Notes under the pieces: model-generated
Databases searched by the model: none
Told to the model about the DNA's origin: nothing
The model's input: the letters and a program-made list of their open reading frames with translations, nothing else
Assembly (NCBI GenBank): GCA_947478725.1
Contig: CANJWZ010000011.1
Coordinates: 1 to 64,000, forward strand
Direction of reading: 5' to 3'
Length of the DNA stretch: 64,000 nt
From: Comamonadaceae bacterium
GTDB taxonomy: Bacteria > Pseudomonadota > Gammaproteobacteria > Burkholderiales > Burkholderiaceae_C
Shown here: positions 1 through 64,000 of the stretch, piece by piece
Layout: every line of letters begins with the position of its first letter
Numbering within the stretch: the first letter of the stretch is position 1
Made by a program: the position numbers and the translations under genes

Positions 1-353
1 CGCTCGACCAAGGGCGCGTGTTTGCGGTGCCGCAGGTTGAACGAGTCGGGCCGGTTGATGCGGCCAATTTCGTAGATGTCGCGAAACCCACGGGTAGTGA
101 TCAAAGCCGTGCGGGCCCCACTGCGCTCGAGCATGGTGTTGATGGCCACGGTGGAGCCATGCAAGAACAAATGGGCCTGGGGCAAGGCCACACCGGCCTT
201 GTCCATGCCATGCAAGATGCCTTGCACCAATTTATCCGGGGTGGTGAGGGTCTTGCCCAAAAGCAAGCGGCCTTGGCGCTCGTCAAAAGCGGCGACGTCC
301 GTAAAGGTGCCGCCTATGTCGGCGGCAGCGCGCAATCGGTATGTGGTTTTCAT
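1..353 (-). CDS. Hydantoinase A / 5-oxoprolinase family protein, N-terminal part (runs off the left edge)
   Basis: The 117 codons present begin at ATG 353 with MKTTYRLRAAADIGGTFTDV. The DIGGTFTD loop at about residues 12-19 is the phosphate-binding loop of the N-methylhydantoinase A / oxoprolinase group, which has an actin-like ATPase fold. A HGSTVAINT motif follows near residue 63 and TTRGFRDIYEIGR near residue 83, both typical of this N-terminal domain. Family members hydrolyse cyclic amides with ATP in the cytoplasm, usually with a HyuB partner. The rest of the gene lies beyond position 1, so substrate and partner cannot be judged. It is divergent from the LysR gene at 436, with an 82 bp gap, which suggests that regulator controls it. 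Confidence 0.85.
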   Translation of the reverse strand, partial: MKTTYRLRAAADIGGTFTDVAAFDERQGRLLLGKTLTTPDKLVQGILHGMDKAGVALPQAHLFLHGSTVAINTMLERSGARTALITTRGFRDIYEIGRINRPDSFNLRHRKHAPLVE

Positions 354-435
354 GCCAAGTCATCCTAGGCGGGGCGGGGTATGCTGTCAATCATCGTTTT
401 TGCAATGCAGTCATTACATATTTAACATACCTTTG

Positions 436-1359
436 ATGAATGATTTATCCATGATGCGGCCGACAGCCTGGCAGTTGTTTTTGGACCTGGCCGAAGAGGG
501 CAGCCTGAGCCGCTTGGCCTTGCGCCAAGAGCGTGCCCAACCCCAACTCAGCCGCCAATTGGCCGAACTCGAGGCCGCTTGCGGCACCCCCTTGTTTTTG
601 CGCCATGCCCGTGGCCTGCAATTGAGCGAATATGGCCAATGGGTGCTGCCCTTGGTACGCGCATGGTTGGCCCAAACCCAGGCCTTGCAAAACGAAATGC
701 GCCACGGCCTGGGGGTAGCGGTGGGTGAGGTGCGCTTGGGCGTCATCCCCTCCGCCGTGCGACCTTTGATCATGCCTGCCTTGGCCGCTTTGCGCGAACA
801 GCACCCCTTGGTGCGGCTGACCGTGACCGAGGCCTTGGACAGCCAAATGGACCACAGCTTGCAAAGTGCCAGAGTGGACATGGCAGTGCGATATGTGCAC
901 CCAGCGGGTGTGCGCCCGGGCGACCAGGTATTGCAAAGCGTGGGCACCTATTTGGTGGGGCCGCCGGGCGACGCGTTGACGCGGCGAAAAACGGTGGCCT
1001 TCACTCGACTCCAAGGCCTGTCGTTGGTCTTGCCGTGCCGCCCCAGCGCATGGCGCGATACCCTCGATGACTTGGCCCAACAGCAAGGTTTTGCATTGAA
1101 TGTTGCCTTGGAGGCCGACTCCTTGCTGGTGCAAAAAGAGTCGGCGATGCAAGGTGTGGCTCACACATTGCTGGGCCCATTGGCCTTGGAACCTGAGCGC
1201 AGCCATGGTCGTTTGCAAGTGGCTTTGCTGGTCGAGCCCGCGCTGCCGCGTTTGATCGTGCTGACCATGCGCCCGGGTTTGACACCCAATTTGGCACACC
1301 AAGCGGTGGCCGACGCCATCATGGCCAAGGCCCCACCCTCTGCACGTCAGGGAGGGTGA
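436..1359 (+). CDS. LysR-family transcriptional regulator
   Basis: A 307-residue LysR regulator, the usual family length. The N-terminal winged helix-turn-helix is seen in residues about 7-65 (LFLDLAEEGSLSRLAL, then LSRQLAELEAACGTPLFLRH), followed by the periplasmic-binding-protein-like effector domain from about residue 95 (GEVRLGVIPSAVRPLIMPAL). The reading frame stays open upstream to 76, but that part is antisense to the hydantoinase gene and not LysR-like, so ATG 436 is preferred; ATGs at 451 and 454 are alternatives. Its divergent placement from the hydantoinase A gene is the classic LysR arrangement, and I infer that it regulates that gene. Confidence 0.88.
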   Translation: MNDLSMMRPTAWQLFLDLAEEGSLSRLALRQERAQPQLSRQLAELEAACGTPLFLRHARGLQLSEYGQWVLPLVRAWLAQTQALQNEMRHGLGVAVGEVRLGVIPSAVRPLIMPALAALREQHPLVRLTVTEALDSQMDHSLQSARVDMAVRYVHPAGVRPGDQVLQSVGTYLVGPPGDALTRRKTVAFTRLQGLSLVLPCRPSAWRDTLDDLAQQQGFALNVALEADSLLVQKESAMQGVAHTLLGPLALEPERSHGRLQVALLVEPALPRLIVLTMRPGLTPNLAHQAVADAIMAKAPPSARQGG

Positions 1360-1463
1360 CTGATCACCAGCTTTTTTGCAGTCCCAAGCCGAATTGTCCC
1401 TGGCCGATGGTCATCGCTGTCTCTCGTTGGGTAAGGGCTCAGGGCTGAGTTGGGGCAAGCCGG

Positions 1464-1590
1464 TCATGCCACTTCACATTTATAAAGTTGCGCATGCCCG
1501 TTGCGGTCGGAGGTGAAGATCACCCAGCGTCCATTGGTTTAAAAACGCGGGTGGGGATGAGTGATAAGTTTCTTGGCGGTGAAACGGTCG
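1464..1590 (-). pseudogene. Remnant of a TolB-like beta-propeller protein C-terminus
   Basis: On the minus strand one frame reads about 42 codons ending at TGA 1464-1466. It includes LITHPHPRF, an in-frame TAA, then TNGRWVIFTSDRNGHAQLY. The HPHP...GRWVIFTSDRNGHAQLY pattern is that of a TolB/PD40 propeller blade, and resembles the end of oligogalacturonate-lyase-like proteins. With the stop codon inside the motif and no upstream part (the Ldh-family gene starts its stop at 1594), it can only be a decayed fragment. The rest of the 1360-1593 gap shows nothing else. Confidence 0.5.
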
Positions 1591-1593
1591 TGC

Positions 1594-2595
1594 CTATGCG
1601 CTGTTGCCACCTTGCGCGATGATGTTACGGATGATTTGGACGACCTTGTCCGGCACGTCTATGGCGTCGAGCGCTAGGCGTTCGTTGCGCTCTGCATTCG
1701 AACGGTCGAACGGCACTCGTACAGGTCGTGCGGAGGATACTGGCCGGGTTTCTCGAATGCTTTGCGCGTATTCAGCCACACGCGCAGGGAAATCATCACC
1801 AGCACTGAATAACGAAGGGTTCACAGCCAGAATGAAGAGACCGCTATCTCGCTGTGGCCCAGGGGCAATCACCTGCCCGGTCATCATGGCCAGCATCTGA
1901 ATCATCATTGCCAAGCCTGAACCCTTGTGACCGCCCCAGACGGCGAATGCCCCGCCCAATGCTGCAGTGGGGTCGCGCGTCGGGCGCCCTTCGGCATCAA
2001 AGGCCTGGCCTTCGGGAAGCTGTTCGCCTAAACGCGCCTTTAGCGCGACTTCGCCGATCATCACATCGGAAGTACCAATATCCCAGATCACTGGTGTTGT
2101 GGTGGAAGGAAAACCGAAGGCAATTGGGTTGGTACCGTAGCGTCCTTGAGTACCGCCATACGGCGCTACCAGTTGGGTGCCGCTCCCGGCAATCATGCCG
2201 ACCAGACCCTTCGCAACAATGCGTTCCAAGTAATAGGAATACATGCCGGTAAACCAGGTTTTGGAAGCCCCGATCATCCCCATACCGGTCTGGCTTGCCT
2301 TCTCCAACGCGATGTCTGTGCAGCGGGCACCCACCAAGTAACCCACGTTGTCGCCGCCATCCAGGCAAGCGGAGAAGGTCGTTTGTTGCAATAGGGTAAT
2401 CGGGCGTCGTGGCTGGGAGGTTCGGCGAATCCTTTCGACTATCGAAATCGCTCGCGAGAGGCCGCCGTAGGCCAGCCCACGCAGCTCGCAATCGATCAGG
2501 TGATCGGCGATGATCGCTGATTCTTCTGGTGTGTGGCCCGCTGCGGCCATGCAGGCTTGTGCCAATTCGCGGGCTTCGTTGACTGTAAATCTCAT
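1594..2595 (-). CDS. Ldh-family (malate/L-lactate/ureidoglycolate type) NAD(P)-dependent oxidoreductase, atypical active site
   Basis: A 333-residue protein of the YiaK/AllD/ComC type of 2-hydroxyacid or imine reductases, a fold unrelated to classical Rossmann dehydrogenases. The dinucleotide-binding stretch YGTNPIAFGFPS (about residues 153-164) and the late GGHKGSGLAMMIQML segment (about 221-235) are well kept. Two places where the family normally carries histidine look changed: the RGxxSHG segment reads RGLAYGGLSR near residue 39, and the NSxHFGAL segment reads KTWFTGMYSYY near residue 112. It may therefore have altered chemistry. It is last in the operon that starts with the CoA-transferase at 5588; 70 bp separate it from the Bug gene upstream. 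Confidence 0.82.
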   Translation of the reverse strand: MRFTVNEARELAQACMAAAGHTPEESAIIADHLIDCELRGLAYGGLSRAISIVERIRRTSQPRRPITLLQQTTFSACLDGGDNVGYLVGARCTDIALEKASQTGMGMIGASKTWFTGMYSYYLERIVAKGLVGMIAGSGTQLVAPYGGTQGRYGTNPIAFGFPSTTTPVIWDIGTSDVMIGEVALKARLGEQLPEGQAFDAEGRPTRDPTAALGGAFAVWGGHKGSGLAMMIQMLAMMTGQVIAPGPQRDSGLFILAVNPSLFSAGDDFPARVAEYAQSIRETRPVSSARPVRVPFDRSNAERNERLALDAIDVPDKVVQIIRNIIAQGGNSA

Positions 2596-2665
2596 GGTGC
2601 TCGCTGTGTTTGAATCTGCATCGTTCGACGCGGGTCCGAGAAGGTAGTGTTAGCCAAGGTGATGC

Positions 2666-3637
2666 CTATTGACTATTCATGCGGGCGGCACGCACCACTT
2701 CACCCCAGGTCTCGATTTCTTTGCGGATGAACGCCGATCCTTCTTCCGGTCCCATATCGATAATCCTGCCTCCCTGGTTGAGGAAGATGTCGAACAAGCC
2801 AGGTTTGGCCACCACGCGTGTCATCGCTTCACGAAGACGGAGCACCCGTTCCGGCGGCGTGGCCGAAGGTACCATCAGGGCATACCAGTTCTCGAATTCG
2901 ATACCGCTCAAGCCGCCCTCAATCAGGCTGGGAATAGCGGGCATAGTTGGGTTGCGATTGCGGCTGGTTGTGGCGAGCGCGCGCATCTTGCCGGACTTAA
3001 TATGAGGGGTCATCACGGCGGGATCAAGGATGGTGACATCGACTTCGTTGGCAAGGATCGCTAACATGGCCGGTGCAGCGCCGCGATAGTGCACCACTGT
3101 GAAGTCAAGCCCGGCGCGTTGGCGCATCATTTCGGCTAGAAGGTGCGGCGGTCCGCCGACGCCGGAAGTGGCCAGCGTGAGAGTGCCCGGTTTAGCTCGT
3201 ACAAGCGTCAACAAGTCCGCCAAATTTTTAATTGGCAGACCTTCGCGAGATGCAAAAAGCAGCGGTGTGCCGAGAGTGATAGAAATCGGGATCAGATCGC
3301 GTCGTGTGTCATAGCCCAGTTTCGGCAAAAGAGTAACGTTTACCGCCAGCGCGCCAGTGGTGGCAAACACCATGGTGTTACCGTCTGGTACTGATTTGGC
3401 GGCTACCTCTACGCCCAACGACCCGCCAGCGCCGGTGCGGATGTCAACTATGATCGGTTGGCCCAACACTTCGCCGAGTGCACTCGCAATTAACCGTCCG
3501 CCCGCGTCCACCGGGCCACCGGCCGGAAAGGGAATGATGATGCGCATCGGGCGATCCGGCCATCCTTGTGCCATGGCTGAGTTAATCGTAAGAGGTACCA
3601 AGGCTGTGGAACCGATGAAACTCCGGCGATTCACCAT
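2666..3637 (-). CDS. Bug/TctC-family periplasmic solute-binding protein
   Basis: A 323-residue extracytoplasmic receptor. The N-terminus NRRSFIGSTALVPLTINSAMAQ has an arginine pair in a Tat-like context and a likely cleavage after AMAQ. The mature start GWPDRPMRIIIPFPAGGPVDAGGRL is the hallmark first beta-strand and loop of Bug proteins, which bind carboxylates. The start codon lies inside the last codons of the enoyl-CoA hydratase gene (7 bp overlap), so the two are translated from one message. The ligand is presumably the acid that is activated by the CoA-transferase of the same operon. No TctA/TctB membrane subunits are nearby. Confidence 0.93.
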   Translation of the reverse strand: MVNRRSFIGSTALVPLTINSAMAQGWPDRPMRIIIPFPAGGPVDAGGRLIASALGEVLGQPIIVDIRTGAGGSLGVEVAAKSVPDGNTMVFATTGALAVNVTLLPKLGYDTRRDLIPISITLGTPLLFASREGLPIKNLADLLTLVRAKPGTLTLATSGVGGPPHLLAEMMRQRAGLDFTVVHYRGAAPAMLAILANEVDVTILDPAVMTPHIKSGKMRALATTSRNRNPTMPAIPSLIEGGLSGIEFENWYALMVPSATPPERVLRLREAMTRVVAKPGLFDIFLNQGGRIIDMGPEEGSAFIRKEIETWGEVVRAARMNSQ

Positions 3638-4407
3638 TGAGGTCTCCTTTTTTCAACAAACGCGGTAATGCCTTCACGGGCTGAAGCCGTGGCGGCGGCA
3701 ACTGAGATCACATCCACGCCGGTGGTAATAGCCGAGCGGTAATCGGTATCCTCGGTCTTCCAGATCATCTGCTTAGTTCGCGTCACCGCTTCGGGGCTGG
3801 CCACAAGCAAGGCTTCAAGTACGGCATCGACTTCGGCCTGCAGGTCAGCGGCCGGCACCGCGCGGGTGATAAGGCCTAAGCGTGCCGCTTCAGGCGCACG
3901 AATGTTTCGCGCCGTCAGGAGCAGTTCCACTGCCGCCTTGCGATGCACGCCGCGAATCAGCTGAATCGTCGTCTGCGTCGGCGGCAAGCCGATCTTCACC
4001 TCCGGATAGCCGATTAGGCATTCCTCTTCAGCAAGCGCAATGTCGGACCAGCCGGCGATCATGATGCCAGCCCCCAGTGCGTAACGCTCTAAAACCGAAA
4101 CCACCGGCTTGGGACAATAGTACGCAGCCAGATTCAACTCCAGGAGGCGGGCATACGCGGCATTGAGCACATCCATACCGGCACCCTGAAGTGCCTGGAT
4201 GTCGTTGATCTCGCGCCCCGCGCAGAAGATACCGCCTGTACCGCGCAGCACCACTATGCGACAGTGCCGGTCTTCTGCTGCCGCCTTGAAAGCAGCGGTT
4301 AGCGCTGCAATCATGTCGTCGTTAAGCGCATTGCGGTGCGCCGGGTTATTGATGTGAAAAGTGACAATGCCCCGGTCATCCCGTTCAATCTGGATACCAT
4401 CTTTCAT
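3631..4407 (-). CDS. Enoyl-CoA hydratase/isomerase (crotonase) family protein
   Basis: A 258-residue crotonase-fold protein, the usual family length. The oxyanion-hole segments are seen as LRGTGGIFCAGREI (about residues 55-68) and RYALGAGIMIAGWSDIALAEE (about 107-127), followed by YPEVKIGLPP, whose Glu matches the second catalytic acid of hydratases. It ends in FVEKRRP, the normal crotonase C-terminus. It acts in the cytoplasm on an acyl-CoA, probably the product of the CoA-transferase whose stop codon it overlaps (ATGA, 4 bp). The exact reaction (hydratase, isomerase or hydrolase) cannot be read from the sequence. Confidence 0.9.
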   Translation of the reverse strand: MKDGIQIERDDRGIVTFHINNPAHRNALNDDMIAALTAAFKAAAEDRHCRIVVLRGTGGIFCAGREINDIQALQGAGMDVLNAAYARLLELNLAAYYCPKPVVSVLERYALGAGIMIAGWSDIALAEEECLIGYPEVKIGLPPTQTTIQLIRGVHRKAAVELLLTARNIRAPEAARLGLITRAVPAADLQAEVDAVLEALLVASPEAVTRTKQMIWKTEDTDYRSAITTGVDVISVAAATASAREGITAFVEKRRPQW

Positions 4408-5588
4408 ATTGCCTCCTCTGCACGCATTGATGCAATCTGTTCGGACGAATAGCCCAAGTCATCCCGTAGCACGCTTTCCGTGTGCTCACCCAGCTCCGGT
4501 GGCCGCCTGCCCGGTTGCGCAGGCGTGCCCGACATGTTGAGCGGCACACCTGCCAGCTTTAAAGTGCCACCGCGCCCGTCATCCACCTCATGCACCATGT
4601 TTATCGCTGCTAGTTGGGGGTGGGCGATGACTTGCGCTACATCCTGGACGGGGCTGCAGGGCACCCGCGCTGCGTCAAGCCGCTTGACCCACTCCTCGGT
4701 CGAATGGTCGAGAAACTTCGGCGATATCAGCGCGATCAACTCCTCACGCCGCTCGGAGCGGCCGCGCGCATCTGCGTACAAGGGGTTGGTTCCCAAAGCG
4801 GCCATTCCAATCGCTTCTGCTAGGCGCACCCACGCGGCGTCATTGGTCGCGCCGGCGAGCACCCAGCCATCTGAGGTGCGAAAAGCTTGGTAAGGGACAA
4901 TGTGCCACACCGCCGAGCCAGTGCGCTGCGGCACCACCCCAGCCATCGTGTAGGCAGTAAAGTGGTATCCGAGTTGCGCCACTGCGGTTTGAAGGAGTGA
5001 AGCTTCAACATGCTGGCCCTTGGCTCTGCCCTGCGCGCGCGCAAGCAGCGCTGCACAGGCACCGGCAAAAGCCAGCATGCCAGTGCCCATGTCAATCACT
5101 GAGGGCCCTAACCGCGCCGGGCCGGCATCTCCTTCCCCCGTCATCGCCATCATGCCGCTAAAAGCTTGTAGCATGTTGTCGTATCCAGGTCGGTTGCGCA
5201 GCGGCCCGCGTGAGCCGTAACCCGTGATCGACAAGTGGATCAGATTCTCATTGATGGCAGAGAGCGTCTCCCAATTGAGGCCCAAGCGCGCAGCTGTATC
5301 CGGCGGAAAATTTTCGATCAGCACGTCGGAGCGACACACTAGGCGTGACAAGATTTCCTGGCCACGGGGGCTTTTCAGGTTGAGCGTCATGCCGCGCTTG
5401 CCGCGGTTGACCGACATGAAATTGGCGCTACGGCTATCAACCACTGGCAACCAGCGCCGGTTCTCGTCCCCTTCGCGGTCCTCAATTTTGATGACGTCTG
5501 CACCCATATCGGCGAACAACTGACCACACGAAGGGCCAGCGAGAACGCGACTTAAATCCAGCACCTTAATACCGGCTAAAGCGGTCAT
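4404..5588 (-). CDS. Family III CoA-transferase (CaiB/BaiF type)
   Basis: A 394-residue protein of full family length. The N-terminal LAGIKVLDLSRVLAGPSCGQ and FADMGADVIKIEDREGDENR are diagnostic, and the Asp of PSVIDMGTGMLAFAG (about residue 167) matches the catalytic aspartate that carries the acyl-anhydride intermediate. The enzyme moves CoA between carboxylic acids in the cytoplasm. It is the first gene of the operon CoA-transferase, enoyl-CoA hydratase, Bug receptor, Ldh-type oxidoreductase. A 14 bp palindrome lies just upstream of its start (5603-5616). Confidence 0.93.
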   Translation of the reverse strand: MTALAGIKVLDLSRVLAGPSCGQLFADMGADVIKIEDREGDENRRWLPVVDSRSANFMSVNRGKRGMTLNLKSPRGQEILSRLVCRSDVLIENFPPDTAARLGLNWETLSAINENLIHLSITGYGSRGPLRNRPGYDNMLQAFSGMMAMTGEGDAGPARLGPSVIDMGTGMLAFAGACAALLARAQGRAKGQHVEASLLQTAVAQLGYHFTAYTMAGVVPQRTGSAVWHIVPYQAFRTSDGWVLAGATNDAAWVRLAEAIGMAALGTNPLYADARGRSERREELIALISPKFLDHSTEEWVKRLDAARVPCSPVQDVAQVIAHPQLAAINMVHEVDDGRGGTLKLAGVPLNMSGTPAQPGRRPPELGEHTESVLRDDLGYSSEQIASMRAEEAI

Positions 5589-5602
5589 ACCGTTTCTCTT
5601 TT

Positions 5603-5616
5603 ATATTGACCAATAT
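5603..5616. promoter_or_regulatory. Palindromic operator candidate upstream of the CoA-transferase operon
   Basis: ATATTGACCAATAT is a perfect 6-2-6 inverted repeat 14 bp upstream of the ATG at 5588, where a repressor would block the operon. No regulator gene is adjacent, and the bound protein is unknown. Confidence 0.35.
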
Positions 5617-5957
5617 CGTTTCACTCGATTTTTGTCACTTCAGCAAACGAATTCTGCTCAGGCCCGGTGAAGCATTGAGCGGCATAACGCACCCGGCTGT
5701 CTTGGAAATAAGGCGAATAGGCATTTCAATCGAATTAAGCGAAGTGTGGCACCTTGGATCAGCCATAAATCAGCGGGGAAACCCTTGACCAGCGTAATTG
5801 AAACGATTTTTTGTGTTCAGTCACGCAAGGGTTTTTACTTGATTGTCGATTGATCAAAAGTACAACATACTGGCCTTGTGGTGTTTGGAATGCCTTGATG
5901 CCCTCCATCATTTCGTTTGCGGCGTCATTAAAAAGCCGCTGGCGGATAAGGGTCAAC
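5617..5957. other. Gene-free stretch between the CoA-transferase operon and an IS remnant
   Basis: I find no convincing gene here. An open frame on the minus strand (5956-5759) reads LFNDAANEMMEGIKAFQTPQ, which I cannot assign. The motif TGAAACGAT at 5799-5807 is the reverse complement of ATCGTTTCA at 5615-5623. Promoters of the operon at 5588 should lie in the first part. Confidence 0.4.
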
Positions 5958-5959
5958 TA

Positions 5960-6881
5960 TAGACTTGGCACGATTTATAAGTGAACTTTGGTGATTTGTG
6001 TAGTCAAGATTCATGCAAAAAGAAGATGCCCGCAAGCAGTCGCGCGAAGTACTGCACGAACGCTGCAAACAAGTTGTCCGCATGCACCGCAAAGGTGTCG
6101 GCGCGATGCGCATTGTTGAGCAAACGGGTTGGAGCTGGACGGCGGTCAACACCGCACTGCGCCTGGACGGCGAAGGCTCAGCGGCAACGCTCAAGCCCGG
6201 TCTTCGAGGTAAAAAGCCAGGCAGTGGCCGCAGCTTGACGCCTGCGCAAGAGCAGACCATCGGCCAGACGAGTTGTGACAAGCGCCCCCCGCCATTGAGG
6301 CCAAGGCCAAGGCTGAGGGTGCTGAGATTCACTGGGATGATGAGACCGCATTGGTCAACGCAGTCGTTAGGGGCAGGAGCTTCGCACCAGCAGGCAAAAC
6401 ACCTGTGACATTTGCTCTGGGCGGCACGCGTCACAAGCTGTCGATGATTGCCACGGTGAACAATCAGGGCAAGACGCGCTGGATAATCATTGTTGATTCG
6501 TTCAACCCGGACAAGCTGATCGAATTTTTTGAGGCCTTGATTAAAGACACAACCAAAAAGGTGTTCTTGATACTGGACAACTTGAGGGTTCATCACAGCA
6601 AACCGGTCAAAGCTTGGGCGATAGAAAATGCAAGAATGCAAAAAAGATCGAGTGGTTTTACTTGCCCAGCGACAGTCCTGAGCTCAATCCAGAGGAGTGC
6701 TTAAATGCAGACATCAAGCATGCGATCACATCAAAGGTGCCCGTACGAACAAAAGCAAAACTCGGGCAAGCCGCGACGCCGCACATGACGATGCTGCAGA
6801 AAACTCGCGAGCGGGTGAAGAAATATTTCGGTGACCCCAAAGTCGCTTACGCCGCTTTATGAATAACTAGTGCCGGATCAA
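5960..6881 (+). mobile_element. Decayed IS630-family insertion sequence
   Basis: The element is bounded by imperfect inverted repeats (left about 5960-5982, right about 6859-6881; 14 of 23 positions match, both containing GGCAC) and flanked on both sides by TA (5958-5959 and 6882-6883), the target duplication of IS630/mariner elements. The enclosed transposase gene is broken. About 920 bp remain against the roughly 1.1 kb expected for an intact relative. Confidence 0.75.
6013..6862 (+). pseudogene. IS630-family transposase, frameshifted and internally deleted
   Basis: Three frames together read as one transposase. Frame 1 (from ATG 6013) gives the helix-turn-helix part, HRKGVGAMRIVEQTGWSWTA, ending at LTPAQEQTIGQ...CDKRP near 6288. 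Frame 3 continues AIEAKAKAEGAEIHWDDETA with the catalytic Asp, then VFLILDNLRVHHSK with the second Asp, to about 6620. Frame 2 (about 6614-6862) gives IEWFYLPSDSPELNPEE with the final Glu, then the C-terminus. From my memory of intact relatives, roughly 50 codons are missing at the first junction, so this is a deletion plus at least one further frameshift. It cannot make a working protein. Confidence 0.85.
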
Positions 6882-6885
6882 TAAT

Positions 6886-7644
6886 ATGCAAACTGCTTGC
6901 TCTGCCCCATCTGTGTTGTTTCAATTCATAGGCAAGACCGTTGCCATCAGTGGTGCATGCGGTGGAATAGGCAGCAAGGTCGCAGCCATGTTTTATGAGG
7001 CTGGAGCCAACCTGGTCCTGATTGACCAGGATGCATTTTTACTGGCGCAAGCCTTGCTGAATTTTCCGGAACGCGCCAGAACCGTGGTCTGTGATCAGTC
7101 GCAGCCTGCGCATATCGACCGGGCAGTCCAGGAAGTGGGGCGGGTTGATATTTTTATCAACAACGCTGGAATGGTCATGCGTAGCCCATTGTTTGATCTC
7201 ACATCTCGCCAACTGCAGACCATCGTTGAAGTCAATCTCACCGGGGCCATGTTGATGGCTGTGGGTATGGCGCGGCTGATGGTTTCTCAAAAATCCGGCG
7301 TGGTGGTGAATGTGTGTTCGCAACATGCATTTTGTGCGGTCAAAGAGCGTGCTGCATACAGCGTCACCAAGGCGGGGCTTGCCCAGTTCACCCGCACAGC
7401 AGCCCACGAATGGGCCGAGCACGGCATTCGCGTCGTTGCCGTTGCACCCGGGCCCGTGGATACACCCATGACCGCAGGCCTCACCAGCAGCGGAGGGCGT
7501 CAAGCGCTTTTAGATCACATCCCGTTGGGGCGGTTTTCTTCAGCCGGTGAAATCGCTGGCCTGATCCTGTTTTTATCTTCTGACCTTGCTTCGACTGTGC
7601 TTGGTCAGACCCTGATCGCCGACGGCGGCTATGTTTTGGCTTAA
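6886..7644 (+). CDS. SDR-family oxidoreductase
   Basis: A 252-residue classical short-chain dehydrogenase. The NAD(P)-binding GACGGIGS loop is at about residues 23-30, NNAG at about 91-94, and the active-site YSVTK at about 158-162, followed by the usual TPMT and LIADGGYV C-terminal pieces. The segment where the catalytic serine is expected reads VNVCSQHAF. It is cytoplasmic; the substrate is unknown. The ATG sits only a few bases beyond the right end of the IS630 remnant and has no good ribosome site, so its promoter and first codons may have been changed by the insertion. A GTG at residue 10 is an alternative start. Confidence 0.85.
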   Translation: MQTACSAPSVLFQFIGKTVAISGACGGIGSKVAAMFYEAGANLVLIDQDAFLLAQALLNFPERARTVVCDQSQPAHIDRAVQEVGRVDIFINNAGMVMRSPLFDLTSRQLQTIVEVNLTGAMLMAVGMARLMVSQKSGVVVNVCSQHAFCAVKERAAYSVTKAGLAQFTRTAAHEWAEHGIRVVAVAPGPVDTPMTAGLTSSGGRQALLDHIPLGRFSSAGEIAGLILFLSSDLASTVLGQTLIADGGYVLA

Positions 7645-7684
7645 TTTTTAAATCTAACCCTGGGGATTCATCAAACGACGAACG

Positions 7685-8092
7685 ATGCCGGCACTATTCA
7701 AGATAGTAGCCAGATCGCATTTCCGGCAGAAAATGCTGGTGGATGATGCCCATGCGCGTGCAATGCTGGCCGCTGCCAACATTGACTTGGTCTGCGCCAA
7801 GCAGGACAACAACCTTTTTTATCTGTCGGGTTACGCTTCAGATTCGTCACTCTGTCACTTTTATGATGAGTGGGCTTGTGCGTTGTATCCAGCATCGGCT
7901 GCCGCTGCGGGAGCCTTGATTGTCCCTGACTACGCTCTGGCTTACCAAGTCACCCGGCCTACCTCGATGCCTGATTTGCTGACTTACGGATCTGAGTGGT
8001 CCAGTGCCGGGATTTTGCTTACGGAGATCAATGCCGGGGTAGGGGTTGACACTGCGCTGCGCCATCCACTTCGCGAATTGATTCGCGCATAA
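7685..8092 (+). pseudogene. N-terminal creatinase-like domain of an M24 (Xaa-Pro peptidase-type) protein, catalytic domain lost
   Basis: 135 codons from ATG 7685. The piece MLAAANIDLVCAKQDNNLFYLSGYASD and the later GALIVPDYALAYQVTRP match the N-terminal domain of M24 aminopeptidase/creatinase proteins, which are about 400 residues long. The frame stops at TAA 8090 and no peptidase domain with the Asp-Asp-His-Glu-Glu metal set follows; the next gene is convergent. It reads as the start of a gene whose 3' two thirds were deleted. Production of a short stand-alone protein cannot be excluded. Confidence 0.6.
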
Positions 8093-8150
8093 AAATTCTG
8101 ATGAAAACTTGCATCTCCTACCGGGTAACGCACTGCGACAGAGCAGACCG

Positions 8151-8185
8151 AAAGAACTGACGAACCATCGCGCAGTTCTTTTCTA
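8151..8185. terminator. Stem-loop between convergent genes
   Basis: AAGAACTG (8152-8159) pairs with CAGTTCTT (8173-8180), followed by TTCT. It lies between the M24 remnant and the convergent Bug gene and could terminate transcription from either side, although the T-tract is short. Confidence 0.4.
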
Positions 8186-8196
8186 CGGGCCGTCTA

Positions 8197-9180
8197 TCAG
8201 TCTGGTTTGATACCGTTTCGGTTGATGAAAACCGCCCAGTAATCACGCTCTTTTTTCAGGCTGGCTGCAAACTCTGCGGGTGTGTCGAATATCGGTATGA
8301 GTGCCAGTTCTCTGAGCCTTGTGGCGATGGCGGGTGATTTCATGACGCTGTTGATTGTTGCGCTCAGCTTGGCAGCGATTTGTGGTGGTACGCCTGCTGG
8401 GCCCACGATGCTGAAGGTCGTGCGGGCGGTCATGCCGTTAACGCCGGCTTTTTCAAACGAGGGCACGTTGGGTAGCAAATCGGTTTCACGATTGATCGCC
8501 AGCGCCACCACCTGACCAGAGCGTATAAATGGCTGGATGGTCGCAAGGTCTGGGTACATGAATTGCAGGCGACCGCTGATCAAGTCCTGGTAGGCGGGTG
8601 CGACGCCCTTGTAGGGCACATGTTCAAACTTAGCTCCGCTCAGAATTTCCAGCATTTTGACGCCCATAAAAGGCGGCGTCGCAACGCCTGCAGAACCGTA
8701 AAACGACTCCCCTGGTTTTTGCTTTCCCCGCTCAATCAATTGAGCCAAGGTACGGATGCCCGAGCCGGCGTGCGCCACGATCACCATTGGCGCGAAGACG
8801 CCCTGCGCAATCGGCGTGAAATCACGTTCGGCATCAAAAGGCAGCGAAGGATACAGGCCAGGGCTGATGGCAATCGAGGCGTTCGCGGTAACCATGAAGG
8901 TGTAGCCGTCAGGCGCAGATTTGGCCGTTGCGGCAGCGCCTATGTTGCCACTGGCACCCGCCCGGTTGTCCACCACAAAAGGTTGCCGCAGTTCGTCGCT
9001 CAAAGCTTGTGCGAGCAGCCGCCCGAAAACGTCTGTACCACCGCCAGGCGACGACGGCACGATGACCTTCACAGGCTTGCTAGGCCAGTTGTCTTGTGCG
9101 TTTGCAGGCACGACGATGGCCATAAAAGCCAGCACTGCCAACGCCATGACTGGCTGAACTAATTTTTGTCGTGATGTCAT
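8197..9180 (-). CDS. Bug/TctC-family periplasmic solute-binding protein
   Basis: A 327-residue receptor. The frame is open to 9252, but ATG 9180 is preferred because AAAGGA precedes it by about 6 bases and it gives a proper Sec signal peptide (MTSRQKLVQPVMALAVLAFM, cleavage near VPANAQ). The mature start NWPSKPVKVIVPSSPGGGTDVFGRL is the Bug signature, and APDGYTFMV and FEHVPYKGVAPAYQDLISGR are further family blocks. It is the second gene after the Bug gene at 9245-10225, 64 bp apart, so two paralogous receptors are co-transcribed and divergent from the gentisate-type genes at 10442. Confidence 0.93.
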   Translation of the reverse strand: MTSRQKLVQPVMALAVLAFMAIVVPANAQDNWPSKPVKVIVPSSPGGGTDVFGRLLAQALSDELRQPFVVDNRAGASGNIGAAATAKSAPDGYTFMVTANASIAISPGLYPSLPFDAERDFTPIAQGVFAPMVIVAHAGSGIRTLAQLIERGKQKPGESFYGSAGVATPPFMGVKMLEILSGAKFEHVPYKGVAPAYQDLISGRLQFMYPDLATIQPFIRSGQVVALAINRETDLLPNVPSFEKAGVNGMTARTTFSIVGPAGVPPQIAAKLSATINSVMKSPAIATRLRELALIPIFDTPAEFAASLKKERDYWAVFINRNGIKPD

Positions 9181-9244
9181 ACATATCCTTTGTTGCCAAG
9201 CCATTAACTTCTTCGTATTGAATTGCGCAGCGCTACAAAAATAG

Positions 9245-10225
9245 TCATTCAAGCGAAATCTTGGCGCGCTTGATGACTTCTGCCTGTTTGCGTGAATCTG
9301 TTTCCATCATTTTGACAATTTCTGCTGGCTTGGCATTCATGGTTTCAAAGCCAAAGCTGGCAAAGCGCTCCCGGATAGCCGGGTCCTGCAGAACTTTCGC
9401 CATATCATCGTTGACGCGGCTGACGATGGCTGCCGGCGTCCCGCGTGGGGCCATCATGGCGACCCAGCCACCGACCTCCAGTCCGGGAGGGCCTCCCGCC
9501 TCAGCCATCGTGGGTATGTTTTCATAACCGGGAATGCGTTTGGGCCCGGCAACCGCGATGAATTTGAGTTTGCCGGCCTTGTACATGGCACCGGCTGATA
9601 CCGCGCTGCCAAAAGCCCAGTCAGGCTCGCCGTTCGCAACGGCGCTGTAAAGCTGGCTGGTTTCCTTGAAGGGGATGTGGCGCATTTGTGTGCCGGTGGC
9701 ACCCTCCAGCAAAGCCGCACCCAGATGGGCTGGACTGCCGACGTTCCAAGAGCCGTAGGTCAGCTCGCCGTTTTTCGCTTTTGCGGCTGCGATCAGGTCT
9801 GTCATGTTGTTCCATTTAGAGGTGCTTGGAACAGCCACAAAAAAGAACAACCTGTATTGCACGGCCACAGGGTCAAAGTCTTTCACAACGTCATAGGGCA
9901 GCTTGGGCATCAGATGCGGCAAGGCTGTCAGTTGCAAATTGTCGGCCTGCAAAAAGGTGTAGCCATCGGCGGGCGAGTTCTTGGCCGCCTGAAAGGCAAT
10001 GACGCCGCCGCCGCCCGGCCTGTTGTCTATCAGTACCGGCTGCCCCCAGCTGCGCGACAACTGTTCACCCATGAGGCGCAGCACAACATCAGGGCCGCTG
10101 CCTGGCGGGAATGCGGTGATGATTTTCACGGGCCGCGTAGGAAAGGTCTGTGCAACTGCACTGCTTGCAAATACTGCAATTGCAAGCGCTGCAACTACCG
10201 ACTGCAAGGTTTTCAAGTACTTCAT
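9245..10225 (-). CDS. Bug/TctC-family periplasmic solute-binding protein
   Basis: A 326-residue receptor with the signal peptide MKYLKTLQSVVAALAIAVFA (cleavage near SAVAQ) and the Bug start TFPTRPVKIITAFPPGSGPDVVLRL. AAAGGAAAT lies directly before the ATG. LMPKLPYDVVKDFDPVAV and MRHIPFKETSQLYSAVANGE are family blocks in order. It leads a two-gene operon with the Bug gene at 8197. Since the upstream region (10226-10441) is shared with the fumarylpyruvate-hydrolase-like gene, its ligand may be an aromatic acid or ring-fission product; this is inference from position only. Confidence 0.93.
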   Translation of the reverse strand: MKYLKTLQSVVAALAIAVFASSAVAQTFPTRPVKIITAFPPGSGPDVVLRLMGEQLSRSWGQPVLIDNRPGGGGVIAFQAAKNSPADGYTFLQADNLQLTALPHLMPKLPYDVVKDFDPVAVQYRLFFFVAVPSTSKWNNMTDLIAAAKAKNGELTYGSWNVGSPAHLGAALLEGATGTQMRHIPFKETSQLYSAVANGEPDWAFGSAVSAGAMYKAGKLKFIAVAGPKRIPGYENIPTMAEAGGPPGLEVGGWVAMMAPRGTPAAIVSRVNDDMAKVLQDPAIRERFASFGFETMNAKPAEIVKMMETDSRKQAEVIKRAKISLE

Positions 10226-10441
10226 TATTTCCTTTTGCCTGGGGATTGAGAGTTTTGACGATTGAACCGTAGTCGGGAAAAATTTGCAATCGGGCGAGCA
10301 CCAAGGTGGTGGTAAATGCCTTGACCAATTCTGGAAAAGTGTTTTTTACAATTGAGCACGTTGCGGCTGTTTCAAGGGCAGGCCCGGTCTTGATTTGATA
10401 AGTACACTTAGCTGATACCATGGCCGACTTGGAGATATCGC

Positions 10442-11299
10442 TTGAAGATTTGCCGATTTGACGATAACCGCCTGGGCCTTGTTGAAGGCGATGTCCTGCG
10501 TGACGTGACCGCCGCACTCGACGTGTTGCCAAGCTACGGTTACCCCTTGCCACAGCTTGACCCATTGATCGCGAACCTCGATGCAGTGGTCGACCGCATC
10601 AAAACGCTGGCCCCTGCTGCGCCGGTATTGCCTTTGACGGGGCGCAAGTGGCTCGCGCCTGTGGCCAACCCCGGCAAAATTGTGGCTGCACCCGTCAACT
10701 ACAAAAAGCACCTTCAGGAGGCACGTGACGATGCACAGATTCATCACAACAACCAGATTGCTGAAATTCAAAAGATCGGTCTTTTTCTGAAAGCCACCAG
10801 TTCTCTGGTGGGCGCAAGCCATGGTGTTGCGCTACAACATGCCGATCGCCGCAATGACCACGAGGCTGAATTGGTGGTGGTGATTGGCAAGGCCGGTCGC
10901 AACATCACAAGGGCCAACGCGCACCTGCATATTGCTGGTTATAGCAGTGGTCTGGACATGACCACCCGTGGCCCGGAGGAGCGCAGCTTGCGCAAATCGA
11001 TTGATACCTACAGCGTGCTGGGGCCCTGGTTTGTCACGGCCGATGACATCACGGACCCTGCTAACCTTGGCTTTTCTCTTGCCGTGAATGGTGTGGTGAA
11101 ACAGCAGGCCAACACGCGAGATCTGATTTTGAGCATCGGCGAGTTGATTGAGTTTGCCTCTTCTTTTTATAGCTTGCTGCCCGGTGACCTGATTTACACC
11201 GGTACCCCGGAGGGTGTGGGTCCGGTGCTGCCGGGCGATACCATCGTGACCGATTTTGAAGGTATTGGCCGCATGCATGTTGCAGTAACGTTAGCCTGA
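10442..11299 (+). CDS. Fumarylacetoacetate hydrolase-family protein, probable fumarylpyruvate hydrolase
   Basis: 285 residues. The start is TTG 10442 (MKICRFDDNRLGLV), with GGAG at 10431-10434; no ATG gives the conserved MKxxRF opening. The FAH domain holds the metal-binding acid pattern: EAELVVVIGKAGRN (about residues 139-152), GYSSGLDMTTRG (about 166-177) and the closing YTGTPEGVGP (about 252-261). The family cleaves acylpyruvates; next to a gentisate-dioxygenase-like gene the expected reaction is fumarylpyruvate to fumarate and pyruvate. Only 12 bp separate the two genes. No maleylpyruvate isomerase is in the window. Confidence 0.87.
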   Translation: MKICRFDDNRLGLVEGDVLRDVTAALDVLPSYGYPLPQLDPLIANLDAVVDRIKTLAPAAPVLPLTGRKWLAPVANPGKIVAAPVNYKKHLQEARDDAQIHHNNQIAEIQKIGLFLKATSSLVGASHGVALQHADRRNDHEAELVVVIGKAGRNITRANAHLHIAGYSSGLDMTTRGPEERSLRKSIDTYSVLGPWFVTADDITDPANLGFSLAVNGVVKQQANTRDLILSIGELIEFASSFYSLLPGDLIYTGTPEGVGPVLPGDTIVTDFEGIGRMHVAVTLA

Positions 11300-11311
11300 G
11301 GTGAAGAAATC

Positions 11312-12367
11312 ATGACTGGAGATCGAATGATGAACAGCACACAACAAGAAGTTGTTGCCGGTCGCAAGGTGTTCTATGACAAGATTGGTTCTGCCAACTG
11401 CACACCTTTGTGGGAAGTCCTTCACAGTCTGGTCACGATCGTGCCCAACACGCCTTGCCTGCCCTATTTGTGGAATTGGTCGACTGTCTGGCCCTGGTTA
11501 CAAGAAGCCGGACAGCTCATCACAGCCAAAGAAGCAGAGCGCCGTGTGCTGGTGCTGGAGAACCCGGGCTTGCGCGGCCGGACACGCATCACCCACAGCC
11601 TCTACGCGGGCTTGCAGTTGATCTTGCCCGGTGAGGTGGCTGCAGCGCACCGGCATTCCCAGTCGGCCCTGCGTTTCATCATGCATGGAGACGGTGCTTA
11701 CACTGCTGTCGATGGTGAAAAGGTGGTGATGCACCCAGGCGATTTTGTGATCACGCCGTCATGGACTTACCATGACCATGGCAACGAGTCCAGTGAACCC
11801 ATGGTGTGGCTTGACGGGCTGGACCTTCCCATTGTCGAACTGCTGGATGCGCAGTTTCGGCAAGACGGTGCTGACGACATGCAGCACATTGCCAGTGCTG
11901 CCAATGTCAATCTGGCGCGGTTTGGCAACACCATGAAACCCGTGCAGTACAAGGCACGCTCCAAAACCTCGCCACTGTTCTGGTATCCGTATGACCGCAC
12001 TCTGGAGGCACTGACCATCCTGAGCGCTCACGAAGATCCGCACCCATGTTGGGGACACAAGTTGCAGTACACCAACCCGGTCACGGGGGACTGGGCCATA
12101 CCTACCATGGGTACTTTCATGCAGTTGCTGCCGGCCGGCTTCGAGGGCAAAGCGTACCGGTCAACCGACTCCACCATCTTCACGGTGGTGGAGGGCAGCG
12201 GCACTTGCACCATCAACGGACAAGTCTTGAGCTTTGGCCCCAAAGACGTTTTTGTCTGCCCGTCATGGATGCCCTACACGCTGGCGGCAGATACCCAGGC
12301 CGTGCTGTTCAGTTTTTCAGATCGCCCAGTCCAGCAAGCGCTGGACTTGTGGCGAGAGTCTTTCTAG
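11312..12367 (+). CDS. Bicupin ring-cleavage dioxygenase, gentisate 1,2-dioxygenase-like
   Basis: 351 residues with two cupin domains. The first carries the iron site: HRHSQSALRF with His113 and His115, and a later His at 154 or 156 in WTYHDHG. The second (STIFTVVEGSGTCTINGQVL, about residues 288-307) lacks metal ligands, as is usual for gentisate and related dioxygenases. The reaction would be oxygen-dependent opening of gentisate or a salicylate-type ring to maleylpyruvate. ATG 11312 and ATG 11327 are both possible; the latter has GGAG five bases upstream. The paired hydrolase at 10442 supports the assignment, but 1-hydroxy-2-naphthoate or salicylate dioxygenase activity is also possible. 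Confidence 0.85.
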   Translation: MTGDRMMNSTQQEVVAGRKVFYDKIGSANCTPLWEVLHSLVTIVPNTPCLPYLWNWSTVWPWLQEAGQLITAKEAERRVLVLENPGLRGRTRITHSLYAGLQLILPGEVAAAHRHSQSALRFIMHGDGAYTAVDGEKVVMHPGDFVITPSWTYHDHGNESSEPMVWLDGLDLPIVELLDAQFRQDGADDMQHIASAANVNLARFGNTMKPVQYKARSKTSPLFWYPYDRTLEALTILSAHEDPHPCWGHKLQYTNPVTGDWAIPTMGTFMQLLPAGFEGKAYRSTDSTIFTVVEGSGTCTINGQVLSFGPKDVFVCPSWMPYTLAADTQAVLFSFSDRPVQQALDLWRESF

Positions 12368-12398
12368 CGCCCAGGCGCCAGCAAGCTTCAAAAAAACG

Positions 12399-14087
12399 TC
12401 AGAGCACTTCGCTGGCAAAGTCAGCCAGCCGTGAACGCTCACCACGCGCCAATGTGATGTGTCCGCCATGCGGCCAGCCCTTGAACCGGTCAACGGCGTA
12501 GGTCATGCCCGACGAGCCTTCGGTCAAATACGGCGTGTCGATCTGCGCCAGGTTGCCCATGCAAATGATTTTGGTGCCAGGCCCGGCGCGTGTGATCAGC
12601 GTTTTCATCTGCTTGGGTGTCAGGTTTTGCGCCTCATCAATGATGACGTATTTGTTTAAAAACGTCCGGCCGCGCATGAAGTTCATGCTCTTGACCTTGA
12701 TCCGTGAGCGAATCAGCTCGTTGGTGGCCGCACGGCCCCATTCGCCTGAACCGTTTTCGGTCTTGCCGAGCACTTCAAGGTTGTCGTCCAGCGCGCCCAT
12801 CCATGGGCCCATTTTTTCCTCTTCGGTGCCGGGCAGAAAACCGATGTCTTCGCCGACCGATACCGTAGCCCGAGTCATGATGATCTCGGTGTAGCGGCGG
12901 TCGTCAAGCACCTGTGTCAGGCCACTGGCCAGCGCCATCAGCGTCTTGCCGCTGCCCGCCGTGCCCGCCAGCGTGACAAAGTCAACTTCCGGGTCCATCA
13001 GCAAATTCATGGCAAAGTTTTGTTCGCGGTTGCGAGTGGTCACGCCCCACACCGCGTTTTTCAGGTGGTTGAAATCCTTCAGGGTTTTCAATACCGCTGT
13101 TTTGGCACGTATTTCGGTGACACGTGCATAAAGAGGCGGCTCGCCAGGCGCTTCAAAAAATACGAATTGATTGATCAGCAGACTGGTCACGATCGGTCCG
13201 GTGATGCGGTAGAAGTTGTAGCTGCCCTGCTGCCAGCTCTCAATGGTTTTGCTTTGTCGTGTCCAGAAGTCGTTGGGCAGCGCCAGTACGCCGGAATACA
13301 GCAGATCGCCGTCGTCCAGTGTCTTGTCGTTCTGGTAATCGTCAGTGGCCAGGCCCAGCGCGCGGGCCTTGACGCGCATGTTGATATCTTTGGATACCAG
13401 CACCACCTCGCGCGGGGCATGTTGTTTGCGCAAGGCCTCCACGACCCCCAGAATCTGGTTGTCCGCCTTGCCTTGTGGCAGGCTGGTGGGCAGCGAGTAG
13501 TCCAGCGCTTGGGTTTGAAACAGCAGATTGCCCTTGGCTTCGCGGTGGCCGGTCGTGTCCAGCTTCAGGCCTTTGGTGATCTCGGCACCCTGCGCGCCTG
13601 CCAGCGCATCCAGCGAGCGGCTGGTTTGGCGAGCATTGCGGGCGACTTCGGTCATGCCTTTTTTATGACCGTCCAGTTCTTCCAGAACGATCATGGGCAA
13701 GAAAATGTCGTGTTCTTCAAATCTGAACAGGCACATCGGGTCGTGCATCAGCACGTTGGTATCGAGCACAAACAGTTTGGTCGGCCCAGTGTGTTTTGGC
13801 TTTTTAACGGGCTTTGGCTGGGCAGGCCGATGAGAGCGCACACCAGCGCTGTCATCGGGCCGCTTGCCCAGTTGCTGAATGCTATCTTTTTTATAGCTTT
13901 TTGCACTGGAATTGACTGGATTTAAAGCCTTTTTTGTGTCTGAAAAAGCCTCTGGATGGGTGGTTTTAGGTGCAGCCGCCGGCTTTGCGCTGGCTTTCGG
14001 CGATTTAGTGCTTTGGCGCTCAGGTGTGTCCAGACTATCCAGGGTGATCAGCGCTGCACGCTTGGCAGGTGGTGGGGGCAAGGGCAT
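12399..14087 (-). CDS. PIN domain-PhoH ATPase fusion protein (PhoH2/YlaK type)
   Basis: 562 residues. A low-complexity Lys/Pro/Ala-rich N-terminus (1-105) is followed by a PIN nuclease domain (about 106-240; LFVLDTNVLMHDP, VLEELDGHKKG, and DNQILG with acidic residues). A PhoH ATPase domain takes the last 250 residues, with Walker A AGTAGSGKTLMA near 385, Walker B YVIIDEAQNL near 478 and a final ARGERSRLADFAS. Such fusions are regarded as RNA helicase/ribonucleases. The N-terminal linker is partly encoded by a copy of a dispersed repeat (13881-13934, residues about 52-69), so that segment is probably dispensable. It is a single gene with its own promoter. Confidence 0.9.
   Translation of the reverse strand: MPLPPPPAKRAALITLDSLDTPERQSTKSPKASAKPAAAPKTTHPEAFSDTKKALNPVNSSAKSYKKDSIQQLGKRPDDSAGVRSHRPAQPKPVKKPKHTGPTKLFVLDTNVLMHDPMCLFRFEEHDIFLPMIVLEELDGHKKGMTEVARNARQTSRSLDALAGAQGAEITKGLKLDTTGHREAKGNLLFQTQALDYSLPTSLPQGKADNQILGVVEALRKQHAPREVVLVSKDINMRVKARALGLATDDYQNDKTLDDGDLLYSGVLALPNDFWTRQSKTIESWQQGSYNFYRITGPIVTSLLINQFVFFEAPGEPPLYARVTEIRAKTAVLKTLKDFNHLKNAVWGVTTRNREQNFAMNLLMDPEVDFVTLAGTAGSGKTLMALASGLTQVLDDRRYTEIIMTRATVSVGEDIGFLPGTEEEKMGPWMGALDDNLEVLGKTENGSGEWGRAATNELIRSRIKVKSMNFMRGRTFLNKYVIIDEAQNLTPKQMKTLITRAGPGTKIICMGNLAQIDTPYLTEGSSGMTYAVDRFKGWPHGGHITLARGERSRLADFASEVL
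13881..13934 (+). repeat. Dispersed GCTAT-ATAGC element, copy in the PhoH gene
   Basis: GCTAT and ATAGC (13881-13897) pair around a T-rich loop, followed by ATTGACTGGATTTAAAGCC. It is read in frame on the opposite strand by the PhoH-family gene. It belongs to the element family also seen at 16525, 20991, 33331, 34779, 36526, 48649, 55701 and 60630. Confidence 0.65.
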
Positions 14088-14120
14088 GTGCTATGAGCTC
14101 TTTAAGATGCGTTAAAAACA

Positions 14121-14150
14121 AAAAAGCCGCCAAGTTTAAGTGGCGGCTTT
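14121..14150 (-). terminator. bcp: Intrinsic terminator after bcp
   Basis: Read on the minus strand, AGCCGCCA (14148-14141) pairs with TGGCGGCT (14132-14125) around an 8-base loop, and a run of six T follows. It lies downstream of bcp and upstream of the PhoH gene. Confidence 0.8.
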
Positions 14151-14235
14151 CTGGCGGCTTTCGCGGGTGAAGTGATTGGCGCGATCAACAAGATGCGACC
14201 ATTATGCACAAATCCTGTGACGCTCCAGAAATGCT

Positions 14236-14712
14236 TCAGGCGGTCTTTTTCAGTGCTTTGACAGCCTTCAAAACGTCGTCCACATGGCCTACTACTTTCA
14301 GGCCGCGCCACTCTTGGGCCAGTGTGCCGTCAGCCGCCAACAAAAATGTGCTCCGTTCGATGCCTTTGACTTTTTTGCCGTACATGATTTTGTTTTTGAC
14401 CACACCAAACATATGGCACATTTTTTCTTCGGTGTCGGCAATCAGCTCAAAAGGCAGTTCAAGCTTGGCTTTGAACTCGTCGTGTGACTTCATGTTGTCC
14501 CGGGACACGCCAAAAACTGTGGCCCCGGCTTTGACAAAGCTTTTGTAGTGGTCGCGAAACTGCATGGCTTCAGTGGTGCAGCCAGGGGTGTTGTCTTTTG
14601 GGTAAAAGTACAAAACAACCACTTTACCAATATGCGAGGTGTTGGAAACCTTCACGCCACCGGTGGCGTTCGCTTCAAATTCAGGGAGGAGCTTATTGAC
14701 GACGACTGCCAT
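14236..14712 (-). CDS. bcp: Peroxiredoxin of the Bcp/PrxQ family
   Basis: 158 residues, the normal Bcp length. The thioredoxin-fold active site is YPKDNTPGCTTEAMQFRDH with the peroxidatic cysteine near residue 45. The second cysteine that sits five positions later in many relatives (PGCTTEAC) is Met here, so this is probably a 1-Cys or alternatively resolved form; another Cys occurs near residue 98 (EEKMCHMFGV). It reduces peroxides in the cytoplasm with thiol donors. It ends at a strong terminator. Confidence 0.93.
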   Translation of the reverse strand: MAVVVNKLLPEFEANATGGVKVSNTSHIGKVVVLYFYPKDNTPGCTTEAMQFRDHYKSFVKAGATVFGVSRDNMKSHDEFKAKLELPFELIADTEEKMCHMFGVVKNKIMYGKKVKGIERSTFLLAADGTLAQEWRGLKVVGHVDDVLKAVKALKKTA

Positions 14713-14813
14713 ACTGGTGGGATCCTGGGAGTAGTGATGGTGATGGACCTCTAGGCAAAACGGGCTGCCCCGGTTTGCACAACCCTAAATTTTACCCTGA
14801 AAGCCAGGCCGGC

Positions 14814-15203
14814 TCAGTCGCCTGTCTCGATCAGCAATGCTGCAATCACCTGACGCCCTTCGCCTGCCAGAACGTTGTACGTGCGGCAGGCGGCCAGTGT
14901 GTCCATGGTTTCTATGCCAATCCGGCTCTTCATAAGCGCACGCATGAAGGCCGCAGGCGCAAACCTGAGGCGTGTGCCGCTTCCAAAAATCACCAGTTCG
15001 GGCTTGGTTTGAGCCAACAGGGCGAAGTGGTTCTCAGTCAGGTCTTCAAAGCGAGTGCAGTCCCAGTCAAACTTTTCGCCGCGCGAGCCGATCACGATGC
15101 TGCGTTCGATTTTTTCAGCCACACCGTAGCGGCCCAAACCCACCCAGCCGGGCCCGTAGCCCAAAATGGATTGAACATCTAGCCTGTCAGGTTGAAGCTT
15201 CAT
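14814..15203 (-). CDS. Mth938-like domain protein (DUF498 family)
   Basis: 129 residues from ATG 15203, which gives MKLQPDRLDVQSILGYGPGW, the usual opening of the bacterial members; an ATG at 15212 adds three residues. The core VIGSRGEKFDWDC...LTENHFALL and the motif LVIFGSGTRLRFAPAAF (about residues 71-87) are the signature of this small alpha/beta domain, related to human NDUFAF3. The bacterial function is not established. It is divergent from alaA, with about 80 bp shared for both promoters. Confidence 0.85.
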   Translation of the reverse strand: MKLQPDRLDVQSILGYGPGWVGLGRYGVAEKIERSIVIGSRGEKFDWDCTRFEDLTENHFALLAQTKPELVIFGSGTRLRFAPAAFMRALMKSRIGIETMDTLAACRTYNVLAGEGRQVIAALLIETGD

Positions 15204-15282
15204 GGATGGCAAGTTTATGGCAGATGCTGCCAGCCAGCGTTTGTGTGGTCAAATTATGGGTTCCGTTTTAAGGAATTCTCCA

Positions 15283-16554
15283 ATGAAACCTGTCACCAAA
15301 TCTGCCAAGCTGGCCAACGTGCTTTATGACATTCGTGGGCCCATCATGGACGCGGCACGCCAGATGGAAGACGAAGGCCAAAAGATCATCAAGCTCAATC
15401 TTGGCAACCTGGCGGTGTTTGGCTTTGATGCCCCTGAAGAGATCCAGCAGGACATGATTCGTAACCTGCCGAACTCGGCAGGTTACTCTGACAGCAAGGG
15501 TATTTTTGCGGCACGCAAGGCTGTGATGCACGAGACGCAAAAGCAGGGCATCAAAGGCGTGACACTGGACGACATCTACCTGGGCAATGGCGCGAGCGAA
15601 CTCATCACCATGGCCACCAACGCGCTGCTCGACAACGGTGACGAGCTGCTGCTGCCGATGCCCGATTACCCGCTGTGGACGGCTGCAACCAGCCTGTCGG
15701 GTGGCACCCCCGTGCATTACCTGTGCGACGAGGCCAACGGCTGGATGCCCAATTTGGCTGACATACGCGCCAAGATCACGCCGCGTACCAAGGCGATTGT
15801 GGTGATCAACCCGAACAACCCGACGGGAGTGCTTTACTCAGACGAGTTGTTGATGGGCATCGTGGCGATTGCACGCGAGCATGGTCTCGTTATCCTGGCT
15901 GATGAGGTGTACGACAAGGTGCTTTATGAAGGTGCCAGGCACACGGCCATGGCTTGTCTGTCAACCGACGTGCTGACGCTGACCTTCAATTCACTGAGCA
16001 AAAGCTACCGCAGCTGCGGCTACCGCGCAGGCTGGATGGTCGTGTCGGGAGACAAACGCGCAGCTGCTGACTACATCGAAGGCCTGAACATGCTCAGCAA
16101 CATGAAGCTGTGCTCCAACGTGCCGGGCCAGTGGGCCATTCAAACCGCACTCGGCGGCTACCAGAGCATCAACGATTTGACGTGTGAAGGCGGCAGGCTG
16201 CGCCGCCAGCGTGATCTGGCTTATGAGCTGATCACCGCCATTCCCGGTGTGAGCTGCGTCAAGCCGGTGGCTGCTCTATACATGTTCCCCAGGCTGGATC
16301 CGGTGATCTATCCGATCAAGGACGACCGCCAGTTTTTTCTGGAGCTGCTGCGCGAGACGCGCGTCATGCTGGTGCAGGGCACAGGTTTTAACTGGCCTGA
16401 CCCGGACCATTTCCGCATCGTGTTTTTGCCGCATGAAGACGACCTGCGCGAGGCGATTGGCCGGATCGCCAAGTTTTTGGAGTCGTACCGCAATCGTGCA
16501 AGCATATCCCCCACGAAAACGAACGCTATTAAATTAGTAGCTGCTAGATCATAA
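15283..16554 (+). CDS. alaA: Glutamate-pyruvate (alanine) aminotransferase, AlaA type
   Basis: 423 residues from ATG 15283, with AAGGA at 15271; the frame is open upstream but not family-like. It matches the E. coli AlaA pattern closely: KLANVLYDIRGPIMDAAR, AGYSDSKGIFAARKAV, MPDYPLWTAATSLSGG, VINPNNPTG and the PLP lysine in NSLSKSYR (about residue 240). It makes alanine from pyruvate with glutamate as donor, in the cytoplasm. The last residues (NAIKLVAARS) and the stop codon come from a dispersed repeat starting at 16525, so the native C-terminus has been replaced. It precedes hom and thrC. Confidence 0.92.
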   Translation: MKPVTKSAKLANVLYDIRGPIMDAARQMEDEGQKIIKLNLGNLAVFGFDAPEEIQQDMIRNLPNSAGYSDSKGIFAARKAVMHETQKQGIKGVTLDDIYLGNGASELITMATNALLDNGDELLLPMPDYPLWTAATSLSGGTPVHYLCDEANGWMPNLADIRAKITPRTKAIVVINPNNPTGVLYSDELLMGIVAIAREHGLVILADEVYDKVLYEGARHTAMACLSTDVLTLTFNSLSKSYRSCGYRAGWMVVSGDKRAAADYIEGLNMLSNMKLCSNVPGQWAIQTALGGYQSINDLTCEGGRLRRQRDLAYELITAIPGVSCVKPVAALYMFPRLDPVIYPIKDDRQFFLELLRETRVMLVQGTGFNWPDPDHFRIVFLPHEDDLREAIGRIAKFLESYRNRASISPTKTNAIKLVAARS

Positions 16555-16585
16555 ATTTATTGGCCTAGCGGCTTATTCCTTAGTT
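16525..16585 (+). repeat. Dispersed GCTAT-ATAGC element, copy between alaA and hom
   Basis: It starts GCTATTAAATTAGTAGCTGC, continues with ATTTATTGGCCTAGCGGCTT and ends near TTAGTTAAAA. The second block ATTTATTGGCCTAG is shared exactly with the copy after clpB. It encodes the AlaA C-terminus and forms most of the hom leader. Confidence 0.7.
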
Positions 16586-16594
16586 AAAAAACAT

Positions 16595-17917
16595 ATGAAA
16601 TCGATTCAAGTAGGTCTTCTGGGCGTTGGCACCGTCGGCAGTGGCGTTTTCAGTGTGCTGCAACGCAACCAAAGCGAGATTGTTCGCCGCGCAGGGCGCG
16701 GCATCGAAATTGCCATGGTCGCAGACCTGGATACGGCACGCGCCCAGGCCGTTGTCGGGCCAGCAGTCAAGGTGGTCAGCGATGCGCGTGCCGTGATTGC
16801 CAACCCTGACATTGACATCGTCATTGAGCTGATCGGTGGCTATGGCATTGCCAAGCAACTGGTGCTCGAGGCGATTGAAGCGGGCAAGCATGTGGTCACG
16901 GCCAACAAGGCGCTGCTGGCGGTGCATGGCTCCGAGATATTTGCTGCAGCCAGTCGCAAGGGTGTGATGGTCGCATTTGAAGCCGCTGTGGCGGGCGGCA
17001 TACCCATCATCAAGTCACTGCGCGAGGGCTTGAGCGCCAACCGCATTCAGTGGATAGCCGGCATCATCAACGGCACGACCAATTTCATCCTGAGCGAGAT
17101 GCGCGACAAGGGCCTGGACTTTGATGTGGTGCTCAAGCAGGCTCAGGCTCTGGGATATGCCGAGGCCGATCCGACTTTTGATATCGAAGGCGTCGACGCT
17201 GCGCACAAAGCAGCACTCATGTCAGCCATGGCGTTTGGCGTGCCGGTGCAGTTTGACAAAGCCTATGTAGAAGGCATTACCCAACTGGGTGCGCAAGACA
17301 TCAAGTACGCCGAGCAGCTTGGCTACCGCATCAAGTTGCTTGGTATCACCAAAAAGACTGAGAAGGGCATTGAGCTGCGCGTTCATCCCACGCTGGTGCC
17401 CAACAAGCGCCTGATCGCCAATGTCGAAGGCGCGATGAACGCGGTGATGGTGCACGGCGATGCAGTCGGCACCACGCTGTACTACGGCAAAGGCGCAGGC
17501 AGCGAGCCGACCGCCAGCGCCGTGATTGCCGACCTGATTGACATTGCCCGTCTGCACAACGCCGACCCGGCCCAGCGCGTGCCGCATCTGGCTTTTCAGC
17601 CAGACGCCATGAGCAACGCGCCCGTACTCAGCATGGGCGAGGTTGTGACCAGCTACTACCTGCGCTTGAAGGTGGCCGACGAGGCTGGCGTGCTGGCCAA
17701 CGTCACCAGCATCCTGGCCAAGGCCGGCATCAGCATCGACGCTGTGCTGCAGCGGGAGGCCGATGAAGTAGGCGGTGAAGGCGCCACGCAGACCGACCTG
17801 ATCATCCTGACCCACGATTGTGTCGAAGCCAAGATGAACGAAGCCCTTAGCCAGATGCAGGTGCTTAAAACCGTACTGGGAACGATTGTTCGGATTCGCA
17901 AGGAAGAGTTGGCTTGA
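16595..17917 (+). CDS. hom: Homoserine dehydrogenase
   Basis: 440 residues with the three expected parts: the Rossmann domain (VGLLGVGTVGSGVF at about 7-20), the catalytic domain (VVTANKALLAVHG, EAAVAGGIPIIKSLREGL, GIINGTTNFILSEM) and a C-terminal ACT domain (YYLRLKVADEAGVLANVTSI at about 353-372). It reduces aspartate semialdehyde to homoserine. No clear ribosome site precedes ATG 16595, where the leader consists of repeat-derived sequence. Its stop overlaps the thrC start (TGATG), so both are translationally coupled. Confidence 0.97.
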   Translation: MKSIQVGLLGVGTVGSGVFSVLQRNQSEIVRRAGRGIEIAMVADLDTARAQAVVGPAVKVVSDARAVIANPDIDIVIELIGGYGIAKQLVLEAIEAGKHVVTANKALLAVHGSEIFAAASRKGVMVAFEAAVAGGIPIIKSLREGLSANRIQWIAGIINGTTNFILSEMRDKGLDFDVVLKQAQALGYAEADPTFDIEGVDAAHKAALMSAMAFGVPVQFDKAYVEGITQLGAQDIKYAEQLGYRIKLLGITKKTEKGIELRVHPTLVPNKRLIANVEGAMNAVMVHGDAVGTTLYYGKGAGSEPTASAVIADLIDIARLHNADPAQRVPHLAFQPDAMSNAPVLSMGEVVTSYYLRLKVADEAGVLANVTSILAKAGISIDAVLQREADEVGGEGATQTDLIILTHDCVEAKMNEALSQMQVLKTVLGTIVRIRKEELA

Positions 17918-19449
17918 TGCACTACCTTTCGACCCGTGGCGAGTCTGCTGCCAATGAGGCCCCGCGAAAATTTTGCGACATTCTGCTCGAAGGCCTGGCG
18001 CCTGATGGCGGTCTGTATTTGCCGGAGTATTACCCGCAAGTCACGCCCGCCATGCTCGATGCCTGGCGTCATTTGCCTTATGCGGATTTGGCGTTTGAAG
18101 TGTTGTCGCTTTATATCGATGACATTCCAGCGGCGGATTTAAAAGCCATTTGCCGCAAAACCTACACGCAGGATGTGTTTGGTACGGCCGCCATCGTGCC
18201 GCTTCGCCCGCTTGAAAAAGGCTTGTACCTTCAGGCTTTGTCAAACGGCCCGACGCTGGCATTTAAAGACATGGCCATGCAGTTGCTGGGCAATTTGTTT
18301 GAATACGAATTGGCGCGACGTGGTGAAGAGCTGAACATCCTGGGCGCCACCAGTGGCGACACCGGCAGCGCTGCTGAGTACGCGATGCGCGGCAAGCGCG
18401 GCGTGCGGGTGTTCATGACCTCCCCGCAGGGCCGAATGAGTCCTTTTCAGCAGGCGCAGATGTTCAGTTTGCAAGACGCGAACATCCACAATATCGCTGT
18501 TGAGGGTGTGTTTGACGATTGCCAGGACATCGTGAAGGCCGTGTCGAATGACCTGGACTTCAAGCGGCAGTACAAAATTGGTACCGTCAACTCGATCAAT
18601 TGGGCTCGCCTCATGGCGCAAGTTGTGTACTACTTTGCCGGCTATTTACAAGCCCCCACGCTTGTCGCTTCGCGTACTGCGCTGCTCCCCGAGGGGGCCG
18701 CTGCGCCTGCGGACTGGCAAAGCCAGATCCGCGGCCCCGGCTTGAGGAGTTCAGGGGAATTGCCTAAGGTCAGCTTTACGGTACCCTCCGGTAATTTCGG
18801 TAATGTCTGCGCGGGTCATGTCGCCCGCATGATGGGCTTGCCAATTGACAAACTGGTCGTTGCGACCAATGAGAACGATGTGCTGGACGAGTTTTTCCGG
18901 ACAGGTATTTACCGCGTCAGAACCAGCATTGACACGATGGAGACTTCGAGTCCGTCGATGGACATTTCCAAAGCATCGAACTTTGAACGCTTTGTGTTTG
19001 ACATGCTCGGCCGTGACGGCGCGCAAACCAAAGCACTGTTTCATGACCAGCTCCATGCCAAAGGCAGCTTTGATTTGAGTGCCAACGAGGCCTTTCAATC
19101 GGCGGCTAAAACCTATGGTTTTCTGAGCGGCAAAAGCACCCATGTCAACCGCTTGGCCACCATTCAAAGCGTCTATGCGCAGTTCAATGACATCATCGAC
19201 ACCCATACTGCTGACGGTGTGAAAGTGGCGCGCGAGCACATGCAGCCTGGCGTGCCAATGATCGTGATGGAGACTGCCTTGCCGATCAAATTTGCCGAAA
19301 CGATTGAAGAGGCACTCGGCAGGCTACCGCCGCGCCCGGCAAAATTTGAAGGCCTTGAAGCCCTGCCCAAACGCGTCAAACTGATGCCCGCCGATGCGGG
19401 GCAGATCAAGTCCTATATTGTTGAATGCGTGAACGGTATCAAGTCATGA
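17917..19449 (+). CDS. thrC: Threonine synthase, with an in-frame repeat-derived insert
   Basis: 510 residues from ATG 17917, longer than the roughly 470-480 typical of the family. Normal blocks: STRGESAANEAPRKFCDILL, the PLP-lysine segment LSNGPTLAFKDMAMQLLGNL, LGATSGDTGSAAEYAMRG and FTVPSGNFGNVCAGH. Between VYYFAGYLQAP and KVSFTVPSG there are about 30 extra residues (about 246-279, VASRTALLPEGAAAPADWQS and more) encoded by a GC-rich dispersed repeat at 18654-18740. It converts O-phosphohomoserine to threonine with PLP. The insert presumably sits in a surface loop. Confidence 0.96.
   Translation: MHYLSTRGESAANEAPRKFCDILLEGLAPDGGLYLPEYYPQVTPAMLDAWRHLPYADLAFEVLSLYIDDIPAADLKAICRKTYTQDVFGTAAIVPLRPLEKGLYLQALSNGPTLAFKDMAMQLLGNLFEYELARRGEELNILGATSGDTGSAAEYAMRGKRGVRVFMTSPQGRMSPFQQAQMFSLQDANIHNIAVEGVFDDCQDIVKAVSNDLDFKRQYKIGTVNSINWARLMAQVVYYFAGYLQAPTLVASRTALLPEGAAAPADWQSQIRGPGLRSSGELPKVSFTVPSGNFGNVCAGHVARMMGLPIDKLVVATNENDVLDEFFRTGIYRVRTSIDTMETSSPSMDISKASNFERFVFDMLGRDGAQTKALFHDQLHAKGSFDLSANEAFQSAAKTYGFLSGKSTHVNRLATIQSVYAQFNDIIDTHTADGVKVAREHMQPGVPMIVMETALPIKFAETIEEALGRLPPRPAKFEGLEALPKRVKLMPADAGQIKSYIVECVNGIKS
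18654..18740 (+). repeat. GC-rich dispersed repeat inside thrC
   Basis: The sequence has CCCACGCTT, then GCGCTGCTCCCCGAGGGGGC and CGCTGCGCCT. The same order occurs at 44799-44872 (reverse) and 41511-41592 (reverse). The CCCC-GAGG-GGGC core can fold as a hairpin. It is translated in frame as about 30 residues of threonine synthase. Confidence 0.7.
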
Positions 19450-19982
19450 ACGTGGTTGGATTTGCCGGTTACTCCGGTTCAGGCAAAACCACGTTGGTCG
19501 AGCAATTGATTCCCGTGTTGAAAAAGCGCGGTTTGCGGGTGTCGGTTGTCAAGCATGCGCACCACAGTTTTGACATTGACCGCCCTGGTAAAGACACGCA
19601 TCGCCACCGCGAGGCGGGTGCGTTTGAGGTGGTGGTCGCATCCAGCCACAGATTTGCCTTGATGCGTGAATTCGAAAAGCCATCGGCCATGACCGTGCAT
19701 CAGCTGATTGCGGAGCTCTATGACGGCGTGGACTGGGTGCTGGTAGAAGGCTTCAAGGACAGCGACCTGCTCAAGATAGAAGTCTGGCGCGCGCCCACGG
19801 CAGACTACGCCGGCAAACCAGTCCGTTACATCGATGACGATTTCATTGTGGCGATCGCCACGGATGCCCCTGAGGCCTTGCCCCAAGCGACCCAGCGTCC
19901 GGTGCTTGATCTCAATGACCCTGAAGCGGTGGCTGACTATTTGCTCGGTGCACAAGATCGTTTTACTTACAGCTTTGATTGA
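19446..19982 (+). CDS. mobB: Molybdopterin-guanine dinucleotide biosynthesis adaptor protein MobB
   Basis: 178 residues from ATG 19446, which overlaps the thrC stop (ATGA). The P-loop GYSGSGKTTLVEQLIPVL lies at residues 7-24, then VVKHAHHSFDIDRPGKDTHR and the WVLVEGFKDSDLLKIEVWR motif (about residues 97-115), all typical of MobB. It is a GTP-binding protein that assists in attaching nucleotide to molybdenum cofactor. It is followed by moeA with a TGATG overlap, forming a thr-Moco operon. Confidence 0.95.
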   Translation: MNVVGFAGYSGSGKTTLVEQLIPVLKKRGLRVSVVKHAHHSFDIDRPGKDTHRHREAGAFEVVVASSHRFALMREFEKPSAMTVHQLIAELYDGVDWVLVEGFKDSDLLKIEVWRAPTADYAGKPVRYIDDDFIVAIATDAPEALPQATQRPVLDLNDPEAVADYLLGAQDRFTYSFD

Positions 19983-21217
19983 TGCCGCCGATCACACCCC
20001 GCCAGCCCCTGAAGCCCCTTGACGAAGCATTGGTTGAACTGCTGGGGCATGCTGCGCCCTCTGATAAAACAGAAACAGTGTCAACTTTTGATGCCGATGG
20101 CCGCGTACTGGCAGAAGACCTTGTCGCTGCATTGGATGTGCCTGCGCACGACAACAGTTCCATGGACGGATACGCGGTACGCAGTGCAGATTGGCAAAAC
20201 GCCGAAACAGTGCTGCATGTCAACCAGCGCATCGCCGCGGGCAGCAACGGTAGCGTGCTCGCGGCCATGTCTGCGGCGCGCATCTTCACGGGTGCGCCGA
20301 TTCCCGATGGTGCTGATGCGGTGGTGATGCAGGAAGACTGCACCACGCCCGGGCCTGAACAGGTGTGTGTTGCCACCCAACCCCAAGTTGGGCAGTGGAT
20401 CAGGCGGCGTGGTGAAGACGTGACATCTGGTCGCACCGTGCTCCCAAAAGGGGAGCTTTTAGCCCCCGAATCTATTGGCTTGGCGGCCAGTGTTGGTTAT
20501 GCAGCGCTGCGTGTGGTGGCTCCTGTTCGGGTGGCCCTGTTTTCCACCGGTGACGAGTTGGTGATGCCTGGCGATGTCGCACCCCAGGACATGTTACCGG
20601 GCGCGATTTACAACTCCAACCGGTTTTTTCTGCGTGCCTTGTTGCAACGACTGGGCTGCACCGTGACCGACATGGGCATCGTGCCAGACAAACTTGCTGC
20701 GACAAAAGAGGCCTTGTTAACCGCAAGCAGCGCGCATGATCTGGTGCTGACCAGTGGTGGCGTGTCTGTGGGTGAAGAAGACCACATCAAACCTGCTGTC
20801 CAGGCACTTGGTCAGCTCAATCTGTGGCAAATCGCCATCAAGCCAGGCAAGCCGTTTGCCTATGGGAAAATCCAGAACGCGCACTTTATCGGCTTGCCCG
20901 GCAACCCTGTATCGAGCTATGTGACCTTCTTGCTGCTGGTCAGGCCGTTCATTCGGCAGCTTCAGGGCGTTACCCGGTTTGCTCCTGAATCGATAGCTGC
21001 TAGAGCAGACTTTGATTGGACAAAAGCCGATAAACGCAGGGAATTTTTGCGCGCAAGACGAAATTCGGCAGGGGGCCTGGACTTGTTTGTCAACCAAAGC
21101 TCCGGTGTTCTCACCTCGGCCGTCTGGTCCGATGGTCTGGTCGACAACCCAGCTGGCAGAACCATTGCGCGTGGCGACATGGTTCAGTTCATGCCGCTGT
21201 CATCACTGATGTTCTGA
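19982..21217 (+). CDS. moeA: Molybdopterin molybdotransferase MoeA
   Basis: 411 residues from ATG 19982. It carries the expected order: LDVPAHDNSSMDGYAVRSAD (about 41-60), FTGAPIPDGADAVVMQED, RRRGEDV, the MPT-binding FSTGDELVMPGD and GAIYNSNRF, LTSGGVSVGEEDHIK, and GLPGNPVSSYVTF. It inserts molybdate into adenylated molybdopterin. A short stretch near residues 337-352 (SIAARADFDWTKADKR) is encoded by sequence resembling a dispersed repeat. It is cotranscribed with mobB, moaD and moaE. Confidence 0.96.
   Translation: MPPITPRQPLKPLDEALVELLGHAAPSDKTETVSTFDADGRVLAEDLVAALDVPAHDNSSMDGYAVRSADWQNAETVLHVNQRIAAGSNGSVLAAMSAARIFTGAPIPDGADAVVMQEDCTTPGPEQVCVATQPQVGQWIRRRGEDVTSGRTVLPKGELLAPESIGLAASVGYAALRVVAPVRVALFSTGDELVMPGDVAPQDMLPGAIYNSNRFFLRALLQRLGCTVTDMGIVPDKLAATKEALLTASSAHDLVLTSGGVSVGEEDHIKPAVQALGQLNLWQIAIKPGKPFAYGKIQNAHFIGLPGNPVSSYVTFLLLVRPFIRQLQGVTRFAPESIAARADFDWTKADKRREFLRARRNSAGGLDLFVNQSSGVLTSAVWSDGLVDNPAGRTIARGDMVQFMPLSSLMF
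20991..21034 (+). repeat. Partial dispersed GCTAT-ATAGC element inside moeA
   Basis: GATAGCTGCTAGAGC followed by TTGATTGGACAAAAGCC resembles the ATAGCTGCTAG and ATTGACTGGATTTAAAGCC parts of the other copies. The left end is missing. It is read in frame by moeA. This is the least certain copy. Confidence 0.4.
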
Positions 21218-21227
21218 AAGGCCGACG

Positions 21228-21476
21228 ATGCTGGTGACCATCAAATACTTTGCCTCCGTTCGTGAGGCGATCGGGTGCGCCAGCGAACAGCGTGAAACGG
21301 CAGCCACCAGCCTGGCTGGCCTGCGTGACGAACTGCTGGCAGCCGGCCCCGCCTACGCCTGCCTCAGCCGTGAAAGGGCAGTGCGCATGGCGCTGGGTCA
21401 AATGATGAGCGACGAAGCTGCTCTGTTGACACCCGGCTGCGAAGTTGCATTTTTCCCGCCTGTGACGGGTGGCTGA
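21228..21476 (+). CDS. moaD: Molybdopterin synthase sulfur carrier subunit MoaD
   Basis: 82 residues with a ubiquitin-like beta-grasp pattern: MLVTIKYFASVREAIG at the start and CEVAFFPPVTGG at the end. The terminal Gly-Gly is thiocarboxylated and donates sulfur to precursor Z together with MoaE. ATG 21228 lies 10 bp after moeA, and moaE begins immediately after its stop. Confidence 0.95.
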   Translation: MLVTIKYFASVREAIGCASEQRETAATSLAGLRDELLAAGPAYACLSRERAVRMALGQMMSDEAALLTPGCEVAFFPPVTGG

Positions 21477-21477
21477 C

Positions 21478-21951
21478 ATGAGCGGCCGCGTGTCTATTCA
21501 AACAGAAGACTTCAACCTGGCCATGGAGGTGGAAGCGCTCAGAAAAGGTGACAAGCGCGTGGGTGCTGTGTGTACCTTCACAGGCACAGTGCGGGACCGC
21601 AATGATGGTCTCGGTGTCAGCAGCATGGAACTGGAACACTACCCCGGCATGACTGAAAAAGCCATTGAAGCGATGATTGACGAGGCACTGAATCGCTTTG
21701 ATATCTTTGGCGCGCGTGTTGTGCATCGTGTGGGCGTTCTGTTGCCGCTGGACCAGGTGGTGATGGTGGCAGTGACCTCAGCGCATCGGGGTGAGAGCTT
21801 CAAGGCCTGCGAGTTTTTGATGGATTACCTCAAAACCCAGGCACCGTTTTGGAAGAAAGAGCAAACACCCGAGGGTGCGCGTTGGGTAGACGCGCGAGTC
21901 ACCGACGACGCGGCTTTGGCCAAGTGGGGCATTGAACTGAAAAACAGCTAA
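21478..21951 (+). CDS. moaE: Molybdopterin synthase catalytic subunit MoaE
   Basis: 157 residues from ATG 21478 (an ATG at 21469 overlaps moaD and is less likely). Family blocks are GAVCTFTGTVRD (about 38-49), MELEHYPGMTEKAI, HRVGVLLPLDQVVMVAVTSA, HRGESFKACEFLMDYLK and APFWKKEQTPEGARWVDA, where the lysine pair belongs to the active site. It forms a heterotetramer with MoaD in the cytoplasm and is the last gene of the hom-to-moaE run. Confidence 0.96.
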   Translation: MSGRVSIQTEDFNLAMEVEALRKGDKRVGAVCTFTGTVRDRNDGLGVSSMELEHYPGMTEKAIEAMIDEALNRFDIFGARVVHRVGVLLPLDQVVMVAVTSAHRGESFKACEFLMDYLKTQAPFWKKEQTPEGARWVDARVTDDAALAKWGIELKNS

Positions 21952-21973
21952 TGCTCTGCGCGCGTGGCAGGCA

Positions 21974-22468
21974 TCAGGTTTGAGTGGGCGGCACGAAGGC
22001 GGCCCGTGCCTGGTCTTCCAGGCCCTGTGTCAGTTGCATCAGTAAAAGCGTCAACTGCGTTTGCTGCTCTTCAGACAGGGGCGCCATGAGCCTTTCATAG
22101 GCCCGGTCTGCGGGTTCAGTGGCCCGCTGCAAGAGTGCCTTGCCCTCAGGCGATAGCAGGACAGCCATGTTGCGTTTGCTGGTCAGGGCCGCCGCGCGTT
22201 GCACCAATCCGCGCCCCTCCAGTCCGCGCAGCACACGCAGCACCGTCACCTTGTCAAAACCCAAAGCGCGTGCCAGGCTGGACTGGTCCAGCCCCGGCGC
22301 GCTGGCCAAAACGGTCAGCACACCAAACTGGGCTGGCGTCAGGCCCACGCTCCTGCACTCGTCTTCGAACATGGCAGCCGATATCTGATGCGCCCGCCGC
22401 AGCAAAAAGCCCGGCCGCGTATATAGGCGGGCCAGATCTTTTGAAGCTTGTGTGAAGGGTTCATTCAT
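21974..22468 (-). CDS. MarR-family transcriptional regulator
   Basis: 164 residues. The winged helix-turn-helix is seen at about residues 40-105 (LTPAQFGVLTVLASAPGLDQ, then LARALGFDKVTVLRVLRGLE and a wing ending near LLSPEGKALL). Regulators of this type often respond to aromatic acids. Its start overlaps the stop of the LysR gene (ATGA), so the two regulators form one message, and both may act on the ThDP-enzyme cluster on the other side of the LysR promoter. Confidence 0.92.
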   Translation of the reverse strand: MNEPFTQASKDLARLYTRPGFLLRRAHQISAAMFEDECRSVGLTPAQFGVLTVLASAPGLDQSSLARALGFDKVTVLRVLRGLEGRGLVQRAAALTSKRNMAVLLSPEGKALLQRATEPADRAYERLMAPLSEEQQTQLTLLLMQLTQGLEDQARAAFVPPTQT

Positions 22469-23385
22469 AACAAATTCTTAGCATCTCCGATTGTCTTCCA
22501 CGGCGGCAGGGGTTTGAGCTTGTTTTCCAGCCAGTCCAGCAACATGCGTATTCGGGGCAATTCAATCCGGCTGGCAGGAACCAGGGCCTTGAGCCAAATG
22601 TCAGGGATCCTGAAATCTTCAAGAACTTCAACCAGTTCACCCTTTCTCAGGGCCTTTTCTGTCAGGTAATCAGGCAGCACGGCGATCCCGCTACCGGCCA
22701 GCGCTGCCTTGTAAATGGCGGCGCCGTCATTGGTACGCAGTTTGGAATGCACGTCGATACCCATCAAACCCTGCGCGCTTTCGAACTCCCAGCGCGGCCC
22801 CGACGTGGTGAACACCAAGCAGTCATGGCTTTCCAAGTCAGCGGGGTGCTGCGGTGTCCCTCTGCGCGCCAGATAAGCGGGCGAGGTACACAAGCGCCGC
22901 CCGAGTGGGTACAGCGGGATGTCTTGCACGCCGCCATAAAGCTCAGGTCTGGCACCCATCGCAATGTCAAAGCCTTCTTCTATCGGGTTGACCGAACGGT
23001 CTGCCAGCACGATGTCCATGCTGATCATGGGCTGGCCCTGCAAAAACTGGGTTAAAAGATTTGACAGGTACAAAATGCCCAGCGTGGTGGGCACCTTGAC
23101 GCGTATGTGTCCCTCCAGTTCACCGCTGGCACGGGCCATGCCGGCCAGGGCATCGTCGACCTGCCGCACGGCTTCTTTGACCGTGCGCAGGTAGCGCTCA
23201 CCGACATCGGTCAGCGTCAGTTTTCGGGTGGTGCGGGCAAACAAGGGCGCGCGAATACGCCACTCGAGCTGGTCAATGCGCTTGGAGATCACCGATGGCA
23301 CCAGCCCGAGCTGTCGGGCCGCACCCGAGAAGCTGCCCGCATCTGCCGTGGCGACAAAAGCCTTCAAATTTGCCAGAGTGTCCAT
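22465..23385 (-). CDS. LysR-family transcriptional regulator
   Basis: 306 residues. The helix-turn-helix is typical (MDTLANLKAFVATADAGSFS, GLVPSVISKRIDQLE), followed by the effector domain from about residue 90 (GHIRVKVPTTLGILYLSNLL). The C-terminal half reads like the CrgA/aaeR-type group. It is divergent from the ThDP enzyme gene with a 225 bp gap, so I infer it controls the catabolic genes from 23611 to at least 28509. Confidence 0.93.
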   Translation of the reverse strand: MDTLANLKAFVATADAGSFSGAARQLGLVPSVISKRIDQLEWRIRAPLFARTTRKLTLTDVGERYLRTVKEAVRQVDDALAGMARASGELEGHIRVKVPTTLGILYLSNLLTQFLQGQPMISMDIVLADRSVNPIEEGFDIAMGARPELYGGVQDIPLYPLGRRLCTSPAYLARRGTPQHPADLESHDCLVFTTSGPRWEFESAQGLMGIDVHSKLRTNDGAAIYKAALAGSGIAVLPDYLTEKALRKGELVEVLEDFRIPDIWLKALVPASRIELPRIRMLLDWLENKLKPLPPWKTIGDAKNLL

Positions 23386-23440
23386 CGAGCCTGCCCATGA
23401 TTCATCGCGATTTGGAAAAGGTGTAGCTTAAAAACAGACG

Positions 23441-23469
23441 ATTGTGTCTTATTTTGGGTTAATTACAAT
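23441..23469. promoter_or_regulatory. Possible LysR binding site
   Basis: ATTGT (23441-23445) and ACAAT (23465-23469) form an interrupted dyad with an AT-rich centre in the LysR/ThDP enzyme intergenic region. Length and position suit a LysR tetramer site, but the dyad is short. Confidence 0.3.
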
Positions 23470-23610
23470 GTGGAGATGCGCTTGCCTTCACAACAGCTTG
23501 GCCGCGCAAACGATGGAGTCAAACATGCAAGTTGCAAAACAAGATATCCGAGACCAGCGTTTCAATCATGGCTGCATCAAACAACGGCCGGGTCTGGCTG
23601 TTGTCAACAC

Positions 23611-25341
23611 ATGATCCAACCCGAACGGCGCAGCGGCGCGCATTACTTCCTTGAAGGCCTGACCGAGCTCGGCATCGGATACGTTTTTTCAAATCTTGGC
23701 ACTGACCATGTCTCCATCATTGAAGAGCTGGCACGCTGGGACCAGGAGGGCAAACCGCACCCCGAGATGATGTTGGTGCCGCATGAGAATGTGGCCATTC
23801 ACATGGCCGCCGGTTTTGCGGCCGTCACCGGTCGTGGCCAGGCGGTGATGGTCCACGTTGATGCGGGTACCGCCAATGCGGCGATGGGCATGCACAACAT
23901 GTTTCGCGGTCGTCTGCCCGTGATGCTGATTGCGGGCAAAGCCCCTTACACCCTGCGCGGCGAGCTGCCCGGCTCACGCGACAACTATGTGCATTTTGTG
24001 CAAGATCCGTTTGACATGGCCAGCCTGGTCAGGCCGTATGTGAAGTGGGACTACTCGCTGCCCAGCGGTGTGATTGCCAAGGAAGTTTTGCGACGCGGCC
24101 ATTCTGTGATGCAAAGCGACCCGCCAGGGCCGGTTTACCTGACCCTGCCGCGTGAAATGCTGGCCGAGACGGTTGCCAGTGAGACCGTGCAGTCGTTCAG
24201 CAGCGAGCGTTACGGTGCGGTGCTGGCTGGCGGCATTGACGACGAGCGTGCTCAAGCGATCGCCGCGCAGCTGATGGCGGCCGACAACCCCATCGTCGTG
24301 ACGTCTTACCTCGGTCGCAAGGCCGAGGCAGTGGCTGCGCTGGAAGACTTGGCCTTGTTATGCGGCATTCGCGTCTTCGAGTTCAGTCCCAGTCACCTGA
24401 ACATCAACCGATCATCGCCGTGCTTTGCTGGTTTTGAGCCCGGCAAGGAGGCGGGTAAAGCAGATGTCGGCCTGCTGCTGGATGTCGATGTGCCCTGGTT
24501 GCCCAAGTATGCAGAGCTCAGCAGCCAGACGCGCTGGATGCACATTGATGTCGATCCGATCAAAAAAGACTTTCCCATGTGGGGCTTTGCCACCGACATG
24601 CGGGTGCAAGCCGACTGCGCCACCGTGCTGCGTCAGGTCGCGACAGTCGTGCGTGCCAAAGCAGACGAAGCTTTTCATCACAAAGTCTCAGGGCGTATGG
24701 CGGGCTGGCTGGCTGCGTCGACTCAGCGCAAAGACGGCGTTTTTCGCGCAGCGCAAGACCATGGCAAGCCAGGCGCCATCACCGCAGCCTGGCTTTGCAG
24801 TGCTTTGGGCGCTGCCATCTCAGCCGATGACATCGTCATCAATGAAGCCATACGCAACACGGTCGCGGTGCTGAACCAGATACCGCGTTCCAAGCCGCTG
24901 ACCCTGTTTTGCGGCGCAGGTGGGGGCCTGGGCTACAGCGGCGGCATGGCGCTGGGCGCTCAATTGGCCAACCCCAAGGTACGGGTCGTGCAAATCGTTG
25001 GTGACGGCGGTTTTCATTTTTCAACACCCACGTCGGTCTATGCGACTGCACAGCGCTACGGTTTGCCGATCTTCACCATTGTGCTGGACAACGGTGGCTG
25101 GCAGGCTGTGAAAGAGGCGGTGCTGCGCGTCTATCCTGAGGGTGCAGCAGCCAGCACGGACGAGTTTCAGGCGCGGCTGCAAAACCAGGACCGGCAGTTT
25201 GAAAAAGTAGCCGCTGCCTTTGGCGCCTACGGTGAATGCGTGCGCGAGCCAGACGATGTCGAAGCGGCCATTGCGCGTTGCCTGGCTGCGGTAGATTCTG
25301 GTCGGGCCGCGGTGCTCAATGTCCAGATTGGATTGCAATAA
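23611..25341 (+). CDS. Thiamine-diphosphate-dependent enzyme (acetolactate synthase-like)
   Basis: 576 residues from ATG 23611; the frame is open to 23470 but that part is not family-like. Three domains are visible: the pyrimidine-binding domain with the catalytic Glu in VPHENVAIHMAAGFAAVTGR (near residue 53), a central domain, and the pyrophosphate-binding domain with GDGGFHFSTPTSVYATAQRY and LDNGG (near 470-500). The group includes decarboxylases, carboligases and 2-hydroxyacyl-CoA lyases; the substrate cannot be read. Its neighbours (Bug receptor, decarboxylase-type amidohydrolase) suggest an inducible aromatic or 2-oxo acid pathway rather than branched amino acid synthesis. Confidence 0.88.
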   Translation: MIQPERRSGAHYFLEGLTELGIGYVFSNLGTDHVSIIEELARWDQEGKPHPEMMLVPHENVAIHMAAGFAAVTGRGQAVMVHVDAGTANAAMGMHNMFRGRLPVMLIAGKAPYTLRGELPGSRDNYVHFVQDPFDMASLVRPYVKWDYSLPSGVIAKEVLRRGHSVMQSDPPGPVYLTLPREMLAETVASETVQSFSSERYGAVLAGGIDDERAQAIAAQLMAADNPIVVTSYLGRKAEAVAALEDLALLCGIRVFEFSPSHLNINRSSPCFAGFEPGKEAGKADVGLLLDVDVPWLPKYAELSSQTRWMHIDVDPIKKDFPMWGFATDMRVQADCATVLRQVATVVRAKADEAFHHKVSGRMAGWLAASTQRKDGVFRAAQDHGKPGAITAAWLCSALGAAISADDIVINEAIRNTVAVLNQIPRSKPLTLFCGAGGGLGYSGGMALGAQLANPKVRVVQIVGDGGFHFSTPTSVYATAQRYGLPIFTIVLDNGGWQAVKEAVLRVYPEGAAASTDEFQARLQNQDRQFEKVAAAFGAYGECVREPDDVEAAIARCLAAVDSGRAAVLNVQIGLQ

Positions 25342-25394
25342 GAACTTTTGAAGATGACATGCGTTTTTTATTCACCAGAAAGCAGGAGACATAG

Positions 25395-26363
25395 ATGCTG
25401 ACAAAACACAATTTTCGTCTGGTTCATTGGATGATGGCAGCACTGTCATGCGTGCCGCTGGCAGGCTTGGCAGCCGACTACCCCACCAAGCCCGTCACCA
25501 TCGTGGTGGGGTACTCCGCCGGCGGCGGTGTGGACGCGATGGCGCGCATTTTGGCGGAAAAGCTGCCTGCCGTGATTGGCCAGCCGGTGATTGTCGAAAA
25601 TCGTCCCAGCGTGGGCGCGATTGTCGGCAGCACTTATGTGGCCAAGTCCAAGCCCGACGGCTACACGCTGATGATGGGCGCGCCCGGGCCGATGATTTTT
25701 AACCACGCGGTCTATGCGAAGCTGCCCTATGGCCCGCAAGACTTCACGCCGATTTCGTTTGTCAGCGATTCGCCGTTGGTGCTGCTGGTCAACGTCAACA
25801 ACCCGGCCAAAACCGTGCAGGAACTGGTCAATCAGTCCAAACAGAACCCTGACAAAGCCAACTACGGCGCGAGTTCTGCATCGTTTCAGCTGATCACTGA
25901 ATTGCTGAACAAAAAAACCGGTGGAAAGTTTACGCACATTCCCTACAAGGGGGCCAATGACTCAGTGACGGCAGTGATGGCGGGCGATGTGACGATGACG
26001 CTGGCCGACGCGGGTCCGGCCTTCGTTGGGATGCAAAGTGGGCGTGTCAAAGCGCTGGCGGTGACATCAGCCACACGCATGAAAGACTACCCCAACGTTC
26101 CGACATTGACCGAGCTTGGCATCGACCTGAAGGTGTCGCTTTGGATTGGCCTGTTGGCCCCTGCCGGCACGCCTGCAGATATTGTCAAGGTGTTGCAAGA
26201 CGGTGTTGCCAAAGTGGTCGCCATGCCAGATGTGCAGAAAAAAATCAGCGGCATGTCAGTCATCCCCATGAGCAACACATCGGATGAGTTTGCCAAAATC
26301 ATTGCCGCAGAAATTCCCGTCTGGAAGCAACTGGCGATCGACAACAACATCAAAGCCAACTAG
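25395..26363 (+). CDS. Bug/TctC-family periplasmic solute-binding protein
   Basis: 322 residues with a Sec signal peptide (cleavage near PLAGLAA) and the family opening DYPTKPVTIVVGYSAGGGVD, then SKPDGYTLMMGAPGPM and FTHIPYKGANDSVTAVMAGD. AGGAG precedes the ATG by eight bases. It follows the ThDP enzyme by 53 bp and precedes the amidohydrolase by 47 bp, so uptake and breakdown genes alternate in one operon. Confidence 0.93.
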   Translation: MLTKHNFRLVHWMMAALSCVPLAGLAADYPTKPVTIVVGYSAGGGVDAMARILAEKLPAVIGQPVIVENRPSVGAIVGSTYVAKSKPDGYTLMMGAPGPMIFNHAVYAKLPYGPQDFTPISFVSDSPLVLLVNVNNPAKTVQELVNQSKQNPDKANYGASSASFQLITELLNKKTGGKFTHIPYKGANDSVTAVMAGDVTMTLADAGPAFVGMQSGRVKALAVTSATRMKDYPNVPTLTELGIDLKVSLWIGLLAPAGTPADIVKVLQDGVAKVVAMPDVQKKISGMSVIPMSNTSDEFAKIIAAEIPVWKQLAIDNNIKAN

Positions 26364-26410
26364 TCCCGGTTTATTTTCATTTATCCATCCCGCCACCAAA
26401 GAAACGACCC

Positions 26411-27451
26411 ATGCACCCCAAATCAAAAGACTACCAGCGCATCGCTACCGAAGAGGCCTTTGCGCCACCCGAACTGCTTGCGATTTATCGCAAAATCATC
26501 GCCAAAGGCAATGTCGACCCCGGCTTTAATGGCTTGATGGGTTTTTACATGACCAGCCCCAGCGAGCGCGCCCAGCACATCATGCGCTGCCTGACCGACA
26601 TGGACGATTTGCGCATACAGCACATGGACGAATGCGGTATTGACCGCCAGGTGCTGGCCATGACATCACCGGGCGTACAGGTGATGGACAAGGAAACAGC
26701 CGTTGCCTTTGCGATCACCGGCAATGACTTTCTGGCCGACGCCATCAAGCGCCACCCCACACGCTACACCGGCATGATTTCAGTCGCACCGCAAGACCCC
26801 GCTGCTGCTGCCAAGGAGATCGAGCGCGGGGTGACGCAACTGGGCATGAATGCGATTGTGATCAACTCGCACACCCAAGGCGAGTATTTGTCAGACCAGA
26901 AATTCTGGGATATTTTTGCGGCCGCTGAAGCCCATGACGCGCCGATTTATCTTCACCCCAACTCGCTGCCCAAAAACATGATCGAGCCATTTCAGGAAGC
27001 AGGTCTGGACGGTGCGATTTACGGCTTTGGTGTCGAGACCGGCCTGCACGCGATGCGCATCATCACGTCAGGCGCGTTTGACCGCTTTCCGAAGCTCAAG
27101 ATGATCATTGGCCATATGGGTGAGGCGTTGCCCTACTGGATGTACCGCCTGAACTACATGCACCGCGCCACCGTGGCTTCCAAGCGTTACGACAGCATGA
27201 AGCCCATCAAGAAGACGCCGGGTGAGTACTTGAAAGAAAACTTCTACATCACCAACAGTGGTGTGGCGTGGGAACCCGCCATCAAGTTTGCACAACAGGT
27301 GCTGGGTGTAGACCGGGTGCTGTACGCCATGGACTATCCTTACCAACATCAGCTGGATGAAGTCATTGCCATGGACAATATGACCATGAGTGCCGAGGAC
27401 AAAAAGAAATTTTTCCAAACCAATGCTGAAACAGTTTTTAAAATCAAATAA
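26411..27451 (+). CDS. Amidohydrolase-2 family protein, probable aromatic acid decarboxylase (gamma-resorcylate / 5-carboxyvanillate decarboxylase type)
   Basis: 346 residues of a metal-dependent TIM barrel. Motifs: RIATEEAFAPPEL at the first strand (about 10-22), IYLHPNSLP with a metal His (near 179), MIIGHMGEALPYWMYRLN with the next His (near 236) and YAMDYPYQH with the Asp (near 306). The GHMGEALPYWMYRL context is that of the non-oxidative decarboxylases of hydroxybenzoates rather than of true hydrolases. It would remove a carboxylate as CO2 in the cytoplasm. The surrounding Bug genes suggest an imported aromatic acid. Amide or lactone hydrolysis remains possible. Confidence 0.85.
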   Translation: MHPKSKDYQRIATEEAFAPPELLAIYRKIIAKGNVDPGFNGLMGFYMTSPSERAQHIMRCLTDMDDLRIQHMDECGIDRQVLAMTSPGVQVMDKETAVAFAITGNDFLADAIKRHPTRYTGMISVAPQDPAAAAKEIERGVTQLGMNAIVINSHTQGEYLSDQKFWDIFAAAEAHDAPIYLHPNSLPKNMIEPFQEAGLDGAIYGFGVETGLHAMRIITSGAFDRFPKLKMIIGHMGEALPYWMYRLNYMHRATVASKRYDSMKPIKKTPGEYLKENFYITNSGVAWEPAIKFAQQVLGVDRVLYAMDYPYQHQLDEVIAMDNMTMSAEDKKKFFQTNAETVFKIK

Positions 27452-27540
27452 AAGTTTCTGAAAAACGCTTTTGAACCGTTTGGCAGCTTGACGGTCTATC
27501 GGCTGGCGCTGCCCCTTTTGACGATGAGACAGGAAACCCC

Positions 27541-28509
27541 ATGAAACACACAACCATCCGTGCCTTTGCGTCCAGTGCTTTGCTGGCCGTCAGCATGCTT
27601 GCACAGGCCCAGACCTGGCCCGGCCAAACCATCAAAATCATCGTGCCATTCACGCCTGGCACAGGCATGGACACCATTGCCCGAACCGTGTCGCCCAAGC
27701 TCAGCGAGCGCCTGGGTCAGCCGGTGGTGGTGCAAAACACGCCGGGTGCCAGTGGCAACATTGGAGCCGACAACGTTGCCAAGGCCACGCCCGATGGCTA
27801 CACGCTTTTGATGGGTGCCAACACCATGCTGATGGCATCGCAGCTTTATAAAAACGTGCCTTTTAACCCGGTGGATGATTTTTCATCGGTGTCGATGGCC
27901 GCTTTCGGTACCCTCATGCTGGTGGCCAACCCCAAGACCGGCATCAAGTCGATGCAAGACTTGATTGACCAGGCCAAGGCCAAGCCCGGTTCTGTCGTTT
28001 ACGGCTCACCAGGCATTGGTACGCCCCACCACATGGCGATGGAGCTCTTCAAAAGCAAAACCCAACTTTTCATGTTGCATGTGCCCTACAAAGGTACTGC
28101 GGGTTACGTCACCGACTTGCTGGCGGGCGAATTGATGGTGGGTTTTTTGCCGGTCCACGTGGCACAGGGCTTTGTTAGTTCTGGCAAATTGACCGCACTG
28201 GCGGTTGGCGGCAACGCACGTCACCCGGTGGCCGCCAACGTCGCGACCTTTCAGGAGTTAGGTGTGAAAGATGTCAATGTAGACATGTGGTATGCCTTTT
28301 TCGCGCCCAACAAAACCCCCGCGCCTGTGGTGAACCGCCTCAACACCGAGATCGCTGCCATCATGAAGCTGCCTGAAGTGCGCACGGTTCTGAGCAAAGC
28401 CGGACTCGATGCCGCCTCATCAAGCACGGGGGAGTTAACGACGACCGTCAAGCAGGACTACCAGCGCTGGGGCGCGGTCATCAAGCGCAACGGCATCACG
28501 GCTGAATAG
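27541..28509 (+). CDS. Bug/TctC-family periplasmic solute-binding protein
   Basis: 322 residues; signal peptide MKHTTIRAFASSALLAVSML with cleavage near AQAQ, then TWPGQTIKIIVPFTPGTGMD. AGGAAA precedes the ATG. Further blocks are ATPDGYTLLMGANTML and MLHVPYKGTAGYVTDLLAGE. It is the second receptor in the operon beginning at 23611 and only distantly similar to the one at 25395, so the two probably bind different ligands. Confidence 0.93.
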   Translation: MKHTTIRAFASSALLAVSMLAQAQTWPGQTIKIIVPFTPGTGMDTIARTVSPKLSERLGQPVVVQNTPGASGNIGADNVAKATPDGYTLLMGANTMLMASQLYKNVPFNPVDDFSSVSMAAFGTLMLVANPKTGIKSMQDLIDQAKAKPGSVVYGSPGIGTPHHMAMELFKSKTQLFMLHVPYKGTAGYVTDLLAGELMVGFLPVHVAQGFVSSGKLTALAVGGNARHPVAANVATFQELGVKDVNVDMWYAFFAPNKTPAPVVNRLNTEIAAIMKLPEVRTVLSKAGLDAASSSTGELTTTVKQDYQRWGAVIKRNGITAE

Positions 28510-28832
28510 CTGAAATCACATGTTCTGATCCTTCAGCGGGGTAAATCCGGCAGATTGTGTGTATGCTAACGGTTTTAAACCGGAGCTTACCCTGGACATC
28601 GCGAGCCTGAAAAGCGCTTTTCTCCCCCTAGCACCCGCAAGCACTCGCCATCACCCGCTTTGGCCAATACATGCACAGCGGGCCACGCGATCGGCCTGCG
28701 GCCAGATTTAGCCTGGCTCGCATTCATCGTGGCGGGCTGATATCGACCTTCCTATACGGGTGAGCACCTAAGAACTGGCTGCAAGGCCTTGCCCAAGCCC
28801 ATCACCATCAGATCAGTATTTCAAGGACAGAT
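28510..28832. other. Gene-free region with nested inverted repeats before the flavin hydroxylase
   Basis: No gene seen. GGGTAA-CCGG (28539-28550) is mirrored by CCGG-TTACCC (28580-28592), enclosing about 29 bases, and inside the right arm CGGTTTTAAACCG (28570-28582) is a perfect palindrome. The position, about 240 bp before the hydroxylase ATG, suits a regulator site or an RNA hairpin. There is no T-tract. The rest (28600-28820) is unassigned. Confidence 0.4.
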
Positions 28833-30473
28833 ATGCAAACCAATCGCCCGCTCTCGACCACAAGCCAGAATCCGCACGATGCCGACGTGATCATCGCCGG
28901 CGGTGGCCCCGTTGGCATGGGCTTAGCCATCGAGTTGGGACAGCGTGGCGTGCGCTGCATTGTCGTGGAGCGATACGACAAGCCGCAGCCCATCCCTAAA
29001 GGACAGAATCTGACCACCCGCACGATGGAGCATTTTCATGCCTGGGGTGCCGAAAAGCAGCTGCGCGCGGCCCGAACCATTCCTCCTGGATACGGCATTG
29101 GCGGTCTGACGACTTATGGCACCTTGCTCAGTCCCTATTACTACGACTGGCTCCAGCGCGAACTGGTCAAGCCCTACTATTCCCAGTCCAATGAGCGTTT
29201 GCCGCAGTACGCAACCGAAGCGGTGCTGCGTCAACGCGTATCCGAGCTTCCCAATGTGCAGACGATGTACGGATGGGAGGCTGACACGGTGGCCCAGGAT
29301 GAGGCCGGTGTTTCGGTCTCGATCACGGAGCGCTCGAACCAAAACAAGCGCGTTTTGCGCGCAGCCTATGTCGTGGGTTCTGATGGCGCTCGGTCCCGGG
29401 TGCGGGAACAAGCCGGCATCTCCCAGTCCCGTACCAGCGATGACAGGCTGATGGTGCTGCTGGTCTTTCGGTCGACAGGACTTCACAAGTTGCTGGAGCG
29501 TTATCCGGACAAGGCTTTCTACAACGTCTTGCATCCGGGGCTCAAGGGGTACTGGAAGTTCTTCGGCCGTGTTGACCTTGGCAGCACCTGGTTCTTTCAC
29601 GCACCGGTTCCAATTGGAACGACTGCGGATAACTTTGACTTTCACGCTTATCTTGAAGAAGCCGTCGGTGCGCCGATTGACATTGAGCTGCAGCACGTTG
29701 GTTTCTGGGATCTCAGGTTCATGCTCGCGGACGCCTACCGAAATGGCCGGATGTTCATCGCAGGCGACGCCGCCCACAGTCACCCACCCTACGGTGGCTA
29801 TGGAATCAACTCGGGGCTGGAGGACGCCAGAAACCTTGGATGGAAACTCGCAGCCAGCTTGCAGGGTTGGGGCAGCGAAGGATTGCTGGATTCATACGAC
29901 GCCGAGCGCCGGCCGGTGTTCAGGTCGACCATCGACGACTTTATTGCCAAGTCGATAGAGAACGACCGCAGCTTTCTGGACTCCCACGATCCTGAACGTG
30001 ATCGAGGTGCGTTCGAGAAAGCATGGCGCGAACGGGCGGTAGGCGCCGTTGGCGAGGTCCATGCGTTTGAGCCGAACTATGAGGGCTCGCCGGGGGTGTC
30101 GTCCCATGCCGCGACCAAGGGCGCGTGCAGCGCCAAGGGCTCGCACCTTTTCGATGCGCGACCCGGTCACCATCTGGCGCCCGCGAAACTTCTCTCCGGA
30201 GAAAATATTTTTGAGGCGTTGGGAGCCGGTTTCACCCTGCTGGCAATTGGCGTGCCACAGCCCACACTCGACCGTTTCCGGAGTCTTGCGGCCGAGCAGA
30301 ACCTGCCTTTGACCATTTGCACGGCCCCGCCTGAAGGCGAAGTCTTGCGCTATCGGGCCGCGCTCGTTCTGGTTCGGCCCGATGAGTTTGTGGCCTGGGT
30401 CGGCAACACGCCCGACATCAGTGACGCAGAGATTCGGGAAGTGCTGCAAGTTGTTCAGGCATGTGTCAACTGA
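28833..30473 (+). CDS. FAD-dependent aromatic ring hydroxylase (MhpA/PheA/TfdB type)
   Basis: 546 residues of a class A flavoprotein monooxygenase. FAD motifs: DVIIAGGGPVGMGLAIELGQ (about residues 18-37), the DG motif VVGSDGARSRVREQAG (about 184-199) and the GD motif MFIAGDAAHSHPPYGGYGIN with NSGLEDARNLGWKL (about 306-338). The C-terminus has the thioredoxin-like domain of the phenol hydroxylase branch. It uses NAD(P)H and O2 to hydroxylate a phenolic or benzoate ring. AAGGA lies before ATG 28833. It may supply a ring-fission substrate, but no extradiol or intradiol dioxygenase is adjacent, and the gentisate-type genes are 16 kb away. Confidence 0.9.
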   Translation: MQTNRPLSTTSQNPHDADVIIAGGGPVGMGLAIELGQRGVRCIVVERYDKPQPIPKGQNLTTRTMEHFHAWGAEKQLRAARTIPPGYGIGGLTTYGTLLSPYYYDWLQRELVKPYYSQSNERLPQYATEAVLRQRVSELPNVQTMYGWEADTVAQDEAGVSVSITERSNQNKRVLRAAYVVGSDGARSRVREQAGISQSRTSDDRLMVLLVFRSTGLHKLLERYPDKAFYNVLHPGLKGYWKFFGRVDLGSTWFFHAPVPIGTTADNFDFHAYLEEAVGAPIDIELQHVGFWDLRFMLADAYRNGRMFIAGDAAHSHPPYGGYGINSGLEDARNLGWKLAASLQGWGSEGLLDSYDAERRPVFRSTIDDFIAKSIENDRSFLDSHDPERDRGAFEKAWRERAVGAVGEVHAFEPNYEGSPGVSSHAATKGACSAKGSHLFDARPGHHLAPAKLLSGENIFEALGAGFTLLAIGVPQPTLDRFRSLAAEQNLPLTICTAPPEGEVLRYRAALVLVRPDEFVAWVGNTPDISDAEIREVLQVVQACVN

Positions 30474-30653
30474 ATACCTGGGGTCGGCGAACTCACGGGC
30501 GGCGAGCCACACACTCCTCGACCACCTGATCGGCCAAGTGGCGTTGCCAATCATGGCTGGCGGGTCTGCTCCTGGTGCCGGACTTTGCGAAGCTGTCCTG
30601 CGCGGTTAATTGCCGGCAGTTTGCGCTGGCTCAAGGATGCTTGTCTTTGTCCC

Positions 30654-30680
30654 CTTGAAAATAAAGGGAATATCCCGAGC
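30654..30680 (+). promoter_or_regulatory. clpB: Probable heat-shock (sigma-32) promoter of clpB
   Basis: CTTGAAA (30654-30660) is a perfect -35 match, followed after 13 bases by CCCGAGC (30674-30680), a partial match to the CCCCAT-type -10. It lies 36 bp before the clpB ATG, as expected for a heat-shock chaperone. Confidence 0.55.
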
Positions 30681-30715
30681 TAGGCATCAGTTAGAACAGC
30701 TGGAAGTCATCACCC

Positions 30716-33325
30716 ATGCGCCAAGACAAACTCACCACCAAATTTCAGGAAGCCTTAAGCGACGCGCAGTCGCTGGCCCTGGCCAATGACAACGGTTATA
30801 TCGAGCCGGTGCACTTGCTGGCCGCCATGATCAAGCAGGATGGTGGCCCGCGCGCCATGCTCGAAAAGGCCGGCGTCAACGTCGCAGGCCTGGAGCTGGC
30901 CACGCAGGCGGCTGTCAAAAAGCTCGCTCAGGTACAGGGCCAAGACCAGGTATCGGTCTCATCCGACCTGGCCAAACTGCTGCAAGCCACCGAAAAAGAA
31001 GGCCTCAAGCGCAATGACCAGTTCATCGCAGGCGAGCTGTATTTACTGGCCGTGGCCGACAGCAAGGCCGATATTGGAAAAATCGCCAAAGAAAACGGTC
31101 TCACCCGCAAGTCGCTGGAGGCAGCCATCGACGCTGTGCGCGGAGGGCAGGCGGTGAACAGCGCCGATGCGGAAGGCCAGCGTGAGGCCTTGAAAAAATA
31201 CTGCATGGATCTGACCGAGCGCGCCCGCATGGGCAAGCTGGACCCGGTGATTGGCCGTGACGACGAGATCCGCCGCGCCATTCAGGTGCTGCAGCGCCGC
31301 ACCAAAAATAACCCGGTGTTGATTGGGGAACCAGGGGTGGGCAAAACCGCGATTGTTGAAGGCCTGGCCCAGCGCATTGTGGCGGGCGAGGTGCCTGATT
31401 CATTGAAAAACAAGCGTGTGCTGAGCCTGGACATGGCCGCGCTGCTGGCAGGTGCCAAGTTCAGGGGCGAGTTTGAAGAGCGCCTGAAAACCGTGCTGAA
31501 AGAACTCGCGCAGGACGAAGGCCAGACGATTGTTTTCATTGACGAGCTACACACCATGGTGGGTGCAGGCAAGGCCGAAGGTGCCATGGATGCGGGAAAC
31601 ATGCTCAAACCCGCCCTGGCGCGCGGCGAGCTGCATTGCGTCGGCGCCACCACAATCGACGAATACCGCAAATACATTGAAAAAGACGCCGCGCTGGAGC
31701 GCCGCTTTCAAAAGATTCTGGTGGGCGAGCCAACGGTGGAAGCCACGATTGCCATTTTGCGCGGCCTCAAAGAAAAGTACGAGTTGCACCACGGCGTGCA
31801 GATCACCGACCCGGCCATTGTGGCGGCGGCAGAATTGAGCCACCGCTACATCACCGACCGCTTTTTGCCTGACAAGGCGATTGATTTGATCGACGAAGCG
31901 GCCAGCAAAATCAGCATTGAGCGCGACAGCAAGCCCGAGGTGATGGACAAGCTGGACCGCCGCCTGATTCAATTGCAGATCGAGCGTGAAGCCGTGCGGC
32001 GCGAGAAAGACGAAGCCTCCCAAAAACGCTTTGGTTTGATTGAAGACGAGATCACCAAGCTGCAAAAAGAAATTTCTGACCTTGATGCTATCTGGCAGGC
32101 TGAAAAAGCCCAGGCGCTGGGCAGCAAAGACGTGATGGAAGAGATTGACCGGATCAGGTTTCAGATTGAGGAGCAAACCCGCAAGGGTGACTTCAACAAA
32201 GTGGCCGAGCTGCAATACGGCAAGCTGCCCGACTTGGAAAAACGCCTCAAAGCGGCACAAGACAGCGAGGCCGCACCCAATGCCAACGCTGCGCCCAAAC
32301 TCTTGCGGACGCAAGTCGGCGCTGAAGAAATCGCTGAGGTCGTGGCACGCTCTACCGGAATCCCGGTCAGCAAACTCATGCAGGGCGAGCGCGACAAACT
32401 GCTGCTGATGGAGGGCAAACTGCATGAGCGCGTGGTGGGGCAAAACGAAGCGATCGGTGCGGTGGCCAACGCCATTCGCCGGTCACGCTCCGGCTTGTCT
32501 GACCCGAATCGCCCCACTGGTTCGTTCCTTTTTCTTGGCCCCACCGGTGTGGGTAAAACAGAGCTTTGCAAAGCCCTCGCTGGCTTTTTGTTCGACAGTG
32601 AAGACCATCTGATTCGCGTCGATATGAGTGAGTTCATGGAAAAGCACAGCGTCGCCCGCCTGATTGGCGCACCACCTGGCTATGTGGGCTATGAGGAGGG
32701 CGGGTATTTGACCGAAGCCGTGCGCCGCAAGCCTTACAGCGTGCTGCTGCTGGACGAGGTTGAAAAAGCCCACCCTGACGTGTTCAACGTGTTGCTGCAA
32801 GTGCTCGACGATGGCCGCCTGACCGACGGCCAGGGCCACACCGTGGACTTTAAAAACACGGTGATCGTGATGACCAGCAACATCGGCTCGCCGATCATTC
32901 AAAGCATGGTCGGCAAGCCCTATGAGGAGATCAAGGACGCCGTGACAGACGAGCTGAAAAACTACTTCCGCCCCGAGTTTTTGAACCGGATTGACGAGAC
33001 GGTGGTCTTTCATGCGCTCGATGCCAAAAACATCGAATCGATTGCGCGCATCCAGCTGAAGGTGCTGATGGCCAGGCTGGAGAAAATGGAGCTCACCATG
33101 CAGGTGTCAGAAGCTGCGATTGGCGAGCTGGCCAAGGTGGGATTCGATCCGGTGTTTGGCGCCAGGCCGCTCAAGCGCGCGATTCAGCAGCGGATTGAAA
33201 ACCCACTGTCCAAGCTGCTGCTGGAAGGCAAGTTTCCGCCCAAGAGCATCATTCCTGTCGATGTCGATCCGATTCACGACCCTGGGGTGTTCAGTTTTGG
33301 CAAGGCAGGAAAGGCTAAGGGGTAA
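30716..33325 (+). CDS. clpB: ATP-dependent chaperone ClpB
   Basis: 869 residues, full length. The order is the N-terminal Clp repeat domain (1-145), AAA+ domain 1 with Walker [10 protein letters not shown] near residue 204, the coiled-coil middle domain (about 400-530, rich in Lys/Glu) and AAA+ domain 2 with Walker [10 protein letters not shown] near 608 and the YVGYEEGG pore loop near 655. It lacks the ClpP-binding loop of ClpA. With DnaK it pulls proteins out of aggregates. GGAAG precedes the ATG, and a sigma-32-like promoter lies upstream. Confidence 0.98.
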
Positions 33326-33330
33326 CAGTG

Positions 33331-33400
33331 GTTGCTCCTGATTCAGGAGCTACTTGCCCATGTATTTATTGGCCTAGGGGCTGATTTGAGACTTAAAAAG
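33331..33400 (+). repeat. Dispersed GCTAT-ATAGC element, copy after clpB
   Basis: GCTCCTGATTCAGGAGC forms the terminal stem, followed by ATTTATTGGCCTAGGGGCT and ACTTAAAAAGC. The ATTTATTGGCCTAG block matches the alaA/hom copy exactly. It lies between the convergent clpB and lipocalin genes and could act as a transcript end. Confidence 0.7.
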
Positions 33401-33426
33401 CAGGAGAAGTGCTTTTTAAGTGCCAC

Positions 33427-33966
33427 TCAAGGCTTGATCTGCTTGGACTTTTCAAGCTTCTTCAAGTCAAAGCCTTTTTTCTCCAGTCGCGCCAACAACT
33501 CGTCATACGCTTTGGCGCTGACCTCCGGCGTTCTGGACAAGACCCACAGGTACTCGCGTTTGGGTTCACTGACTGCCACCAACTGGTAGTCGGTGTCCAG
33601 ATCAATGACCCAGTAATTGCCCCACACAAAGGGCAGCAACGACAGCCATTCAGGCGCAAAGCGGACCTGAAGCTTGGGGGAGGTGCTCTCGCCAATCTGG
33701 CGGGCCTGACCGATGGCTTCACTGACCTTGCCGTCTTCTTGTGTGCAACGGTTTTGTACCCGAACTGTTCCGTCTGACTGGGGTGAATATTGGGCGCTGG
33801 TGTTGCTGATGCACTTTCTTTGAAACCAGTTGGGGTATTTGGCGATCTCGTACCAGGTGCCCATGTAACGCGGCACGTTGACGCTGGCAACCGTGGTCAG
33901 TGCCTCTTGTGCGAACAGGTGGAAGGCTGAAACACTGAGCAGAAGTCCGATGAGTAATTTGTTCAT
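33427..33966 (-). CDS. blc: Bacterial lipocalin (Blc family)
   Basis: 179 residues with a signal peptide (MKNLL-like start MNKLLIGLLLSVSAFHLFAQ) that lacks a lipobox Cys, so the protein is probably periplasmic rather than a lipoprotein. The lipocalin box VPRYMGTWYEIAKYPNWFQ (about residues 32-50) and later YWVIDLDTDYQLVAVSEP and EYLWVLSRTP are diagnostic. Family members bind lipids or other hydrophobic molecules and are often stress induced. Its position beside clpB fits a stress role but proves nothing. Confidence 0.93.
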   Translation of the reverse strand: MNKLLIGLLLSVSAFHLFAQEALTTVASVNVPRYMGTWYEIAKYPNWFQRKCISNTSAQYSPQSDGTVRVQNRCTQEDGKVSEAIGQARQIGESTSPKLQVRFAPEWLSLLPFVWGNYWVIDLDTDYQLVAVSEPKREYLWVLSRTPEVSAKAYDELLARLEKKGFDLKKLEKSKQIKP

Positions 33967-33988
33967 GATGCTGTCAGTGCTTGCTCAA

Positions 33989-34054
33989 TGTCGATTTAGT
34001 GTCGATTTAGTGTCGATTTAGTGTCGATTTAGTGTCGATTTAGTGTTGATTTAG
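33989..34054. repeat. Six-copy 11 bp tandem repeat between lipocalin and YebC-family genes
   Basis: TGTCGATTTAG is repeated six times head to tail (33989-34054); five are identical and the last has one change (TGTTGATTTAG). The last unit supplies the stop codon (TTA on this strand) of the YebC-family gene, and every unit carries the same TTA, so slippage would keep a stop codon. It lies 23 bp upstream of the lipocalin start, so copy number could change its promoter spacing. Confidence 0.9.
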
Positions 34055-34764
34055 CCTGCCAGTCCGGCGTAGACGGTTTGCACATCGTCGTTGGCATCAA
34101 TCGCCGCCAAAAACGCTTCGACTTCCTCCATGTCTGCAGCGCTGAGTGTGGCCGGGTCCAACGGGTTTTTGGCCTTGTAGCCCAGCTTGGCCGACAGCAC
34201 GGTAAAACCCTGGGCGGGCAGGGCGCGGCTGACCAAGTCCAGGTCGGTGGGGTCGGTCAAAAACAGGGTGTGGCCTTCCTCCTCGCCGGGCTCAAAGTCT
34301 TGCGCACCCGCCTCAATGGCGGCAGTCTCCGCATCTGACCCTGGCGCTGTGGGTTCGGCTTCAATCATGCCGACGTGGTCAAAGTCCCAGGACACCGAGC
34401 CTGAGGTGCCCAACTGTCCCTTGCGAAACAGCACCCGCACTTCAGACGCTGTGCGGTTGTGGTTGTCGGTCAGGCATTCCACCATCAATGGCACGCGGTG
34501 CGGTGCAAAGCCTTCGTAGATGACGTGTTCAAAATGCACGGCTTCGCTGCCGGTGCCCGAGCCTTTTTTAATCGCCCGGTCCAGCGTGTCTTTGGGCATG
34601 CTGACCTTGCGGGCCTGCTCGACCAGCAGCCGCAACCTGGCGTTGCCAGCAGGGTCAGCCCCACCGCGCGCCGCCACCATGATCTCCTTGGCCAGTTTGC
34701 CAAACACCCGACCCCGTGCGTTGGCGGCCAGTTCCTTGCCTTTGGCTTTCCATTGTGCGCCCAT
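34051..34764 (-). CDS. YebC/PmpR-family (TACO1-type) regulatory protein
   Basis: 237 residues. The opening [20 protein letters not shown] is that of the YeeN-like branch of YebC proteins, and [35 protein letters not shown] and [13 protein letters not shown] follow in order. The family binds DNA as a regulator or assists ribosomes at difficult sequences; the role of this paralogue is unknown. AGGAAAC precedes ATG 34764. The stop codon lies in an 11 bp tandem repeat. Confidence 0.93.
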
Positions 34765-34778
34765 ATATTGTTTCCTCG

Positions 34779-34846
34779 TGCTATTTAATTAGGAGCTGAT
34801 TGCCCAGATATTCGTTGGTCTCGGGGCATATTTGACGCCCTGAAAG
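34779..34846 (+). repeat. Dispersed GCTAT-ATAGC element, copy upstream of the YebC-family gene
   Basis: GTGCTATTTAATTAGGAGC, then ATTCGTTGGTCTCGGGGC, ending in CCTGAAAG. Same block order as the copies at 33331 and 36526. It occupies the gap between the AstE-like gene and the YebC-family gene and starts directly before the latter's ribosome site. Confidence 0.6.
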
Positions 34847-34887
34847 TACCGTTTCGAGCCTTTTGCCCAAAAACGCTCAGACCCGCT

Positions 34888-35865
34888 TCAAACGCGCCGT
34901 TGTGCGAAATAAAACCATTCCTGGCCGACTTCACCGCGTGGATTGGGAAAGACCACAAAGCCATCGCCCTGTGCTTTCACCTCGGCACCGTCATGCCGCA
35001 CGCCAATCACATCGCCGGCTGTCACCGCGTCAAAGCTGCGCCACTCTCTGCTGAAGGTGTCGCCAGCATGCGCTTTGTCGGTCACGTCGATCAGCCGCAA
35101 TATTTCTGGCGTGGTGTTCGGGGCTGAGGGTTGTGCATGGGTGATGCCCAGCAGGCCCAAGGCCTGCAAAATCGCATGCCGCGCTACGCTGATGCCAGCC
35201 GGGTCATCGTGCTGGCCGCATTCCAGCGTCACGGCATAGCCGCCGCGTGAGCGCATGTATTCGGTGGTGCCGACGCCGTAGTTGGGGTTGGTCACCAGTG
35301 TTTGCGAGCGTGCACTGATGTTGTCAGCTGCTGCGGCAGCGCGCCGCTGCACACCGCGTGCATAGGTGTCCAGCCAGCCCTCAACAATGCGCGGCGCGCC
35401 GGTGTGCAGGGCCAACTGCATTTCTTCTGCGGCCAGTGCAAAAGGTTCTAGAGTGCCTGTGTTGTTCTGCGGGCCTATCATCACAAACGGCGCGCCGCCG
35501 GTGTGAAACGAATGCAAGTCGAGCAGCACATCATGCGTATCGAGCAGCGGGCACAGCACATTCGCCAGCCGGTCCTCAAAGTCTTGCGGAATGGCACTGG
35601 GGGCCATGTTGCGGTTCAGGTTGCGATCACCAAAGCGCCGCTTGAGCTGGTACGCCAACGGGTTGGCGATGGGTACAAACGTGACCGAGCCGCGTTCAAT
35701 CGCCAAACGGCCGCAGTCGATATCGCTCAATAGCTGCATGATGGCCTGCGTGCCGCAAATCTCGTTGCCATGCACAGCGCCCAGCACCAGCAGCGCCGGG
35801 CCGGGGGCCAGGCCATGAAAAGTGTGGGTGCGCAAGTGGGTCGGGATGTTTGGCTGATCAGTCAT
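34888..35865 (-). CDS. Succinylglutamate desuccinylase/aspartoacylase (AstE/AspA) family protein
   Basis: 325 residues from ATG 35865 (an ATG at 35883 adds six). The zinc carboxypeptidase core is visible: LGAVHGNEICGTQAIMQL with the His and Glu ligands (near residues 33-37), NRNMAPSAIPQDFEDRLANV with the Arg pair, and DLHSFHTGGAPFVMIG with the third ligand (near 115). It would hydrolyse an N-acyl amino acid or similar amide in the cytoplasm. Substrate unknown; no arginine catabolism genes are near. It is divergent from the ABC transporter ATPase with a 41 bp gap. Confidence 0.87.
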   Translation of the reverse strand: MTDQPNIPTHLRTHTFHGLAPGPALLVLGAVHGNEICGTQAIMQLLSDIDCGRLAIERGSVTFVPIANPLAYQLKRRFGDRNLNRNMAPSAIPQDFEDRLANVLCPLLDTHDVLLDLHSFHTGGAPFVMIGPQNNTGTLEPFALAAEEMQLALHTGAPRIVEGWLDTYARGVQRRAAAAADNISARSQTLVTNPNYGVGTTEYMRSRGGYAVTLECGQHDDPAGISVARHAILQALGLLGITHAQPSAPNTTPEILRLIDVTDKAHAGDTFSREWRSFDAVTAGDVIGVRHDGAEVKAQGDGFVVFPNPRGEVGQEWFYFAQRRV

Positions 35866-35906
35866 GGTTTGTTTATACCGCATGCGAGTGCGTCTACACT
35901 TTTAAA

Positions 35907-36587
35907 ATGATCACCACACGGCAACTCGCCTACCAGTACGCCAACGGGCCAGAGATCAGGTTTGAAGACCTTGACGTGCCGCAGGGTGACGTGCTGTTGC
36001 TCACAGGCGCATCCGGTTCAGGCAAGTCGACCTGGCTGGCGCTGGCTGCTGGCTTGCTGCAAGCCAGCAGCGGCAGTATCACCGTCGCCGGGCAAGCCTT
36101 GAGGCGACTCAACAAGGTGCGAAGCGACGCATGGCGTGCCGAAGCGATTGGTTTTTTGCCACAAAAGCTGCATTTGAGTGCTGCGCTGAGCGTGCATGGC
36201 AACCTGGCGCTGGCGCAGTGGGCAGCGGGGCGAAAAACCGACGACAAAAGCATCCCAAAGGCGCTGACCGCGCTGGGTGTGCAGAACCTGGCACAGCGCA
36301 GGCCGTCACAGTTGTCAGGCGGGCAGGCCCAGCGGGTGGCGCTGGCGCGGGCAGTCCTGCTGGAGCCGCGGGTGATTCTGGCGGACGAGCCCACTGCCAG
36401 TTTGGACGATGAAGCTTGCGCAGCAGCACTGGTGCTGCTGATGGCCACAGCAGAGCGCTTGAATGCCACGCTGGTGGTGGCGACCCATGATTCGCGGGTC
36501 AAAAAGCACCTGGAAGCCGGTTCCAGATCATTTTTAAGTGTTGAATTGGTCCCTGAGCCAATAGATATATGTTCGGGTAGCTCCTGA
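35907..36587 (+). CDS. ABC transporter ATP-binding protein (LolD/MacB-like, zinc cluster)
   Basis: 226 residues from ATG 35907 (frame open to 35850). Walker A TGASGSGKST is near residues 33-42, the signature LSGGQAQRVALARA near 136-149, Walker B VILADEPTASLD near 156-167 and the H-loop VVATHD near 190. The last 15 or so residues (LVPEPIDICSGSS) come from a dispersed repeat. It pairs with the FtsX-like permease that follows. Together with the DUF3299 gene and a ZnuD-like receptor the arrangement recalls the Pseudomonas Zrm (PA4063-PA4066) zinc-responsive system. Confidence 0.92.
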   Translation: MITTRQLAYQYANGPEIRFEDLDVPQGDVLLLTGASGSGKSTWLALAAGLLQASSGSITVAGQALRRLNKVRSDAWRAEAIGFLPQKLHLSAALSVHGNLALAQWAAGRKTDDKSIPKALTALGVQNLAQRRPSQLSGGQAQRVALARAVLLEPRVILADEPTASLDDEACAAALVLLMATAERLNATLVVATHDSRVKKHLEAGSRSFLSVELVPEPIDICSGSS

Positions 36588-36596
36588 ATGTATAGC
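36526..36596 (-). repeat. Dispersed GCTAT-ATAGC element, copy at the end of the ABC ATPase gene
   Basis: Read on the minus strand it runs GCTATACATTCAGGAGCTAC, then ATATCTATTGGCTCAGGG and ends near ACTTAAAAA. It overlaps the stop codon at 36585-36587 and codes for the ATPase C-terminal tail. Confidence 0.65.
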
Positions 36597-36619
36597 TGGT
36601 CATTGTCGCGGAAGGTGTC

Positions 36620-37822
36620 ATGAAAACCATTGCCCTGTCCTGGCACTATCTGTGGTCTAGGCCGCTGGCTGCCAGTTTGAACCTGTTGCTGCTCGCGCTG
36701 GGTTTGGCGTCGATCACTTTTGTGCTGCTGGTCAGCCAGCAGATCAGCCGTGCGTTTGAACGTGACCTGGCCGGTATTGACGCGGTCGTAGGCGCCAAAG
36801 GCAGCCCGATGCAACTGATTTTGTCTGGCGTGTTTCACCTGGACGCTCCCACCGGCAACGTGCCGCTGGCGGCCATCAACGCCCTCGGGCAAAATCCGCA
36901 GGTGGCCAAACTGATTCCCATCAGCTTGGGGGACAACTTTCGCGGCTTTCGTATTGTTGGCACGTCCCTTGGCTATATCCAGCACTACAACGCACAACTG
37001 GCCAGCGGCGCGCTATGGGCCAAGCCCATGCAGGCCGTGATCGGCAGCCAGGTGGCACGGCAAACCGGTTTGAAAGTGGGCGACAGCTTTGCGGGCAGCC
37101 ACGGTTTGGGTAGCGGTGGCGAAAGCCATGGGCAACTGGCCTACACGGTGGTAGGCGTGCTGGCAGCCAACGGCTCGGTGCTTGACCGCCTGGTGTTAAC
37201 GGCAACAGAATCGGTCTGGGCTGTGCATGAAACCGAGACCGCGCTGGATGCCGGGGACCAGAAAATTCTCGAAGAAGAACGTGAGCTGACGCTTGCGCTG
37301 ATTCAATACAAAACGCCTCTGGCGGCCGTCACGTTTCCGCGCTTTGTCAACACGACCACAGAAATGCAGGCCGCTGCGCCAGCGCTAGAGATCACCCGCT
37401 TGCTCGGCATGATTGGCGTGGGAACCGATGTGCTCAAAGCCTTGTCTGGAGTGCTCCTGCTGACGGCGGGTTTGAGTGTTTTTGTTGCCCTGTTGAGCGC
37501 CGTGCGCGAGCGTCGTGCCGACCTGGCCCTGCTGCGCATGCTGGGCGCGCCACCTCGCAAGATTGCCGGACTGCTGCTGTGTGAAGCACTGTGGCTGTCA
37601 TTGCTGGCGTGTACATTAGGCGTTGCCGCGGGGCAGGGCTTGATGGCCCTGACCGCGTGGGCGCTTGAGACTGAGAAATCTGTCTTGATCGGTGCGCTGG
37701 TCTGGCCGGTTGAACTGTGGGTGGTGCCTCTGTTGGCCATGGGTGTTGCGCTGGCCGCCAGTGCGATGCCTGCCTGGGAGGCTTATCGCGTCAGTGTGTT
37801 TGAACTTCTTCAATCCAGGTAG
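36620..37822 (+). CDS. FtsX-like ABC transporter permease (zinc cluster)
   Basis: 400 residues with four predicted membrane spans: one near the N-terminus (about 16-38, LNLLLLALGLASITFVLLVS) and three in the last 150 residues (near 272-295, 320-345 and 365-385). A large periplasmic domain lies between. The C-terminal FtsX/MacB domain holds AVRERRADLALLRMLGAPPR. GGAAGG precedes the ATG. It forms a transporter or mechanotransmission complex with the ATPase at 35907; such type VII ABC systems do not usually pump substrate across the membrane by themselves. Confidence 0.92.
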   Translation: MKTIALSWHYLWSRPLAASLNLLLLALGLASITFVLLVSQQISRAFERDLAGIDAVVGAKGSPMQLILSGVFHLDAPTGNVPLAAINALGQNPQVAKLIPISLGDNFRGFRIVGTSLGYIQHYNAQLASGALWAKPMQAVIGSQVARQTGLKVGDSFAGSHGLGSGGESHGQLAYTVVGVLAANGSVLDRLVLTATESVWAVHETETALDAGDQKILEEERELTLALIQYKTPLAAVTFPRFVNTTTEMQAAAPALEITRLLGMIGVGTDVLKALSGVLLLTAGLSVFVALLSAVRERRADLALLRMLGAPPRKIAGLLLCEALWLSLLACTLGVAAGQGLMALTAWALETEKSVLIGALVWPVELWVVPLLAMGVALAASAMPAWEAYRVSVFELLQSR

Positions 37823-37838
37823 GCTAAAGAAACGTAGT

Positions 37839-38078
37839 ATGAAAAAATATTTATTGATGGCAGCTCTTTTTGCGGGCAATGCTTTTGCCGCACCAGCACA
37901 CTCCGACAAGGAAACAAAGGACGACATTGCCCGCCACCGAGCAATGGCTGCCGCCCACGAAGGCGCTGCTAAGTGCCTGGAGTCAGGCAAAAAAGCCGAC
38001 GTTTGCGAGAAGGAACTTCAGGCCGCCTGCAAGGGCCTTGCCGTAGGCAAATACTGCGGCATGAAACACGTACATTGA
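37839..38078 (+). CDS. Small secreted four-cysteine protein
   Basis: 79 residues. A clear Sec signal peptide (MKKYLLMAALFAGNAFA, cleavage before APAHSD) leaves a mature protein of about 62 residues with cysteines in KCLESGKKADVC, ACKGLAVGKYCG and several His (HSD, HRAMAAAHEG, KHVH), a composition suited to disulfides or metal binding. I do not recognise a family. It lies 16 bp after the permease and upstream of the DUF3299 gene, so a periplasmic role in metal handling is inferred from context. Confidence 0.75.
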   Translation: MKKYLLMAALFAGNAFAAPAHSDKETKDDIARHRAMAAAHEGAAKCLESGKKADVCEKELQAACKGLAVGKYCGMKHVH

Positions 38079-38133
38079 GAAAGATGGCTAACAAGGGCAA
38101 AATCAAAGTTGTGTTTGTTTTCAGGAGCAGGTG

Positions 38134-38655
38134 ATGAAAGCTGGTTTTAAAGTGTGGCTGCTGATCATGGGCACGGCCTTGTCGATGGTGCTTGCGCCAA
38201 GCGGAGCCCAAACCTTGCCCTCATCCCCGGCTGCGCCACCAGGCTCCGGCCCCGGCGTTCATGGCGCAGGTAGCCCGTTTGCACCGCTGCAAGCGCGCAA
38301 TGATGTGATTGCCTGGTCGGTGCTGACCGATGTCAAAACCAGGACTGAAAAAAACCGCATCGTGCCAGTCTTCAATGCCAGCCAAACGGCTTTAAACCAG
38401 AAAACCCAGCGTATTCAGGGCTTCATGATGCCGCTGGAGCCAGGCGAAAAGCAGCGCCATTTCCTGCTCTCGTCGGTGCCCTTGTCCTGCTCCTTTTGCG
38501 CTCCCGGTGGGCCTGAAAGCATGGTGGAAGTACGCACCAAAACCCCCGTCAGATACGGCATGGAGCCAGTGGTGGTTGAGGGTAAGTTTTTGGTCCTCAA
38601 CGACGATTCATATGGCTTGTATTACCGCATGACAGACGCAACGCCGATAAACTAA
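38134..38655 (+). CDS. DUF3299 family exported protein
   Basis: 173 residues from ATG 38134 with AGGAG six bases upstream. A signal peptide ends near SGAQ, followed by a Pro/Gly-rich linker and the DUF3299 core: ARNDVIAWSVL, GFMMPLEPGEKQRHFLLSSV, LSCSFCAPGGPESMVEV (two Cys) and a C-terminal VVVEGKFLVLNDD. The family is found beside FtsX-type ABC genes in zinc-regulated loci (PA4066 in Pseudomonas). The exact role is not known; it is probably periplasmic and metal related. Confidence 0.88.
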   Translation: MKAGFKVWLLIMGTALSMVLAPSGAQTLPSSPAAPPGSGPGVHGAGSPFAPLQARNDVIAWSVLTDVKTRTEKNRIVPVFNASQTALNQKTQRIQGFMMPLEPGEKQRHFLLSSVPLSCSFCAPGGPESMVEVRTKTPVRYGMEPVVVEGKFLVLNDDSYGLYYRMTDATPIN

Positions 38656-38660
38656 ATCGC

Positions 38661-39071
38661 ATGTCCGGCCTTTCTCTGACGTCGCCATTGTCTGCAAGTC
38701 AAAGCCGTCTTCGGCTCTGGGTGCGGCTGCTGCTGTCGGCTTTGGCGATGGTGGTTTTGCTGTCTCAATCACTGGGCCAGTTGCATGCCATCAAGCATGG
38801 TGGGCTGGACAATCCTTCGCTTGCGACGGCCGGACATGTTGCCCATGAATCGCATGATGACGGTAGCTTTTTAGAGCAGCTTTTTTCGTCTCACAACAAC
38901 ACAGACTGCCGCCTGTATGACCAGTTTCGGGACAGCCATGCCTTGCCCAGCGTGGCCTTGATGCTGTTCCCGACGGTTTTGCCATCGCTGCTGGTGGCTA
39001 TTTTTGCAGGCGAAGCACTTGCCCGCTGGGCCGCGCTGTTTGACGCACGCGGCCCGCCTTTGACTTTTTGA
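38661..39071 (+). CDS. Histidine-rich membrane protein of unknown function (zinc cluster)
   Basis: 136 residues with a membrane span at about 20-42 and another at about 95-117. The stretch between them is rich in metal ligands: QLHAIKHGG, HVAHESHDD, SSHNNTDCRLYDQFRDSHA. I recognise this type of protein from positions next to metal-related TonB receptors but cannot name a family with certainty. It starts 5 bp after the DUF3299 stop and 72 bp before the ZnuD-like receptor. The likely role is binding zinc at the periplasmic face. Confidence 0.75.
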   Translation: MSGLSLTSPLSASQSRLRLWVRLLLSALAMVVLLSQSLGQLHAIKHGGLDNPSLATAGHVAHESHDDGSFLEQLFSSHNNTDCRLYDQFRDSHALPSVALMLFPTVLPSLLVAIFAGEALARWAALFDARGPPLTF

Positions 39072-39143
39072 ATCTCCCCCCTTTGCGCCGCGCTGGCCTT
39101 CACAGGCTGGCGTGGCACGTTTTCAGATTCAAAAAGGCAACCC

Positions 39144-41264
39144 ATGTTCTCTCGTTTTTCAAACACAGCCATTCGGCTGGCTGCGCTGTCGTTTATGGCA
39201 GCGCAGCACACCGGTCTGCTGGCCCAAGCATCCAGTTCTGCGCCAAGCGCTGCACTCAAAGAAATCACCATCACCGGCAACCCGCTGGGCGCTACTGATC
39301 TTGTAGCACCAGCAGCACAATATTCGGGCGAAGGACTGTTGTTACGCTCCAAGACGACATTGGGGGAAACGCTGGACGGCACGCCCGGTGTCAGCAGCAC
39401 CTACTTTGGGCCCAACGCCAGTCGCCCGATTATTCGCGGGCAAGACGGTGACCGCATCCGCATTCTGAACAACGGCGGTGCACTGCAGGATGCGTCCAAC
39501 CTGAGCTACGACCATTCGGTTGCCGCAGACCCACTGAGCATCGAACGCATCGAAGTGCTGCGTGGGCCAGGCGCTTTGCAATACGGCGGCAGCGCCGTGG
39601 GCGGCGTGGTCAATGTGATTGACAACCGCATTCCACGCGAAGCGCTGTTTGATGAAAAGGGTGGCGTGGGCGGCAAAACAGACCTGGGCATCGCCACCGG
39701 CAACAAAGAAAAAAGCGCGGGCGTCTTGCTGGAAGCAGGTAACAACCGCTACGCCATCCATGTTGATACGATGAATCGGGATACCAAAGATGTGAGCGTG
39801 CCGATCAATATCGTGTGCAAGCGGACCGCTGGTACTTACACGGCCCGAAGCATTTGCAATTCCGCCAGCAAGATCAGCAGCACGGCACTGGGTGGCTCGG
39901 TCTTTTTTGACCATGGGTACCTCGGCGCTTCTGTCAGTGGTTACCGTAGCAACTATGGCACCGTGGCAGAGCCCAACGTCAACATTGGCATGAAGTCTGA
40001 CCGCTTTGCGCTCGAAGGGGAAGTCAAAAACCTGACTGGCCTGATTCAAAGCGTCAAAGGCCAATATAGCAAGGCCGACTACACCCATACAGAATTCACC
40101 AATACCGTTCCAGGCACCGTGTTTAAAAACAGGGGCAGTGATGTGAGACTGGAAGCGCGGCACGCCAGGCTTGGCAATTTTGAGGGGCTGGTCGGCGTCC
40201 AAATGGATGACGCCCGCTTCTCAGCCGATGGCGATGAGGCTTTTTCGCCGCACAGCCGCACGCGCCAAAACGCGCTGTTCGCCTATGAGGAATACAAAAC
40301 ATCCTGGGGCAAGCTGACCTTTGGCGGACGAACCGAATCTGTCAGGGTGGAGTCACTCGGCAACCCCAATCCGGCGCTGGCCAAGTTTGTGCCCGGCCAA
40401 CGCAATTTCAGGCCGTCAAGCTACGCGCTGGGCAGCTTGTGGAATGTGGCTCCAGCGTGGCAACTGACAGGCAATGCAGCCTACACCGAGCGCGCACCCA
40501 AGGACTACGAACTGTTTGCCAATGGGCCGCACATTGCCACCCGCGCCTACGAGCTTGGTGACAACACATTGGCCATGGAAAAAGCAACTCAGTTTGATGT
40601 TGGCCTGGCCTGGAAGTCTGCCTTCAATACCTTCGCCTTCAGCGCTTACCAAAGCAACTTTAAAAACTACATTGGTCTGGTCCAGTCAGCCGGTGTCAGG
40701 CGTAACCAGTCAGACGGTGAAGTCAACCCGGTAGACGACCCTGCAAATCCAGGCTTTTCGCAGGCAACAGGGGCAACTTTCAGCCCGCTGAATGAATTTC
40801 GTTATCTGCAAACGCGGGCCAGATTTACCGGGTTTGAAACCAGTGGAAATATTCGTCTGACAGACGGCGCAGCGCCAATTGACCTGGCCTTGCGCGCTGA
40901 TAGGGTGAAGGCAAGCAACTTGAACAGCGGTCAGCCCTTGTCGCGCATTCCGCCGATGCGCCTGGGCGCGACCTTGAAATATGCCAGCGGCCCGTTTGGT
41001 GCCAATCTCGGCGTTGACTATTCAGCAGCGCAAAAGTCGGTGCCCACAGGGGACCAGGCAACGGCGGCCAATACCCGCTGGAACGCCGGCGCGTCTTACC
41101 GAATGAAAACCGGCCCCGCCAGTTTGCTGTGGTACGCGCGGCTGGACAACATCACCAACAAGCTGGCTTACAGCTCGACATCAGTCCTGACGACGACAGC
41201 TTTCCCAAATGCGCCACCATTGCCGGGGCGGAGTTTGAAGGTGGGTTTGCAGGCCAGTTTTTGA
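39144..41264 (+). CDS. TonB-dependent receptor, ZnuD-like (probable zinc uptake)
   Basis: 706 residues. A signal peptide (cleavage near GLLAQASS) is followed by the plug domain: TLGETLDGTPGVSSTYFGPN, ASRPIIRGQDGDRIRILNNG, and IERIEVLRGPGALQYGGSAVGGVVNVIDNRIP. The pattern ASRPIIRGxDGxRIRxLxNG with GGVVNVIDNRIP and two Cys in loop 2 (VCKRTAGTY and SICNS) is that of the ZnuD/TdfJ group. It ends in LKVGLQASF, a normal beta-barrel C-terminus. It takes up a ligand, probably zinc or heme, through the outer membrane with TonB energy. Its placement after the DUF3299/ABC genes supports zinc. Confidence 0.9.
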   Translation: MFSRFSNTAIRLAALSFMAAQHTGLLAQASSSAPSAALKEITITGNPLGATDLVAPAAQYSGEGLLLRSKTTLGETLDGTPGVSSTYFGPNASRPIIRGQDGDRIRILNNGGALQDASNLSYDHSVAADPLSIERIEVLRGPGALQYGGSAVGGVVNVIDNRIPREALFDEKGGVGGKTDLGIATGNKEKSAGVLLEAGNNRYAIHVDTMNRDTKDVSVPINIVCKRTAGTYTARSICNSASKISSTALGGSVFFDHGYLGASVSGYRSNYGTVAEPNVNIGMKSDRFALEGEVKNLTGLIQSVKGQYSKADYTHTEFTNTVPGTVFKNRGSDVRLEARHARLGNFEGLVGVQMDDARFSADGDEAFSPHSRTRQNALFAYEEYKTSWGKLTFGGRTESVRVESLGNPNPALAKFVPGQRNFRPSSYALGSLWNVAPAWQLTGNAAYTERAPKDYELFANGPHIATRAYELGDNTLAMEKATQFDVGLAWKSAFNTFAFSAYQSNFKNYIGLVQSAGVRRNQSDGEVNPVDDPANPGFSQATGATFSPLNEFRYLQTRARFTGFETSGNIRLTDGAAPIDLALRADRVKASNLNSGQPLSRIPPMRLGATLKYASGPFGANLGVDYSAAQKSVPTGDQATAANTRWNAGASYRMKTGPASLLWYARLDNITNKLAYSSTSVLTTTAFPNAPPLPGRSLKVGLQASF

Positions 41265-41610
41265 TGGATGATTCATGTCTGTTTAACTGACAGGTGGGCG
41301 GCTGGCCCAAGGCAAAGATGGTTCTTTAAGCCTGCTAGCAACACAGCCATGCCACCCCTTCAGTCCCTGCAATCATTGCCTCTATCCGTTCAGACCATTG
41401 GCCTGTAGGCACTGCCTAATGTCTTGATGACCTTTGCCTGCTGGGGGGCGGTGTATTTTATTTTTCGTGGTGCTTGATGAGGAAATTGCAGCGCAAGATT
41501 GAAATTTAGTGGCGCCATAAAAGTAGGGCCGAAGGCGCAGCGGCCCCCTGGGGGCAGGGCGCGACACGATGTGAGCAACTGTGGGGGCCACGTACCCGGT
41601 TAAACTCCCA
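41265..41610. other. Gene-free stretch between the ZnuD-like receptor and the phosphate operon
   Basis: No gene is convincing here. Its right part is a copy of the GC-rich repeat (41511-41592). Open frames on the minus strand in this stretch cross the repeat and show no family signature. I see no good terminator for the receptor gene. Confidence 0.45.
41511..41592 (-). repeat. GC-rich dispersed repeat upstream of the Pho box
   Basis: Read on the minus strand: GGCCCCCACAG, then GCGCCCTGCCCCCAGGGGGC and CGCTGCGCCTTCGGCCC. It matches the order of the copy inside thrC, including the CCGCTGCGCCT block. Confidence 0.65.
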
Positions 41611-41611
41611 A

Positions 41612-41640
41612 CAGTCATAAATTTGTCATATTTCTGACGT
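41612..41640 (+). promoter_or_regulatory. PhoB binding site (Pho box) upstream of the Pit operon
   Basis: CAGTCAT-AAAT-TTGTCAT-ATTT-CTGACGT: three heptamers at 11 bp spacing, the standard PhoB tandem arrangement. It ends 19 bp before the start of the accessory gene at 41660. PhoB activation or repression under phosphate limitation is expected. Confidence 0.7.
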
Positions 41641-41659
41641 ATCCCAACGAGGAGACCGA

Positions 41660-42307
41660 ATGTTGTTTGGCAAGCTGCTGCCGCGTGAAGGCAATTTTTT
41701 TGAGATGTTCAATCAGCATGCAGGCTATATCGTTGAGGCGGCCAATGCTTTTTCCAGCATGGTCGCCAACTACAGCGATCTTGAAAAACGCGAAGCCTAC
41801 AACCGTGAAGTTGACAACGCCGAACGCTCTGCCGACCGCATCACGCACGAAGTCAACCGCACGCTGCACAAGACGTTCATCACGCCGATTGACCGCGAGC
41901 AAATTCACAAGCTGATCAACACCATGGACGATGTGGCCGACCTGATCCAGGATTCGGCTGAAACCATGGCGCTGTATGACGTGCGCAAGATGAATGACGA
42001 TATCGTGCGGCTGACGGAACTGTTCGTGAAATGTTGCTTGCGCCTCAAGCACGCCGTGTCTTTGCTGGCCAATGTGAGCCAGGCCGATAGCGCCGAAGCA
42101 GCGCTGAAAACCTGCGAAGAAATTGACAAGCTTGAATCAGATGCAGACCATGTGATGCGGTCGGCCATGAGCCGCTTGTTCCGCGAAGAGCCGGATGTGC
42201 GCGAAGTGATCAAGCTCAAGGCGGTTTATGAGCTGCTGGAGACGATCACTGACAAATGTGAGGATGTTGCCAACCTGATTGAGGGCGTGGTCCTCGAAAA
42301 CTCCTGA
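41660..42307 (+). CDS. PhoU-like DUF47 family protein (Pit accessory protein)
   Basis: 215 residues, almost all helical, with the family blocks MLFGKLLPREGNFFEMFNQH, DNAERSADRITHEVNRTLHK, TFITPIDREQIHKLINTMDD and DKLESDADHVMRSAMSRLF. DUF47 proteins resemble PhoU and are thought to regulate the adjacent Pit transporter, with acidic residues that bind metals. GAGGAG precedes ATG 41660. The Pit gene starts 18 bp after its stop. Confidence 0.92.
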   Translation: MLFGKLLPREGNFFEMFNQHAGYIVEAANAFSSMVANYSDLEKREAYNREVDNAERSADRITHEVNRTLHKTFITPIDREQIHKLINTMDDVADLIQDSAETMALYDVRKMNDDIVRLTELFVKCCLRLKHAVSLLANVSQADSAEAALKTCEEIDKLESDADHVMRSAMSRLFREEPDVREVIKLKAVYELLETITDKCEDVANLIEGVVLENS

Positions 42308-42325
42308 TCGCCGGTTAGTCTCTTA

Positions 42326-43336
42326 ATGCAAACTGCACAAACTGCGCTGTGGGTGGTCATCATGCTGGTGGTGCTGGCCATCGCGTTTGACTTCATGAAT
42401 GGCTTTCACGATGCTGCCAATTCGATTGCAACCGTGGTGTCAACGGGAGTTCTCAAGCCGGGGCAAGCAGTTTTGTTTGCTGCTTTTTTTAATTTCATCG
42501 CGATTTTCATCTTCCACTTAAGCGTTGCCGCAACGGTTGGCAAAGGCATTGTGCAGCCTGGTATTGTGGACACCCATGTGGTGTTTGGCGCTTTGACGGG
42601 AGCCATCACCTGGAATTTGTTGACCTGGTACTACGGTATCCCCAGCAGCTCATCACACGCGTTGATTGGCGGCATTGTGGGCGCGGTGATTGCCAAGGCG
42701 GGTGCTGCGGCATTGATCTCTAGCGGCATCATGAAAACGGTGGCGTTCATTTTTGTGTCGCCTTTGCTTGGGTTTTTGTTGGGTTCGCTCATGATGGTGG
42801 TCGTGGCCTGGGTCTGCAGGCGCGCAACGCCATCAAAAGTTGACAGATGGTTTCGCCGCTTGCAACTGGTGTCTGCCGGGGCTTACAGCCTGGGCCACGG
42901 CGGCAACGATGCACAAAAAACCATCGGCATCATCTGGATGCTGCTGATTGCCACGGGCTATGCCGCCAGCTCTGACAAAGCGCCCCCCACCTGGACGATC
43001 GTGAGCTGCTACATGGCCATTGCTGCGGGCACCATGTTTGGTGGCTGGCGGATTGTCAAAACCATGGGCCAAAAAATCACCAAGCTCAAGCCTGTGGGCG
43101 GCTTTTGCGCTGAAACGGGCGGCGCACTGACGCTGTTTTTGGCCACCGGTTTGGGCATTCCGGTGTCGACCACGCATACCATCACCGGTGCGATTGTGGG
43201 TGTGGGGTCCACCCAGCGCGCATCTGCGGTGCGCTGGGGTGTGGCAGGCAACATTGTCTGGGCCTGGATTTTTACGATTCCAGCTTCCGCGTTCGTCGCT
43301 GCTTTGGCTTACTGGATCAGCTGGCAAATTTTCTAG
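42326..43336 (+). CDS. pit: Inorganic phosphate transporter, Pit family
   Basis: 336 residues, about ten membrane spans. The duplicated Pit signature appears as FDFMNGFHDAANSIATVVST (about residues 21-40) and GAYSLGHGGNDAQKTIGIIW (about 190-209), with STTHTITGAIVGVGS near 275. It imports phosphate, as a metal-phosphate complex, driven by protons. The length matches the short bacterial Pit type. Its operon with DUF47 and the upstream Pho box suggest phosphate-dependent control. Confidence 0.94.
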   Translation: MQTAQTALWVVIMLVVLAIAFDFMNGFHDAANSIATVVSTGVLKPGQAVLFAAFFNFIAIFIFHLSVAATVGKGIVQPGIVDTHVVFGALTGAITWNLLTWYYGIPSSSSHALIGGIVGAVIAKAGAAALISSGIMKTVAFIFVSPLLGFLLGSLMMVVVAWVCRRATPSKVDRWFRRLQLVSAGAYSLGHGGNDAQKTIGIIWMLLIATGYAASSDKAPPTWTIVSCYMAIAAGTMFGGWRIVKTMGQKITKLKPVGGFCAETGGALTLFLATGLGIPVSTTHTITGAIVGVGSTQRASAVRWGVAGNIVWAWIFTIPASAFVAALAYWISWQIF

Positions 43337-43348
43337 GGACGCTCTTGC

Positions 43349-43804
43349 TCATTGTGAAATTTTGCGGGCTTCTTCAATCTGATATTCAAAGTAACGCTGA
43401 AAGCTAAACGCGATACTCGACATCAAGGCAGTAGCGCCCATCAGCAATGAAAAAACCACGGCGCCTATGACAAGCCAATTGGTTTGTCCTGCGAGCGATT
43501 CTGGATGCTGTGGGTTGTGCGTAGCGTTCCACTTTTCCAGTGACGACAAACCGTAATAAATGGCCGTGATGGCTGTGGCTGCCAGCAAAAAGCCAAGCAC
43601 GGGTACCAGCAGCCAAGCCAGTTGGTCGTCTTGCCCCAGGGTGCGTACCCTTTGCACGCCGTACCAGCCGATGGCTGCAAACAGTGGGTGAAGCCAAGCC
43701 AGCTTGTCTTTGAAGCCAAACAGATAAAAACGATGCAGGCCTAGCTGACCGAAGATGAAAGCCAGCCAAGTGGCTATGGTTTTGTTTTTGATGGATGCAA
43801 GCAT
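43349..43804 (-). CDS. TM2-like membrane protein
   Basis: 151 residues from ATG 43804; an ATG at 43849 would overlap the upstream acetyltransferase gene. The N-terminus reads MLASIKNKTIATWLAFIFGQ then LGLHRFYLFG, the TM2-domain pattern with GxHRFYL. Four hydrophobic segments are visible (about 9-24, 38-55, 62-85 and 110-135). Inner-membrane protein of unknown function. It is probably cotranscribed with the GNAT gene upstream (10 bp gap) and converges on pit. Confidence 0.75.
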   Translation of the reverse strand: MLASIKNKTIATWLAFIFGQLGLHRFYLFGFKDKLAWLHPLFAAIGWYGVQRVRTLGQDDQLAWLLVPVLGFLLAATAITAIYYGLSSLEKWNATHNPQHPESLAGQTNWLVIGAVVFSLLMGATALMSSIAFSFQRYFEYQIEEARKISQ

Positions 43805-43814
43805 CTCGCGATTA

Positions 43815-44348
43815 TCAGCGCGGCATATCAACAGGCGGTTGCGTGTCACCTAATCCCAAGGATTTCTGCATGATGACAATGTCACGCCAGGCGCCAAACT
43901 TCCAGCCGCAGGCATCAATTTTTCCGATCTGCTCAAAGCCCAGCGCCAGATGCACGCCAACCGATGCCGCATTGGCTGAATCGCCCACAATGGCCATCAT
44001 TTTGCGAATCCCCACTGCCTCGCAACGCGCCATCAGCTCGGCCAGCAGCGCGCGGCCCAGGCCCTTGCCAGCATGACCTGGTGCCAGATAAATGGAGTCT
44101 TCCACCGAATAGCGGTAGGCGGGCCGGGGCTTGAACCAGTTGCCATAGGCAAAGCCGACGACTCGGTTGCCATCGACAGCCACCAGATACGGCAGGCCTT
44201 TACCAAGTACATCGGCTCGCCGGATTGTCATCTCCTGCACGCTGGGGGCTTCGGTTTCAAACGTGCCGGTGCTGTTCAGCACATGGTGGGCGTAAATGGT
44301 GGTAACGGCCGCAATGTCGGCGTCCAAGCTGGCGCGGATGATGGTCAT
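43815..44348 (-). CDS. GNAT-family N-acetyltransferase (phosphinothricin acetyltransferase-like)
   Basis: 177 residues. The Pat-type pattern is seen: IYAHHVLNSTGTFETEAPS, VVGFAYGNWFKPRPAYRYSV, the acetyl-CoA loop LAPGHAGKGLGRALLAELMA (about 94-113), and GVHLALGFEQIG near the end. It would acetylate an amino group of a small molecule such as methionine sulfone or sulfoximine type compounds; the true substrate is unknown. It is divergent from rpsP. Confidence 0.9.
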   Translation of the reverse strand: MTIIRASLDADIAAVTTIYAHHVLNSTGTFETEAPSVQEMTIRRADVLGKGLPYLVAVDGNRVVGFAYGNWFKPRPAYRYSVEDSIYLAPGHAGKGLGRALLAELMARCEAVGIRKMMAIVGDSANAASVGVHLALGFEQIGKIDACGWKFGAWRDIVIMQKSLGLGDTQPPVDMPR

Positions 44349-44392
44349 GGGGATGGAGCCGCTAAGAAAATTTCAATGATACCGACTGACGG

Positions 44393-44409
44393 GCTATAAT
44401 CAAAGGCTT
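44393..44409 (+). promoter_or_regulatory. Promoter with extended -10 motif upstream of rpsP
   Basis: GCTATAATCAAAGGCTT: consensus TATAAT at 44395-44400. The same 17-mer with at most one change occurs at 46260 (before rplS) and 51836 (before the RhlE-like gene), so this is a shared promoter type for translation-related genes. A TTTCAA lies 18 bp upstream. Confidence 0.65.
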
Positions 44410-44498
44410 TGCAGCAGTTCGCTGGCCGGGTGGTCATGTCGAGTGTCTCAACCGCTGCAAGAACTTTTTGGGCATGCACACTTCTGGTTGGCATGCCC
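44409..44498 (+). promoter_or_regulatory. Structured leader of rpsP
   Basis: The 118-base leader has two clear stems: TTGCAGC (44409-44415) with GCTGCAA (44454-44460), and GGGCATGC (44470-44477) with GCATGCCC (44491-44498), the second ending 20 bases before the rpsP ATG. The pattern is typical of ribosomal-protein leaders that bind a regulator, but the ligand is unknown. Confidence 0.5.
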
Positions 44499-44517
44499 TC
44501 CACCCTGGGAATACATC

Positions 44518-44778
44518 ATGGTCGTCATCCGGCTTGCACGCGGCGGTTCTAAGCACCGTCCATTTTTTAACATTGTTGTGGCTGACAAGCGCGTTCGCCG
44601 CGACGGTCGCTTTATCGAGCGCATCGGCTTTTACAACCCGATTGCCAAGGGCGGCGAAGAAGGCTTGCGCATCATGCAAGACCGTCTGACCCACTGGGTT
44701 GGCGTTGGCGCACAAGCGTCCCCAACCGTTGAGCGCCTGATCAAGCAAGGCGCAACAGCTGCCGCCAAGGTCGCTTAA
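44518..44778 (+). CDS. rpsP: 30S ribosomal protein S16
   Basis: 86 residues from ATG 44518 (the frame is open to 44443). It begins [20 protein letters not shown] and contains [20 protein letters not shown], the normal S16 sequence. It is needed for assembly of the small subunit. First gene of the conserved rpsP-rimM-trmD-rplS order, with a GC-rich repeat between it and rimM. Confidence 0.97.
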
Positions 44779-44798
44779 CTTCGAAAATGGCAATTTCC

Positions 44799-44872
44799 CG
44801 CTGGGCCGCCCCAAGGGAAATGAGTCCCCGTGGGGGGCAGTGCCTTACGCGCAGTAAAAAGCGTGGGGGCTC
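44799..44872 (-). repeat. GC-rich dispersed repeat between rpsP and rimM
   Basis: Read on the minus strand: GAGCCCCCACGCTT, then CTGCGCGTAAGGCACTGCC, CCCCACGGGG and CTTGGGGCGGCCCAGCGGG. It matches the copy inside thrC in order and in its CCCACGCTT and CCCC-GGGG blocks. It provides a hairpin just ahead of rimM and might attenuate or process the message. Confidence 0.65.
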
Positions 44873-44874
44873 AA

Positions 44875-45462
44875 ATGATTAATTTGAAGTCATCCGCATT
44901 GCCGGATGATTCTGTAGAAGTTGGGCGTATTTTAGATGCGTGGGGCGTCAAGGGATGGCTCAAAATCCTGCCCCACAGCTCTGATCCTGAGGCCTTGTTC
45001 TCAGCCAAATCCTGGTTTTTGCAGGCACCCGACACCAAGTTTCGTCCGGGTTTTAACGCCTTCAGCGGCACCGTCTCGATCGCGGTTGACGAGGCCAAAA
45101 CCCATTCTGATTCAGTGGTCGCCAAAATCGACGGTCTGGATGACCGCAACGACGCCGAATCGCTGCGTGGTTGCCGCATCTTTTTGTCGCGCAGTGCTTT
45201 CCCCAAAGCCTCCAAAGACGAGTACTACTGGGTCGACCTGATTGGCCTGAAGGTTGTTAACCGCGAAGGCATCGCGCTTGGTTGTGTACGTGACCTGATG
45301 GCGACCGGTCCCAACTCAGTACTTTGCGTTGAATACCAAGCCATGCAAGAAGACGGCAGCAACAAGGCCGAGGAGCGCATGATTCCGTTTGTGTCGGCTT
45401 ATGTTGATACGGTTGATATAGCGGCCAAGCTGATCACGGTTGACTGGCAGCCGGATTACTGA
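44875..45462 (+). CDS. rimM: Ribosome maturation factor RimM
   Basis: 195 residues from ATG 44875. An upstream GTG at 44830 is inside the repeat and not preferred. The N-terminal beta-barrel VEVGRILDAWGVKGWLKILP (about 11-30) and the PRC-barrel YYWVDLIGLKVVNREGIALG (about 120-139) with the MIPFVSAYVDTVD end are diagnostic. It helps mature the 30S head with S19 and is usually cotranscribed with trmD, which starts 23 bp later. Confidence 0.95.
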   Translation: MINLKSSALPDDSVEVGRILDAWGVKGWLKILPHSSDPEALFSAKSWFLQAPDTKFRPGFNAFSGTVSIAVDEAKTHSDSVVAKIDGLDDRNDAESLRGCRIFLSRSAFPKASKDEYYWVDLIGLKVVNREGIALGCVRDLMATGPNSVLCVEYQAMQEDGSNKAEERMIPFVSAYVDTVDIAAKLITVDWQPDY

Positions 45463-45485
45463 GTTGCTTTTCATTGACATAAACC

Positions 45486-46256
45486 ATGCGCTTTGATGTC
45501 ATCACTCTTTTTCCTGAACTATTTGTGCCATTTTTAACGAGTGGCGTCACGCGGCGTGCTTACGAATCCGGGTTGGTCGAGGTCAAGCTCTGGAACCCGC
45601 GCGACTTTGCGGACGGCAATTACAAAAGGGTTGATGACAGGCCGTTTGGCGGTGGACCCGGCATGGTCATGCTGGCCGAACCGCTGGCGCTGTGCCTGGC
45701 CGCCATTCGTGCTGAGCGGACATCTGGCAACGACCCGGTTGTCCTTTTTTCTCCCATTGGTAAAACTTTGACGCACAGCAGCGTTGAAGGCTGGTCCGCC
45801 AGCGAAGGCGCGGTATTGATCTGTGGCCGCTACGAGGGCATAGACCAGCGCTTTGTTGACAAGCACGTCACGCACCAGATCAGTCTGGGCGACTTTGTGC
45901 TGTCGGGCGGTGAAATTGCCGCCATGGCTTTGCTCGATGCGTTGGCCCGGCTGCAACCCGGCGTGCTCAATGACGAGGGCAGCCACCAGATGGACAGCTT
46001 TAACCCTGCGCTTGATGGCCTGCTGGACTGCCCGCATTACACCCGGCCAGAAGACTGGCATGGGCAAACCGTGCCAAATGTGCTGATGTCAGGAAACCAT
46101 GCCCATATTGAGCGCTGGCGGCGTGAACAGCGGCTGCAGTTGACCCTTCTACAGCGGCCAGAACTGATTGAAAAAGCGCGTTTGGCTGGGCAGTTGACGG
46201 CTAAAGATGAAGCTTTTTTGGCTTCTGCGGCTGGTCATCCCGGCCATCAACCATAA
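45486..46256 (+). CDS. trmD: tRNA (guanine37-N1)-methyltransferase TrmD
   Basis: 256 residues with the SPOUT knot motifs RPFGGGPGMVMLAEPL (about 51-66), ICGRYEGIDQRFVD and SLGDFVLSGGEIAAMAL (about 133-149), and the C-terminal NVLMSGNHAHIERWRREQ. It methylates G37 in tRNAs to prevent frameshifting, using S-adenosylmethionine. The stop lies 3 bp before the GCTATAAT motif of the rplS promoter. Confidence 0.97.
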   Translation: MRFDVITLFPELFVPFLTSGVTRRAYESGLVEVKLWNPRDFADGNYKRVDDRPFGGGPGMVMLAEPLALCLAAIRAERTSGNDPVVLFSPIGKTLTHSSVEGWSASEGAVLICGRYEGIDQRFVDKHVTHQISLGDFVLSGGEIAAMALLDALARLQPGVLNDEGSHQMDSFNPALDGLLDCPHYTRPEDWHGQTVPNVLMSGNHAHIERWRREQRLQLTLLQRPELIEKARLAGQLTAKDEAFLASAAGHPGHQP

Positions 46257-46259
46257 ATT

Positions 46260-46276
46260 GCTATAATCAAAGGCTT
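46260..46276 (+). promoter_or_regulatory. Promoter with extended -10 motif upstream of rplS
   Basis: GCTATAATCAAAGGCTT with TATAAT at 46262-46267, identical to the motif before rpsP. It gives rplS an own transcript with a leader of about 130 bases containing GGGGCC/GGCTCC as a weak stem (46313-46332). Confidence 0.6.
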
Positions 46277-46405
46277 TTCGGTCCTCTGGCGGCCACTGCA
46301 ACTTCCTTTACTGGGGCCATTTATTTGGCTCCGTCCTTAAAAAAGCAAGATTTGCGGTCTTTAGCGTAGCGCGTGAATGAACGAAAAAGTATTTTTGGAA
46401 CTGTC

Positions 46406-46771
46406 ATGAATCTGATTCAAACCCTTGAGCAAGAAGAAATTGCTCGCCTGAACAAAACCATCCCTGTTTACGCTCCCGGCGACACCGTCATTGTCAGCGT
46501 TAACGTGGTTGAGGGCACCCGCAAACGTGTGCAGGCTTTTGAAGGTGTGGTGATTGCCAAGCGCAATCGCGGCCTGAACTCCAGCTTCATCGTTCGCAAG
46601 ATCTCCAATGGCGAAGGTGTCGAGCGTACCTTTCAGGTTTACAGCCCACTGATCGCCAAGATCGAAGTCAAGCGCCGTGGTGACGTGCGCCGCGCCAAAC
46701 TGTACTACCTGCGCAGCCGCAGCGGCAAGTCGGCGCGTATCAAGGAAAAACTGGGCGCCAAGGCTGCTTGA
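46406..46771 (+). CDS. rplS: 50S ribosomal protein L19
   Basis: 121 residues from ATG 46406 (the frame is open to 46373). It begins [20 protein letters not shown] and holds the L19 core [40 protein letters not shown] and [20 protein letters not shown]. It sits at the subunit interface of the 50S. Last gene of the conserved operon, ended by an intrinsic terminator. Confidence 0.97.
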
Positions 46772-46793
46772 TTGCATCCTGCGGTTTATAGAG

Positions 46794-46818
46794 GCCACTC
46801 CGTTGAGTGGCTTTTTTT
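46794..46818 (+). terminator. Intrinsic terminator after rplS
   Basis: GCCACTC (46794-46800), loop CGTT, GAGTGGC (46805-46811), then seven T. A textbook terminator 22 bp after the rplS stop. Confidence 0.93.
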
Positions 46819-46831
46819 ATGCGGATAACTT

Positions 46832-47539
46832 ATGCAATTCAGTAAACCTCTTCCCAAGTTCGACCCTCGAAGCATTCCGGTCCAGGGCATTGACGATCAC
46901 CTCGAATGTATCGCGTTTGATCGCCTCACGCCTGCTGAGCTTAGACGGCGTTTTGCCAACCCACCGATCTGGACACCCGAGCACAGTGTTGAGAAGAGGT
47001 TTGAAAACCGAGAACCTGCTGCTGCGGCGGTGCTGGTGCCGCTGGTCATGCGGGATGAACTGATGCTGCTTCTGACGCAACGCACGACCAACCTGTCTAC
47101 TCACTCAGGTCAAATCGCGCTACCGGGTGGCCGTGCCGACGACACAGATACAGATGCGGCTGACACCGCCCAGCGCGAAGCGACGGAAGAAATAGGCCTG
47201 CCGCGTAACCACACTGAAGTGCTGGGCACATTGCCTGTTTATGTCACTGGCACTGCCTACATCATCACGCCCGTGGTGGCGCTGGTGACACCCGGCTTTG
47301 TGCTCCAGCCCAACCCAGCTGAAGTGGCGGACGTGTTTGAAGTCCCGCTGGCCTATTTGATGAACCCGGCCAACCATCGCCGACATGCTGTGGAGTTTGA
47401 CGGCATCACGCGCGAATGGCTGTCCATGCCGTATCTTGATGCTGCCGTCAGGCAGGACGACGGCCAGTCGACAGAGCGCTTTATTTGGGGCGCTACGGCA
47501 GGGATGCTGCGCAATTTGTATCGATTTTTATCAGCTTGA
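46832..47539 (+). CDS. Nudix hydrolase, CoA pyrophosphatase type (NudL/YeaB)
   Basis: 235 residues. The UPF0035-type stretch LLLTQRTTNLSTHSGQIALP precedes the Nudix box GGRADDTDTDAADTAQREAT with EEIGL (about residues 98-122). This combination identifies CoA-disulfide or CoA pyrophosphatases. It would cleave CoA or its derivatives into 4'-phosphopantetheine and 3',5'-ADP. It starts just after the rplS terminator and is followed by the CobD-like gene 15 bp on. Confidence 0.92.
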   Translation: MQFSKPLPKFDPRSIPVQGIDDHLECIAFDRLTPAELRRRFANPPIWTPEHSVEKRFENREPAAAAVLVPLVMRDELMLLLTQRTTNLSTHSGQIALPGGRADDTDTDAADTAQREATEEIGLPRNHTEVLGTLPVYVTGTAYIITPVVALVTPGFVLQPNPAEVADVFEVPLAYLMNPANHRRHAVEFDGITREWLSMPYLDAAVRQDDGQSTERFIWGATAGMLRNLYRFLSA

Positions 47540-47554
47540 CAGTTATCATTTGGC

Positions 47555-48604
47555 ATGAGTTTTTTTTCGGTTCTATTCGCTCTGCTGATTGAACAAGCCC
47601 GACCACTGGCGCGGGGCAACTGGATTCATGCCACTTTCAGATCATGGGCACGCTGGACCAGTCGTAATCTGGACGCAGGTAAACCGCAGCACGGCTGGAT
47701 CGCCTGGGCGATAGTGGTCATGCTGCCCAGCCTGGCGACACTGGTGATTCACTGGGCGCTTTGGTACGTGACGCCGCTGCTGGCATTTGCGTGGAGCGTG
47801 GGAATTTTGTACGTCACGCTGGGCTTTCGCCAATTCAGTCACTACTTTACCGACATCCGCGATGCGCTCGATGATGGCGATGAAGCGTCTGCCCGCGAAT
47901 TGTTGGCCGATTGGCGACAGGTTGATGCCAGTGAACTGCCGCGCAGTGAAATTGTTCGCCATGTGATTGAATATTCAGTTCTGGCTGCGCACCGACATGT
48001 GTTTGGCGTGCTGGGCTGGTTTTCAGTTCTGGCTGCGCTGGGCTTGGGGCCAGCAGGCGCGGTCTTGTACCGCATGAGCGAATTTGTGACCCGCTATTGG
48101 CGCTACAAAAGCAAGTCGCTGCAAGCCGGTGAGGGTGCGAGTCCTGCTTTGCAGATGGCTGCCAGCACCGCCTGGGGTGTGATTGACTACGTGCCTGCCC
48201 GGGTGACATCACTCGGGTTTGCAGTGGTCGGCAGTTTTGAGGATGCGATTGACGCCTGGCGCAACTATGCGCAGCGGTTTTTGAGCGGGCAACCGGTCAA
48301 TGAACTCGGTGAACACAAAGAACTCACGCTCGAAAATCACAACGACGGCATTATTCTGGCGGCAACTTCAGGTGCGGTCAATGTGCGTTTGGGTGGGGCA
48401 GCACTGCAATCCAAGCTTGATCCCGGTGCCGCTGCTGGCTTTTTGGCAGCCAACGTCGACACGCTTGATGTGGCCACCCAAACCACGCCAGGCCGTGAAC
48501 CCGAAGTCGCCCATCTGCGCAGCATCGTGGGGCTGGTCTGGCGCTCCGTTGTGCTGTGGATGGTGCTGCTGGCCTTGCTGACGCTGGCCAAACTGCTGGG
48601 CTGA
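47555..48604 (+). CDS. CobD/CbiB-family membrane protein
   Basis: 349 residues with membrane spans near 45-70, 75-95, 150-175 and 325-345. The opening MSFFSVLFALLIEQARPLAR and the motifs GWFSVLAALGLGPAGAVLYR and YVPARVTSLGFAVVG are those of a CobD/CbiB or AmpE-like protein found as a single gene in beta-proteobacteria. The family includes the cobinamide aminopropanol-attaching enzyme, but no cobalamin genes are here, so the role in this setting is uncertain. It converges on rsgA. Confidence 0.85.
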   Translation: MSFFSVLFALLIEQARPLARGNWIHATFRSWARWTSRNLDAGKPQHGWIAWAIVVMLPSLATLVIHWALWYVTPLLAFAWSVGILYVTLGFRQFSHYFTDIRDALDDGDEASARELLADWRQVDASELPRSEIVRHVIEYSVLAAHRHVFGVLGWFSVLAALGLGPAGAVLYRMSEFVTRYWRYKSKSLQAGEGASPALQMAASTAWGVIDYVPARVTSLGFAVVGSFEDAIDAWRNYAQRFLSGQPVNELGEHKELTLENHNDGIILAATSGAVNVRLGGAALQSKLDPGAAAGFLAANVDTLDVATQTTPGREPEVAHLRSIVGLVWRSVVLWMVLLALLTLAKLLG

Positions 48605-48613
48605 CGCAGGTCT

Positions 48614-49573
48614 TCAGTACCGCGTCTGCGACAGTTCTGCAAATAATTCGCTATATAAACGATAGCGATTAACGCTTATATTTATGGGTCCTGCGCCCGA
48701 CTTAAGCTCTGAAATCACGCCACATCCAGGTTCATGCAAGTGCGTGCAGTTGTAGAACTTGCAGTTTTGCGCATGCGCTTTGAAGTCTGGCATCAATTGC
48801 GCAAGTTGCATAGGCTCAATGTGGTTCAGACCAAACTCCTGAAAGCCTGGCGAATCAATGATTGCTGCAGTGCGCGCTGCGTCGATCCAATACAGCGTTG
48901 TGCTGGTGGTGGTGTGCTTGCCAGAATTTAGGGCCCGCGAGATTTCTGCCGTCAGCACCTTGGCCTTCGGTACGAGCAGGTTGGTCAAACTGCTTTTGCC
49001 CGAGCCTGATGGCCCCAGCACCAAGGTTTTTTTACCTTCAAGCAGAGCCATCAACCGATCGGTTTGCGCGGTGTCTACAGCCCTGTCCGGCTCTGGCTTG
49101 ATAGCCAGTGGCAGCATCTGGTAGCCCATCGCCCGGTAGGGTGAGAGCTTGGTCCAGGCTCTGCCAAACGGTTCAGCCAAATCACTTTTATTCAGCGCAA
49201 CGATGGGCGTGATGCCAGCTGCTTCAGCGGCAATCAGCGCGCGCGTCAGTTGACTTTCCGAAAATTCAGGGTCCGCCGCAATCAGTATCAGTATCTGATC
49301 CAAATTGGCCGCAAACGACTTGGTTCGCAGCTCGTCCTGGCGATAAAAAACGTTGCTGCGTTCGTCAATTTTTTCAATCGTCCCCTCGTCCTCGCTCGGC
49401 AGCCAGCGCACCTCGTCGCCGACCAGCGCCTGGCCTTTTTTACCGCGCGGGTGGCAAATGATGCGTTGGCCGTCAGCAGTTTCAACCAGCACATGCCGGC
49501 CAAAACCTGCCACGACCAGACCTTGCTGCATGCCCGCTGAGGAGGTATTTGCCGGGTGTTGAAATTTACTCAA
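48614..49573 (-). CDS. rsgA: Ribosome small subunit GTPase RsgA (YjeQ)
   Basis: 319 residues. An OB fold (about 15-75) precedes a circularly permuted GTPase: NKSD (about 127-130), then GPSGSGKSSLTNLL (about 187-200), then DSPGFQEFG. A C-terminal zinc knuckle reads CKFYNCTHLHEPGC (about 271-284). It checks 30S maturation. The last residues (about 291-312, INISVNRYRLYSEL) are encoded by a dispersed repeat; the normal C-terminal helix may be modified. Overlaps the PCD gene start by 4 bp. Confidence 0.96.
   Translation of the reverse strand: MSKFQHPANTSSAGMQQGLVVAGFGRHVLVETADGQRIICHPRGKKGQALVGDEVRWLPSEDEGTIEKIDERSNVFYRQDELRTKSFAANLDQILILIAADPEFSESQLTRALIAAEAAGITPIVALNKSDLAEPFGRAWTKLSPYRAMGYQMLPLAIKPEPDRAVDTAQTDRLMALLEGKKTLVLGPSGSGKSSLTNLLVPKAKVLTAEISRALNSGKHTTTSTTLYWIDAARTAAIIDSPGFQEFGLNHIEPMQLAQLMPDFKAHAQNCKFYNCTHLHEPGCGVISELKSGAGPINISVNRYRLYSELFAELSQTRY
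48649..48706 (+). repeat. Dispersed GCTAT-ATAGC element inside the rsgA 3' end
   Basis: CGCTATATAAACGATAGCG forms the terminal stem, followed by AACGCTTATATTTATGGG and CGACTTAAG. It is read on the opposite strand as part of the RsgA C-terminus. Confidence 0.55.
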
Positions 49574-49890
49574 GTGAGCAGCGCGTCAGCTTTTGATGCG
49601 CAAAAAAAGTCGCTGACTGAAATGCCCTTCACATCGTGGGTGTTAAAGCGCACGGTGCATTTGCTGAAGCTCACTGTCAGGTCTGGGTGGTGGTTTTCTG
49701 CATTGGCAATAAAGGCCAGGGCATTCACAAACCCAATCGTTTCGTGATAGTTTTTAAACGCGTAGGTTTTCTCTAGCGCACCGTCTATCAGCCGCCAGCC
49801 CAGGGCCTGCTCGCCATTGAGCTTGCTCAGTTGCGTCACTATTTCAGTGGCGCTCAGGGCTTTGCGGTTGTTGTGAATCGGGTTGCTCAT
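49570..49890 (-). CDS. Pterin-4a-carbinolamine dehydratase (PCD/DCoH family)
   Basis: 106 residues, the usual length. The core GWRLIDGALEKTYAFKNYHE, FVNALAFIANAENHHPDLTV with the catalytic His-His-Pro (about residues 67-69), and THDVKGISVSDF are diagnostic. It dehydrates 4a-hydroxytetrahydropterin or acts with molybdopterin or biopterin enzymes. It overlaps rsgA (4 bp) and the M48 gene (4 bp), forming one operon M48-PCD-rsgA. Confidence 0.94.
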   Translation of the reverse strand: MSNPIHNNRKALSATEIVTQLSKLNGEQALGWRLIDGALEKTYAFKNYHETIGFVNALAFIANAENHHPDLTVSFSKCTVRFNTHDVKGISVSDFFCASKADALLT

Positions 49891-51170
49891 GCTGTGCCTC
49901 CGGCGCGGTTCATCCGCGACAGGCGTTCAGACGCAGGCGGGTGCGAGTAATAAAATTTCACAAATACCGGGTCGGGTGTCAGCGTGCTGGCGTTGTCCTG
50001 GTACAGCTTGAGCAGGGCGCTTTGTAAATCCTTGCCATCGGTTTGCGCCACCGCATAGGCATCGGCTTCAAACTCATGCTTGCGCGAAAACTGCGCAAAA
50101 ATGGGCGATATAAAAAAACTGAACAGCGGCACGACCAGCATGAACAGCAGCAGCGCCAGCGCATCATTGCCACCGTTCAAATTGGGTCTGACGCCCAGTC
50201 CGGTATAAAACCAGACTTGCGATGACAACCAGCCCAGCAGCGCAAAGCCCACCAGACTCATTGCAAACATACCGATGATGCGTTTGATGATGTGCTTGTG
50301 CTTGAAGTGACCCAATTCGTGGGCCAGCACGGCATCGACTTCAGCCGGGCTGAGCTGCTTGAGCAGCGTGTCGTAAAACACCACGCGCTTGGCCGCACCA
50401 AAGCCGGTAAAGTAAGCATTGGCGTGGGCTGAACGCTTGCTGCCGTCCATCACAAACAAGCCCTTGGCGGCAAAGCCGCAGCGCTGCATCAGAGTCGTGA
50501 CGCGCGCTTTTAAGGTTTCGTCCTCAAGGGGTTTGAACTTGTTAAACAGCGGTGCAATCACGGTAGGGTATAGCACCAGTACCAGCAGGTTAAAGCCCAT
50601 CCAGGCACACCATGCCCACAGCCACCACAGGCTGCCCGCACTGCTCATCAACCACAGGATCAACGCGACAATGGGCAAGCCAATCACTGCGCCCACCACG
50701 ACGCCCTTGACCGCGTCTGTCAGCCACAAAGCGAATGTCATTTTGTTAAATCCAAAGCGCTCTTCAATCTTGAAAGTGCTGTACAGCGTGAAAGGCAAGT
50801 CCAGCAGGCCGCTGATCAGCGCGAACCCGGCCAGTAGCGCCAACTGCGGGACCAGGCTGCCGTAGCTGGCCAAAGAGGTCGAGTTGATGGCCTGATTCAG
50901 TGCATCAATGCCGCCCAGAAGTGTCCAGCCCAGCAGCAAGGCCGCACCAAAGGCCATTTCTAACAAACCAAAACGCGCCTTGGTGATGGTGTAGCTAGCG
51001 GCCTTTTGATGCGATGCCAGCGAGATGGTGGCGGCAAAGGCAGCAGGTACTGCGCTGCGGTTTTGCGCCACATGGCGAATTTGCCGTGTCGCCAAATAAA
51101 ACCTCACCAGCAAGCCCACGACAAGCACGGCAGCAAATACGAGCGTGAAAACGAAAGAATAATTGAGCAT
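49887..51170 (-). CDS. M48-family (Ste24-like) membrane metalloprotease
   Basis: 427 residues from ATG 51170 (a TTG one codon upstream is also possible). Several membrane spans fill the first 210 residues and two more follow the active site. Zinc motif: VDAVLAHELGHFKHKHIIKR with HELGH near residue 283, and the third ligand Glu in KHEFEADAYA near 363. The family includes CAAX prenyl proteases and HtpX-like quality-control proteases. No Shine-Dalgarno is seen. First gene of the operon with PCD and rsgA, divergent from orn. Confidence 0.92.
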   Translation of the reverse strand: MLNYSFVFTLVFAAVLVVGLLVRFYLATRQIRHVAQNRSAVPAAFAATISLASHQKAASYTITKARFGLLEMAFGAALLLGWTLLGGIDALNQAINSTSLASYGSLVPQLALLAGFALISGLLDLPFTLYSTFKIEERFGFNKMTFALWLTDAVKGVVVGAVIGLPIVALILWLMSSAGSLWWLWAWCAWMGFNLLVLVLYPTVIAPLFNKFKPLEDETLKARVTTLMQRCGFAAKGLFVMDGSKRSAHANAYFTGFGAAKRVVFYDTLLKQLSPAEVDAVLAHELGHFKHKHIIKRIIGMFAMSLVGFALLGWLSSQVWFYTGLGVRPNLNGGNDALALLLFMLVVPLFSFFISPIFAQFSRKHEFEADAYAVAQTDGKDLQSALLKLYQDNASTLTPDPVFVKFYYSHPPASERLSRMNRAGGTA

Positions 51171-51204
51171 CAAGGGAGTTTAGGCCATCAGCGAGAATAG
51201 TGTG

Positions 51205-51768
51205 ATGACAGACACTGAAACACAACTCAAGAAGTCCGATCAAAACCTCGTCTGGCTGGACTGCGAAATGACCGGCCTGGACCCCGAAAAAGAGCGTTTG
51301 ATCGAGATCGCCATCATTGTCACTGGCCCCCAGCTCACCCCGCGTATTGAAGGCCCTGTTCTGGCCATCCACCAGCCGGATGAGGTACTTGACCTGATGG
51401 ACAAGTGGAACAAAGGCACGCACGGCAGAAGTGGCTTGATCGACAAGGTCAAGGCCAGCACCATCACAGACGCGGATGCCGAAGCCCAAATCCTCGCTTT
51501 CATTGCACAGTACGTGCCCAAAGGCGTTTCTCCCCTGTGCGGCAACACCATTAGCCAGGACCGGCGCTTTCTGGTCAAGTACATGCCCAAGCTGGAGGCC
51601 TACCTGCATTACCGCAACATCGACGTCAGCACCTTCAAGGAACTTGCCAAACGCTGGCGTCCCGAGGTGTACAACGCGTTTAAAAAGCAACAAAAACACA
51701 CGGCACTGGCCGATGTGCATGAGTCAATTGATGAGCTAGAGCATTACCGGACTCACTTTTTGAAGTGA
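51205..51768 (+). CDS. orn: Oligoribonuclease
   Basis: 187 residues from ATG 51205. The DEDDh exonuclease motifs are [20 protein letters not shown] (with the Asp-x-Glu pair), [12 protein letters not shown], and [18 protein letters not shown] with the catalytic His. It degrades short RNA and pGpG in the cytoplasm. It is divergent from the M48 gene with 34 bp between them, so the two promoters must overlap. Confidence 0.97.
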
Positions 51769-52079
51769 TCCAGGGATCAATCTAGCCGCTCATCGTTTCA
51801 AAAAAGCAAACCCCCAGTACAAACCCTTAAGCTGTGCTATAATCAGAGGCTTGGCTCAGCACACGGGTGCGAACCATTTGTACATCTACCTCACACTTGT
51901 GGACTCTTCTTGATAGGGTCACCGTCTCGGGCAAATTCTTTGACCTGACTCGCATATTCGTTTGATGGTTGATGTTTTATTAACCATGAACGAAGCGGCC
52001 CGCAACAGCGGGGCGTGCAAGTTCTTCTGCGCCATGCTTTTACTTATAGCAGCGGCGGGGATGATTAGTGAGAAAAAAC
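51769..52079. other. Long leader region of the RhlE-like helicase gene
   Basis: GCTATAATCAGAGGCTT (51836-51852; TATAAT at 51838-51843) is the third copy of the rpsP/rplS promoter motif. From there to the helicase ATG the leader is about 230 bases. It contains a GC hairpin GCGGCCCGC...GCGGGGC near 51993-52015 and a small reading frame (51986-52087). Long leaders are common for cold-inducible RNA helicases, which supports cold or autoregulation. Confidence 0.5.
51836..51852 (+). promoter_or_regulatory. Promoter with extended -10 motif upstream of the RhlE-like gene
   Basis: GCTATAATCAGAGGCTT has consensus TATAAT at 51838-51843 and differs at one position from the motifs before rpsP and rplS. 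No good -35 box was seen. Confidence 0.6.
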
Positions 52080-52087
52080 ATGACTGA
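51986..52087 (+). CDS. Possible leader peptide overlapping the helicase start
   Basis: ATG 51986 opens 33 codons (MNEAARNSGACKFFCAMLLL and 13 more) ending at TGA 52085-52087, 5 bp inside the helicase gene and in another frame. It has a hydrophobic centre (CAMLLLIAAAGM). No clear ribosome site precedes it. It could couple or restrict translation of the helicase, but it may be chance. Confidence 0.25.
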   Translation: MNEAARNSGACKFFCAMLLLIAAAGMISEKKHD

Positions 52088-54041
52088 CTCTTTTGAGGCT
52101 CGCGGTGACTCGTTTGCCGAAACAAACTTTGACGCTGAAAATACCGGCGCATCCGACCTTTCAAACGCGCCTGACTTCACTGATGCGCCTGGCGTGCTGG
52201 AAACATCTCTGGATGCCATCGCTCCTGAGCCCAACGGCTTTGTAAAACTGGGCCTGGCCAAAGAGCTGCTGCAAGCTGTCGCAGACATGGGCTTTACCCA
52301 GCCCACGGCGGTGCAAATGGCAACCATCCCCAAGGCCATGCAGGCGCTAGATGATGAGAACGCAGACAAGAAAGCAAAGTTCACCGATCTGCTGGTGTCC
52401 AGCCAGACCGGTAGCGGCAAGACCGCTGCGTTTTTGTTGCCCGTGCTGCACACGCTTTTGAAACAGCAAGAGCAAGCCGAGCGTGATGAGCGTGCCGAGT
52501 TTGAACGCTTGTCTGCCGAGGCGATTGCCCGCGGCGAGGCACCAGCCAAAAAGCCAAAGCGCAAAGACCCGACCAACATGCGCAACTTCAAAGCCGCCAC
52601 CCCCGGCGCGCTGATTTTGTGCCCCACACGTGAGCTGGCTCAGCAAGTTTGTGCTGACGCGATTGACCTGGTGCGCCATTGCCGTGGCTTGCGCATTGCC
52701 AACGTGGTCGGCGGCATTCCTTACCAGTTGCAAATTGCCAAGCTGCAAAACGCCAACCTGGTGGTTGCCACGCCCGGCCGTTTGCTTGATTTGCAGCGCA
52801 GCATGCAAATCAAACTCGACCAGGTTCAGTTCCTGGTGGTGGACGAAGCTGACCGCATGCTTGACCTCGGCTTTGCCGATGACCTGACCGAAGTCAACCA
52901 GCTGACGATTGAGCGCAAGCAGACCATGATGTTCAGCGCCACCTTTGCGCCGCGCATCATGCAACTGGCCACGCGAGTGATGCGCCAGCCGCAGCGCGTT
53001 GAGATTGACTCGCCACATGAAAAACATGCATCCATCACCCAGGCACTGCACTGGGCTGACAACATGACGCACAAGCGCAAGCTGCTCGACCACCTGCTGC
53101 GCGACACCACGATCAACCAGGCGATCGTGTTTGCCTGCACGCAGGTTGAATGCGATGGCTTGGCCAATGATTTGGTGCAAGACGGCTTTAGCGCGGTGGC
53201 CTTACACGGTGCGCTGGGCCAGGGCCTGCGCAACCGCCGCTTGATGGCTTTCCGCGATGGCCGTGTACAGGTGCTGGTGGCAACCGACGTTGCTGCTCGT
53301 GGCTTGGATGTGCCCACGATTACCCACGTGATCAACTACGGCTTGCCAATGAAGGCTGAGGACTACGTGCACCGCATTGGCCGCACAGGCCGTGCTGGCC
53401 GTGAAGGCAATGCCATCACGATTGCAGAGTTTCGTGACCGCCGCAAGATCCAGGACATTGAGCACTACTCGCAGCAAAACCTCAAAGCCAGCGTGATTGC
53501 TGGCCTGGAGCCGCAGCAGCGTTTTGCGCCCACGTCTGATCGCCCACGCGGTAACTTTGGTGGCCGTGATGACCGGGGCGGCCCACGCGGCAACTTTGGC
53601 GCGAATTCTGGTGGGGGCGGCTATGCTGGCCGCAAGCCGGCTGGCGGCGGTTTTAATGCCGGCGGTGGTGACCGCAATTTTGGCGGTGATCGCGGCGGTA
53701 ACTTCCAGGGGCGCCCAGCGCCGCAAGGCGGCTACGCAGACCGCAGCGGCTTCAATGACCGTGGCCCACGCCGCGATGACAACGGTGGCAATTTTGCGCC
53801 GCAAGAGCAACGCAGTTTTGCTCCGCGCGAAGACCGCAACTTTGCGCCTCGCCAAGAGCGTTCGTTTGCACCACGCAACGATTCATTCGCACCACGCGGT
53901 GATGGCTTCGCTTCACGCGGTGAGGGCTTTGCGCCCAAGCCTGCGTTTGCCAAGCCCGCATTCGCCAAGCCAGCCGGCAAGGTGTTTGTGCCTCGTGATG
54001 CCGCCAAGAAAGCGGCCAAGTTTTCAAAGGCGCGTGACTGA
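52080..54041 (+). CDS. DEAD-box RNA helicase (RhlE-like)
   Basis: 653 residues from ATG 52080; a GTG at 52068 is the alternative. Motifs in order: Q motif (KLGLAKELLQAVADMGFTQP), I (SSQTGSGKTAA), Ia (PTRELAQQV), II (VVDEADRMLDLG), III (SAT), V (ATDVAARGLD) and VI (HRIGRTGRAGR). Between I and Ia there is an insert of about 45 charged residues, and between the Q motif and I another short one. The C-terminal tail of about 185 residues is a Gly/Arg/Asn-rich region followed by repeats of the type FAPRxxR. It unwinds RNA in ribosome assembly or decay. A terminator follows. Confidence 0.95.
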   Translation: MTDSFEARGDSFAETNFDAENTGASDLSNAPDFTDAPGVLETSLDAIAPEPNGFVKLGLAKELLQAVADMGFTQPTAVQMATIPKAMQALDDENADKKAKFTDLLVSSQTGSGKTAAFLLPVLHTLLKQQEQAERDERAEFERLSAEAIARGEAPAKKPKRKDPTNMRNFKAATPGALILCPTRELAQQVCADAIDLVRHCRGLRIANVVGGIPYQLQIAKLQNANLVVATPGRLLDLQRSMQIKLDQVQFLVVDEADRMLDLGFADDLTEVNQLTIERKQTMMFSATFAPRIMQLATRVMRQPQRVEIDSPHEKHASITQALHWADNMTHKRKLLDHLLRDTTINQAIVFACTQVECDGLANDLVQDGFSAVALHGALGQGLRNRRLMAFRDGRVQVLVATDVAARGLDVPTITHVINYGLPMKAEDYVHRIGRTGRAGREGNAITIAEFRDRRKIQDIEHYSQQNLKASVIAGLEPQQRFAPTSDRPRGNFGGRDDRGGPRGNFGANSGGGGYAGRKPAGGGFNAGGGDRNFGGDRGGNFQGRPAPQGGYADRSGFNDRGPRRDDNGGNFAPQEQRSFAPREDRNFAPRQERSFAPRNDSFAPRGDGFASRGEGFAPKPAFAKPAFAKPAGKVFVPRDAAKKAAKFSKARD

Positions 54042-54072
54042 TCAAGCGACATGAGCTTTGCGGCTGTGCCGC

Positions 54073-54114
54073 AAAAAAGCCGCGACAGACCTGATGGTTT
54101 GTCGCGGCTTTTTT
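54073..54114. terminator. Strong bidirectional terminator
   Basis: AAAAAAGCCGCGACA (54073-54087) pairs with TGTCGCGGCTTTTTT (54100-54114) around a 12-base loop. The T-run and A-run suit termination of both the helicase gene and the convergent deacylase gene. Confidence 0.93.
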
Positions 54115-54128
54115 CTTTTCGCCAGCAA

Positions 54129-55814
54129 CTATGTCGACGCAAACTCCGTCAACAACTTGCCAGCCAGTGGTGGTTTTGCCAGCATACCCTGGCTATCTGC
54201 CACCTGCTGGCCGTTCACCCACACACCGTGCACGCCCAGCGCATCGGTTGTTAGCCGGGCTGCGCCGCCAGGCAGGTCAAACACGCGGCGCTTCGGGCCG
54301 CGGCCTACGGTTTCTGGGTCAAACAGCAGCAGGTCAGCCGCCATACCTTCTTTGATCATGCCTCGGTCGGTCATGCCGAAGATGCTGGCGGGTTGCGATG
54401 TCAGGCGGCGAGTGGCTTCTTGCAGGCTCATGGCTTTTAAATCACGCACCCAGTGACCCAGCAAGTGCAGACCAAAACCGGCGTCATTGAAAAAAGTCAA
54501 GTGTGCACCGGCATCACTGAGCGACACAAGGCTGTGCGGGTGCTTGAGCATCTGGCCCACGGCCTCTGTGTCGCTGTTCAGCAACTGGGCGGTAAACACG
54601 GTTTGCAGGTCTTCAGCCAAGGCTAAATCCAGCATCACATCCAGCGGGTCGCGTGACTGTTCTTTCGCAATCTCAGCCACGGTGCGCTGCTCGAGCAATA
54701 TATTCGTAGGTAACGATGTCTCCACCACATGCACCTTGTCCCACTCACCGTTAAACAGGCGAAAGGTCGTCGGCGCTGCAATCTCATCGCGCACCGATTG
54801 CCTGAACGCCCGGTCTTTCAGGACCGTCTTCAGAGCCTCGCCTTGCAGGCCCAGTGCTGGCTTCCAGCTTTGCAAGCCTTCTACGGGGTAGGGGGATGCC
54901 AGAGTGAAGTCCATCGTCAAGGGGCAGCAAGACACCTGGCCAATCAGGCGCTGGCCGCGTGTGTTGGCTTCAAGAATTTGATTCAGGTCTTTGAAGACTG
55001 CTTGCGGGTTGGTGCTGTTGTGCAGCAGCGCGGCAATCATCACGGGCCGGCCTGACTGCTTGGCCATACTTTCTAAAAAAGGCACGGGCATTTGCCCGCC
55101 TTTGGTCACCATGTACACGCCAGTGCCGCGTTCACCCATGGCTGTGATCAGCGCCATCATCTCCGCATCACTGGCCAGTCGCGATGGCATGGGCAAGCCG
55201 CCTTCTCCGTTGTGCGCTGGGCTGGTGCTGCTGGCAAAACCGACAGCGCCTGCAGCCATCGCGTCCCTGACGATGGTTTGCATCTGTTCAATTTCATGCG
55301 GTGTTGCTTCACGCCTTGAGGCGTCTGCACCCATCACCCAGGTGCGTACCGACGAATGGCCAATGTAGGCGGCGGTATTGACCACACAGCCTTTGCTGCG
55401 CAGCATCGCCAGATATTCGTCAAAGGTTTCAAAGCCCCAGTCGATGCCGCTTTTAAGAACCTCAAGCGACATGCCTTCGACCTGCGTCAGGTTGCGCATC
55501 GTCATGTCGCGGTCAGCCGGCTTGCAGGGGGCGATGGTAAAGCCGCAGTTGCCAATCACGGCGGTTGTGACGCCCAGTGCGGGTGAGGGTTTGAGCGTCG
55601 CGTCCCAGGTGATTTGCGCATCAAAATGGGTGTGGCTGTCGATGATGCCAGGCATCAGTGCCAAGCCTGTGCCATCAATGATATGGCTTGCATTACCAGG
55701 TAAATTTGAGCCTACAGCCCTTATTTTATGAGCGCTAACTGCTACGTCTTTGATAGCGGGCTCGGCACCCGAACCGTCATACAGCAACGCGCCTTTGATC
55801 AGCAAGTCGTCCAT
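54129..55814 (-). CDS. N-acyl-D-amino-acid deacylase (D-aminoacylase) family amidohydrolase
   Basis: 561 residues of the amidohydrolase-3 type. It begins MDDLLIKGALLYDGSGAEPA, has GIIDSHTHFDAQITWDATL with the first metal His pair, EVLKSGIDWGFETFDEYLAML with the bridging region, and SDAGAH near residue 445. Family members hydrolyse N-acyl-D-amino acids or related cyclic amides. The segment near residues 20-39 (PAIKDVAVSAHKIRAVGSNL) is encoded by a dispersed repeat. Last gene of the GntR operon; start spaced 12 bp after the gene before it. Confidence 0.9.
   Translation of the reverse strand: MDDLLIKGALLYDGSGAEPAIKDVAVSAHKIRAVGSNLPGNASHIIDGTGLALMPGIIDSHTHFDAQITWDATLKPSPALGVTTAVIGNCGFTIAPCKPADRDMTMRNLTQVEGMSLEVLKSGIDWGFETFDEYLAMLRSKGCVVNTAAYIGHSSVRTWVMGADASRREATPHEIEQMQTIVRDAMAAGAVGFASSTSPAHNGEGGLPMPSRLASDAEMMALITAMGERGTGVYMVTKGGQMPVPFLESMAKQSGRPVMIAALLHNSTNPQAVFKDLNQILEANTRGQRLIGQVSCCPLTMDFTLASPYPVEGLQSWKPALGLQGEALKTVLKDRAFRQSVRDEIAAPTTFRLFNGEWDKVHVVETSLPTNILLEQRTVAEIAKEQSRDPLDVMLDLALAEDLQTVFTAQLLNSDTEAVGQMLKHPHSLVSLSDAGAHLTFFNDAGFGLHLLGHWVRDLKAMSLQEATRRLTSQPASIFGMTDRGMIKEGMAADLLLFDPETVGRGPKRRVFDLPGGAARLTTDALGVHGVWVNGQQVADSQGMLAKPPLAGKLLTEFAST
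55701..55758 (-). repeat. Dispersed GCTAT-ATAGC element inside the deacylase gene
   Basis: Read on the minus strand: GCTATCAAAGACGTAGC, then AGTTAGCGCTCATAAAATAA and GGCTGTAGGCTCAAATTTAC. It is read in frame with the gene and supplies about 19 residues of the N-terminal part. Confidence 0.65.
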
Positions 55815-55826
55815 CTTTGCGTCTTT

Positions 55827-56696
55827 CTATTGCATACCGTTGCGGTTGGCCAGCTCTACAAAAAGACCCGCGTGATCCAGGTCGCTCAGCCCGTGCTCAA
55901 TGCCGTCGGCGTAAAGCTTTTCAAACAGAGCCGTCACCGGTGCCGCAAAACCGATTTCCTGCGCAGTGGCCAGTGCATTGCGCATGTCCTTGAGCTGGAT
56001 GCTCATGCGCGCGCGTGGTGCAAAGTCGCGCTCGACCATGCGCTGGCCGTGCACCTGCAAAATACGGCTGTCGGCAAAGCCGCCGGTGATCGCTTCTTTG
56101 ACTTTGGCCATGTCGGCACCGCCGCGTTGGGTAAACAGCAGCGCCTCGGCCACGGCGCCGATGGTGATGCCCACGATCATCTGGTTGGCCAGTTTGGTGA
56201 GCTGGCCACTGCCATGCGGGCCCACATGCGTGGCACGGCCAAAGTGCGCGAACACCGGCTGTGCCCGTTCAAAATCGGCCGCCTTGCCGCCCACCATGAT
56301 GACCAGTTTGCCGTCTTCAGCGCCCGCCACGCCGCCCGACACCGGGGCGTCAAGATGGGCAATGCCGAGCGCACCCAACCGGGCCGCGTGGTCGCGTGCT
56401 TCGCGTGGTTTGATCGAGGCCATGTCAATCAGCAGCGCACCTGGCTTCATCGCTTCGGCCACGCCTTGGTTAAACAGCACGTCCTCAACCACCGGGCCAC
56501 TTTCCAGCATGCTGACCACGATGTCTGCACTTTTGACGGCCAGGCTTGCTTGCAGGTGCACTGTCGCGCCTAGTGCTGCCAGGCTGTCTGCCTTGCCCGG
56601 CGAGCGGTTCCATACGCTGATGCTGTGCCCTGAGGCACACAGCCGCTGGCTCATGGGCAAACCCATGTTTCCTAAACCGAGTACGGTGATCTTCAT
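55827..56696 (-). CDS. NAD(P)-dependent 3-hydroxyacid dehydrogenase (3-hydroxyisobutyrate dehydrogenase family)
   Basis: 289 residues. The Rossmann loop MKITVLGLGNMGLPMSQRL is at the N-terminus, followed by LDAPVSGGVAGAEDGKLVIM (about residues 114-133, substrate binding) and the catalytic lysine in GSGQLTKLANQMIVG (about 161-175). The family includes tartronate semialdehyde reductase and 3-hydroxyisobutyrate dehydrogenase. It overlaps the gene upstream by 4 bp. The substrate is likely an intermediate of the GntR operon pathway. Confidence 0.92.
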   Translation of the reverse strand: MKITVLGLGNMGLPMSQRLCASGHSISVWNRSPGKADSLAALGATVHLQASLAVKSADIVVSMLESGPVVEDVLFNQGVAEAMKPGALLIDMASIKPREARDHAARLGALGIAHLDAPVSGGVAGAEDGKLVIMVGGKAADFERAQPVFAHFGRATHVGPHGSGQLTKLANQMIVGITIGAVAEALLFTQRGGADMAKVKEAITGGFADSRILQVHGQRMVERDFAPRARMSIQLKDMRNALATAQEIGFAAPVTALFEKLYADGIEHGLSDLDHAGLFVELANRNGMQ

Positions 56697-58051
56697 GCGG
56701 CTTTCTGCAAGGGCGTTGCAAACATCCCCTCCATCTCGCGCCGGACTTGATAGGCATCGGTGGATGTGTCCATGGCGATATCGGCCCAGCTCAGGCTTTG
56801 GCCTTTTTTAACGGCACGAATCACCTTTACGTTGTGCGCCAGGCCCAAGGGCAACCCGCCCATGCGCATGGAAGTGTCAGCGGGCAGCAACTTGCCCCAT
56901 ACGGTGTAGCCACCTTCACCGTCCAGCATGTCACCCGGTTTCAGGTCGCGCTTGGCGGTGGCCACCACGTCCGCATTCCAGCAGGTGGCTACGCCCGTCG
57001 GCTCACCGCGCAGTGCCACGCTGGCCACCGACACGCCAACTTCAAGCCCGATCAAATGCCAGCGTTTGTACAGTGTGAAGTACCTCCCGCTGGGATCGGT
57101 GTGGGCGTTGTACTCTTCAAAGCAGTTTTTGATGTAGTCGGTTTCAGCCTCGACCGTGACCCACACGCCCATGCGGATGTCGTACGGAATTTTGCGACCA
57201 TTGGCCTCTAGCGACGAGATCACCTCGACCATGCCCTTGCGCTCCAGCACGCCGCCCTCGCTGATAGGCCGCGTGACAAACGGAATGTCTTCCACGCTGG
57301 CCGGTGGGTACAGCAGGCCGTTGCTGGGCACTGTCAAACCTGTGGCGTTGGCCACTGCGGTTGACTCAATCGACGGTTTGGAGCCATCCAGAAAGCTGTT
57401 GAACATTTTGGGGTTCAGTCCGCCGCGCACCGCTTGCTCTGGCGTCAAACCGTAGTTGGCCCACACCGTGTCGGGTGTGCTCTCAGAAAAATGGGGCAAC
57501 CATTTGTGGCCACGACCGGCCGCCACAACCGGGAAGCCGCAGGTACGGGCCCAGTCCACCAAATCGCAAATCAGCGCAGGCTGATCGCCAAACGCCAGTG
57601 AATAAACCACACCCGCGTCAGCCGCTTTTCGCGCCAGCAAGGGCCCGCAAAATGCATCAGCCTCTACCGTCACGTTCACCACATGCTTGCCATGCGCAAA
57701 AGCCGCCAGGCAATGCGCAACCGCCGCCACCGGGTTGCCAGTGCATTCCACGATGATGTCGATTTGCGGATGCGTGACCACAGCGCGCCAGTCATCGGTG
57801 ATCCATGTTGTGCCTGCTTTGATGGCTGCCTGCGCAGATTCCGCCTGGGTCAAAAGCGGGTTCCACCCCACACGGGCAAGGTTGGTGCGGGCTGCATCGG
57901 GAGACAGGTCAGCAATCGCCACCAGATGCACGCCCGGCGTCTTGGGGATTTGTGCCAGGTACATGCTGCCGAATTTACCTGCACCTATCAGGCCGATGCG
58001 GATGGGTTTTTGGTCAGCCGCGCGTTGTTGGAGTTTTGTGTAAAGATTCAT
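56693..58051 (-). CDS. NAD(P)-binding oxidoreductase with C-terminal SAF domain
   Basis: 452 residues. N-terminal Rossmann fold RIGLIGAGKFGSMYLAQIPK (about 18-37) with ECTGNPVAAVAHCLAAFAHG like homoserine dehydrogenase-type proteins, a middle region with PSIESTAVANATGL, and a C-terminal SAF-like domain (about 375-430, KRDLKPGDMLDGEGGYTVWG). Related proteins are usually annotated only as oxidoreductases or SAF-domain proteins, and their reaction is not known to me. Genes of this type occur in sugar-acid or polyol catabolic loci. Fifteen bp separate it from the dioxygenase gene. Confidence 0.85.
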   Translation of the reverse strand: MNLYTKLQQRAADQKPIRIGLIGAGKFGSMYLAQIPKTPGVHLVAIADLSPDAARTNLARVGWNPLLTQAESAQAAIKAGTTWITDDWRAVVTHPQIDIIVECTGNPVAAVAHCLAAFAHGKHVVNVTVEADAFCGPLLARKAADAGVVYSLAFGDQPALICDLVDWARTCGFPVVAAGRGHKWLPHFSESTPDTVWANYGLTPEQAVRGGLNPKMFNSFLDGSKPSIESTAVANATGLTVPSNGLLYPPASVEDIPFVTRPISEGGVLERKGMVEVISSLEANGRKIPYDIRMGVWVTVEAETDYIKNCFEEYNAHTDPSGRYFTLYKRWHLIGLEVGVSVASVALRGEPTGVATCWNADVVATAKRDLKPGDMLDGEGGYTVWGKLLPADTSMRMGGLPLGLAHNVKVIRAVKKGQSLSWADIAMDTSTDAYQVRREMEGMFATPLQKAA

Positions 58052-58066
58052 AAAACAATTTTTCAG

Positions 58067-58939
58067 TCAAGCGGCGAGTTTGAGTTGATCCAGCGATGTT
58101 TGCAACGCACTTGCAGGCACGCCATCCTTCCAGGGCAGATCAACCGGATAGTCTTTCACCAAGCAATCGTCGGGCAGGCAACTGATGGGCGTGAAGTCCC
58201 GGTGCGCGATGTATTCGGGACGTTTGTGGCGGCGAATGTGGTTGCTCACCGCGCACAGGCTCAGGTACACGCTGACCCGGTCAAACGGCGACAGGTTGCT
58301 GCCTGAGGCATGCACCAGGCAGGAATGAAACAGAATCATCGAACCCGCTGGGCCCTTGGGGCTGACGATGCCACCTTCTTTACCACCAGCGCGCTGCACC
58401 AGTTGGCGAATCAGGTTGTTATCGACCGTCCATAGCGGGTAGCTGGTCGTCGTCAGGTCATGTTTGGCCTCGACCACCCCTTTTTTGTGGCTGCCGGGGA
58501 TGAACATCAACGGGCCGTTGTGCTCGGTCACATCGTCCAGAAAAATGGCCACGTTCATCGCACGTTCGGTGGGCATGTGGTCGTCGTTCAGCCAGGTGCC
58601 GTAGTCCTGGTGCCACTGCCACACATCGCCTTCAAAGGCCATCTTGCCGTTGATCTTGAACTGGTGCATGTAAAGCTGCTCGCCCAGCAGGCTTTCGACG
58701 GGTTCAATCATGCGTGGGTGCCTGGCCAGCTTGGCAAACGGCTCGCTGTACATGTGGGCTGCAAAGTTGGTGCGCACCGCGTCTTTGCCTTTTTCACGCA
58801 CGTTGTAGTCCTCACGGCGTGAATAAAGTTCAGGCACAGCGTCGTTCAGCTTTTTCGTTTCTTCTGGCGTGAAGAGGCCTGGAAAAAACAGATAGCCGTC
58901 GCGATCAAATTGGGCCAGTTGGTCAGGGGTTAATTTCAT
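58067..58939 (-). CDS. Phytanoyl-CoA dioxygenase-family Fe(II)/2-oxoglutarate oxygenase
   Basis: 290 residues from ATG 58939 (AGGA upstream); the frame extends to 59026 inside the regulator gene. The double-stranded beta-helix shows the HxD pair in WQWHQDYGTW (near residue 108) and the distal His in HSCLVHASGSNLSPFDRVSV, with the Arg for 2-oxoglutarate close behind. It uses oxygen and 2-oxoglutarate to hydroxylate a small molecule. Substrate unknown. It is the second gene of the GntR operon. Confidence 0.9.
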   Translation of the reverse strand: MKLTPDQLAQFDRDGYLFFPGLFTPEETKKLNDAVPELYSRREDYNVREKGKDAVRTNFAAHMYSEPFAKLARHPRMIEPVESLLGEQLYMHQFKINGKMAFEGDVWQWHQDYGTWLNDDHMPTERAMNVAIFLDDVTEHNGPLMFIPGSHKKGVVEAKHDLTTTSYPLWTVDNNLIRQLVQRAGGKEGGIVSPKGPAGSMILFHSCLVHASGSNLSPFDRVSVYLSLCAVSNHIRRHKRPEYIAHRDFTPISCLPDDCLVKDYPVDLPWKDGVPASALQTSLDQLKLAA

Positions 58940-58949
58940 GGTGTGTGTC

Positions 58950-59633
58950 CTAGGTCGTTTTAAAAAGGGTTTGGTTGAGCAAATGCGCCAGTAAATGAGA
59001 CAGGTTTTGGCCTGCGTCTTCGCCATGCTGACGGATCAGGGTTTCGGCTTTGGCGGCATCACCGCGTTCGATGGCTTTGGCAATCGCTTCATGCTCGTCC
59101 CAGATCGATTCACGCATGGTGGACAACTGCAGCACTGCCCCCATGGCGCGGCGAATATGGTGCCAGTGCGTTTGTGCGGTTTGTGCAATCAGCGGGTTGC
59201 CCGATGCAACATAAATGGCGTTATGAAAGGCGGCATCAGCCGTCATCATGGCCTTGATGTCTGTGCCGCGCGCGGCCATGCGGCCCTGCGTGATGAGCCG
59301 CGCATCCATCGCGTAGCGTGACTGCGCTGCCAGCCTGGCGGCCAGCGCGTCCAGCGTACTGCGCACCTGGTAAATCTGCACCAGTGTTGTGACGTCCAGC
59401 GGCGACACCAGCACACCACGGCCTGGCGCATCCAGCACAAAACCGTCTTTGCGCAACAGGCGCAGTGCCTGCAAAACCGGCTGGCGCGACACAGCCAGTT
59501 GCTCGGCAATGTCTTCCTGCGTGATGCGCGCACCAGGCTGCAGTGTGCCGTCGCTGATGGCGTCCAGCAGGCTCGCATAGACCTGTTCAACCATGTCGGG
59601 CGTGGATTCGATTTTGATCAGCTTGGTGGCCAT
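58950..59633 (-). CDS. GntR-family (FadR subfamily, FCD domain) transcriptional regulator
   Basis: 227 residues. The N-terminal winged helix is seen at about residues 12-75 (VEQVYASLLDAISDGTLQPG, ITQEDIAEQLAVSRQPVLQA), then the helical FCD domain with metal-binding positions in DAAFHNAIYVASGNP and HWHHI. The regulator heads the operon that continues into the dioxygenase, SAF oxidoreductase, dehydrogenase and deacylase genes. A TCTGTATACAGA palindrome lies directly in front of it (59643-59654), consistent with autorepression and control of the divergent hydrolase. Confidence 0.94.
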   Translation of the reverse strand: MATKLIKIESTPDMVEQVYASLLDAISDGTLQPGARITQEDIAEQLAVSRQPVLQALRLLRKDGFVLDAPGRGVLVSPLDVTTLVQIYQVRSTLDALAARLAAQSRYAMDARLITQGRMAARGTDIKAMMTADAAFHNAIYVASGNPLIAQTAQTHWHHIRRAMGAVLQLSTMRESIWDEHEAIAKAIERGDAAKAETLIRQHGEDAGQNLSHLLAHLLNQTLFKTT

Positions 59634-59642
59634 GTCTTAAAC

Positions 59643-59654
59643 TCTGTATACAGA
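59643..59654. promoter_or_regulatory. GntR operator between the regulator and the hydrolase
   Basis: TCTGTATACAGA is a perfect 12 bp palindrome, 9 bp before the GntR start (59633) and about 106 bp before the hydrolase ATG. Its sequence is of the type bound by FCD-domain GntR repressors (TGTATACA core). Confidence 0.65.
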
Positions 59655-59760
59655 ATACGTCAGTTGGATGGTTCTGCCTCTCGGGTTAACCCGCGGTCAT
59701 CCTGCGCATCTTTCAGATGTGCAAAGATAGCGCTGGATCAATCATTTTTAGGACCGCGAC

Positions 59761-60615
59761 ATGAACCTCAAAGACCCCGCATGGCTGGACAGCATGTACA
59801 ACAACCGCAAGCTGGTGGCCGACTACGCCACCTACTTTGACAACTGGGTGCAAGCCTCAACCGCCGCCAGAAGCAGCCAGCCATGCACGCTGGATGTGGC
59901 TTACGGCCAAGCGCCAGGCGAAAAGCTGGATGTGTTCCACGGCGCAGCCAAAGATGCGCCTGTGATGGTGTTTATCCACGGCGGTTACTGGCGCTCGCTC
60001 GACAAGTCTGACCACTCATTTGTCGCCCCCGCCTTCACAGCGCAAGGCGCATGCGTGGTGGTGGTGAATTACGACTTGTGCCCGGCGGTGACGATTCCCG
60101 AGATCACCATGCAAATGGTGCGATCGCTCGCCTGGGTGTACCGCAACATTGCCAAGCATGGCGGCAACCCCAAGCGCATCAGCGTGGTGGGCCACTCGGC
60201 GGGCGGGCACCTGGCGGCCATGATGTTGGCGTGTGTGTGGAAGGCCTACGCCGCTGATTTGCCGGCTGACCTGGTAAAAAACGCGCTGTCTATCTCAGGC
60301 TTGTACGACCTGGAGCCGCTGCGCCACGCACCGAATGTGAAAGACGCCCTCAAACTGACACCAGCGCAGGTGCGCAAAGCCAGCCCGGCCTTGTTACCCG
60401 CACCTCGCAAAGGTGTGCTTTACAGCGTCGCGGGTGGCAATGAAAGCGCCGAGTTTTTACGCCACAACCAGTTGATTCAAAAAGCCTGGGGCAACAAAAC
60501 CGTGCCTGTGTGCGAAGCGTTGCCGGGTCTGCATCACTTTAGCGTGATGGATGCGTTGATTGACCCGGCGCATCGGCTGCATCGGTTGGCGCAGCAGCTT
60601 ATTGCGGCTGCATAG
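59761..60615 (+). CDS. Alpha/beta hydrolase (esterase/arylformamidase-like)
   Basis: 284 residues. HGGYWRSLDKSDHSFVAPAF (about 64-83) gives the HGG oxyanion motif, the nucleophile is in ISVVGHSAGGHLAAM (GHSAG near residue 147) and the catalytic His near GLHHFSVMD at about 262. The HGGYW and GHSAGG pair resembles kynurenine formamidase and related carboxylesterases. It would cleave an ester or formamide before the products enter the divergent GntR operon. Confidence 0.88.
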   Translation: MNLKDPAWLDSMYNNRKLVADYATYFDNWVQASTAARSSQPCTLDVAYGQAPGEKLDVFHGAAKDAPVMVFIHGGYWRSLDKSDHSFVAPAFTAQGACVVVVNYDLCPAVTIPEITMQMVRSLAWVYRNIAKHGGNPKRISVVGHSAGGHLAAMMLACVWKAYAADLPADLVKNALSISGLYDLEPLRHAPNVKDALKLTPAQVRKASPALLPAPRKGVLYSVAGGNESAEFLRHNQLIQKAWGNKTVPVCEALPGLHHFSVMDALIDPAHRLHRLAQQLIAAA

Positions 60616-60629
60616 CGCTTAATTCGCCA

Positions 60630-60698
60630 TTTTTGGATGCTATTTAAGACTGTAAGCCAATGAATACGTGTGCGAAAAGCTCTTAAAAATATAGCAAA
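60630..60698 (-). repeat. Dispersed GCTAT-ATAGC element after the hydrolase gene
   Basis: Read on the minus strand: GCTATATTTTTAAGAGCTTT, CGTATTCATTGGCTTACAG, then TTAAATAGC. The block order is the same as at 36526. Confidence 0.65.
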
Positions 60699-60712
60699 CC
60701 TACATTCTTGTT

Positions 60713-60880
60713 GAATCCCCTCAAAATCGTCCCACCAGCGTTGTGATCACGACCAACTTGGGCTTTGCCGAATGGGCGCAAGTATTTGGAGATGCCAAGA
60801 TGACAACGGCGCTGCCGGACCGATTGACGCATCACTGCCATATCGTGGAGACGGACAATGAGAGTTGGCGGCTCAAATAA
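60713..60880 (+). pseudogene. IS21-family IstB-like ATPase, C-terminal fragment
   Basis: The frame from 60713 reads [40 protein letters not shown] and NESWRLK, ending at TAA 60878-60880. It is the end of IstB, the helper ATPase of IS21-type elements. No upstream part is present and no IstA was found. It marks a former insertion close to the truncated Bug gene. Confidence 0.75.
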
Positions 60881-61063
60881 TCAAGCGTTAAATCGAAAAC
60901 TACCGCTGGGCTTGCAACCCCAGCGAAGATTGGCTCTTGCAGCAAGGTGTCCGCAACCAAAAAAGCAGAAATGTCACCAGAAAATTCAACGGACCTAGAC
61001 TTATCCAGAGCCTCTTGAGGAGGGCTTTAAACTGCAATTGGTGGGGTCAACTTTGGATGGAAA
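60881..61063. other. Short unassigned stretch beside IS21 debris
   Basis: No gene seen. The sequence separates the IstB fragment from the cut end of the Bug gene remnant and probably includes the junction of the event that removed both. Confidence 0.4.
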
Positions 61064-61360
61064 TCAACCGCTGGCTGCGCTGGAGTGCCAAAGCAGAGTC
61101 AAACCGTTCGGAGGGGCTGCTTTGATCAGCAGCATTCCGACAAGGCCGGGGCGGTTTTCAACTATAAAAGTTTGCCCCAGAGTTTTTGAGAGTTCCTTGG
61201 CAAAGACACGTGCAGTCGCATCCGTCAAACTGCCTGGAGCAAAAGGCACAGCCAGTGTCGCTGGTTTTGGCGGATAGTCCTGCGCCCAAGTGGCTGAACA
61301 AAGAAACACGCAGGCAACAGAATATATTTGCCTCAGGAATTTTTCCGGGAGTTTCAGCAT
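61064..61360 (-). pseudogene. Truncated Bug/TctC-family receptor gene
   Basis: 98 codons: a signal peptide (cleavage near SATWAQ), then DYPPKPATLAVPFAPGSLTD, VFAKELSKTLGQTFIVENRP and AAPPNGLTLLW. This is the first third of a Bug protein of about 320 residues; it runs into a stop at 61064 and the remaining domain is absent. Its cut end faces the IS21 fragment, so an insertion or deletion event probably removed the rest. Confidence 0.85.
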
Positions 61361-61447
61361 AAGTGTCTCCTGACTCTTTTACTAACTGCTTAAAACCCCG
61401 CACGACAAAAAGGTTAAAAATTTTGCAGCCCTCGGGAGCTGTGTTGA

Positions 61448-62230
61448 TCACCATCCGCCGAATGAGAGGCCGCCGTTGACGCTAATCGTTTGACCGGTGA
61501 CCTGCGATGTTTCTTCTGACGCCAAAAAAGCAGCTACTCGCGCCACTTCCTCCGCGCTTGGCGGGCGGCCCGAGGGGAAACGCTCGGCAATTTTCCCGAA
61601 AAGCTTGGCGTCAAAAGTGTCGCCGGCGCCGAATATCCTTTCCCAAGATGGCGTGTCCGATGTGAGTGTGAGTGCGACACTGTTGACGCGGATGTTCCAG
61701 CGCGCAAATTCCTTTGCCAGCACCTTGGTCAGCAGGATGACGCCAGCGCCTGCCGCCCCGACGATTGATTCGCCCGGCGTCGGGTGGCGGGCGGCGTCGG
61801 TGCACACCATTACCACCGCACCTCCGCGCTTGCGCAGGAAAGGCAGGGACGCGTGGACCGGAAATATCTTGGGGAAAAGGCGAGTTTCAAATGCCTCGAC
61901 CAGTTGCGCGCCCGTCATGTCAGCGAATGGCATGGGTGGTACACGACCTTGCGCGCCAGCGCTGACGAGGATGTCGATGCCGCCGTTCAAGGCTGAAGCC
62001 TGTACCGCGATGGCCTGTGCATCGGCATAGCTGTTGCAATCTCCTTCGCAAAAATCTATCTTGTCGGATATGGCCCGCAGCCGGTCAAGCGCCTGCTGCG
62101 CATTCTTTTTTGTGCGGCCATTGATGAAGACGGTCGCGCCGCCGTTCGCCAGTTTTTCGGCGACGTGAAGGCCAATACCGCCTGTGGCCCCAGTGACCAG
62201 AGCCACCTTGTTTTCAAAATCTGCTGGCAC
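61448..62230 (-). CDS. SDR-family protein lacking the catalytic Tyr-Lys pair (pseudo-SDR)
   Basis: 260 residues with a good coenzyme fold: NKVALVTGATGGIGLHVAEK (about 7-26) and the C-terminal GQTISVNGGLSFGGW. The active site is altered: where YxxxK is expected (about residues 157-161) the sequence reads VGAAG, and the NNAG motif is SAGAQ. Such SDRs exist as non-catalytic partners of active subunits (for example BbsC with BbsD in the benzylsuccinate pathway), but no active partner is next to it in the window. It lies in an operon with the MDR reductase at 62257 (26 bp gap) and a LivG-like ATPase. Confidence 0.85.
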   Translation of the reverse strand: MPADFENKVALVTGATGGIGLHVAEKLANGGATVFINGRTKKNAQQALDRLRAISDKIDFCEGDCNSYADAQAIAVQASALNGGIDILVSAGAQGRVPPMPFADMTGAQLVEAFETRLFPKIFPVHASLPFLRKRGGAVVMVCTDAARHPTPGESIVGAAGAGVILLTKVLAKEFARWNIRVNSVALTLTSDTPSWERIFGAGDTFDAKLFGKIAERFPSGRPPSAEEVARVAAFLASEETSQVTGQTISVNGGLSFGGW

Positions 62231-62256
62231 TTTTTCTCCTTGAAGGTACTCAATGT

Positions 62257-63309
62257 TCAGTAGCCAAGACGTTCAGCTTCCTTGTCAAAAACCACGGCGA
62301 CGCGGCCAATGGAATCTCGCGCCAATACCGTCCGCATGGCCTCCTTGTAGTCGTCAAAACGGAAGGTATGGCTGTTTTCGGGGCGCATCCTGCCTTCAAT
62401 AACCCAGCGGAACATCTGGGCAAGGCCGGCCCTGACCTGTGACTCGTAGACCTTGCCCATGTCCTTGTGCCGGCTTGGGTCCACCCCCCACTGGCCGTTG
62501 TAGTAACCCGCATTGAGTGCCAGCACCTTGAGGTTTTTCACGAGCAGGATATTGGCGGGAATTTGCGGAACGTCGCCGCTCGCAAAGCCAATCGGCACGA
62601 TACGACCTTCCGGCGCCATGCACCGCAGTGATTGCATGAAGGTGTCGCCCCCCACAGGGTCGTAGACCGCGTTGACGCCTTCGTCGGCAGTGATCTGTCG
62701 GACGCGGTTCAGGAAATTTTCGGTGTGGTAGTTGATGACGTGGTCCGCACCGTGTTCACGGCACACCTGCACCTTTTCTTCCGATCCGCAGGTGGCAATC
62801 ACCTTGGCTCCCAGGATTTTGGCGATGTCTAATGCTGCAAGCCCGACACCGCCTGCTGCGCCGTGTATCAGGATGGTCTCGCCGAACTGCAGGTTGATCC
62901 ATTGCGGCCAGACCAGCGCAATATATGACGTCATGTGCGAGCTTGGAAAGCCGACGGCCATGCGGAATGTCATTTCGTCGGGCAACTTGAATGCGCGATG
63001 CTCCGGCACGATACATTCTTCGGCAAACGCGCCGTGGTTCACAAAACAGGTCACGCGGTCGCCTATTTTGAGCTGGGTGACCTCCTCGCCAATTTCAGTG
63101 ACGATCCCGCAGGCATCGATGCCGGGGACATGGGGCAGCGGGAATTTGATCTGGTACTTGCCCTGCACCCGCAGAGACAGGGCGAAGTTCATGCCCACAG
63201 CCTGTGTGCGTACGCGCACCGTACCCGGCAGGATTGGCGGGGCTGGCCAATCATCTTCTATACGGAGGTTCTCAAAGTCGGTCCACTCCCTGACGACCAA
63301 AGCTCGCAT
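62257..63309 (-). CDS. MDR-superfamily quinone oxidoreductase/enoyl reductase-like protein
   Basis: 350 residues from ATG 63309 with AAGGA upstream; an open frame extends to 63435 inside the ABC gene. A GroES-like domain (MRALVVREWTDFENLRIEDD, PHVPGIDACGIVTEIG) without zinc-binding Cys is followed by the Rossmann motif ILIHGAAGGVGLAALDIAK (about residues 144-162) and NYHTENFLNRV. It is like NADPH:quinone reductases and acryloyl-CoA type reductases. Together with the pseudo-SDR and the LivG-type ATPase it suggests an acyl-CoA or aromatic acid pathway. Confidence 0.9.
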   Translation of the reverse strand: MRALVVREWTDFENLRIEDDWPAPPILPGTVRVRTQAVGMNFALSLRVQGKYQIKFPLPHVPGIDACGIVTEIGEEVTQLKIGDRVTCFVNHGAFAEECIVPEHRAFKLPDEMTFRMAVGFPSSHMTSYIALVWPQWINLQFGETILIHGAAGGVGLAALDIAKILGAKVIATCGSEEKVQVCREHGADHVINYHTENFLNRVRQITADEGVNAVYDPVGGDTFMQSLRCMAPEGRIVPIGFASGDVPQIPANILLVKNLKVLALNAGYYNGQWGVDPSRHKDMGKVYESQVRAGLAQMFRWVIEGRMRPENSHTFRFDDYKEAMRTVLARDSIGRVAVVFDKEAERLGY

Positions 63310-63319
63310 GTGTTTCCTT

Positions 63320-64000
63320 TCAGGAACCAGTGCCCTGCATCGGCAGGTTAGGAAGGGATTTACCGAGGTAAGACTCGATGACATCCGGGTGTTCGAGGAC
63401 GTCCGCCGGTTTTCCATCGCAGATGTTGCGCCCAAAATTCAGCACCACCAGGCGGTCTACAAGTTTCACCAGTGCGCGAATCACGTGCTCAATCATCAGG
63501 ATGGCCGTCCCCTTCTGGTGAACCTTGCGCAGGGCGATGGATATCTGCTCGATCTCCTGTTCAGACAGACCGCCAAGCACTTCATCGAGCAAAAGCAGTT
63601 TGGGCTGTGTGGCCAGGGACCGGGCGAGTTCGAGACGTTTCTTTTCACCCAGTGTCAGGATGCCTGCCGAAACATCCAGGCGATCACCCAGCCCGACAAG
63701 CTCCAGCAGTTCCACACACCGCGCTGTCGCGTCCGTACGTTCACGTTTAGCAGTGCCTGCGCCGTCGCCGGAAAACAGCGCTCCGGTCAACACGTTTTCA
63801 AGGACTGTCATGTCCGGGAATGGCCGTACGATCTGGAAGGTGCGCGCAATGCCCAGCCTGCAGCACTGGTAGGGCCTTAAGCCGACGATGCCACGACCTT
63901 CAAAAACAATAGTACCGGAGTCCGGTTTGGCATAGCCCGTGATCAGATTCATCAGCGTGGTTTTGCCGGCGCCATTGGGTCCGATCACACCGCAGAATTC
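63320..64000 (-). CDS. LivG-like branched-chain-type ABC transporter ATPase (partial, runs off the right edge)
   Basis: The coding frame is open at 64000 (EFCGVIGPNGAGKTTLMNLI), so the start lies outside. About 226 codons remain. Walker A GPNGAGKTT lies near the edge, RTFQIVRPFPDMTVLENVL is the LivG Q-loop region, the signature is LTLGEKKRLELARSLA, and Walker B reads LLLLDEVLGGL, where family members have DEP. The later H-loop is IEHVIRAL. The unusual DEV is notable but ATPase activity is still plausible. The downstream gene starts 10 bp after the stop. It energises uptake of a hydrophobic amino acid or aromatic acid. Confidence 0.88.
   Translation of the reverse strand, partial: EFCGVIGPNGAGKTTLMNLITGYAKPDSGTIVFEGRGIVGLRPYQCCRLGIARTFQIVRPFPDMTVLENVLTGALFSGDGAGTAKRERTDATARCVELLELVGLGDRLDVSAGILTLGEKKRLELARSLATQPKLLLLDEVLGGLSEQEIEQISIALRKVHQKGTAILMIEHVIRALVKLVDRLVVLNFGRNICDGKPADVLEHPDVIESYLGKSLPNLPMQGTGS

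Follow-up and report, generated by a model that had tools for sequence, protein, structure and literature searches.

Specificity in DNA uptake is said to occur in two bacterial families (PMC7811141). The uptake signals of the Pasteurellaceae (USSs) originated by substitution, fall into two types and carry AT segments spaced by roughly one turn of the helix (PMC1626085). Those of the Neisseriaceae (DUSs) are 10 bp long without flanking motifs (PMC1626085), and their receptor, ComP, is known (PMC3868556). Verminephrobacter and two Acidovorax species have been transformed by free DNA, and none of the Acidovorax strains tested was transformed with DNA of another Acidovorax species; the sections reporting these experiments name no uptake sequence for either genus (PMC4212676). 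Other dispersed sequences have been described closer to the locus studied here. The spaced motifs GCTTAT(N)5AAGCG of Acidovorax ebreus and ATAGCT(N)22CAAAAG of Polaromonas naphthalenivorans occur in 114 and 125 copies, respectively, which are mostly intergenic, frequent in convergent gaps and close to gene ends, with scarcity in divergent gaps stated for the A. ebreus motif; both are presented as unexplained pairs in two genomes (PMC5217627). The BRE, a dispersed repeat of 40–91 bp with some intragenic copies, is found in Bordetella and Comamonadaceae (PMC3110155). Our literature search found no paper naming as a whole the 68-nt motif described below. This motif, originally predicted to be a MITE- or REP-like element, looks like a dispersed long DNA signal that was built in place, within genes as well as in the gaps separating them, and is spelled in a genus-specific manner; it does not look like recent copies of a mobile element.

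The window, i.e., the whole 64-kb stretch analysed here, belongs to a Comamonadaceae genome (G000). A 68-nt matrix built from 133 sites in 851.7 kb of this genome, with the window excluded, recovered all nine copies listed in the original prediction and a tenth, the first of two sites in moeA, with no others above 8 bits; the maximum in the null (reversed sequence of the identical loci) was 13.2 bits. The ten sites align without gaps over spans of 66–70 nt (Table 1), and the G+C content of the nine listed stretches is 31–46%. In a leave-one-out search inside the window, which is a weaker test, nine of the ten sites are among the ten best of 127,870 positions, whereas the site at 55757 ranks twelfth. 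The 14-base block said to be common to the alaA/hom and clpB copies is present (ATTTATTGGCCTAG). So are the gene ends that the copies were proposed to supply: the final codons and stop (16552-16554) of the alaA-like aminotransferase come from a motif site, and the stop of the ABC ATPase gene (36585-36587) falls within another. The moeA copy listed earlier is real, but the extent given for it was too short. The PhoH2 site precedes the PIN domain, and a simple custom gene caller places the phoH2 start downstream of it.

Table 1. Sites of the 68-nt motif in the 64-kb window, with scores under the externally trained matrix.
Site	Position	Strand	Score (bits)
Near 5' end of phoH2 (PIN-PhoH; gene on - strand)	13880..13947	+	50.6
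Between alaA-like aminotransferase and hom	16524..16591	+	66.2
In moeA, residues 154-176; absent from the original prediction	20439..20506	+	23.8
In moeA, residues 334-357	20980..21047	+	38.9
Between convergent clpB and next gene	33333..33400	+	72.6 (best in the window)
Between yebC and aspartoacylase-like gene	34779..34846	+	64.4
Over 3' end and stop of ABC ATPase gene	36530..36597	-	53.0
In C-terminal part of rsgA (antisense)	48649..48716	+	41.9
In N-terminal part of D-aminoacylase-like amidohydrolase (sense)	55691..55758	-	31.4
Intergenic, downstream of alpha/beta hydrolase gene	60629..60696	-	64.7

The motif is asymmetric and comprises a GCTAT..AGC head, a genus-variable centre and AAA/TTT tracts; its consensus amounts to 89.6 bits over 68 columns and the mean site to 50 bits. 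In G000 the A-tracts repeat every 10.5 bp (0/2000 permutations), and adjacent AAA/TTT blocks swap for each other. The two spaced motifs mentioned above are probably fragments of this motif, because the letters of its head and central stem match and the placement is alike. A scan of 8 Acidovorax and 13 Polaromonas-type loci found neither of the exact spaced patterns, and the unity, dialects, in-place origin and phasing of the motif do not figure in the section of PMC5217627 that presents them. The BRE is set apart by description only, by a mean G+C content of 69% in Bordetella, as against 31–46% at the nine listed stretches here, and by its tandem arrays and at most 29 copies (PMC3110155).

Evidence that the motif was built in place comes from conserved coding sites. 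In MoeA, the first site is gapless in 66/66 spanning relatives and the second is gapless within the site in 65/66; the codons of the second hold a motif of 19–37 bits in 13 relatives. The amidohydrolase site is gapless against the D-aminoacylase 1m7j, and the GpsA and IleS sites are gapless against genome G082. The description of copies as fused in frame stands as a statement of position, but the MoeA and amidohydrolase sites are not insertions. TruB, compared in the best 30 of the 59 genomes matching among 60 (own genome counted), carries the motif in 16 of the 30; length is unchanged in 14 of these 16, and 11 of the 14 genomes lacking the motif share that same length. The motif as a whole is also under constraint. 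Nine ungapped comparisons of G015 with G082, covering five site pairs, give an identity of 78% inside the motif and 86% in the flanks; the mean score changes by -1.3 bits, as against -32.7 under random change, with a matrix trained on those two genomes that slightly flatters this retention. We accordingly reject the idea of dead copies of an old element, as the score stays level while the letters turn over.

The first model, built on the G000 dialect, matches 23 of the 60 genomes of the family that were searched, G000 among them, as had been anticipated for other Comamonadaceae. The remaining 37 are an upper bound on absence, because this model covers one dialect. In held-out tests, with sites below 10 bits omitted and refits at 20 bits, the dialect of the host itself gives the best fit in 18/24 cases, and in 16/16 for six distinct dialects. 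Refits at 12 bits for G003, G020 and G047 drifted onto codon patterns and are void.

The motif resembles the tags by which cells recognise their own DNA during uptake, and our best reading, to which we give a little less than an even chance, is that it marks DNA as self and serves, in all likelihood, natural transformation. The AAA/TTT swaps and the 10.5-bp phasing favour recognition at the level of DNA. A protein would read the motif as bent double-stranded DNA, with a preference that drifts by lineage; the likeliest reader would be the pathway of natural transformation through type IV pili and ComEC. DNA bearing a cell's own dialect would be imported by preference, and incoming alleles, on recombining, would both spread the motif and repair it where it stands, as is the case for the uptake signals of the Pasteurellaceae and Neisseriaceae. 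The cores of uptake signals are 9–12 bp long, a shortness that the 68 columns here do not share. The motif does, like such signals, have dialects and hundreds of copies in both orientations, and it is rare on foreign DNA, with exceptions. In-place origin is seen at MoeA, the amidohydrolase, TruB, GpsA and IleS but not at several loops and intergenic sites. Its likeness to the USSs extends to origin in place within genes, lineage types and AT segments separated by roughly a helical turn (PMC1626085, PMC7811141), and to the DUSs in dialects (PMC3630211); the overlapping dyad pairs described for DUSs also resemble overlapping inverted pairs of the motif. It differs from the USSs, which have a 9-bp core and demonstrated uptake, in being at least 68 nt long, in its interchangeable AAA/TTT blocks, in its family, and in the length changes at many of its loop and intergenic sites. 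It is also less dense (about 1 per 7 kb in G000) than USSs or DUSs.

ComEC, the one competence gene covered by the search, is found in 55/60 genomes, including G000, and most motif-less genomes also have it. It was not detected in G042, a genome rated 100% complete, which nonetheless keeps a strong private dialect. The idea that the motif decays upon ComEC loss in this genome was dropped because its low scores came from dialect mismatch. In G003, ComEC is split across three frames, possibly through sequencing error, and the motif density is low (9 sites in 120 kb). Speaking against the uptake reading are the 68-nt length, the low density, the longer loops, the intergenic length changes, the presence of ComEC in most motif-less genomes, the end of the helical lattice near position 63 in G015, G082 and G035, the occurrence of the motif on some plasmid DNA and in an integron cassette, and the G042 dialect without a detected ComEC.

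Another reading, which we consider unlikely yet worth weighing seriously, is that the motif binds a chromosome organiser, such as a nucleoid protein, a condensin loader or a gyrase-like wrapping enzyme; phased A-tracts would wrap or bend the DNA, and the dialect would follow the protein. The helical lattice of AAA/TTT tracts reaches about +105 in G000, i.e., up to ten turns, which favours this reading. The placement of the sites is also congenial to it: the strands are equal (44+/45- and 48+/54-), and intergenic sites are enriched near gene 3' ends, with 1.1 per kb in convergent as against 0.13 per kb in divergent gaps. So is the retention of the dialect in G042 in the absence of a detected ComEC. 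Spacing points both ways, being more regular in G082 than expected by chance (CV 0.69, a value this low in 0.85% of nulls) but uneven in G015 (CV 1.13). A second gap of 24 kb in G015 does not have a low G+C content. One would further expect a house-keeping organiser to be ancient and well conserved, but the centre of the motif varies by genus and 37/60 genomes have no match to the first model, an upper bound on absence.

The mobility originally predicted is mostly unsupported, and we judge it improbable that the motif is an old, domesticated miniature mobile element (MITE, REP/REPIN or Rickettsia-palindromic-like) whose copies are kept by a secondary use. REP/RAYT and Rickettsia palindromic elements are short, dispersed, palindrome-bearing mobile inserts, some of them in reading frames. 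The motif shares with such elements its dispersal without coding capacity of its own, its richness in intergenic DNA, its hairpin-like head and the overlapping or tail-to-tail inverted pairs that some sites form. Its abundance also agrees with the tens to hundreds of genome matches that had been predicted: 54 sites in an unselected 400 kb of G000 correspond to about 540 per genome, a density taken only from the 20 of the 40 stretches behind the matrix that were picked without known hits in view. However, families of near-identical copies, as expected of young MITEs, are absent from G000, where inter-site identity averages 0.50 and, once a single local pair (0.93) is set aside, peaks at 0.78. 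In G015, a few tandem pairs lying close together have identities of 0.84–0.99, and the maximum in G035 is 0.84. Scores form a single hump with few weak sites (13/133 below 30 bits) and are held under letter turnover.

Differences in length count in favour of mobility. Intergenic sites and some protein loops are longer with the motif than without: the motif loops of TrmJ, YfiH, GlpK and DapF exceed those of solved homologs by 12–26 residues (genome comparisons of YfiH and TrmJ used the best 30 of 59 and 57 matches, as for TruB), and, of another five coding sites for which a spanning homolog was available, three are gapped. The aminotransferase-hom gap is also filled in Rhodoferax (L123, L088), Comamonas (L118, L159) and Acidovorax (L127, L135, L148), and only 26–29 nt separate residue 425 from hom in Limnohabitans (L131) and Ramlibacter (L147, L160). 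Of the 74 syntenic site records in the comparison of G015 with G082, 26 have no motif in the partner genome. All 26 differ in length, one by 1 nt (a score of -99 denotes a counterpart stretch too short for the motif), so recent turnover, mostly intergenic, accompanies insertion or deletion. As motif-bearing intergenic sites and loops are longer, some sites may have originated by insertion. The clean empty sites that had been predicted were found neither at conserved coding sites, which are gapless and respelled by dialect at identical codons, nor between G015 and G082, where the many intergenic length differences show no clean joints, the intergenic DNA being too diverged at 81–89% genome identity. 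In-frame insertion of the Rickettsia palindromic kind is absent from MoeA, TruB and the amidohydrolase, while the loops of TrmJ, YfiH, GlpK and DapF are the longer ones. Unlike REP/RAYT systems, the motif has no cognate RAYT: the single Y1_Tnp gene of G000 adjoins a different repeat, with a motif site about 100 bp past that repeat, and in 60 genomes the occurrence of Y1_Tnp genes does not match that of the motif. We therefore rejected a cognate transposase. An apparent 335-bp transposon in G035 with the motif as its ends turned out to be an unrelated, nested repeat that encloses the motif.

The motif is also absent from 231 kb of four conjugative Comamonadaceae plasmids (the Verminephrobacter dialect not having been identified), as against 16 sites per 100 kb in related chromosomal loci, which are stretches selected for hom. 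This speaks against a mobile element and favours the uptake reading. Together with the dialects and the chromosomal abundance, it would suit a self mark for another DNA system, such as a Chi-like recombination signal or a nuclease or defence mark of self and non-self; we hold this to be very improbable, as strand bias is lacking over 300 kb and Chi is far shorter than the 68-nt motif. The motif does occur on a Diaphorobacter plasmid, in a Rhodoferax antarcticus plasmid record and in a resistance-integron cassette.

Finally, many sites lie close behind stop codons as called by the custom caller, but a terminator, mRNA stabiliser or small RNA is extremely improbable, because an exchange of AAA for TTT would be meaningless for RNA pairing, and 57/143 sites are intragenic (24 sense, 33 antisense). 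The predicted stem opening is present as the GCTAT..AGC head, but no compensatory change links its arms across ten sequences; no nested run of pairs appears among the 45 strongest column dependences, and an Rfam search gave two hits, both below cut-off and neither at a motif site. The lack of covariation and of any Rfam family at the sites speaks against a structured RNA.

Returning to the uptake reading, we regard it as possible, rather than probable, that the Comamonadaceae are a third family with a self-signal for natural transformation, one that would be longer (a 68-nt core, with A-tracts to 105 bp), read through its shape no less than its letters and divided into genus-isolating dialects. 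If so, uptake specificity would extend beyond the two families said to have it (PMC7811141), and the signal would be long enough to reveal how shape and helical phase feed the DNA-uptake machine. Even with another reader protein, a motif of about 50 bits that is kept at some 500 sites and respelled by genus would be unusual. As an uptake signal, it could account for the failure of DNA from other Acidovorax species to transform the Acidovorax strains under test (PMC4212676).

The nine stretches listed in the original prediction align without gaps over 66–70 nt, together with a tenth site at 20439, as instances of an asymmetric 68-nt DNA motif with a GCTAT..AGC head, a genus-dependent centre and AAA/TTT tracts. 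Their predicted dispersal holds genome-wide, a covariance-model search recovering at least 150 scored matches in the source genome (G000). To avoid circularity, a 68-column matrix was trained only on the 133 sites outside the window (851.7 kb of G000), of which 13 score below 30 bits. With this matrix the window contains exactly ten sites, scoring between 72.6 and 23.8 bits, and nothing else in it exceeds 8 bits; the reversed-sequence control maximum was 13.2 bits. In 400 kb of G000 picked irrespective of hits, 54 sites exceed 14 bits, or about 540 per 3.99-Mb genome, and the first covariance model gives 50 matches at E<=0.01 in the same sequence. Sites are equally distributed on both strands. 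The first covariance model matches 23 of 60 same-family genomes (one per genus, own included); relatives identified by name at the hom locus belong to Rhodoferax, Polaromonas, Acidovorax, Comamonas and their kin.

The original prediction had likened these sites to a MITE- or REP-like element. They are not a family of copies: pairwise identity among the 133 outside sites forms a single hump with a mean of 0.50, and a single pair exceeds 0.8, both of its members belonging to one 20-kb locus. Mean identity is 0.51 in the relative G015 (with a few pairs at 0.84–0.99, of which three come from a single tandem group) and 0.57 in the genome G035 (three pairs at 0.81–0.84). In contrast, G035 carries two other dispersed elements of ~175–180 bp, one of which (14944–15117) has more than 25 further copies at 91–99% identity; these are MITE-like families that include young copies. 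The suggested cognate transposase did not materialize, as the sole G000 gene with Y1_Tnp, the domain of RAYT-type transposases, has another repeat on both sides and a motif site (46.6 bits) close by. Y1_Tnp is present in 47 of the 60 genomes, some of them without motif matches, and was not found in motif-bearing G020 nor in G040 (74% complete). The repeat on either side of the RAYT-like G000 gene, which lies on C8, is AATAGGGGTCAGATT in inverted orientation, possibly the REP belonging to this gene. Further repeats are listed in the table.

Loci of repeats, paired sites and cassette matches
Feature	Record	Positions
Dispersed element, G035	L207	14944-15117
Dispersed element, G035	L207	18193-18373
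RAYT-like gene	L036	1060-1900
CAGAACACAGAGGCACAGAGG inverted pair, motif nested between	L207	8942-9276
CAGAACACAGAGGCACAGAGG inverted pair, motif nested between	L264	
Tandem array, 11-bp unit TGTCGATTTAG, adjoining yebC	window	33989-34054
GC-rich dispersed inverted repeat, distinct from motif (92% over 26 nt, 78% over 46 nt)	window	18651-18712, 41529-41554, 44826-44871
Tail-to-tail site pair	L046	2947/3090
Tail-to-tail site pair	L072	9796/9941
Tail-to-tail site pair	L053	18113/18263
Motif in DUF1010 cassette	L358 (NC_004464.2 65213-68250)	1489-1556
Frame matching DUF1010, G015	L196	18249-18572

The G000 consensus is tGCTATtnAtTcAgtAGCTgCTnGCcCAngTATTnATTGGnCTagAGgCctATTTgAtaccTaAAAan. The strongest column dependence is between neighbours, with TTT exchanged for AAA as a block (e.g., positions 52–54, 63–65 and 73–75); the top 45 dependent column pairs include neither a nested base-pair run nor a link between the two arms of the head, and an Rfam search returned nothing at motif sites. 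AAA/TTT peaks in G000 fall at −2, 8–9, 32–33, 53, 64, 74, 84, 93 and 105, near a 10.5-bp lattice. The 10–11 bp power downstream of the core was reached by none of 2000 permutations in G000, by 74 in G035, 627 in G082 and 1259 in G015, and in the latter three genomes the lattice ends near position 63. Such a lattice is the trace that would be expected from a protein sensing DNA bending. Three tail-to-tail pairs of sites are offset by 143–150 bp, about 14 helical turns.

By our own simple gene calls, 57 of 143 sites lie inside genes, 11 across gene ends and 75 between genes. Per kb, genes hold 0.07 sites, tandem gaps 0.89, convergent gaps 1.1 and divergent gaps 0.13. Comparison with 80 MoeA relatives, 66 spanning each site, revealed no gap inside the first site in 66/66 and none inside the second in 65/66, five more having small gaps just outside the second; at the codons of the second site 13 relatives have a motif of 19–37 bits, as do three relatives at those of the first. 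The amidohydrolase site aligns without gaps to D-aminoacylase 1m7j, and of five further coding sites for which a homolog spans the motif, GpsA and IleS are gap-free and three are gapped by 12–14 positions. Net length at the site relative to solved homologs is +2 in LeuS, +4 in TruB, +7 in ThiL, +12 in YfiH, +15 in DapF, +18 in GlpK and about +26 in TrmJ. TruB is the cleanest within-family case: among the 30 best-matching of 59 genomes (own included), 16 have the motif (22.9–65.4 bits), with length unchanged in 14, +3 in one and −4 in one, and the 14 without it have the same length in 11, −1 in two and −4 in one. At conserved positions, the motif is thus present or absent by substitution alone. 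In free loops, extra length tends to accompany it: loop length ranges from −12 to +7 with the motif versus −28 to +11 without it in TrmJ, and from −8 to +10 versus −17 to +10 in YfiH, loops with the motif being on the whole longer, with exceptions.

The partly syntenic motif-bearing genomes G015 and G082 (mostly 80–91% identical) allow both constraint and turnover to be followed. In nine ungapped comparisons, covering five site pairs of which four were compared in both directions, identity is 78% in the motif versus 86% in the flanks; the mean score change is −1.3 bits against −32.7 expected from random changes, the weakest compared site going from 22 to 10.5 bits. On the opposing side, the motif is missing from the other genome in 26 of 74 syntenic site records, and since all 26 show a length difference, recent turnover, chiefly intergenic, accompanies insertion or deletion; none of the 15 records without a length difference falls below 10 bits.

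The motif centre differs by genome: GCGCTTG..CAAGCGC in G015, GAGCAGTATTTACATGGGC in G035 and AAACTATGACCATTTGACGGGGGC in G042. Matrices from each genome's other sites were applied, using the central columns only, to the TruB, YfiH and TrmJ sites (training sets were small for G047, G004 and G039: 4, 6 and 7). In 18 of 24 tests the best score came from the dialect of the host itself; the six misses (hosts G003, G004 and G010) all went to G015, whose GCGC-type dialect those hosts share, and for six distinct dialects (G000, G015, G035, G039, G042 and G047) the own dialect was best in 16/16. Hence, the same codons are spelled to suit the local genome.

Chromosomal stretches of Rhodoferax and Polaromonas hold 16 sites per 100 kb, and four conjugative Comamonadaceae plasmids have none in 231 kb. 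Motif-carrying plasmid records include that of a non-mobilisable Diaphorobacter plasmid and one from Rhodoferax antarcticus in which 32 kb contain ten sites. The consensus is matched by 1,749 plasmid records, mostly enterobacterial; among the matches listed, besides two from Comamonadaceae, 26 of 28 are in DUF1010. One such cassette, located between dfrA12 and aadA2, includes a motif in the GCGCTTG dialect that scores 66.8 bits, and the DUF1010 cassette may derive from a Comamonadaceae chromosome. Of eight frames that run across motif sites in G015, one matches positions 1–22 of DUF1010 (Pfam PF06231) at E 0.011, under the family cut-off; this "protein family" may consist in part of translated motif. 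Among G015 stretches chosen after looking, a 12-kb low-GC stretch without counterpart in G082 has one site, and two gaps of 24–25 kb, one of low G+C and the other not, have none.

The motif resembles the Pasteurellacean USS, for which passages in PMC1626085 and PMC7811141 describe an origin in place, types that follow lineage, and AT segments spaced by one helical turn. Likewise, the overlapping inverted pairs of G015 and G082, offset by 37–38, resemble the overlapping dyad pairs described for a Neisseriacean DUS (PMC3630211, in part). Verminephrobacter and Acidovorax are transformable with signs of specificity, the relevant passages naming no uptake sequence (PMC4212676). Transformation is reported for Verminephrobacter eiseniae and for Acidovorax temperans. 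Two unexplained spaced motifs from Acidovorax ebreus and Polaromonas naphthalenivorans, as given in part of a 2017 statistical survey (PMC5217627), look like pieces of the 68-nt motif. ComEC was detected in 55 of the 60 genomes, including G000; it was not found in G042 despite the strong dialect there, and in G003 it is broken across three frames. As the motif's length is outside the known range, we do not claim its membership among uptake signals. We are confident that the motif is real and constrained, belongs to the DNA level and comes in dialects; its evolution behaves like that of an uptake signal, and a function as such a signal in these bacteria is a reading we would put forward tentatively.
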